Virus record (IMG/VR): IMGVR_UViG_3300042673_001958
Location: 1 to 22,174 of that record
DNA length: 22,174 nt
DNA from: a virus
Direction: 5' to 3' (one strand)
The notes below the pieces were generated by a model that worked only from the letters and a program-made list of their open reading frames with translations, was not told where the DNA came from and ran no database searches. Each line of letters begins with the position of its first letter. Within the stretch, counting starts at the first letter, position 1. Made by a program: the position numbers and the translations under genes. This document shows positions 1 through 22,174 of this stretch, piece after piece.

Positions 1-2
1 TC

Positions 3-1283
3 GGGCTCATCCAGTCGATGGACGGTCGCTTTCTGCTTGATGGAAAGCAGATGGCAGAGGACATAAAAAACAAGAAGTTGCCGCAGGGCGTGACATTTTT
101 CGAGCCTTATGAGGTGGTGCATTGGCGGCTGCAAGGCAAGCGCGTGCATACGACTTACGGCTACAGCATCCTTGACAGTGCGCGGTGGATCTTTCGCCGT
201 CTTGTGATGGCCGAGGACAGCGCGTTGATTTACAAGTTGACCCGCGCTCCTGCTCGTTATGCGTTTTATGTCGATACAGGCAACCTGCCTCCTGCGCAGC
301 GGACTGCGTATGTGAATCAGGTGAAGCAGGCGTACAAGAAGAAGAAGTTGTTCAATCCGTCGACAGGCAAATTGGATTTCAGGATGAATCCGCTCGCGTC
401 TGACGAGGACTTTTGGGTTCCTACCGCAAATGGTGTTGATTCGACGCGCATCGAGGTAATCAGCGGCCCTGACTACCAGACCACGGACGACCTTGAATAC
501 TTTCGTGGAAAGTTGTTCTCTGCGTTGAAGGTGCCTCGTCGGTATCTTGGCTTTGATGGCGGAGAGAGCCGAGCCTCGTTGTCGCAGGAGGATGTTCGGT
601 TTGCCCGCACCGTTCAGCGGTTGCAGCGCGAGGTTCGGAACGGCTACAAGAAGGTTTGCCGCATCCACTTGGCGGCGTTGAACATCGATCCAGATCAGAT
701 CGATTTCGACCTAAAAATGACCACTTCTTCGACGGTTTTCGAGTTGTCGCAGTTGGAATTGATGAATGCGCGGGCAGGTACGGCGCAATCCTTGATGGAC
801 TATATGCCCAAAGAGTGGATTTTGGAGCATATCTTTGAGTTCAGCAAGGACGATGCGCTGTTCATCCAGAAGGCGAAGCAGACCGAGATGCGGGATGACG
901 CCGTATTCCAAGCCGATACCGATACAAAGGTTATGGAGAAAACTGGTGCTGCGCAGTTGAATATGCAGGCGCAGGCGATGGAGATGGAAGCGGCGATGGG
1001 TGTTCCCGTTGAGGGCGAGGTCGAGACAGAGATTGCACCAGAGAAGGAGGCTCCCACGGAGGAGTCTGTTGCTTTCGCAAAAATGTACGCCAATATTGAC
1101 AAGCGCATCTCCGCTCTGGCAAAAGACGCAGAGAAGATGCGCAGAGATCAACGCGATCAAAATGATTCTGTCGTTTCGCTCCTTGAGGAAGTCGCGCCAG
1201 TGATCAAAGATGTTCATAAGATTTTGCGCAGAAATCGTGCCAACGCTTCGAGCGGAACCACGAGTCGGAGAAGGGTTCAATGA
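3..1283 (+). CDS. Portal vertex protein, gp20-like (5'-truncated by window edge)
   Basis: This is the portal (connector) of the head. In T4-type phages a dodecamer at one vertex nucleates prohead assembly and is the channel for DNA packaging and ejection. The reading frame is open to the window edge upstream of the first ATG at 18, so the true start lies outside; 426 residues are visible, against about 520 for T4 gp20. The strongest match is the block with FYVDTGNLPP (about residue 82 counted from the ATG at 18), followed by a Lys-rich helix, an EDFWVP motif and then YFRGKLFSALKVPRRYLGF. This is the characteristic gp20 clip/stem order. The C-terminal third is Met/Glu-rich and then helical with a basic end (RRNR...SRRRVQ), probably facing inside. 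The stop overlaps the next ATG as ATGA, so the two are translationally coupled. Confidence 0.93.
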   Translation, partial: GLIQSMDGRFLLDGKQMAEDIKNKKLPQGVTFFEPYEVVHWRLQGKRVHTTYGYSILDSARWIFRRLVMAEDSALIYKLTRAPARYAFYVDTGNLPPAQRTAYVNQVKQAYKKKKLFNPSTGKLDFRMNPLASDEDFWVPTANGVDSTRIEVISGPDYQTTDDLEYFRGKLFSALKVPRRYLGFDGGESRASLSQEDVRFARTVQRLQREVRNGYKKVCRIHLAALNIDPDQIDFDLKMTTSSTVFELSQLELMNARAGTAQSLMDYMPKEWILEHIFEFSKDDALFIQKAKQTEMRDDAVFQADTDTKVMEKTGAAQLNMQAQAMEMEAAMGVPVEGEVETEIAPEKEAPTEESVAFAKMYANIDKRISALAKDAEKMRRDQRDQNDSVVSLLEEVAPVIKDVHKILRRNRANASSGTTSRRRVQ

Positions 1284-2137
1284 TTCCATTTATCAATGGT
1301 GAAAAGTTTTCGGAAATCCGAGTTGGTTCCATCGAGAACGGGATTTCCAATGCGAAGGCCGTTGTTGAATCCCATTTTGGGTGCGAGGTGGATGTTCTTG
1401 CCACGCATGGAGACCACCTTTTCGTGGTTGTCGAAGGCGAGGATTGCATCCGTCGCATCGGGTTGAAATTTGACGGAAGCGGCGTTGATGTGATTTCCAA
1501 TCGGATCACCGAGGGGTTCGTCAGCGAATCAAACCGCGATCGGTATATTTCCGATATGCTGCGCGAGGCCGTCGACCAGATTATGTCTGGCGAGGAGTGC
1601 AATCGATTGCACGCGCTTGCGTCTCTCGTTCGGCCAGATGGACGCTATATCTTTACAGAAGAATTCAAGGCGGTGATGCAGACCGCAGCGGAGCCTTCAT
1701 ATTGGGCCGCTCTTTACGAGACCAACCGAAAGGAGATCCGTAAGGCGGTGCATGGGACGCTTGGCGAGGACGAGGCATTGGTGCCAAAAACCCGCTATTC
1801 GACCATCCAAGAAAGAAAGATCAAAGATTATGAATCCGAGATTCACGAATCGCTTGAAATCTTGTTTGAACTTGTTCAGAATGTATCGGTAGATTTAGAT
1901 TCGATGTCTGCTGCCCGCATCAACGCCAAAGGTTGGAATGCACAAAAAGTAATAGACACGATGAAAAATGAGTGCCATACTATTGTAAATCATGGCCGAA
2001 AGGCTCTTGAACTTTCGCGGAATGAGAATCTTCCCGAAGTTGCCATGCTGCACGACAGGTTGGCCGAGTCAGTCAAAACCATGCTAATTATGCGGCGTTT
2101 CGCAAAGATCAGCACCATTGAGGAGAGTAACCGATGA
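1280..2137 (+). CDS. Unknown protein between portal and core genes (285 aa)
   Basis: I do not recognise this family. The ATG at 1280 overlaps the portal stop and its own stop overlaps the next start, both as ATGA, so it sits firmly in the head operon. The N-terminal ~75 residues look like an alternating beta-strand domain (V-D-V-L-A-T-H-G-D-H-L-F-V-V-V). The C-terminal ~130 residues are predicted helical and charged. There are no membrane segments. In T4 the genes near the portal include small prohead-core proteins (gp67, gp68), so a core or initiator role is possible by position only. The coding sequence contains a perfect 16-bp palindrome at 1597-1612, one copy of a repeat found elsewhere in the window. 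Confidence 0.8.
   Translation: MIPFINGEKFSEIRVGSIENGISNAKAVVESHFGCEVDVLATHGDHLFVVVEGEDCIRRIGLKFDGSGVDVISNRITEGFVSESNRDRYISDMLREAVDQIMSGEECNRLHALASLVRPDGRYIFTEEFKAVMQTAAEPSYWAALYETNRKEIRKAVHGTLGEDEALVPKTRYSTIQERKIKDYESEIHESLEILFELVQNVSVDLDSMSAARINAKGWNAQKVIDTMKNECHTIVNHGRKALELSRNENLPEVAMLHDRLAESVKTMLIMRRFAKISTIEESNR
1597..1612. repeat. Palindrome GTGCAATCGATTGCAC (copy 1 of the GCAATCGATTGC family)
   Basis: This is a perfect 16-bp inverted repeat inside the coding region at 1280-2137. Its central 12 bp, GCAATCGATTGC, recur exactly at 10403-10414, 18653-18664 and 21650-21661. One-base variants with a CAATTG half lie at 6852-6863, 12098-12109 and 20809-20820. This copy is in frame and encodes part of Glu-Cys-Asn-Arg-Leu-His, so codon content alone could produce it. 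The recurrence elsewhere argues against chance. Function is unknown. Confidence 0.75.
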
Positions 2138-3018
2138 ATGACAATCGTATTGTGCGCAGTTTGAACGAGGATTTTGCCCAGATCGGGTTCGCTGGAACGG
2201 CTCGCGATCTCAATCGTATGTCGAGTCAGCGTCTTGAGGAGTCGCTTTACAGCGTTCCCGCCGTCAACGCAGATTCTGATCGCTTTGATCCCATTGATGG
2301 CCCTGTTGTCACGATGGAGTTGTTCAATCGGATTGCCGATCTTGATTTCAATTCGCTTTCCGAGGACGATTGCGACGATCTTCTGAGCGGCCTTTCCGAC
2401 AAGGAACTGCCTTCTGACGATTCCGACCTTGCCGAGGCTGCTGAGGCGGTCGTCAAGGCGATCGTTGAGGCTCGTATTGCTCGTCGTCGTGCCGCAGGTT
2501 CGCGCCGCATGATCCGCACCACGCGCACCACTTCGACCGAGAAGATGAAGAGCAAGAAGTACCGTCGTTCGGCGGGCGGCAAAAGGGCTGTTCGCGTCAA
2601 GGCTCGCAAGCAGGCTGCAGGCAAACTTACGGCGAAGCAGAAGGCTTCTGCTCGCGTCACGGGCATTGGTCGCTCTGGCCTTGTTGCCGCTGCGAAGGGT
2701 CGCCTTGGCCGTGGCCCTCAGGCGATCGCTGCTGATGCGGTTTCGGACGGTCTGGCGGTCGAACTTGAGTCGATGCTTGGCGAGCAGGTTTCCAATCAGT
2801 TTGGCGAGTACGGCGAGACCGTTTCGCGCATTGCTCGCGTTCTTTCGCTGATCGAAGAGATTCTGGGCGAAGAGGTTGGTGATGTCCTTGAGTCGGCCTA
2901 CGAGAAGATGGAGAACTCGCTCCTTACGGAGTCGGTGAATCCTTCGGCTGCGTTTGGCCCGACCATCAAGGTGATTTCGCGCTGCCTTGCCGAGATCGAC
3001 CAGATGGGAAACGATTGA
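2134..3018 (+). CDS. Putative internal/core head protein with basic centre (294 aa)
   Basis: No specific family is recognised. Three zones are visible. Residues 1-110 are acidic. Residues about 114-194 are strongly Lys/Arg-rich with Ala/Gly/Thr (RRRAAGSRR, SKKYRRSAGGKR, KARKQAAGK), like histone tails or DNA-condensing internal proteins. Residues 195-294 form an acidic helical domain with several (L/I)-x-E triplets. The N-terminus is MNDNRIVRSLNE, so an LNE triplet ends at residue 12, resembling the T4 leader cleaved by the gp21 protease. Its place between portal and prohead protease, plus the basic core, fits a scaffold-associated or DNA-binding internal head protein; this is inference. Start and stop overlap both neighbours. 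Confidence 0.8.
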   Translation: MNDNRIVRSLNEDFAQIGFAGTARDLNRMSSQRLEESLYSVPAVNADSDRFDPIDGPVVTMELFNRIADLDFNSLSEDDCDDLLSGLSDKELPSDDSDLAEAAEAVVKAIVEARIARRRAAGSRRMIRTTRTTSTEKMKSKKYRRSAGGKRAVRVKARKQAAGKLTAKQKASARVTGIGRSGLVAAAKGRLGRGPQAIAADAVSDGLAVELESMLGEQVSNQFGEYGETVSRIARVLSLIEEILGEEVGDVLESAYEKMENSLLTESVNPSAAFGPTIKVISRCLAEIDQMGND

Positions 3019-3218
3019 TTGAGAGCAGGCGCAAGCGAAGGACGGCTTATTCTAGCGGTCGCCGTGAGATAACGGGACTAGATCAGGCCACTCCTTCGAT
3101 GCGCTTGGATGGAAAGAAGACGAGCAGGAAAGTTTCCCAGAAACACAAGTTGCGAGCAGAACTCGGTATCGGTATTGACCGAACACCATTCAAATTCAAG
3201 GATTGGAAGAAATCATGA
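3015..3218 (+). CDS. Small basic protein upstream of prohead protease (67 aa, TTG start)
   Basis: This is a short, very basic protein (Lys/Arg-rich throughout, with SRRKRR at the N-terminus and FKFKDWKKS at the end). The start chosen is TTG at 3015, which overlaps the previous stop as TTGA and gives coupling. An in-frame ATG at 3099 would give a 39-residue version but lacks a ribosome site. The stop overlaps the protease ATG at 3215 as ATGA. T4 has small prohead-core genes just upstream of gene 21 (gp67, gp68), and this could be a positional analogue, but no sequence similarity can be claimed. Confidence 0.62.
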   Translation: MIESRRKRRTAYSSGRREITGLDQATPSMRLDGKKTSRKVSQKHKLRAELGIGIDRTPFKFKDWKKS

Positions 3219-4978
3219 GCAAGCAGTTACTAATTGATGCAAGACCAATCAAACTTTCGCTTCAAGAGAGCGAAGGTGGCAAGATGGTTGCGCGTGGAGA
3301 GTTTGCTCGATGCGATGTTCCCACGCAGAATGGGCGCACCTACCCTCGCGGCGTGTATGAGCGCGAGGTCAAGAAGTTGCAGGAGAGCGTGGCATCGCGT
3401 CGCGCTTTCGGTGAACTTGACCACCCAGAGGATGGAAAGACTAAATTGAGCCGTGTCAGTCATGTCATCACCAAGTTGGAGATTGACAGAAATGGCGTGG
3501 TGATTGGCGAAGCCGAAATCCTAAATACGCCAAACGGTCAGACGCTCAAGGCTATTCTAGATGCTGGCGCGGAAGTTGGCGTTTCTAGCCGAGGCTTTGG
3601 CAGCACCAAGCAGATGCCTGACGGGTCTCAGGTCGTTGGCGAGGATTTCACTCTCCGCTCCTTCGACTTTGTTGCCGATCCTGCCATGAAGTCTGCTTAC
3701 CCGCAGATTTTCGCGGAGGATGTCGAGGTTGAGTTCAACGAGGACAGCCTGTTGGACGAGTTTCCGCACCTTGCCGAGGATATTCGGATGCGGGAGCGCG
3801 AGTCTGCTCGTCGCAACGCAGAGGCTGCTGTTGCCGATGTAATGTCGAAGAGCGAGACGCGAATTCGGCAGGAGATGCGCGAGGCCTTTGAGCAGCGTCT
3901 TGCAGAATCGCTTTCCAATGTTCGTGAGAGCGTTGGCAGCACCATTCGGGAGGAGTTTGAATCCGATCCTGAAATTGCGGGTGCGCGTGCGATTCTGAAT
4001 AAGATTTCGGAGATGGTCGGCTCTTTCTCTGGCAAGCAGGACGATCTGGTTCTGCGCGATGCTCTTCGCGCAAAAGAGATTGAGATTTCTGCGCTTCGGT
4101 CTTCCAAGGATTCCGAGATTGCGGATATTCGGGAGTCGCTTGGAAAGGCGAAGGAGTTTGCGCGTGTCGCAAGCCTCACCTTGGTGCTTGAGCATAGCAT
4201 TGGCGGTCATCCCAAAGCCGATCGCATTCGGAAACTGATTGGCGATATTTCGTCTTATGGTGATTCTGCAGAACTTTCTGGTCGCATTTCGGATATTGTT
4301 TCTGAATACGATGATTTTGAGAGCGAGCGTCGTTCTTTCGAGGAATCGCGCACAACTGGTCAGATTCAGTCGCTTATGGATCGGATTGACGCGCTTGAGC
4401 GTGATCTTTCCGAGGCCCGCAATTCCCTTGAGCAGGTGGAGGCTGACGCTGAAGAGCGGATTGCCGAGATTGAACTTGAGGCCGAGGAGCGGATCGCAAG
4501 CATCTCCGAGGAATCGAGCAATAAAGTTGCAAGCATGAAGGAATCTCTTGATTCTAAACTTTCTTCTGTTTCGGCGGAAAAAAATTCCTTGCAACGGAAA
4601 TTGAACGAGGCTATTGAACTTGCAGAATCTTTCCGAGACAAGGCTGAAAATGCCGATTTGATCGCGGAAGAATCGAGGCTTGACGCATACAAGTCGCGCA
4701 AGATTTCTGGTCTTGCCAATGCACCACGCCTGCGCAAGATGCTTGAGAATGTAGATAACGAAGATGCAATTGATCAAATCGTGCAAGAAAGCGGAAATAG
4801 ACGGATCGTAAACGAAGATCTTCATGCGATGCAGCAGAAACTTCGTCGCGGACAGCCGCACGACAACACAAAGATTACAGAATCAGTAGAGAAATCGAGT
4901 ATCCTTCAAGACCCAATGCTTGGGGGCTTGTCAACCAACCAGATGCTTGAACTATCAGGCGTAAAGCGAGCGAGGTAA
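3215..4978 (+). CDS. Prohead maturation protease (gp21-like, S80) fused to coiled-coil scaffold
   Basis: The N-terminal ~165 residues are a prohead serine protease of the T4 gp21/S80 type. GELDHP carries the likely catalytic His70, VGVSSRG the likely Ser124 or Ser125, and a following DFVADP contains the conserved acidic region. The remaining ~420 residues are highly charged and heptad-rich (strongest about 365-495), ending in a compact C-terminal segment (PMLGGLSTNQ). This is how a gp22-like scaffold looks. In T4 the protease (about 212 aa) and scaffold (about 269 aa) are separate genes; here one 587-aa chain carries both. Several L-x-E triplets at the junction (LDE ending at residue 182, LAE ending at 188) could be self-cleavage sites. 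I chose ATG 3215 because GGAAGA lies 5 nt upstream and it overlaps the previous stop; an in-frame TTG at 3203 is less likely. Confidence 0.93.
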   Translation: MSKQLLIDARPIKLSLQESEGGKMVARGEFARCDVPTQNGRTYPRGVYEREVKKLQESVASRRAFGELDHPEDGKTKLSRVSHVITKLEIDRNGVVIGEAEILNTPNGQTLKAILDAGAEVGVSSRGFGSTKQMPDGSQVVGEDFTLRSFDFVADPAMKSAYPQIFAEDVEVEFNEDSLLDEFPHLAEDIRMRERESARRNAEAAVADVMSKSETRIRQEMREAFEQRLAESLSNVRESVGSTIREEFESDPEIAGARAILNKISEMVGSFSGKQDDLVLRDALRAKEIEISALRSSKDSEIADIRESLGKAKEFARVASLTLVLEHSIGGHPKADRIRKLIGDISSYGDSAELSGRISDIVSEYDDFESERRSFEESRTTGQIQSLMDRIDALERDLSEARNSLEQVEADAEERIAEIELEAEERIASISEESSNKVASMKESLDSKLSSVSAEKNSLQRKLNEAIELAESFRDKAENADLIAEESRLDAYKSRKISGLANAPRLRKMLENVDNEDAIDQIVQESGNRRIVNEDLHAMQQKLRRGQPHDNTKITESVEKSSILQDPMLGGLSTNQMLELSGVKRAR

Positions 4979-4980
4979 TT

Positions 4981-6564
4981 ATGGAAGCACGACGGATTTT
5001 GGCAGAGCAGGGGCAGGGAACCGCAGCGGACGCTGGATTTGTCCAGCGCGTTGCACAGAAGTGGAGTCCACTTCTGGAGGGCGTTGAGAATCCTTGGGAT
5101 CGCGGTGTTCTTGCGATGCTTATGGAGAACCAGATGGGGCATCTTCGTTCGCTGAACGAGGAGACGCTTTCGACTGGTGTTGGCTCCTTCACCAAGTATA
5201 TTTTCCCGATTCTTCGGCGTGTATTCCCGAACCTTATCGCCAATCAGATCGTCTCGGTTCAGCCGATGACTTCTGCCGTTGGTGGTATCTTCACCTACGA
5301 GTACAAGTATGGTGCCACGAAGGGTACGACCGTCGCGGGTACCAACCTGATCCAGAACTTCCAGAAGTTTTATTCTTCTGAGTATGTTGACTACGAGATC
5401 AAGGTTGCCGCTTCCCTTGTCAACGGTGTCAAGGTCATTTGGAGCGGTGTCACCAACCCGACCGACCGCACTCCCTTCAAGTGGCTCCCTGTTGCTCCCC
5501 TCAATACGAGCAAGGGTTATCTTGCCACGATTTACTGGACGAGCGGCGCGGCTCTCAAGAGCGTGACCGACAATGGTGCGGGCGTTCTCGTCGGTGACGG
5601 CACTGGTACCATCGATTACACGACTGGTGGTTGGACGCTTGATACGACGGGCCTGATTCCTGACTACGACACGCCGATCTACTCGACCTATTTCTACAAC
5701 TCGGAACTCGTTTCTGGCACCAAGGCGCCGGGCGCAGGCATCACGACTGCGAACTACGCTTCGGCTGATCAGGTTGCCGAGATTCCCGATCTCAACCTTG
5801 ATATCACGCTGACCACGGTCACCGCCATCACGCGCAAACTCCGCGCTCGTTGGTCGGCTGAGGCTGTCGATGACCTTCGCGCTTTCCACGGCCTCAACGC
5901 CGAGACGGAACTTGTCGCAGGCATGGCGAACGAAATTTCGCTTGAACTCGACCGCGAGATCATCACCGATCTTATCACTGGTGCGCAGTTTAGCGCGTCT
6001 TACTCGTTCACGGCTGGCCCTGCCACTCCGACCACGGCGAACGGCGGTCAGTTCTCTGAAATCGACAGCATTCGTGGTCTGCTCACGATCATCGAGTCGG
6101 TGTCGGCGCAGATTCACCGCGCTTCGCTCCGCGCACCTGCCAACTTCATCGTTGTCAGCCCTGCCGTTGGCGCGATGCTCTCTCAGTTGACCACGCATGG
6201 CGACTTCATGATCGTCAACCGCGCTTATGATCAGCAGGTTGCTCCCTCCTACGGCCCCATGAACTCCAACTTCGGTGTGAACCGTCTTGGCACGCTCATG
6301 AACAAGTATGTTGTGTACCAAGACCCGTTCCTTGGTGCTAACGGCGGCGCGAACATTCTTATCGGCCTCAAGGGTGCGAACTTCCTTGACGCAGGTTATG
6401 TGTACGCACCGTACATCCCGCTGCAGGTCACGCCCACCTTCCTTGATCCCGACGACTTCACCTTCCGTAAGGGTCTGCGGACTCGTTACGCGAAGAAGAT
6501 GCTCCGCCCTGAGTACTACGGCGCGGTCACCGTTACGGGTATGCCCTCCATCGGTGGTGTCTAA
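4981..6564 (+). CDS. Major capsid protein, gp23-like
   Basis: This 527-aa protein is close in length to T4 gp23 (521) and builds the head lattice (HK97 fold by family). Matching blocks are KWSPLLEG near residue 27, RRVFPNLIANQIVSVQPM near 79-96, and RARWSAEAVDDLRAFHGLNAETEL near 288-311. A candidate maturation site is LNE58-60, before ETLSTGVG, close to where T4 gp23 is cut (Glu65). A second L-x-E (LAE7-9) lies at the very N-terminus. An insertion zone at about 130-265 is Gly/Thr-rich and contains GTIDYTTG (209-216), a motif also present in the tail sheath. GAGG 5 nt before the ATG overlaps the protease stop. Codon use is strongly biased, as expected of a very highly expressed gene. Confidence 0.95.
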   Translation: MEARRILAEQGQGTAADAGFVQRVAQKWSPLLEGVENPWDRGVLAMLMENQMGHLRSLNEETLSTGVGSFTKYIFPILRRVFPNLIANQIVSVQPMTSAVGGIFTYEYKYGATKGTTVAGTNLIQNFQKFYSSEYVDYEIKVAASLVNGVKVIWSGVTNPTDRTPFKWLPVAPLNTSKGYLATIYWTSGAALKSVTDNGAGVLVGDGTGTIDYTTGGWTLDTTGLIPDYDTPIYSTYFYNSELVSGTKAPGAGITTANYASADQVAEIPDLNLDITLTTVTAITRKLRARWSAEAVDDLRAFHGLNAETELVAGMANEISLELDREIITDLITGAQFSASYSFTAGPATPTTANGGQFSEIDSIRGLLTIIESVSAQIHRASLRAPANFIVVSPAVGAMLSQLTTHGDFMIVNRAYDQQVAPSYGPMNSNFGVNRLGTLMNKYVVYQDPFLGANGGANILIGLKGANFLDAGYVYAPYIPLQVTPTFLDPDDFTFRKGLRTRYAKKMLRPEYYGAVTVTGMPSIGGV

Positions 6565-6602
6565 TAGACACTAGGGTTTAGGCCCGACCTTTTAGGCTAG
6601 AC

Positions 6603-6647
6603 AATCCGCGAGCATTTCCCTACACCAAGGGTAGTGTCTCGCGGATT
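6603..6647 (+). terminator. Stem-loop after the major capsid gene (possible attenuator/terminator)
   Basis: AATCCGCGAG at 6603-6612 pairs perfectly with CTCGCGGATT at 6638-6647 across a 25-nt loop, which can hold a small inner CCCT/AGGG stem. Only a short T run (ATTTCGCATTTC) follows, so termination is probably partial. A hairpin directly behind the capsid gene could set capsid expression above the downstream genes or protect the transcript end. A second small inverted repeat, GTGTC-TAATA-GACAC, spans the capsid stop codon at 6557-6571. Confidence 0.6.
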
Positions 6648-6669
6648 TCGCATTTCAGGAGTTGGAAAG

Positions 6670-7242
6670 ATGATTCGACGCTATATGCCTGTTGATAATA
6701 AGAACCCAAAGCGGGAGTGGCCCTGTCGTGCTGCATCTGGCGAGATGGTCATGGTGAAATGCGGCCAGATTACGCATACAACTGAAGATTTAACTTCGTG
6801 GGTAAAGTCTGGGCTTCTCTGCGAATTCCCGCCCATCACCGTTGCCGCTGCGCAATCAATTGCGCCTGTTGCGCCTGCGCCAACTCCTGCTCCGTTTGTT
6901 CCGCGCACGACATCAGAATCGATTGGAAATGCGTTCTCTGACGCGCTCTCTGGCGTGTTCCAAAAGGCGGCTCCTGCCCCTGTTGCGGCTCCTGCTCCTG
7001 CGCCTGTTCAGGTGGCTCCTGTTGCGCCTGCTCCTGTTGCGCCAGAGGCGGTCGAGGAGGCTGATGAGGAGGCAGAGGATGTCGTTGATGCTGTTGCAAA
7101 TACGACTGATTACAGCACCATGAAGAGGGCCGCTCTGTGGTCTCTTGTTGTGCAGCGCGGGCTTGATTCTGGCCGAGAGTATCGCAGCCTCTCGAAAGAC
7201 GATCTGGTGTTTATTTTGAGCGGAGGGACGAATGTTGCATGA
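6670..7242 (+). CDS. Unknown structural-module protein with Ala/Pro linker and C-terminal HeH/SAP-like end
   Basis: The family is not recognised. The start is ATG 6670, supported by AGGAG at 6657-6661 and GGAAAG closer in; an upstream in-frame GTG at 6634 lies inside the stem-loop and is unlikely. Residues 1-55 form a small domain (SGEMVMVKCG then a short helix). Residues about 60-130 are a low-complexity Ala/Pro/Val linker ending in an acidic run. Residues about 147-183 (YSTMKRAALWSLVVQRGLDS...LSKDDLVFIL) look like a helix-extension-helix SAP/HeH-type motif, often nucleic-acid or protein binding. The architecture parallels the protein at 12883-13350 (small N-domain, Ala/Pro/Glu tail). The position after the capsid gene suggests a head or neck accessory role. 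Confidence 0.8.
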   Translation: MIRRYMPVDNKNPKREWPCRAASGEMVMVKCGQITHTTEDLTSWVKSGLLCEFPPITVAAAQSIAPVAPAPTPAPFVPRTTSESIGNAFSDALSGVFQKAAPAPVAAPAPAPVQVAPVAPAPVAPEAVEEADEEAEDVVDAVANTTDYSTMKRAALWSLVVQRGLDSGREYRSLSKDDLVFILSGGTNVA

Positions 7243-7906
7243 AGACGCTGTATCGATGTCGGTTCCGTGGGACGAACTTGAGGCTGGTGATTCCGTTGCG
7301 GTAACAACCAAGATGGGCAGTCCGATTACTCGCGGACGGGTCGTGAAGGTTTTTGGTTATGGCGCGGTTCAAATTCGAGAGTACGATCTTGAACATAATG
7401 GCGGCGTTCAGGCAATTGCAGACCGAATCTACGATGTCGATCTGTATCTTTTCTTGCCCATTGAGGATTCTGGGCCGATTGATCCAGATGATCCTGCGGA
7501 TAAGTTTGACACTCCTATTCTGTTTGATGCAGATCATCCGTTGGTTGGAGATTATGGTGTCGATGGCGGATCGGATGATTACGAGATGGATGAGGATATC
7601 ATAACGGAGAAAAAAGCAGCCAAAGCAGCACCAGAGAAGGCCGTCCGAAAGGATGACCGCACTGCTGCTGCAAAGGTGACGATGGATGCGCTTCCAAAGG
7701 ACATCCAGAAGCGTTTGAAGGGCGTTTCTGAACTTGATGATGATGCTCGCGATCGGGTTCTCTCTGCGATCTCCGATGCTGCTCTAAAATCGCTCAAAGC
7801 GGTTGGCGTGAAAGATATTGAAATCTACGCCAAAATCGTAAAGATTCAAGAAGCCCTCAAGCCTGTCTTGGGCGGCGAAAGCAAGGCAGATGATGGCGCA
7901 GAGTGA
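7232..7906 (+). CDS. Unknown protein, N-terminal SH3-like beta domain and helical C-terminus (224 aa)
   Basis: The family is not recognised. The ATG at 7232 overlaps the previous gene by 11 nt and has GGAGGG at 7222-7227. Residues 10-75 read as a small beta barrel (AGDSVAVTTKMG, TRGRVVKVFGYGAVQI), similar in pattern to SH3/KOW-like folds. Residues 78-120 are Asp/Pro-rich and acidic. After a Lys/Ala linker, residues about 150-215 form two or three amphipathic helices. Its place directly before the gp13-like neck gene suggests a connector-region or virion protein, without further support. Confidence 0.8.
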   Translation: MLHEDAVSMSVPWDELEAGDSVAVTTKMGSPITRGRVVKVFGYGAVQIREYDLEHNGGVQAIADRIYDVDLYLFLPIEDSGPIDPDDPADKFDTPILFDADHPLVGDYGVDGGSDDYEMDEDIITEKKAAKAAPEKAVRKDDRTAAAKVTMDALPKDIQKRLKGVSELDDDARDRVLSAISDAALKSLKAVGVKDIEIYAKIVKIQEALKPVLGGESKADDGAE

Positions 7907-8630
7907 CACGGATATCCGAGACTTCATTTTTCGCACGCTTGGCGGCGGCGTGATCGCGGTTGAATTGACCGAGGATCACTACGAGGACGCCATTTTTGAA
8001 GCGAAAATGTGGTTTATGGGGTATATCGGTCAGTTGAAGAATAAAGTTTTGACGATCAATTCTGGCGGCGGTGCGTTTGATGTTGCCGAGGATTGCTTGA
8101 GCGTCGCAGAGGTTTATTTCGACATTCAGAATCAAGGCCTGTTTGATCAGTTTGATTGGGCGGGTGTCGAGTTGAATCCGCTCGGATACGGAATGTACGG
8201 CACCTACAATGGCGTCGGAAGCATTGGCGGTGGGTATTCCAATATCGTTCAGGCGATCTCTTACCGTGACATGGCTCGTCGCGTTTTGTCGACGGATCGG
8301 GATTGGGAATGGGACTGGCAGGCAAAACAGTTACGGATTTATCCCACGAACGGAAGCATTGGCAATCAAGTTTTTGTCGTGTATTATGTTGACGATATGG
8401 ATGTTGCAAAAACCCGTCCATATGAGTATCGGTTGATTAGAAAGTACGCTTTGGCCGAAGGCATGGAAAAACTTGGATACATTCGATCCAAGTATGCAGA
8501 TGGCCCTAGCGCAACAGGTGCAATTTCTCTAAACGGTTCAGATCTGATTGCAAATGCGGATCTTTTGCGCGATAACTTGAACCAACAGATTCTTACAATC
8601 AGGCCACCTGCGAATTTCTTCGCAGGATAA
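7890..8630 (+). CDS. Neck protein, gp13-like head-completion protein
   Basis: In T4, gp13 and gp14 form the neck that closes the filled head and joins the tail. The protein resembles gp13-type neck proteins in its order of motifs: a short N-terminal helix, an aromatic-rich middle (DRDWEWDWQAKQLRIYP at about 136-152), then a helical arm (YALAEGMEKLGYIRSKYADGPS) and the NGSDLIANADLLRDNL helix near the end. It has 246 residues, against about 309 in T4. Two ATGs (7890, 7893) are possible; the difference is one Met. It overlaps the previous gene by 17 nt. The gp13 assignment rests on the C-terminal pattern and gene order and is fairly secure. Confidence 0.78.
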   Translation: MMAQSDTDIRDFIFRTLGGGVIAVELTEDHYEDAIFEAKMWFMGYIGQLKNKVLTINSGGGAFDVAEDCLSVAEVYFDIQNQGLFDQFDWAGVELNPLGYGMYGTYNGVGSIGGGYSNIVQAISYRDMARRVLSTDRDWEWDWQAKQLRIYPTNGSIGNQVFVVYYVDDMDVAKTRPYEYRLIRKYALAEGMEKLGYIRSKYADGPSATGAISLNGSDLIANADLLRDNLNQQILTIRPPANFFAG

Positions 8631-8640
8631 GAGAGGCAGC

Positions 8641-9681
8641 ATGAGCCGAAGTATGTTTGATTTTATCAATAGCACCAATCATCTGATGGAGAATGTCTCT
8701 GACTATGATGAGTGGCGGGGCATTCTCGATGATTTTCGCGGCAACCGCGATCAGGCATTGATGGATTACACGCAGAAGATCACAGGCACTTTCGATAGCG
8801 TGAATGCCGCTACCGCGACGCGCCATAGCGATCTTGTGGAATCGAATATGCGCTCGGCGGGGTTCTCGGTGTTCCCTGTGGATCGCGTGAACTTTCCCAA
8901 GCGCGAGAACCTGAATGGGCCGTATCGGTATCACACTGGTGCGGTTCTTTACTACGATCCTTCGCGCAAGTCGTACCTTGACCCGCGCCAGAACCGTCAC
9001 CTTTCCTTGGCAGAAGCCACCGACATTATGGGAGTAAGCACCATGTTTGAAGATCAGAACCGTTCCGATTCCGAGTTTGCAGTCTTTTTCGATGATCGCA
9101 ACGCTGCTCTTGCAGCGTATCGTGCGGCACAGGATTCTGGCCTGCGGGCTGGCGAGGTGACCTACGATTCGACGGTTGATCGCCGCTACGGTGTTGGCCG
9201 TTACGCTGTTCGCGTTGCGCCCCATGTTCGCTTCACCAAGTCGGAGCAGTTCCTTGATTTTATGGAGTCGCTGTACGACCATATCGAGGAGTCCGATCTT
9301 GACCAGTTTGAGTGGATGATCAACGAGACCGTTGATTTTATCAACAGCGGTGGTCGTCGTCGTGGTCTTGAGGAGCGCAAGGGCGGCACTGGCGGTCGCA
9401 AGGCCGAGTATGGCGGCATTCCTGCGGATCGAGTCCACAGAGGTAACCCGTTGCATCGTTCGGCTGACGGCGAGTTTGGTGCAAAAAGTCAACTTCCGAT
9501 GGGCTCGTATGCCTACAGCGGCGAGAACAAGAAGGCCCGCAAGCAGAAGACGAAAGACGGTCGCCTGCAGTTTGTTGCGACGAAACTTCCCTGTGGCCGC
9601 AAGGCTCGCAGGAAGAATGTTGCGCAGGCCGACAAGTATCGTCGTTGTTGGGACGGCCAGATTCCTGACTGGGCAAAGTAA
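8641..9681 (+). CDS. Unknown virion-module protein with basic C-terminus (346 aa)
   Basis: The family is not recognised. GAGAGG at 8631-8636 precedes the ATG. The N-terminal ~20 residues contain an L-M-E triplet ending at residue 17, which might be a protease-cleaved leader but is less clear than in other genes here. The middle (about 70-220) is mixed alpha/beta. Residues about 235-260 are Gly/Arg-rich (SGGRRRGLEERKGG). The C-terminal ~60 residues are Lys/Arg-rich with two Cys (ENKKARKQKTKDG, LPCGRKARRKN). The basic tail and its position among head/neck genes fit an internal or DNA-contacting protein, as inference only. No catalytic motif or membrane segment is visible. Confidence 0.8.
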   Translation: MSRSMFDFINSTNHLMENVSDYDEWRGILDDFRGNRDQALMDYTQKITGTFDSVNAATATRHSDLVESNMRSAGFSVFPVDRVNFPKRENLNGPYRYHTGAVLYYDPSRKSYLDPRQNRHLSLAEATDIMGVSTMFEDQNRSDSEFAVFFDDRNAALAAYRAAQDSGLRAGEVTYDSTVDRRYGVGRYAVRVAPHVRFTKSEQFLDFMESLYDHIEESDLDQFEWMINETVDFINSGGRRRGLEERKGGTGGRKAEYGGIPADRVHRGNPLHRSADGEFGAKSQLPMGSYAYSGENKKARKQKTKDGRLQFVATKLPCGRKARRKNVAQADKYRRCWDGQIPDWAK

Positions 9682-9690
9682 TCACTACAG

Positions 9691-10164
9691 ATGCCCCTCT
9701 ACGGTGGAAGCGCGTCTGAATTGACGCTCTACCGCTCCTATGAGGAGGAGCGGATCAATCTGTTTGGTCAGGTCGGGGACTATTATGTCCTGTCGAAAAG
9801 CACCAATGTTGATCCGCTCTACAATGAGCCAACGCCAGATTGGTCATTTACGCAGTACAGTTTGGTCATGGCGATTACCTATCAGCAGATGGATAATCGT
9901 CAGCCAAGTGTACGAGACGAAGGTCTTGAGGTCGATTTCGACGCTGAGGTCTTTTTCTCGTACAACGAGTGGAATCGCATTGTTGGTGCTTTGGTTCCAA
10001 AAGAAGGCGATGTTTTGTTCTTGATGGACGAATATTTTGATGTGGTAAACGCTGGAAGCGGCGGCAATTTTATCGACACCGTTCGCGTTGTCGGCTACAA
10101 GTTGATGGTCAAGAAGCGGAGCCATTTCGCGCCAGACCGCAAATTTACGCCAGAACTGAGGTAG
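9691..10164 (+). CDS. Putative head-closure/neck protein, weakly gp14-like (157 aa)
   Basis: The pattern of an N-terminal helix, then LFGQVGDYYVL, then NVDPLYNEPTPDW and a beta-rich remainder with PKEGDVLFLMDEYFDV recalls T4 gp14 and related head-closure proteins. T4 gp14 has a Cys-Tyr-Tyr-Val-Pro segment, an IFGED motif and a PKEGDLIYFP strand in the same order. It is shorter than T4 gp14 (256 aa), and the C-terminal part is missing or diverged. No good ribosome site precedes ATG 9691; it lies 9 nt after the previous stop, so coupling is likely. The location right after the gp13-like gene by one gene fits a gp13/gp14 pair. Alternative: another head-tail adaptor of the same fold. Confidence 0.8.
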   Translation: MPLYGGSASELTLYRSYEEERINLFGQVGDYYVLSKSTNVDPLYNEPTPDWSFTQYSLVMAITYQQMDNRQPSVRDEGLEVDFDAEVFFSYNEWNRIVGALVPKEGDVLFLMDEYFDVVNAGSGGNFIDTVRVVGYKLMVKKRSHFAPDRKFTPELR

Positions 10165-10166
10165 TG

Positions 10167-10394
10167 ATGAATCCAAACAAAAGCCTTCGCAATCTTATCG
10201 AGGCAAAGGATACTCGCGTTTCCGATTATCTTGCCGACATCGAGACGGCGATTCTTGGGTTGGAGCGGGCCGCGAAAAAGGTACGCGATCTTTTGGAGGA
10301 GGACGACGGAGAATTTGTGCCTTCTCGCGTGCTTCAGGTTATGGATCGGATTGACCGAGGCATTGATGATCTGAAAAAGGATCACAACATTTGA
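10167..10394 (+). CDS. Small unknown protein with LIE leader (75 aa); candidate internal head protein
   Basis: The family is not recognised. ATG 10167 is preferred over GTG 10164 because GAGG (10158-10161) is 5 nt upstream. The N-terminus is MNPNKSLRNLIE, so an L-I-E triplet ends at residue 12, exactly as in the next gene, while the rest of the two proteins differs. T4 internal proteins carry a short N-terminal leader ending in I-A-E that targets them into the prohead and is cut by gp21. By analogy this could be cargo. The remainder is helical and charged (LERAAKKVRDLLEEDD) with no membrane segment. The stop is 32 nt before the next ATG; that gap contains a repeat palindrome. Confidence 0.72.
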   Translation: MNPNKSLRNLIEAKDTRVSDYLADIETAILGLERAAKKVRDLLEEDDGEFVPSRVLQVMDRIDRGIDDLKKDHNI

Positions 10395-10402
10395 TCTTTT
10401 GC

Positions 10403-10414
10403 GCAATCGATTGC
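10403..10414. repeat. Palindrome GCAATCGATTGC (copy 2), intergenic
   Basis: This exact 12-bp palindrome lies in the 32-nt gap between two small genes, ending 12 nt before the next ATG and immediately upstream of the AAGGA ribosome site. As RNA it could form a weak 4-5 bp hairpin with a UCGA loop. It could equally be a protein-binding operator. Confidence 0.7.
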
Positions 10415-10426
10415 AAGGATGCTTCC

Positions 10427-10648
10427 ATGAACCCGAACCAGAAATTGTCTGCATTGATCGAGGCCGCAAACGGCTTGGATTCCGAAGATTTTGAGCAGAA
10501 AGTGCAACTTGCCGCGACCGATTTTCACACGCTTGATCGGGATAAGTATGTTCGCAGCCTTCCCAGAGATAAGCAGGCAAATATTCTTGCCCTTGCGAAG
10601 AAGATTGGCGACCTTGCGGGTGAAATTTTGGAGATTGCAGGAAAATGA
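10427..10648 (+). CDS. Small unknown protein with LIE leader (73 aa); candidate internal head protein
   Basis: The family is not recognised. ATG 10427 is chosen because AAGGA lies 8 nt upstream and the protein then begins MNPNQKLSALIE, matching the leader of the preceding protein (MNPNKSLRNLIE) with the L-I-E at the same residues 10-12. A TTG at 10391 would add 12 residues and spoil the match. Downstream of the leader the sequence is helical (FEQKVQLAATDF, ANILALAKKIGDLAGEIL) and unlike its neighbour. A shared leader on different bodies is what a targeting/processing signal would look like. The stop overlaps the next ATG (ATGA). Confidence 0.7.
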   Translation: MNPNQKLSALIEAANGLDSEDFEQKVQLAATDFHTLDRDKYVRSLPRDKQANILALAKKIGDLAGEILEIAGK

Positions 10649-10998
10649 ATCCATCAGCGGCTATGGCGACTGGAGTTTCGTTTGTTTGCGCCCACTGCGA
10701 GAAGTTCTGGTGGGGCGCAGATCGAAAGTTGGACGGATGCAAGGCGCACCATGAGAAGCGAAAGTGCGGAGGCCCGATCAAGGGGCTTGCGTTTCCAGAG
10801 TATGTTGGCCCGTTGAGCGGACACCTGCAGAACTTCTGTTTCGTTTCTGGTCAACTTTCGACGGCTGTTTTTGTCGGCAAACACGGCTCGTATATCGGCG
10901 TTACGGATCGCTCGATTGCGATGATCAATGAGTACAGCGTTGATGGTGAAAGACCCCGCTTCATCACAAAAGAAGATTTCGAGTTGAAGCGTGGCTAA
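10645..10998 (+). CDS. Unknown protein with putative zinc-binding Cys/His cluster (117 aa)
   Basis: ATG 10645 overlaps the previous stop. The N-terminal half has C15-x2-C18, then C32, H35, H36 and C41, spaced like a small zinc finger or ribbon (CAHCEKFWWG then GCKAHHEKRKCGG). The C-terminal half is beta-rich (STAVFVGKHGSYIGVTDRS) and ends in a charged tail. No family is recognised. Zinc binding is inferred from spacing alone. It also begins MNPS, like its two upstream neighbours' MNPN, but it has no L-x-E leader. Candidate roles are a structural zinc protein or a small regulatory/DNA-binding protein. Confidence 0.75.
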   Translation: MNPSAAMATGVSFVCAHCEKFWWGADRKLDGCKAHHEKRKCGGPIKGLAFPEYVGPLSGHLQNFCFVSGQLSTAVFVGKHGSYIGVTDRSIAMINEYSVDGERPRFITKEDFELKRG

Positions 10999-11842
10999 AT
11001 CGTTCAAATATCATCGGCCAAAAACGACAGGAACATCGAGTACGCAACCCGTCATGTTCATGACCCGCGAGGCGGTTAATCAGGCGAACGAGATGGCGTC
11101 GGAGTTCCCAGATCGGTTGAAGCGCGGGATGGATTTGCTGTTGCTTGGTGCTGCCAAGATCATCATGCAGGGCGTGCAAAGTCGTGCACCAGATTTTGCG
11201 CAGATCAAGGGGTATGCCAAGAAGTTGGAGATCGTTTTGCTCTCTGGCATGGGCAGCGAGCATGGGGTGGTGATTTATTACAAGTCCGAGCCACGCAAGT
11301 TGAATATGAGTATGGAGGGCAGGAACACGGCTCTTCTTTTCGTCACGAACAGGAAATCACCAGATTGGGTTCGGGTTCTTGGGCGGTATCAGCCTTGGCC
11401 TCCGTACATGATTCCTTCGATGCCTGATAAAACGCAGGCCACTACGATCGTCAGGCAGATCACCGAGCGCGAATCGCAAGATTTGCGGGATCGGATTGTC
11501 GCAAACCGACGCAAGATCGAGATGGAACTTTTTGAGGCTGGATTGCGGAATTCGAAGATCAGGTTAGACACCGATCGTGCGGATTCTGTGGATGTTGTCG
11601 ATGATATTTCTTACGCGATTCTTCGTGCTGAGTTTGGTTATGGTGGCCCTGCGCAGCCTCATTGGAGGCCTGCCCTGAAGGACATGAAGGCCGAGATGGA
11701 TTCCTTGCAGGGGCGGCTCGTTCAGTATATTGAGACTGGCAACGAGCGCGTCTTTGACCTGCCAGAATACGATACGCTTGGGGCAGGCGGATTTTCAAAT
11801 TACGACACTCGGCTTCAGGCCAAAGTTGTCGGATCGATTTGA
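10991..11842 (+). CDS. Putative neck/tail-completion structural protein (283 aa, GTG start)
   Basis: GTG 10991 overlaps the previous gene by 8 nt; the protein then begins MAKSFKYHRP. The N-terminal helix zone (LKRGMDLLLLGAAKIIMQGV, SRAPDF) followed by a beta segment (GSEHGVVIYYKSEP) recalls the layout of HK97 gp10-type tail-completion proteins, which begin with a helix, then a 'sharp AP' motif and beta strands. The match is weak. Near the C-terminus, AEFGYGGPAQPHWRPAL also fits that family's usual ending (aromatic, Pro, 'RPAL'). Position between neck genes and sheath supports a head-tail joining role. No membrane segments. The function call is tentative. Confidence 0.82.
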   Translation: MAKSFKYHRPKTTGTSSTQPVMFMTREAVNQANEMASEFPDRLKRGMDLLLLGAAKIIMQGVQSRAPDFAQIKGYAKKLEIVLLSGMGSEHGVVIYYKSEPRKLNMSMEGRNTALLFVTNRKSPDWVRVLGRYQPWPPYMIPSMPDKTQATTIVRQITERESQDLRDRIVANRRKIEMELFEAGLRNSKIRLDTDRADSVDVVDDISYAILRAEFGYGGPAQPHWRPALKDMKAEMDSLQGRLVQYIETGNERVFDLPEYDTLGAGGFSNYDTRLQAKVVGSI

Positions 11843-11909
11843 TCTTGATTCTTCTTTTCTGATCTGATAATTGCACCATATAGGCTTTGGCCCCAACCTA
11901 GAGGTTACC
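11843..11909 (+). promoter_or_regulatory. 67-nt leader before the acidic mini-gene; weak promoter-like elements
   Basis: This is one of the larger gaps in the structural operon. A weak sigma70-like pair is present: TTGATT at 11845-11850, 17 nt, TAATTG at 11868-11873. The segment just before the start, CTAGAGGTTACCATG (11898-11912), closely matches the leader of the gene at 21072 (CTAGAGGTTTATCATG), including GAGG spacing. The two genes may share a translation-initiation context. Promoter activity is not established. Confidence 0.35.
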
Positions 11910-12086
11910 ATGAATATCGACCGTTTGAACCTTACCCTTGCCGACATTGAGTCGCAGTTGCTCCGCAAGTTGTCTGAAATGTCGGACGGCGAAGAGGATT
12001 GCGACTGCGGCGACCCTGATTGCGCGGGTTGCGATGACGACGAGGATGATATGGACGACGAGGACGAGGACGAGGACGAGGAATAA
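11910..12086 (+). CDS. Acidic Cys-rich mini-protein (58 aa)
   Basis: ATG 11910 follows GAGG by 6 nt; an upstream in-frame TTG at 11871 has no ribosome site. The first ~24 residues form an amphipathic helix (LADIESQLLRKLSEM). Then comes a Cys cluster, C31-x-C33-x4-C38-x2-C41, spaced for metal binding, and a tail (42-58) in which all but one residue is Asp or Glu. At DNA level the tail is built from repeated GACGAG units (about 12056-12081), a likely slippage-prone tract. Acidic tails of this sort occur in DNA mimics and metal-binding proteins; neither can be decided here. It has its own leader and good ribosome site. Confidence 0.75.
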   Translation: MNIDRLNLTLADIESQLLRKLSEMSDGEEDCDCGDPDCAGCDDDEDDMDDEDEDEDEE

Positions 12087-12097
12087 TTCCTCTCCGC

Positions 12098-12109
12098 GCA
12101 ATCAATTGC
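12098..12109. repeat. Variant palindrome GCAATCAATTGC at a start site
   Basis: This one-base variant of the GCAATCGATTGC repeat ends 1 nt before ATG 12111 and occupies the place where a ribosome site would be. The only Shine-Dalgarno candidates are further upstream and poor. Other copies of this variant are 6852-6863 (coding) and, on the other strand, 20809-20820 (coding). Confidence 0.6.
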
Positions 12110-12110
12110 A

Positions 12111-12881
12111 ATGACGGCCATCGGGCGAGTAAATCTCTCCGACTTTGACCGTGGTGTGGTTGAGTCTCTTGGCTCGCAACTTATCGACATTCAGGTCGAG
12201 GACGGCCTCCGAAAGGCTTACGCGATTCGAGTTTCTGGATTGGATACGAACATTCCTGCGTTTGCGCCGTATGTTCCTGTATTCTTTTCGACTCCTGAAG
12301 ATGTCTTTCAGCCATTCAAGTACCCATGCGTTGTTGTTCGGCGTAACGATCTAACCCCTGCGTTTGATCGATCGCCTTTTTACGGCTTTCAACGCTCCCC
12401 TGCTCCTAACGCAAAGCCCATTCAAACGGCTGCAGGCAATAAGGTGCTTTCTGGGTATTCTTCGTATGTGAGTGCCGTCCTTCCGACGCCGTTCAACATA
12501 TCGTATGATGTTCAGATTTACGCGCGCACGCAGAATGTTGGAATCGTGCTTTTGACGAGAATGTTGCAAAGTACGAGACCGCCGTTTTTTAGTGTTGCAG
12601 TTTATGATGATTTGAACGATAGGAGACTTTATGATGCGGGAGAGGTCTCGGTCTCGTCGGCATCAGAACTCGCAGATATCGCGGATAGAACCATTTCGTG
12701 GACTATTTCGTTTGAGGTGCGAGGAGAACTTGACCTAGAGGCGCAAACGGTAGAGAATAATATTGTAACTTCGATGCAAAACATCCAAGTTCAGGTTGTG
12801 AATATGGACATTCGGTTGATGACGCGGCTTGGTTTGATCACTCGGCTGCACAATCAGTTGGCAATCAACAACAAGGCATAA
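12111..12881 (+). CDS. Putative tail terminator / sheath-completion protein, gp15-like (256 aa)
   Basis: T4 gp15 caps the finished tail and binds the head. The C-terminal half carries the type of sequence seen in that family: a Pro-rich turn then long strand (PTPFNISYDVQIYARTQN), a helix (GIVLLTRMLQS), another strand with Pro-Phe-Phe, and a charged loop (DDLNDRRLYD) before TISWTISFEVRGELDL. Length (256) is near T4 gp15 (272), and position between neck and sheath is right. The match is pattern-level, so moderate. The ATG at 12111 lacks a visible ribosome site; the repeat palindrome 12098-12109 sits immediately upstream. Confidence 0.82.
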   Translation: MTAIGRVNLSDFDRGVVESLGSQLIDIQVEDGLRKAYAIRVSGLDTNIPAFAPYVPVFFSTPEDVFQPFKYPCVVVRRNDLTPAFDRSPFYGFQRSPAPNAKPIQTAAGNKVLSGYSSYVSAVLPTPFNISYDVQIYARTQNVGIVLLTRMLQSTRPPFFSVAVYDDLNDRRLYDAGEVSVSSASELADIADRTISWTISFEVRGELDLEAQTVENNIVTSMQNIQVQVVNMDIRLMTRLGLITRLHNQLAINNKA

Positions 12882-12882
12882 A

Positions 12883-13350
12883 ATGGCATGGTATTACTAC
12901 AGCGGCGATTCGATTCTTGCGGTTTCAGTTGGAAACGGCGAGGTGATTGCGGTTCGGCCCCATAGCACCATTTTTGTGGATTCGACGGTCGAGAGTACGG
13001 CTGCGTTCAAGCGGTTTGGTCGCGTTCTGCGTCGCACAGGTGCGCCAAAGGACGCCAAGTCTTTCGTTCCTGCGCAACCGATTGCGGGAAAGATCGTCGC
13101 TCCTGCGAGCGTTTTCTCGGATTCGATTGTTGAGGGCAGCAAGGCTGTTGCGAATGGCGAGGATTCGCCGTTTGTGAAGGCTCTTGAGAAGCCTGTGGCT
13201 ACGGCTCCTGTGGCTGCAGACCTTGTTGTTGATGCCGCTCCTGCGGAGGTTGAAGAGGCTGTGGATGAGGCTGACGATGCGTCTGTCGATCAGGTTGAAG
13301 ATGAAGGTGCGGCTGTTGTCACGAAGCGCAAGCGCAAATTTACTTCTTAA
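12883..13350 (+). CDS. Unknown protein with small N-domain and acidic Ala-rich tail (155 aa)
   Basis: ATG 12883 is preceded by AAGG (6 nt) and follows the previous stop by 1 nt. Residues 1-55 form a compact beta-type domain (WYYYSGDSILAVSV, GEVIAVRPHSTIFVD). Residues about 100-145 are Ala/Val/Glu/Asp-rich, and the end is basic (TKRKRKFTS). The layout mirrors the protein at 6670-7242: both have a GE-V/M-V strand, then a Thr/Val-rich strand and short helix, then a low-complexity tail. They may be related virion accessory proteins; this is inference. Its place immediately before the sheath suggests tail or neck association. Confidence 0.8.
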   Translation: MAWYYYSGDSILAVSVGNGEVIAVRPHSTIFVDSTVESTAAFKRFGRVLRRTGAPKDAKSFVPAQPIAGKIVAPASVFSDSIVEGSKAVANGEDSPFVKALEKPVATAPVAADLVVDAAPAEVEEAVDEADDASVDQVEDEGAAVVTKRKRKFTS

Positions 13351-13377
13351 TTGACTAGATCTTCAGGGAGATAATCT

Positions 13378-15966
13378 ATGCCTTCTTACACTTATCCGGG
13401 CGTTTACATTGAAGAGGTTGCAGGCGCACCTGCTGCAATCGGATCTGCGTCGCCATCGACTGGCGCGATGATTGGCGGTGGCCTTTCTGGGCCGACCAAT
13501 GAGCCTATTCTGGTGACTTCATTCCCAGAGTATGTATCTCGATTTGGTTCGTTCAATACGCTTTCGCGGATGGCAACTTCGGCTTTCGCATTCTTCACGA
13601 ACGGTGGTCAGTTTCTTCGCGTGGTGCGCGTTGTTCCCACCGATGCGACAACGGCTTCTGGGTATCTTTCAGAGGATATCGCAGCCGAGGCACTCACGCC
13701 TGACGCAGGCACGCTTTCTGCGGTTTTTGCAGCCTTCACTGGCGCAAATGGAACGGTCAAGACTCCGATTGCCGCAGGCTCGGTTGTTATCACGGTTACT
13801 GGCGGTGGCGCAGGCTTTGCAACGAATCTGACCGATACTGCTACGGCAGGTGTGTTGGCGAACACTTCGGGTGCCACGGGTACGATTGATTACGAGACGG
13901 GCGAGATTACGATCACTGGCCCTGCAGGTAGCACCTTGAATGCTCCTGCGACCTTTGACATCGATTACGCCTACAAGACCTTCACCTTTGTGATGGATTG
14001 GGCAGGCGCAAGCGGTGACGATATTGGCATTACGATTCAGGGCGATCCTAATTTTCAGGATATCGCAACCGCATCGTTCACGCGCTTTATCGTTTCGATT
14101 GTGAACACGGCCACAGGCGCAACCCTTGAGAGTTACGACGCGATCTCGTTTACCGATCCGTCTAGCCCTAGTTTTATTGCGTCTGTTCTGAACGATGCGA
14201 CCGCAGGTTCTGGTTATGTGAATGTGGTTGCAGAGGGCAACAACGAGTCTCCCACGGATTTCTTCGGTGATCCGATCAATGCCGAGGCTCTTTCGGTTCA
14301 GACTCCTGCCTACAACGGCACCGTTCGCTCGTTTGCCTATACGCTTGCGAATGATGTCTCTCCGTTCTCGCTGACGGCATCGTTCGCGTTTCAGGGCGCG
14401 GCTGTTTCTTCGACTCCTGTGGTTGGTAGCACTTTCGCGCTCTCTTTAGGCGACACGGTGCTGACCTTCCCGCTTCCGTCTGCCTATCAGTATCTTTCGC
14501 AGGATGTTGCGGCAGGTCGGTTAACGATTGCGGCTGCGCGGTTGGATTTGAACGGCACCGTTTTGGTTGCCTCTGCCTGTCCCGATGGCGCAACGCCAGT
14601 CTTTGGAAACCAGACCTTCACCTACAACGGCACGACCAACGCTTTCGCGGTTACGGGAACGATTGCGACCGCAGACATTGTGGCAGGCTCGTCGGGTATC
14701 TCGCTTGTTGGCGGAAACCTTGTTGTGACGATTACGCTTGCTGCGGTAACCTCTCCGCAGCCAGAGTTTAATCCTGCTGCGGTTACTTTCGCGGCGACCT
14801 CTGCGATTGCAGCGACTTCGGCCTACGCGCTTGGCACCGTTCTGATTGCCGATGATGGCGATGGCAACATCGTTGATCTTGGCACTGGTACTGCGGTTGC
14901 TCTTGAACTTGACACCAATGCGGCGACCAACGGGATCAATTACACGACTGGCGTGCTTTCTGCGACTTGGATTTTCACCGACAACCCGTCGCGTGGCCCT
15001 GCCTCTGCTTCTGCGCAGACCGCCACCTACTACACGCAGGCTGCTGTTGCATCTGCGACGCTTTCGCTTTCTGGCGGCGCGGATGGTTCTGCTCTTACGC
15101 GCTCGGTTGTTTCGGCACCTGCGCTTTCGGCGGATGCCAAAGGTCTTTACGCGCTGAACAGGGTCGAAGAGATTCTGAATATTTGCATCCCCGATTTCGA
15201 GACCGATCCCATCGTTTCTGGCGATTTGATCGACTACTGCGAGACTCGGAAAGATCGCTTCTGCGTGGTATCTGTTCCGCAGGGCTTGGATAACAACCAA
15301 GCGGTAAACTACAAGCGGCAGACGCTTGCGAAAAACTCCTCGCGTGCGGCCATTTACTACCCGCATATCCGCATCATTGATCCTGTCACCGAGAACGAGG
15401 TTTTGCAGCCTGCAGGTGGCCATATGCTTGGCATTCTGGCTCGGACGGATTCGGTTGCCAATGTTTCGACTGCACCTGCAGGAACGACTCGCGGCGCACT
15501 TTCTTTCTCGGTCGGCCTTGAGTTCAAGATGACGCCAGAGCAGGCAGGCGTGACGAATCAGGCTTGCGTCAACAATCTGGTTGATTTCCCGTACACTGGT
15601 CGCGTGGTATGGGGAGCGCGGACGCTTCAGGTCAACGGCGAGTTCCCGTACATCCAGATGCGTCGGTTGTTCATCTATCTTGAAAAGAGCATTTTCAACA
15701 GCACGCAGCAGTTCGTGTTTGAGAACAATGGTGCGGCACTTCAGGCGCGGGTTCGCGTTACGGTTGAGGCTTTCCTTCTCAATCTTTACAACGCTGGATA
15801 TTTTAGCGGAAACACTCCTGCTCAGGCCTTCTTCGTGGTTTGCGATAGCACGAACAACCCGCCTGAGAGGGTTGCGCAGGGAATCTTGACCTGCGACATT
15901 GGCGTTGCGCCCACGCGCCCTGCAGAATTCATCGTATTCCGCTTTCAGCAGAAGGCATTGGAGTAA
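13378..15966 (+). CDS. Contractile tail sheath protein, gp18-like with large beta insert
   Basis: Sheath subunits polymerise round the tail tube and contract to drive it through the host envelope. The N-terminus (YPGVYIEEVAGAP) and the C-terminal ~270 residues are classic sheath: DRFCVVSVP at about 626, YYPHIRIIDP at 660, GHMLGILARTD, TGRVVWGARTL at 740, IQMRRLFIYLEKSI at 759, and a final GVAPTRPAEFIVFRF. At 862 residues it is well above T4 gp18 (659). The extra length is Thr/Ala/Gly-rich beta sequence at about 105-200 and 300-560. Two copies of a G-x-I-(D/N)-Y-x-T-G motif lie at 168-175 and 519-525, and the same motif is in the capsid protein. AGGGAG at 13365-13370 precedes the ATG. Confidence 0.96.
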   Translation: MPSYTYPGVYIEEVAGAPAAIGSASPSTGAMIGGGLSGPTNEPILVTSFPEYVSRFGSFNTLSRMATSAFAFFTNGGQFLRVVRVVPTDATTASGYLSEDIAAEALTPDAGTLSAVFAAFTGANGTVKTPIAAGSVVITVTGGGAGFATNLTDTATAGVLANTSGATGTIDYETGEITITGPAGSTLNAPATFDIDYAYKTFTFVMDWAGASGDDIGITIQGDPNFQDIATASFTRFIVSIVNTATGATLESYDAISFTDPSSPSFIASVLNDATAGSGYVNVVAEGNNESPTDFFGDPINAEALSVQTPAYNGTVRSFAYTLANDVSPFSLTASFAFQGAAVSSTPVVGSTFALSLGDTVLTFPLPSAYQYLSQDVAAGRLTIAAARLDLNGTVLVASACPDGATPVFGNQTFTYNGTTNAFAVTGTIATADIVAGSSGISLVGGNLVVTITLAAVTSPQPEFNPAAVTFAATSAIAATSAYALGTVLIADDGDGNIVDLGTGTAVALELDTNAATNGINYTTGVLSATWIFTDNPSRGPASASAQTATYYTQAAVASATLSLSGGADGSALTRSVVSAPALSADAKGLYALNRVEEILNICIPDFETDPIVSGDLIDYCETRKDRFCVVSVPQGLDNNQAVNYKRQTLAKNSSRAAIYYPHIRIIDPVTENEVLQPAGGHMLGILARTDSVANVSTAPAGTTRGALSFSVGLEFKMTPEQAGVTNQACVNNLVDFPYTGRVVWGARTLQVNGEFPYIQMRRLFIYLEKSIFNSTQQFVFENNGAALQARVRVTVEAFLLNLYNAGYFSGNTPAQAFFVVCDSTNNPPERVAQGILTCDIGVAPTRPAEFIVFRFQQKALE

Positions 15967-15972
15967 TATTGA

Positions 15973-16476
15973 ATGTCTTTTATTCCTGAAATCATCATTC
16001 AAGAGGTTGTCGGCGGCGGCACCTTTACAGGCGTTGCTCCTGATGGCGCACTTTCTGGGCCTTTGCCGCCGAACTTGGGCGACCCCTATTATGGTGGACG
16101 GGTAAACTTCTATTCACAATCCACGGATGGCGGTCTTTACCGCGCTCCTGATGCTGTTGGAACCTATCTTTCCACCGTTATGTTTAATGGTGCAGGAACC
16201 ACGGATTGGTCGATCGATTTGGTAAGCGACTCTTATCCTGTTGGAACGCCTGTTTCGTTTTCGTACAACATTTTGACCTATTCGACAGGCATTGTGAGCG
16301 GTTTCTTTTCGACTGCAGAGCAGTTTGTTTGGATGCCGACGCGCCCCATTTTTATTCCGCCAAATCACTATCTAAAGTTTACGACGACAGGCAATCTTTC
16401 TTCAGACGCTCGCTTGACCTATATGGTTGGCGGCGGTTGGGGTTATCGAACTCTTCAAATGTTTAGCACGAATTGA
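15973..16476 (+). CDS. Unknown beta-rich tail-module protein (167 aa)
   Basis: The family is not recognised. TTGGAG (15958-15963) lies 9 nt before ATG 15973. The protein is rich in Gly, Thr, Ser and aromatic residues, with alternating strands (VSFSYNILTYSTG, HYLKFTTTGNLSS), typical of virion decoration or fibre-like proteins. Its first residues (IPEIIIQEVVGGG) echo the sheath N-terminus (YPGVYIEEVAGAP) loosely. T4 goes directly from sheath to tube, so this is an extra gene between them. It could be a sheath- or tube-associated ornament; there is no direct evidence. Confidence 0.8.
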   Translation: MSFIPEIIIQEVVGGGTFTGVAPDGALSGPLPPNLGDPYYGGRVNFYSQSTDGGLYRAPDAVGTYLSTVMFNGAGTTDWSIDLVSDSYPVGTPVSFSYNILTYSTGIVSGFFSTAEQFVWMPTRPIFIPPNHYLKFTTTGNLSSDARLTYMVGGGWGYRTLQMFSTN

Positions 16477-16484
16477 GGTAATGC

Positions 16485-17075
16485 ATGGCACGCGCAGAAA
16501 CTACTGATTTCCTCCAAAATTTCCGTTTCCATGTCACTACATCATCAAGTGGCTACAATCCGTTGAAATTCAATCAAGCGGGTACGGGTACGGGCGGCGA
16601 GGCTGGATTCCAGTCTGTGTCGATTCCTGATATCTCGATCGAAGCGACCGAGTATCGTGAAGGCACCTACAAATACACCCGCAAGTTTCCGGGGCCTCCG
16701 ACCATCGCGGACATCACGCTGATTCGTGGCGTTATCGTGCAGGATACAAAGTTTTACGATTGGGCCGTGAACACCTATTCTGGCGGTCAGTATCGCGTTG
16801 ATCTCAATATCTTGCAGTATACCCGCAGCGATCTTGCCACGCCCCAGAGCCCTGCCCAGAACAGTACTGTTCCCACAACTGCGTCTCGTATCTACAAGTG
16901 CTACGAGTGCTTGCCCACGCAGGTGAAGCCTGCAGGCGATCTTGATGCGACTTCTGGCGAGGTGGCGATGGCAGAATTGACGGTCGCGATGGAATATTTC
17001 ACGATTTCCAATACTGCGCCTGCTGCTCTTGTTGGCACCAACAACTTCTCGACTCAAACGCCCACGCCTCAGTAA
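16485..17075 (+). CDS. Tail tube protein, gp19-like (copy A)
   Basis: The tail tube is the inner rigid cylinder of the contractile tail. The T4 gp19 family (about 160-200 aa) is recognised by the order FLQNFRFHV, GFQSVSIPDISIE (41-53), a basic YKYTRKFPG segment, ITLIRGV (77-83), FYDWA (90-94), and the C-terminal GDLDATSGEVAMAEL strand. GAGG at 16475-16478 precedes the ATG by 6 nt and overlaps the previous stop. It is followed at once by a second gp19-like gene with nearly the same N-terminus (MARAETTDFLQN against MARSEFTDFLQN). Confidence 0.93.
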   Translation: MARAETTDFLQNFRFHVTTSSSGYNPLKFNQAGTGTGGEAGFQSVSIPDISIEATEYREGTYKYTRKFPGPPTIADITLIRGVIVQDTKFYDWAVNTYSGGQYRVDLNILQYTRSDLATPQSPAQNSTVPTTASRIYKCYECLPTQVKPAGDLDATSGEVAMAELTVAMEYFTISNTAPAALVGTNNFSTQTPTPQ

Positions 17076-17081
17076 TCGTTC

Positions 17082-17690
17082 GTGGCGCGGTCAGAATTCA
17101 CAGATTTTCTGCAGAATCACCATTTCTGGTTGGTCGAGATTTCGGTCAGCAGTCGTGCGCCATATTTTGTTGCAGGCTCGCTGACCAGTGGGTTTCAATC
17201 TGTAACCATGCCAGAGATCACAGGTGAGACGGAATCTGTCTCGCAAATGTGTTCTCCTTATCGTGTAAATTACAACCGAACTTACACCTACAATTCGTTG
17301 ACGCTGCTTCGCGGCGTGACATCATACGATTCGTCTTTTTACCGTTGGATGTACCGTTCGATGCGTGGCGAGGATCGCGTGCAGCGCAATTTCCTGCTTC
17401 TGCACTTCAGCAATGTTGGCGTTGATCAAGGTGGCGCACCATTGAAGACTGGCATCGCGCAGAATGTAGGTCTTGGAAACCTTGAGACCCTTCGCGCTTT
17501 CGGGAAGGGATATTATTTATGGGATTGCATTCCTATTCGATACAAAGCGGGTTCGGACTTGGATGCATCTTCTGGTGATGTTTCGATTGCAGAACTGGAT
17601 ATCCAACCTTCATATTTCACTGAATTCTCGCTTGACCCGCTGCAGTTGACCGACCTTAACGCTGTTCCTGCTCTTGGTATTGCAATATGA
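17082..17690 (+). CDS. Tail tube paralogue, gp19-like (copy B, GTG start)
   Basis: This second gp19-family protein shares MAR-x-E-x-TDFLQN, GFQSVTMPEI, YNSLTLLRGV, FYRWM and the C-terminal AGSDLDASSGDVSIAEL with copy A, but is otherwise diverged. The GTG start at 17082 is fixed by this alignment; no ribosome site is visible, so coupling to copy A, 6 nt upstream, is likely. In T4 the tube-like fold also occurs in the tube initiator gp54, so one copy may form the tube body and the other a cap, initiator or completion ring. Which is which cannot be settled from sequence, though copy A is closer to canonical gp19. The stop overlaps the next ATG. Confidence 0.88.
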   Translation: MARSEFTDFLQNHHFWLVEISVSSRAPYFVAGSLTSGFQSVTMPEITGETESVSQMCSPYRVNYNRTYTYNSLTLLRGVTSYDSSFYRWMYRSMRGEDRVQRNFLLLHFSNVGVDQGGAPLKTGIAQNVGLGNLETLRAFGKGYYLWDCIPIRYKAGSDLDASSGDVSIAELDIQPSYFTEFSLDPLQLTDLNAVPALGIAI

Positions 17691-18031
17691 GTGAAGAAGA
17701 TCTGAAAAACCAAGAACAAAAGGCAGACGATAACATGAACTTCTGGGCAAAACAGAATCCGCTTCTGTACCTAATCGTCGTCCTGATCATGGGCGGCAAT
17801 GGTGCAGGGCTTGTGACCAACAACAGCCTGCGCGACGATGTTCGGGCGATTGGAAAGCAGTTAGACGATGCGCTTCGTCGGATTGAAGATCAGGAGCGCA
17901 TTAGCACCATGTATCGTCGTGAAATCGACCTGCTTGATCGTCGGACGACCGACATTGAAGATCGCGTGAAGCAAATTGAGGACGATCAGGGCGATGCCAC
18001 GGACGAAGAGCCACGCCCGCGCCGCAGATAA
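17687..18031 (+). CDS. Single-TM coiled-coil protein (114 aa)
   Basis: ATG 17687 overlaps the tube paralogue stop (ATGA). A hydrophobic segment at about 25-43 (NPLLYLIVVLIMGGNGAGLV) fits one transmembrane helix. It is followed by a long charged heptad helix (about 47-98) and an acidic then basic tail (DEEPRPRRR). The N-terminal 20 residues are polar. A one-TM plus coiled-coil layout is shared by inner-membrane spanins and some holin-like proteins, but there is no lysis cassette here, so the role is open. Lysis or tail-membrane contact are both guesses. It is the last gene of the structural operon before a strong promoter. Confidence 0.8.
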   Translation: MSEEDLKNQEQKADDNMNFWAKQNPLLYLIVVLIMGGNGAGLVTNNSLRDDVRAIGKQLDDALRRIEDQERISTMYRREIDLLDRRTTDIEDRVKQIEDDQGDATDEEPRPRRR

Positions 18032-18035
18032 ATGT

Positions 18036-18063
18036 TTGACAAACGATCTTGCGGGTGTAATGT
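18036..18063 (+). promoter_or_regulatory. Strong sigma70-like promoter before the accessory block
   Basis: TTGACA (18036-18041), a 16-nt spacer, then TAATGT (18058-18063). The -35 is consensus. The downstream gene at 18097 has a perfect AGGAGG ribosome site (18086-18091). This suggests host-polymerase transcription of the accessory genes independent of the late structural operon. Confidence 0.7.
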
Positions 18064-18096
18064 CGCCGTTGCCTGAACAAACCAGAGGAGGCAAAA

Positions 18097-18651
18097 ATGA
18101 GTGAGTTTTTTCGACGGCTGAATGAGGCGCAGAGCGCAGGCGAACTTCCAGAATGGGATGCGGATGGCGACATCAAGTATCGCACTGCTCTTGGCGAGAT
18201 CACTTTCCACACGGACGACGAGATCGAGGCTGCTACGATCAATCGGGTGGGCGGCGTTACGGGCTACGACGACAAAATGAAGTTTTTCGCGGATACGATC
18301 GTTGATCGGATCGCCAAAGGTCGGCTGAAGGTCGAGCGATGGAGCGAGGAGATTCTCGTTTCGCGCCGAGACGGAATGCAGACCGACATCAAGTTGGTCG
18401 CGCCCAATGGCATGAGCGCGGTCATTACGATTTACTACGATAAGGACGGAATGACCTTCGACATGAATCAACTCGGCCAGAACCCTATGTCAAGGTACGC
18501 TGACCTTGAGGTCTTTGCGCAGGGTCAGAAGCAGAATTTCGATGCCGCGATCAAGGATGCGATTGCCGCGCTGCAGGGCGACCTTGAGGATGTGAATTCG
18601 TTCCGAGTGTTGTGGCCTCGGTTCGGCCACGCGCCCTACTACGGCAAGTAA
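18097..18651 (+). CDS. Unknown soluble protein with LNE leader (184 aa)
   Basis: This gene has the best ribosome site in the window (AGGAGG, 5 nt spacing) and a consensus-like promoter just upstream. The family is not recognised. The N-terminus, MSEFFRRLNE, has basic residues followed by an L-N-E triplet ending at residue 10, the same type of leader as several other unknowns here. The rest is mixed alpha/beta (LGEITFHTDDEIEAATI, DIKLVAPNGMSAVITIYYD) with no membrane segment or catalytic motif. If the leader is cut by the prohead protease, this would be an internal head protein; strong early-type expression would instead suit a host-interaction role. Unresolved. Confidence 0.8.
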   Translation: MSEFFRRLNEAQSAGELPEWDADGDIKYRTALGEITFHTDDEIEAATINRVGGVTGYDDKMKFFADTIVDRIAKGRLKVERWSEEILVSRRDGMQTDIKLVAPNGMSAVITIYYDKDGMTFDMNQLGQNPMSRYADLEVFAQGQKQNFDAAIKDAIAALQGDLEDVNSFRVLWPRFGHAPYYGK

Positions 18652-18665
18652 CGCAATCGATTGCG
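18652..18665. repeat. Palindrome CGCAATCGATTGCG (copy 3), intergenic
   Basis: This perfect 14-bp palindrome begins at the base after the stop codon of the previous gene and ends 12 nt before the next ATG, abutting the GGGAGG ribosome site at 18667-18672. Its context (stop, then ACGCAATCGATTGCGC) is nearly the same as copy 4 at 21649-21662. Confidence 0.75.
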
Positions 18666-18677
18666 CGGGAGGCGACC

Positions 18678-19025
18678 ATGCGGAAACTAATTGAGCAGAC
18701 GGAGCGGATGCTTACCGAGGGCGGGCAGACCTTTATGGTAACCGCTCGCGGGGCAACGCCAGAGGTCGCCTTTAGGAATGCGGTCGCGGACGCCAGAAGG
18801 CGGTATGGCGATGATGGTTACACGGGTACGATTGCCGAAAAGAGCAAGTTTGTGCTTATCAACCTTCCGACAAATTACGATCAAATCCCGCTGTCTTACG
18901 CGAAAGAATTTGCTCGATCGCTGATCGACAAAGAGGATCGTCGGATTGACGACAAATGGGGGCCGTCAGGGGCGATTGATTTGCGGAACGGCGAGTATCT
19001 TTTCTTCGGTTGGGCATCGAGTTAG
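18678..19025 (+). CDS. Conserved-type unknown with LIE leader (115 aa)
   Basis: ATG 18678 is chosen over an upstream TTG because GGGAGG lies 5 nt before it. The protein begins MRKLIE, with another L-T-E triplet ending at residue 14, both possible prohead-protease sites. The body has a compact alpha/beta domain including AFRNAVADARRRYGDDGYTGTIAEK, a segment I have seen in unnamed phage and plasmid proteins, though I cannot name the family. It is soluble, with no membrane segment. The palindrome at 18652-18665 sits just upstream. Confidence 0.78.
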   Translation: MRKLIEQTERMLTEGGQTFMVTARGATPEVAFRNAVADARRRYGDDGYTGTIAEKSKFVLINLPTNYDQIPLSYAKEFARSLIDKEDRRIDDKWGPSGAIDLRNGEYLFFGWASS

Positions 19026-19026
19026 C

Positions 19027-19308
19027 ATGAGACCGTTCGATAAAGAAAAGAACAGTTATGCGGTTTCTGGCCTCCGTCTTTTGGTTCAGTCGGACATCAA
19101 ACGCTTGGACGAGACGCTTGCGGATATCGCGGATGCAGGAAGTGCCGCATCCAAAGATTTGAAAGATCCGCTGCGCGATGTTTACCGTCAGGTGCGGGAT
19201 GCCAAGCGGTTGCTACAGGCTGCAGAGGTTGAGTTGGCGACGATCAGTACCAAGCAACTTGGCAGCAGCCTTGCCTCGCTTCTCGACACGCTGAACAAGA
19301 AGAAATAG
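19027..19308 (+). CDS. Small helical unknown protein (93 aa)
   Basis: ATG 19027 lies 1 nt after the previous stop with no clear ribosome site, so coupled translation is likely. The protein is almost wholly helical and charged (IKRLDETLADIADAG, DVYRQVRDAKRLLQAAEVEL) with a Lys-rich C-terminus. It has no L-x-E leader in the first ten residues. The family is not recognised. Confidence 0.68.
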   Translation: MRPFDKEKNSYAVSGLRLLVQSDIKRLDETLADIADAGSAASKDLKDPLRDVYRQVRDAKRLLQAAEVELATISTKQLGSSLASLLDTLNKKK

Positions 19309-19339
19309 GGTTTCTGCCTTGCGGCCATGCGGTTGAGGT

Positions 19340-19368
19340 TTGCGCCTTATCGCGTGATCGGCTATGAT
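19340..19368 (+). promoter_or_regulatory. Sigma70-like promoter
   Basis: TTGCGC (19340-19345), 17-nt spacer, TATGAT (19363-19368). It lies 27 nt before ATG 19395 in an 86-nt gap, so the transcript would have a short leader including GAGG at 19386-19389. The -35 TTGCGC is the same as in the promoter candidate at 21010. Confidence 0.62.
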
Positions 19369-19394
19369 CTTTTCGTCTAACGAGTGAGGTCGAA

Positions 19395-20207
19395 ATGTCG
19401 GTGGATATCTCTAGGTTGATCGGGTTGCTTGAGCAGGACTTGGATGACGATGTTTCCGAGCCTTTGCAGGAGGAGGGCGATGCGCCTTCTCCTACTCGCG
19501 AGGCCTCCACAAAATCGCTCATCAAGCGCGGCCTGAAGCCTCTTGATAGGACGCCGTCAGGGGCCAAATCAGCCGAGGCAGAGCCAGATGCGGGTGCTTC
19601 ATCGGGTCTCGACCTTACCCTGCCTAAAACCGTTGCAGACGCGGCCAAGAAGGGGCTCGATCTGCGTCGTCGTCGGGAGGCGTTGAAGGCATCTGGCGAG
19701 ATCGGTTCTAGCGAGTCGTTGGGCGGCACAGATATCGGTGTTGCTCGCGCCGTTCAACTCTCGGACGGTGGCACCATTACGCTATCGGCGGTAAAACGCA
19801 TGGCGGCATATTTTGCTCGTCATGAGGTCGACAAGAAGGCCGATGGGTTTGGCAACGACGCAAAGCCAAGTGCAGGCTATGTGGCGTGGCTGCTTTGGGG
19901 CGGCGATCCTGCGGTTGAGTGGACGCGCAAGATTTTGCGAAAGGCAGACCGTGAAGGTGCTGTCACCGAGGCGGTTCTTGATCGCGCCAATCGAGCAAAA
20001 CCCCTGCGCGGAAAGGGCAAGGCGATCGCCAACATTTTCAGCGCGAACGATGTCACGATTTCGATCACGCTTGATCTAGACGATCTTCGGAACCTGCTGC
20101 GCAAGTACGAGGTTGAGATCGAGGCTGCGGATTTGAAGAAGGCAAACGAGCAGAGCAATGTTTATCGGGTTCTCTTGAAGTATGATCCGAAAGGCCCGAA
20201 GTCGTGA
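19395..20207 (+). CDS. Unknown protein with conserved FARHE...WLLWGGD phage domain (270 aa)
   Basis: GAGG 5 nt before the ATG and a promoter upstream. Residues 1-70 are acidic and disordered, beginning MSVDISRLIGLLE, so an L-L-E ends at residue 13. Residues about 75-182 form a conserved domain: LPKTVADAAKKGLDLRRRRE, GVARAVQLSDGGTITLSAVK, YFARHEVDKKADG, then SAGYVAWLLWGGDPAVEW. I know this block from many phage proteins of unassigned function, often near head genes, but cannot give a name with certainty. The C-terminal ~60 residues form an alpha/beta domain (VTISITLDLDDLRNLLRKYE). The stop overlaps the next start (GTGA). Confidence 0.82.
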   Translation: MSVDISRLIGLLEQDLDDDVSEPLQEEGDAPSPTREASTKSLIKRGLKPLDRTPSGAKSAEAEPDAGASSGLDLTLPKTVADAAKKGLDLRRRREALKASGEIGSSESLGGTDIGVARAVQLSDGGTITLSAVKRMAAYFARHEVDKKADGFGNDAKPSAGYVAWLLWGGDPAVEWTRKILRKADREGAVTEAVLDRANRAKPLRGKGKAIANIFSANDVTISITLDLDDLRNLLRKYEVEIEAADLKKANEQSNVYRVLLKYDPKGPKS

Positions 20208-20845
20208 ACACGGTCGATGCCATTCGGTTTTTATCTGGGATTGGCATGGCGGTGCCACTGCCTGATCAGCGTCAGGCGATGTTGGTAAAATCAAAGGTGA
20301 TTCCTGTATCTGTTTCGGAGATCGTTGATGTACCATATCCATCAAACGAGAGTGAGGCTGTCCGACAAGAACTGGCGTATCTTGCGTCACTTCGTCCTTC
20401 TAGAGATGAGGCTCGGTTCGCCAAGGTTGTCGATGGAGACTTGGCTGCGCCCTTTCGATCCTACCTTGCCGATCAGGGACTGCCGATTGATATCTCGGTG
20501 GTGGGATTGCTCGTCAGCGAGACTGTACCATTGATGCTTGCGTTGAAGTTCAAATACAACCGATCGAGGCCGCGAGAGTTGGCATATATGTATGGTGTTG
20601 ATCTGGATGTTTTTGATTCCAAATCTGCAAACACGCCATCGTATCCAAGCGGTCATATGCTTCAGGCGACGCTCATTGCAGAGGTCATCGGCGCGTTGCA
20701 TCCACAGCACCTTGATGGGTTGCGCGAGATCGCAGAAAAGATCGGCTTGTCGCGGATGCAGTTGGGTCTGCATTTCCAGAGCGACATTGATTACGGAAGA
20801 ATGTGTGCGCAATTGATTGCGCCGCTCGTCAAAATCAACTCGTAA
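20204..20845 (+). CDS. PAP2-superfamily phosphatase (213 aa)
   Basis: All three signatures of the PAP2 / class A acid phosphatase / vanadium haloperoxidase superfamily are present in order: K-x6-RP (K115 to P123), PSGH (148-151) and SR-x5-H-x3-D (S183, R184, H190, D194). The two His residues and the Arg/Lys set are the known phosphate-binding and nucleophile residues of the family, so the enzyme is probably active on a phosphomonoester or pyrophosphate. The substrate is unknown. No signal peptide is evident; one hydrophobic stretch at about 97-114 fits a buried core helix. The GTG start at 20204 overlaps the previous stop. Presence in a structural region is unusual. Confidence 0.9.
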   Translation: MNTVDAIRFLSGIGMAVPLPDQRQAMLVKSKVIPVSVSEIVDVPYPSNESEAVRQELAYLASLRPSRDEARFAKVVDGDLAAPFRSYLADQGLPIDISVVGLLVSETVPLMLALKFKYNRSRPRELAYMYGVDLDVFDSKSANTPSYPSGHMLQATLIAEVIGALHPQHLDGLREIAEKIGLSRMQLGLHFQSDIDYGRMCAQLIAPLVKINS

Positions 20846-20910
20846 AGATCTTTTGATCGCAAAAACGGACTTGACGAGTCTCCAATCATCGATCAAATGG
20901 TTCGTGCGCT

Positions 20911-20944
20911 AAAAAACCTTTCTCCTGCTCTGGATCGAGAAAGG
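20911..20944 (-). terminator. Intrinsic terminator on the minus strand
   Basis: CCTTTCTC (20917-20924) pairs perfectly with GAGAAAGG (20937-20944) over a 12-nt loop. On the + strand six A's (20911-20916) come before the stem, so read leftward the hairpin is followed by TTTTTT, a textbook rho-independent terminator. No minus-strand gene is seen in the window, so it would stop antisense transcripts entering the PAP2 gene from the right. Confidence 0.7.
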
Positions 20945-20953
20945 AACACAACT

Positions 20954-21011
20954 ATTTGTGAAAACGCGAATTGATTTGTGAAAAAGCAATTGTGGTGCAA
21001 AAAAGATGTTG
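20954..21011. repeat. Three tandem ~19-20-nt repeats upstream of a promoter
   Basis: Copy 1 is ATTTGTGAAAACGCGAATTG (20954-20973). Copy 2 is ATTTGTGAAAAAGCAATTG (20974-20992). A degenerate third, TGGTGCAAAAAAGATGTTG (20993-21011), runs into the -35 element. Each has a TGTGAAAA-like core and ends in TTG. The spacing of about two helical turns per unit puts the cores on one face of DNA, as for cooperative operators. Confidence 0.65.
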
Positions 21012-21037
21012 CGCCCAAGTAAAATCATGATACCATG
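21010..21037 (+). promoter_or_regulatory. Promoter candidate for the beta-rich virion gene
   Basis: TTGCGC (21010-21015), 16-nt spacer, TACCAT (21032-21037), with TG at 21029-21030 one base before the -10, i.e. an extended -10. It abuts the tandem repeats, so a repeat-binding regulator would sit directly at the -35. Confidence 0.5.
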
Positions 21038-21071
21038 AACTTCAACCACTCTCTCTTACTAGAGGTTTATC

Positions 21072-21647
21072 ATGGCATACGACATCACTAATGCTCTTCT
21101 TCAGGTTACCGATCGCGTCGGCACTTCGATTGCTGACCCTGTTCCCGCGCCTGCGGCAGGTAGCACGATTCTTTATACCACTCCGCAGGGTTTTGTTGCG
21201 CAGCAGTCGGCTGCGACTTGGTATCTCGACAAGCCTGTGTCGGTTGCCTTTAGCGGCGCGGGAACTCTGACGGGTACGGTTTCGTATGTGAGCCTTCTCG
21301 CTGCGCCGTTCACGATCCCCAACACGGTTGAGAGCGACAGCAGCACGACGACGACCTACTGCGCCGACATCAACTTTGGCTTCACCTTTACGGGTGCGAC
21401 CGCTGCTAGCGCGGGCTTCTATGTGCAGGCTGTTCTTTCGACGGGGGCGACTGCCGACTTCTTCATTGCGGCTAACGGCAGCACGGCGACTACGGGTACG
21501 GCTGTGATTCGTTGGTGGTTCTCGGATGTGAGCGGCACCACGGTTGACTTCAAGTTCAAGAAGATTGCTTCGGGCGACACGCTGACTGTGGTGCAGGCAT
21601 CTACGCAGCCTCGTTACGCGCTTATTCGCCGCGACTTCTCTGCCTAA
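21072..21647 (+). CDS. Beta-rich Thr/Ala/Gly protein, candidate abundant virion/decoration protein (191 aa)
   Basis: GAGG (21062-21065) lies 6 nt before the ATG, behind a dedicated promoter region, and a strong stem-loop follows. The protein is rich in Thr, Ala, Ser and Gly with alternating strands (GTLTGTVSYVSLLAAPF, INFGFTFTGATAASAGFYV, GTTVDFKFKKIASGDTLTVV) and a single Cys, typical of capsid decoration or tail-fibre-tip sandwich domains. Codon choice resembles that of the capsid gene (repeated ACG-GGT, CTT, TCG), suggesting high expression. No family is recognised. Having its own promoter and terminator sets it apart from the operon-embedded structural genes. Confidence 0.85.
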   Translation: MAYDITNALLQVTDRVGTSIADPVPAPAAGSTILYTTPQGFVAQQSAATWYLDKPVSVAFSGAGTLTGTVSYVSLLAAPFTIPNTVESDSSTTTTYCADINFGFTFTGATAASAGFYVQAVLSTGATADFFIAANGSTATTGTAVIRWWFSDVSGTTVDFKFKKIASGDTLTVVQASTQPRYALIRRDFSA

Positions 21648-21648
21648 A

Positions 21649-21662
21649 CGCAATCGATTGCG
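21649..21662. repeat. Palindrome CGCAATCGATTGCG (copy 4), intergenic
   Basis: Perfect 14-bp palindrome beginning 1 nt after the stop codon at 21647, before the stem-loop at 21671-21713. It shares its TAA(A)CGCAATCGATTGCGC context with copy 3. Confidence 0.75.
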
Positions 21663-21670
21663 CCTGCGTA

Positions 21671-21713
21671 ACGCTTGCATGGAGTAACGAAATAGGTTAC
21701 TTTGTGCGAGCGT
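21671..21713 (+). terminator. Rho-independent terminator-like stem-loop
   Basis: ACGCTTGCA (21671-21679) pairs with TGCGAGCGT (21705-21713) with one G-U pair. Inside, AGTAAC (21683-21688) pairs with GTTACT (21696-21701) around a GAAATAG loop. A T-rich tail, TTCACCTTTT, follows. It lies between the beta-rich gene and the next gene and probably ends the former's transcript. Confidence 0.7.
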
Positions 21714-21733
21714 TTCACCTTTTGGAGGACAGA

Positions 21734-22174
21734 ATGAGTATGCGTCGCTTGATTGAAAGTTTGGACAATGCAATTTATGAGGCCTACGGTCGCAACAAGC
21801 AGAAAAAGGTCAACACCAAGAACAAAGAGGACTTGGCCACATACAAGACTGGAAAGTCAAGTGTTGAGGCCGCAGATAAAGCGACTGAAGACGCAAAAGT
21901 GGTCTTTGATGACGCAGTGAAGCAATACAAAGATGGGTATCTTTCGATTACCGACAGTTTTCAAGACTTTGATTTCGATGATTTGAGCAAAGAGGATTTC
22001 AAGGCTATTGATAGTGCCTTCGACAAACTGAATAAGTTGTCAAAAAAAGTGAACGATCCTTACTATTCCTTTCTGGATGCGGCTTCGGAATCTGATGAGG
22101 CTTTTAGAAATGCATTCAACCCGACTCTCCGTTCCACAAGTCGTCCTTCTCAATACAGCAAGTATTACAAATAC
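21734..22174 (+). CDS. Unknown protein with LIE leader, 3'-truncated by window edge
   Basis: The frame is open from ATG 21734 to the last base (147 codons), so the gene continues outside. GGAGGA (21724-21729) is 4 nt upstream. It begins MSMRRLIESLDNAIYE: two Args, then L-I-E ending at residue 8, then I-Y-E ending at 16, again the leader pattern seen in other unknowns here. The rest is charged, Lys/Asp-rich and helical (SSVEAADKATEDAKVVFDDA, SDEAFRNAF), and the visible end is Ser/Tyr-rich. No family is recognised. A candidate internal head protein by leader only. Confidence 0.8.
   Translation, partial: MSMRRLIESLDNAIYEAYGRNKQKKVNTKNKEDLATYKTGKSSVEAADKATEDAKVVFDDAVKQYKDGYLSITDSFQDFDFDDLSKEDFKAIDSAFDKLNKLSKKVNDPYYSFLDAASESDEAFRNAFNPTLRSTSRPSQYSKYYKY

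Follow-up and report, generated by a model that had tools for sequence, protein, structure and literature searches.

Capsid targeting sequences are known from the T4 internal proteins IPI, IPII, and IPIII and from Alt (PMC9026906, PMC3012670, PMC5694885, PMC12373910). Proteins of recognizable function have also been detected in the particles of cyanophage S-CREM2. Mass spectrometry of purified virions identified a SAM hydrolase, a cytidylyltransferase, a kinase of APH/ChoK-like type, and a nuclease resembling Cas9 (PMC10665884). The authors cautioned that co-purification was not excluded; the same text proposes encapsulation and names no targeting signal (PMC10665884).

Here we analyzed a stretch of 22,174 bases from an IMG/VR virus record (the window), of which 29 proteins were taken for leader counts. 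A nearest-DNA search with the window returned no near relative among named phages. As judged from gene order and protein families, the window is from a distant T4-superfamily myovirus. Comparisons were made with related contigs, chiefly G005 (42 kb) and G010 (54 kb). The original prediction held that seven proteins carry short N-terminal leaders ending in L-x-E and form an uncharacterized set of internal head proteins. All seven leaders were found at the coordinates given and in frame, and are listed with the other relevant features.

2134-2169, plus strand: leader MNDNRIVRSLNE of a core-position protein (ORF 2134-3018); orthologues in ten contigs read RSL[NSD]E followed by DF
3215-4978, plus strand: fusion of an S77 (gp21-type) prohead protease with a coiled-coil scaffold (PF03420, E=3.1e-20; PHROG head maturation protease, E=7e-49)
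4981-5160, plus strand: propeptide of the major capsid protein, ending LRSLNE60 before ETL (R-S-L-N-E invariant), with a second L-x-E at residue 9 (LAE)
8641-8691, plus strand: tentative further leader MSRSMFDFINSTNHLME (ORF 8641-9681); orthologues in close relatives have L-[ML]-E17, with x variable
10167-10202, plus strand: leader MNPNKSLRNLIE on a 75-residue protein, in a slot between neck genes
10427-10462, plus strand: leader MNPNQKLSALIE on a 73-residue protein
18097-18126, plus strand: leader MSEFFRRLNE on a 184-residue protein with a body of unknown type (ORF 18097-18651)
18678-18719, plus strand: leader MRKLIEQTERMLTE (ORF 18678-19025), in which L-x-E occurs twice; the final cut is predicted to follow E14
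19395-19433, plus strand: leader MSVDISRLIGLLE (ORF 19395-20207; PHROG 2859, E=2.7e-20)
21734-21757, plus strand: leader MSMRRLIE (ORF 21734 to the end of the window)

Head genes, prohead protease, and capsid protein

The head genes are ordered as portal, a conserved unknown gene, 2134, a small basic protein, the S77 protease-scaffold fusion, and the major capsid protein. After these come neck proteins, the sheath, a pair of tail-tube paralogues, and several unknown genes. Portal, sheath, and tube were named by gene order and by analogy with T4-like proteins. The small, very basic protein (3015-3218) has a TTG start and separates the 2134 gene from that of the protease, a position that recalls T4 gp68; relatives are 67-91% identical. 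The tail-tube paralogues are adjacent (16485-17075 and 17082-17690) with 27-29% identity across copies, and G005 also has the pair.

The predicted gp21-type protease was confirmed by its Pfam S77 assignment, by a match to the solved T4 gp21 structure (PDB 5jbl; E=8.5e-11), and by retention of the GELxHP and GVSSRG motifs, with GELDHP and GVSSRG aligning to GELNHP and GVSSRG of T4. The window is thus that of a phage with an S77 prohead protease.

A site that the original prediction had not picked up lies at residue 60 of the major capsid protein. This R-S-L-N-E sequence, which lies at the place of cleavage in T4-type capsid proteins, was invariant across four proteins of close relatives. More distant contigs have L-[NQ]-E, or MNE in G046. 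The same RSLNE string ends the leader of the 2134 protein, whose gene lies between portal and protease and is conserved in relatives. Of the claim that this protein is cargo, the leader stood and the cargo role was not supported; the protein is best seen as a conserved component of the prohead core that shares the cleavage signal. The N-terminus of the capsid protein is itself similar to a cargo leader, with MEARRILAE in the window and MESRRLLAE in relatives. It is possible that this core-binding end of the capsid protein is what cargo leaders mimic.

Frequency and conservation of the leaders

The leader-bearing bodies fell into separate BLAST clusters, in line with the prediction that they are mutually unlike. 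The window therefore holds short N-terminal leaders with an (L/I)-x-E end on unrelated bodies. Most of the seven ORFs are preceded by a Shine-Dalgarno-like stretch, which is weak for 10427. An L-x-E end at residues 6-13 was present in 8 of 29 window proteins (the seven leaders and LAE9 of the major capsid protein). When residues 2-61 of each protein were randomized over 20,000 rounds, the expectation was 1.28 +/- 1.09 proteins and no shuffle reached 8. With the pattern [LI]-x-E at residues 6-15, 10 of 29 proteins were positive, versus 11% of internal windows of the same length (Fisher p=0.003). Similar N-terminal excesses were seen in G005 (21% vs 9%) and G010 (22% vs 11%; p=0.011 each). Among 100 protein families from the window and related contigs, L-x-E occurred at residues 6-13 in 18, compared with about 6 per later eight-residue bin.

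Named phages with an S77 protease gave clear excesses for T4 (p=0.003), immuto (p=0.0007), and Slicko01 (p=0.008), weak ones for Mel-JY01 and part of LR756511, and none for S77-positive RM378. Two phages without the protease had no N-terminal excess (10% vs 8.5%; 7% vs 9%). The scan of T4 recovered MKTYQEFIAE, MELITE (Alt), MEGLIE (gp67), and MLKEQLIAE (gp22).

As the base rate of the motif is about 10%, one leader alone proves nothing. The N-termini could be ordinary amphipathic helices with L-x-E triplets by coincidence, given that a triplet of this kind occurs at that position in about a tenth of proteins and that likely false positives exist, such as the sheath and an exonuclease. We consider this very improbable in view of the shuffles, the S77-less controls, the fixation of L and E while x varies, and the exact junctions in the 18678, kinase-like, and SAM-lyase families described below. 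The sheath (IEE13) and tail protein 15973 (IPE6) fit the loose pattern, are probably not leaders, and were left uncounted. The G005 exonuclease (MLGRILTE) was rejected as cargo, its G003 orthologue having no motif.

Across orthologues, L and E were fixed and the middle residue was free: RSLNE, RSLSE, or RSLDE in 2134, RRLNE or RRLSE in 18097, LIE or LVE and LTE or LSE in 18678, and LLE or LVE in 19395. The L-[ML]-E17 of 8641 had not been picked up by the original prediction. The G010 orthologue of 18097 begins MSEFMRRLSE; its leader is 80% identical and its body 30%, and the leader codons differ. No match to 18097 was found among named phages. Leaders 10167 and 10427 are likewise alike in protein and different in codons. 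Such codon differences indicate that the constraint acts on the protein, and regulatory conservation at the DNA level was rejected on this ground. A single fixed string, as in the T4 internal proteins, was also rejected because the leader differs by lineage.

Several leader genes adjoin tail-tube genes, and the leaders might accordingly address the tail or another site, or serve as translation signals. This is extremely improbable: matching leaders differ in codons, and L-x-E is a prohead-protease site that recurs as the same RSLNE in the capsid protein.

The remaining leaders vary in context. Orthologues of 19395 have leaders ending in LVE12 and LLE15 that are elsewhere dissimilar. The 19395 body contains a domain seen near the N-terminus of protease- or capsid-related proteins in other phages; a fold search against the PDB gave nothing significant. 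Toward the C-terminus, residues ~199-254 of 19395 have weak similarity to ribosomal protein L25/Ctc, below cut-off in both Pfam (E=0.002) and NCBIfam (E=0.013). A PAP2-superfamily phosphatase without a leader (20204-20845; PF01569, E=3.8e-8) overlaps the 3' end of 19395 and lies beside it in G005 and G010 also. The 21734 ORF is incomplete, running off the end of the window, and has no orthologue. Its leader type occurs in relatives as MSMKRLIE on a G010 pentapeptide-repeat protein and as MGMSRLIE on another G005 body. Six of the leader-bearing proteins were submitted to PADLOC, and none matched a defence system.

Exchange of leaders and bodies

When the structural block was compared among the window, G005, and G010, 11 of 20 accessory families carried leaders, versus 3 of 22 conserved families (Fisher p=0.005). 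The three conserved families are the 2134 protein, the capsid protein, and 19395. Accessory slots hold a different body in each of the three contigs. The set thus consists of accessory, rapidly exchanged genes, with the exception of conserved 2134 and 19395.

The 18678 family contains both tagged and untagged members. A single-sequence scan found no relatives, and an alignment query found 164 matches in viral contigs. Start sites were analyzed at the best 80 of these loci, one of which is G005. Among the other 79, none showed a leader, and 73 start with Met plus the residue aligned to Gly15. Sixty-nine of these 73 have a good ribosome-binding site, and 69 lack an in-frame ATG more than 6 codons upstream. 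The L-x-E end falls at this junction in both the window copy (MRKLIEQTERMLTE) and the G005 copy (MMMNRNLRSLVEQMQGNRRVLSE), the latter ending RRVLSE before GG. A cut at LTE14, the second L-x-E, which the original prediction did not notice, would restore the usual Gly N-terminus of the family. The originally proposed cut at LIE6 is probably not final, LTE14 being likelier because family members start at that junction. Of 47 scanned contigs with leaderless copies, two (G044 and G046) encode an S77 protease as well, which makes the leader an optional feature of this family. A fold search of 18678 against the PDB gave nothing significant. G046, a distant relative, has a recurring N-terminal motif of its own on three proteins: LVEDLQGLL (4455), LLVDLQAHLL (29718), and LLEDLQGLL (61550).

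Other bodies occur behind different leaders at a shared junction. A G010 protein with MSFKKSIQSLRALTE followed by APLP has a homologue in S77-positive Alishewanella phage Slicko01 with its own leader, MKIYNLYSTLLE followed by APLP. The body appears kinase-like from its sequence; it had no Pfam match, and matched PHROG 4301, which has no named function. In Slicko01, eight genes in a row have leaders of the type M[KN][IF]xxLY (MMMDKLY in one), and one of these genes encodes an ADP-ribosyltransferase (PF18760, E=2e-11), recalling T4 Alt. Members of a SAM-lyase family (PF23780, E=4e-13) have the conserved start S-S-[LI]-x-R in common, one of them with K-S in place of S-S. In nine phages this start follows mutually unrelated leaders of 10-31 residues ending in LEE, LDE, LSE, LGE, FNE, LNE, or INE; among the SAM-lyase phages, the S77 protease was confirmed in three (Slicko01, Mel-JY01, and S-CREM2). 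The leader in the tenth phage, AG-345-E02 (MRTFQEFQQLCEGGLAR), departs from L-x-E. Four proteins of Flavobacterium phage immuto with dissimilar bodies have leaders like MENFDLKKFLVEN.

The S-CREM2 virion enzymes resemble these cases. The SAM hydrolase, kinase, and cytidylyltransferase begin MKDFDSFLEE, VKRFDAFLTE, and MKNFSSFLTE, and the Cas9-like protein (OR473000.1, 7704-10313) has LRFASFMAE ~16 residues from the annotated start, such that all four carry F-x-x-F-[LM]-x-E near the N-terminus. The Cas9-like N-terminus looks like a short extension followed by a leader. Of 28 virion proteins classed as non-structural or hypothetical, 7 had [LI]-x-E at residues 6-13, versus 13 of 143 undetected proteins (p=0.025). 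For F..F[LMFI].E, a pattern picked after viewing these sequences, the counts were 5 of 28 and 1 of 143.

Another explanation is that all seven proteins are prohead core or scaffold parts, drawn in, cut, and largely degraded or expelled, with none injected. The conserved 2134 protein occupies a gp67/gp68 position, T4 gp67 and gp22 start with the motifs recovered above, and the bodies of 10167 and 10427 are small and acidic (pI 4.7 and 5.2). For the set as a whole we regard this as unlikely. Proteins 18097, 18678, and 21734 are accessory and swapped among relatives, the 18678 family is leaderless in many phages, and a tagged SAM lyase and kinase were found in S-CREM2 virions (PMC10665884). For 10167 and 10427, of which no relatives were found, either role may apply, as cargo or as small acidic core proteins. 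Their slot is occupied in relatives by other leader-bearing genes, encoding a 333-residue protein in G005 and a 258-residue protein in G010.

Proposed role and comparison with known systems

We consider it likely that the leaders are T4-like capsid-targeting sequences, providing prohead entry, release by the S77 protease, and probable injection. Otherwise unrelated proteins would be drawn by their leaders into the prohead core during assembly. Cleavage after L-x-E by the S77 protease, whose gene adjoins that of the capsid protein, would then leave the body free inside the head; this cleavage is strongly suggested by the comparisons with relatives. Freed bodies would accompany the DNA and, most probably, pass into the host when it is infected, where they could counter host defence or assist takeover at an early stage. 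We infer these last steps from T4 and from the recognizable bodies behind such leaders in relatives. The best cargo candidates among the seven are 18097, 18678, 19395, and 21734. The predicted cargo set was supported by the leaders, the protease, L/E conservation, and leaderless homologues, and was not supported for the 2134 protein or the E6 cut of 18678.

We also lean, less firmly, toward a broader reading. In S77 phages, lineage-specific (L/I/F/M)-x-E leaders would constitute a portable tag swapped onto a shared stock of enzymes for anti-restriction and host takeover (SAM lyase, ADP-ribosyltransferase, and kinase-like, Cas9-like, and pentapeptide-repeat proteins), making the injected cargo of many uncultured phages predictable from sequence alone. 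Many virion-borne effectors escape notice as they have no homology in common. A short tag with a recognizable protease would allow their prediction and lead to new anti-defence proteins. It would also account for the SAM lyases, kinases, and Cas9-like protein in cyanophage particles, and would show that a mechanism known chiefly from work on T4 also operates in distant phages, most of them uncultured.

Related principles operate in other heads. In phage P1, an N-terminal signal sends the cargo protein DarB into the head; the first 30 residues suffice, and the available text reports no common L-x-E leader family (PMC9024508). In phiKZ and SPN3US, head and ejection proteins are cut by the phage's own prohead protease at x-x-E, although the propeptides are usually much longer and the motif is A/S-x-E (PMC5694885).

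T4 is the closest parallel. Its core protease is of the same family and its accessory genes are variable. Its leaders are short (10 residues; 6 in Alt) and end in a gp21 site on bodies otherwise unlike, and Alt, cut at ITE-6, has a leader as short as MSMRRLIE. In IPIII of T4, changing Glu to Asp at the cut site prevents processing and leaves targeting intact (PMC9026906). In contrast, the window leaders are another sequence with no single string, some having two L-x-E sites, and no similarity of window bodies to T4 internal proteins was seen. None of the window leaders is MKTYQEFIAE or close to it; this string was not treated as required because T4 Alt (MELITE) differs too. The set is thus not an uncharacterized kind, as originally proposed, and belongs to the T4 principle of capsid-targeting sequences and internal proteins. 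What is new is a lineage-specific leader on that known principle, in accessory slots that resemble the T-even internal-protein loci, with products alike only in the leader (PMC12373910, PMC3012670).
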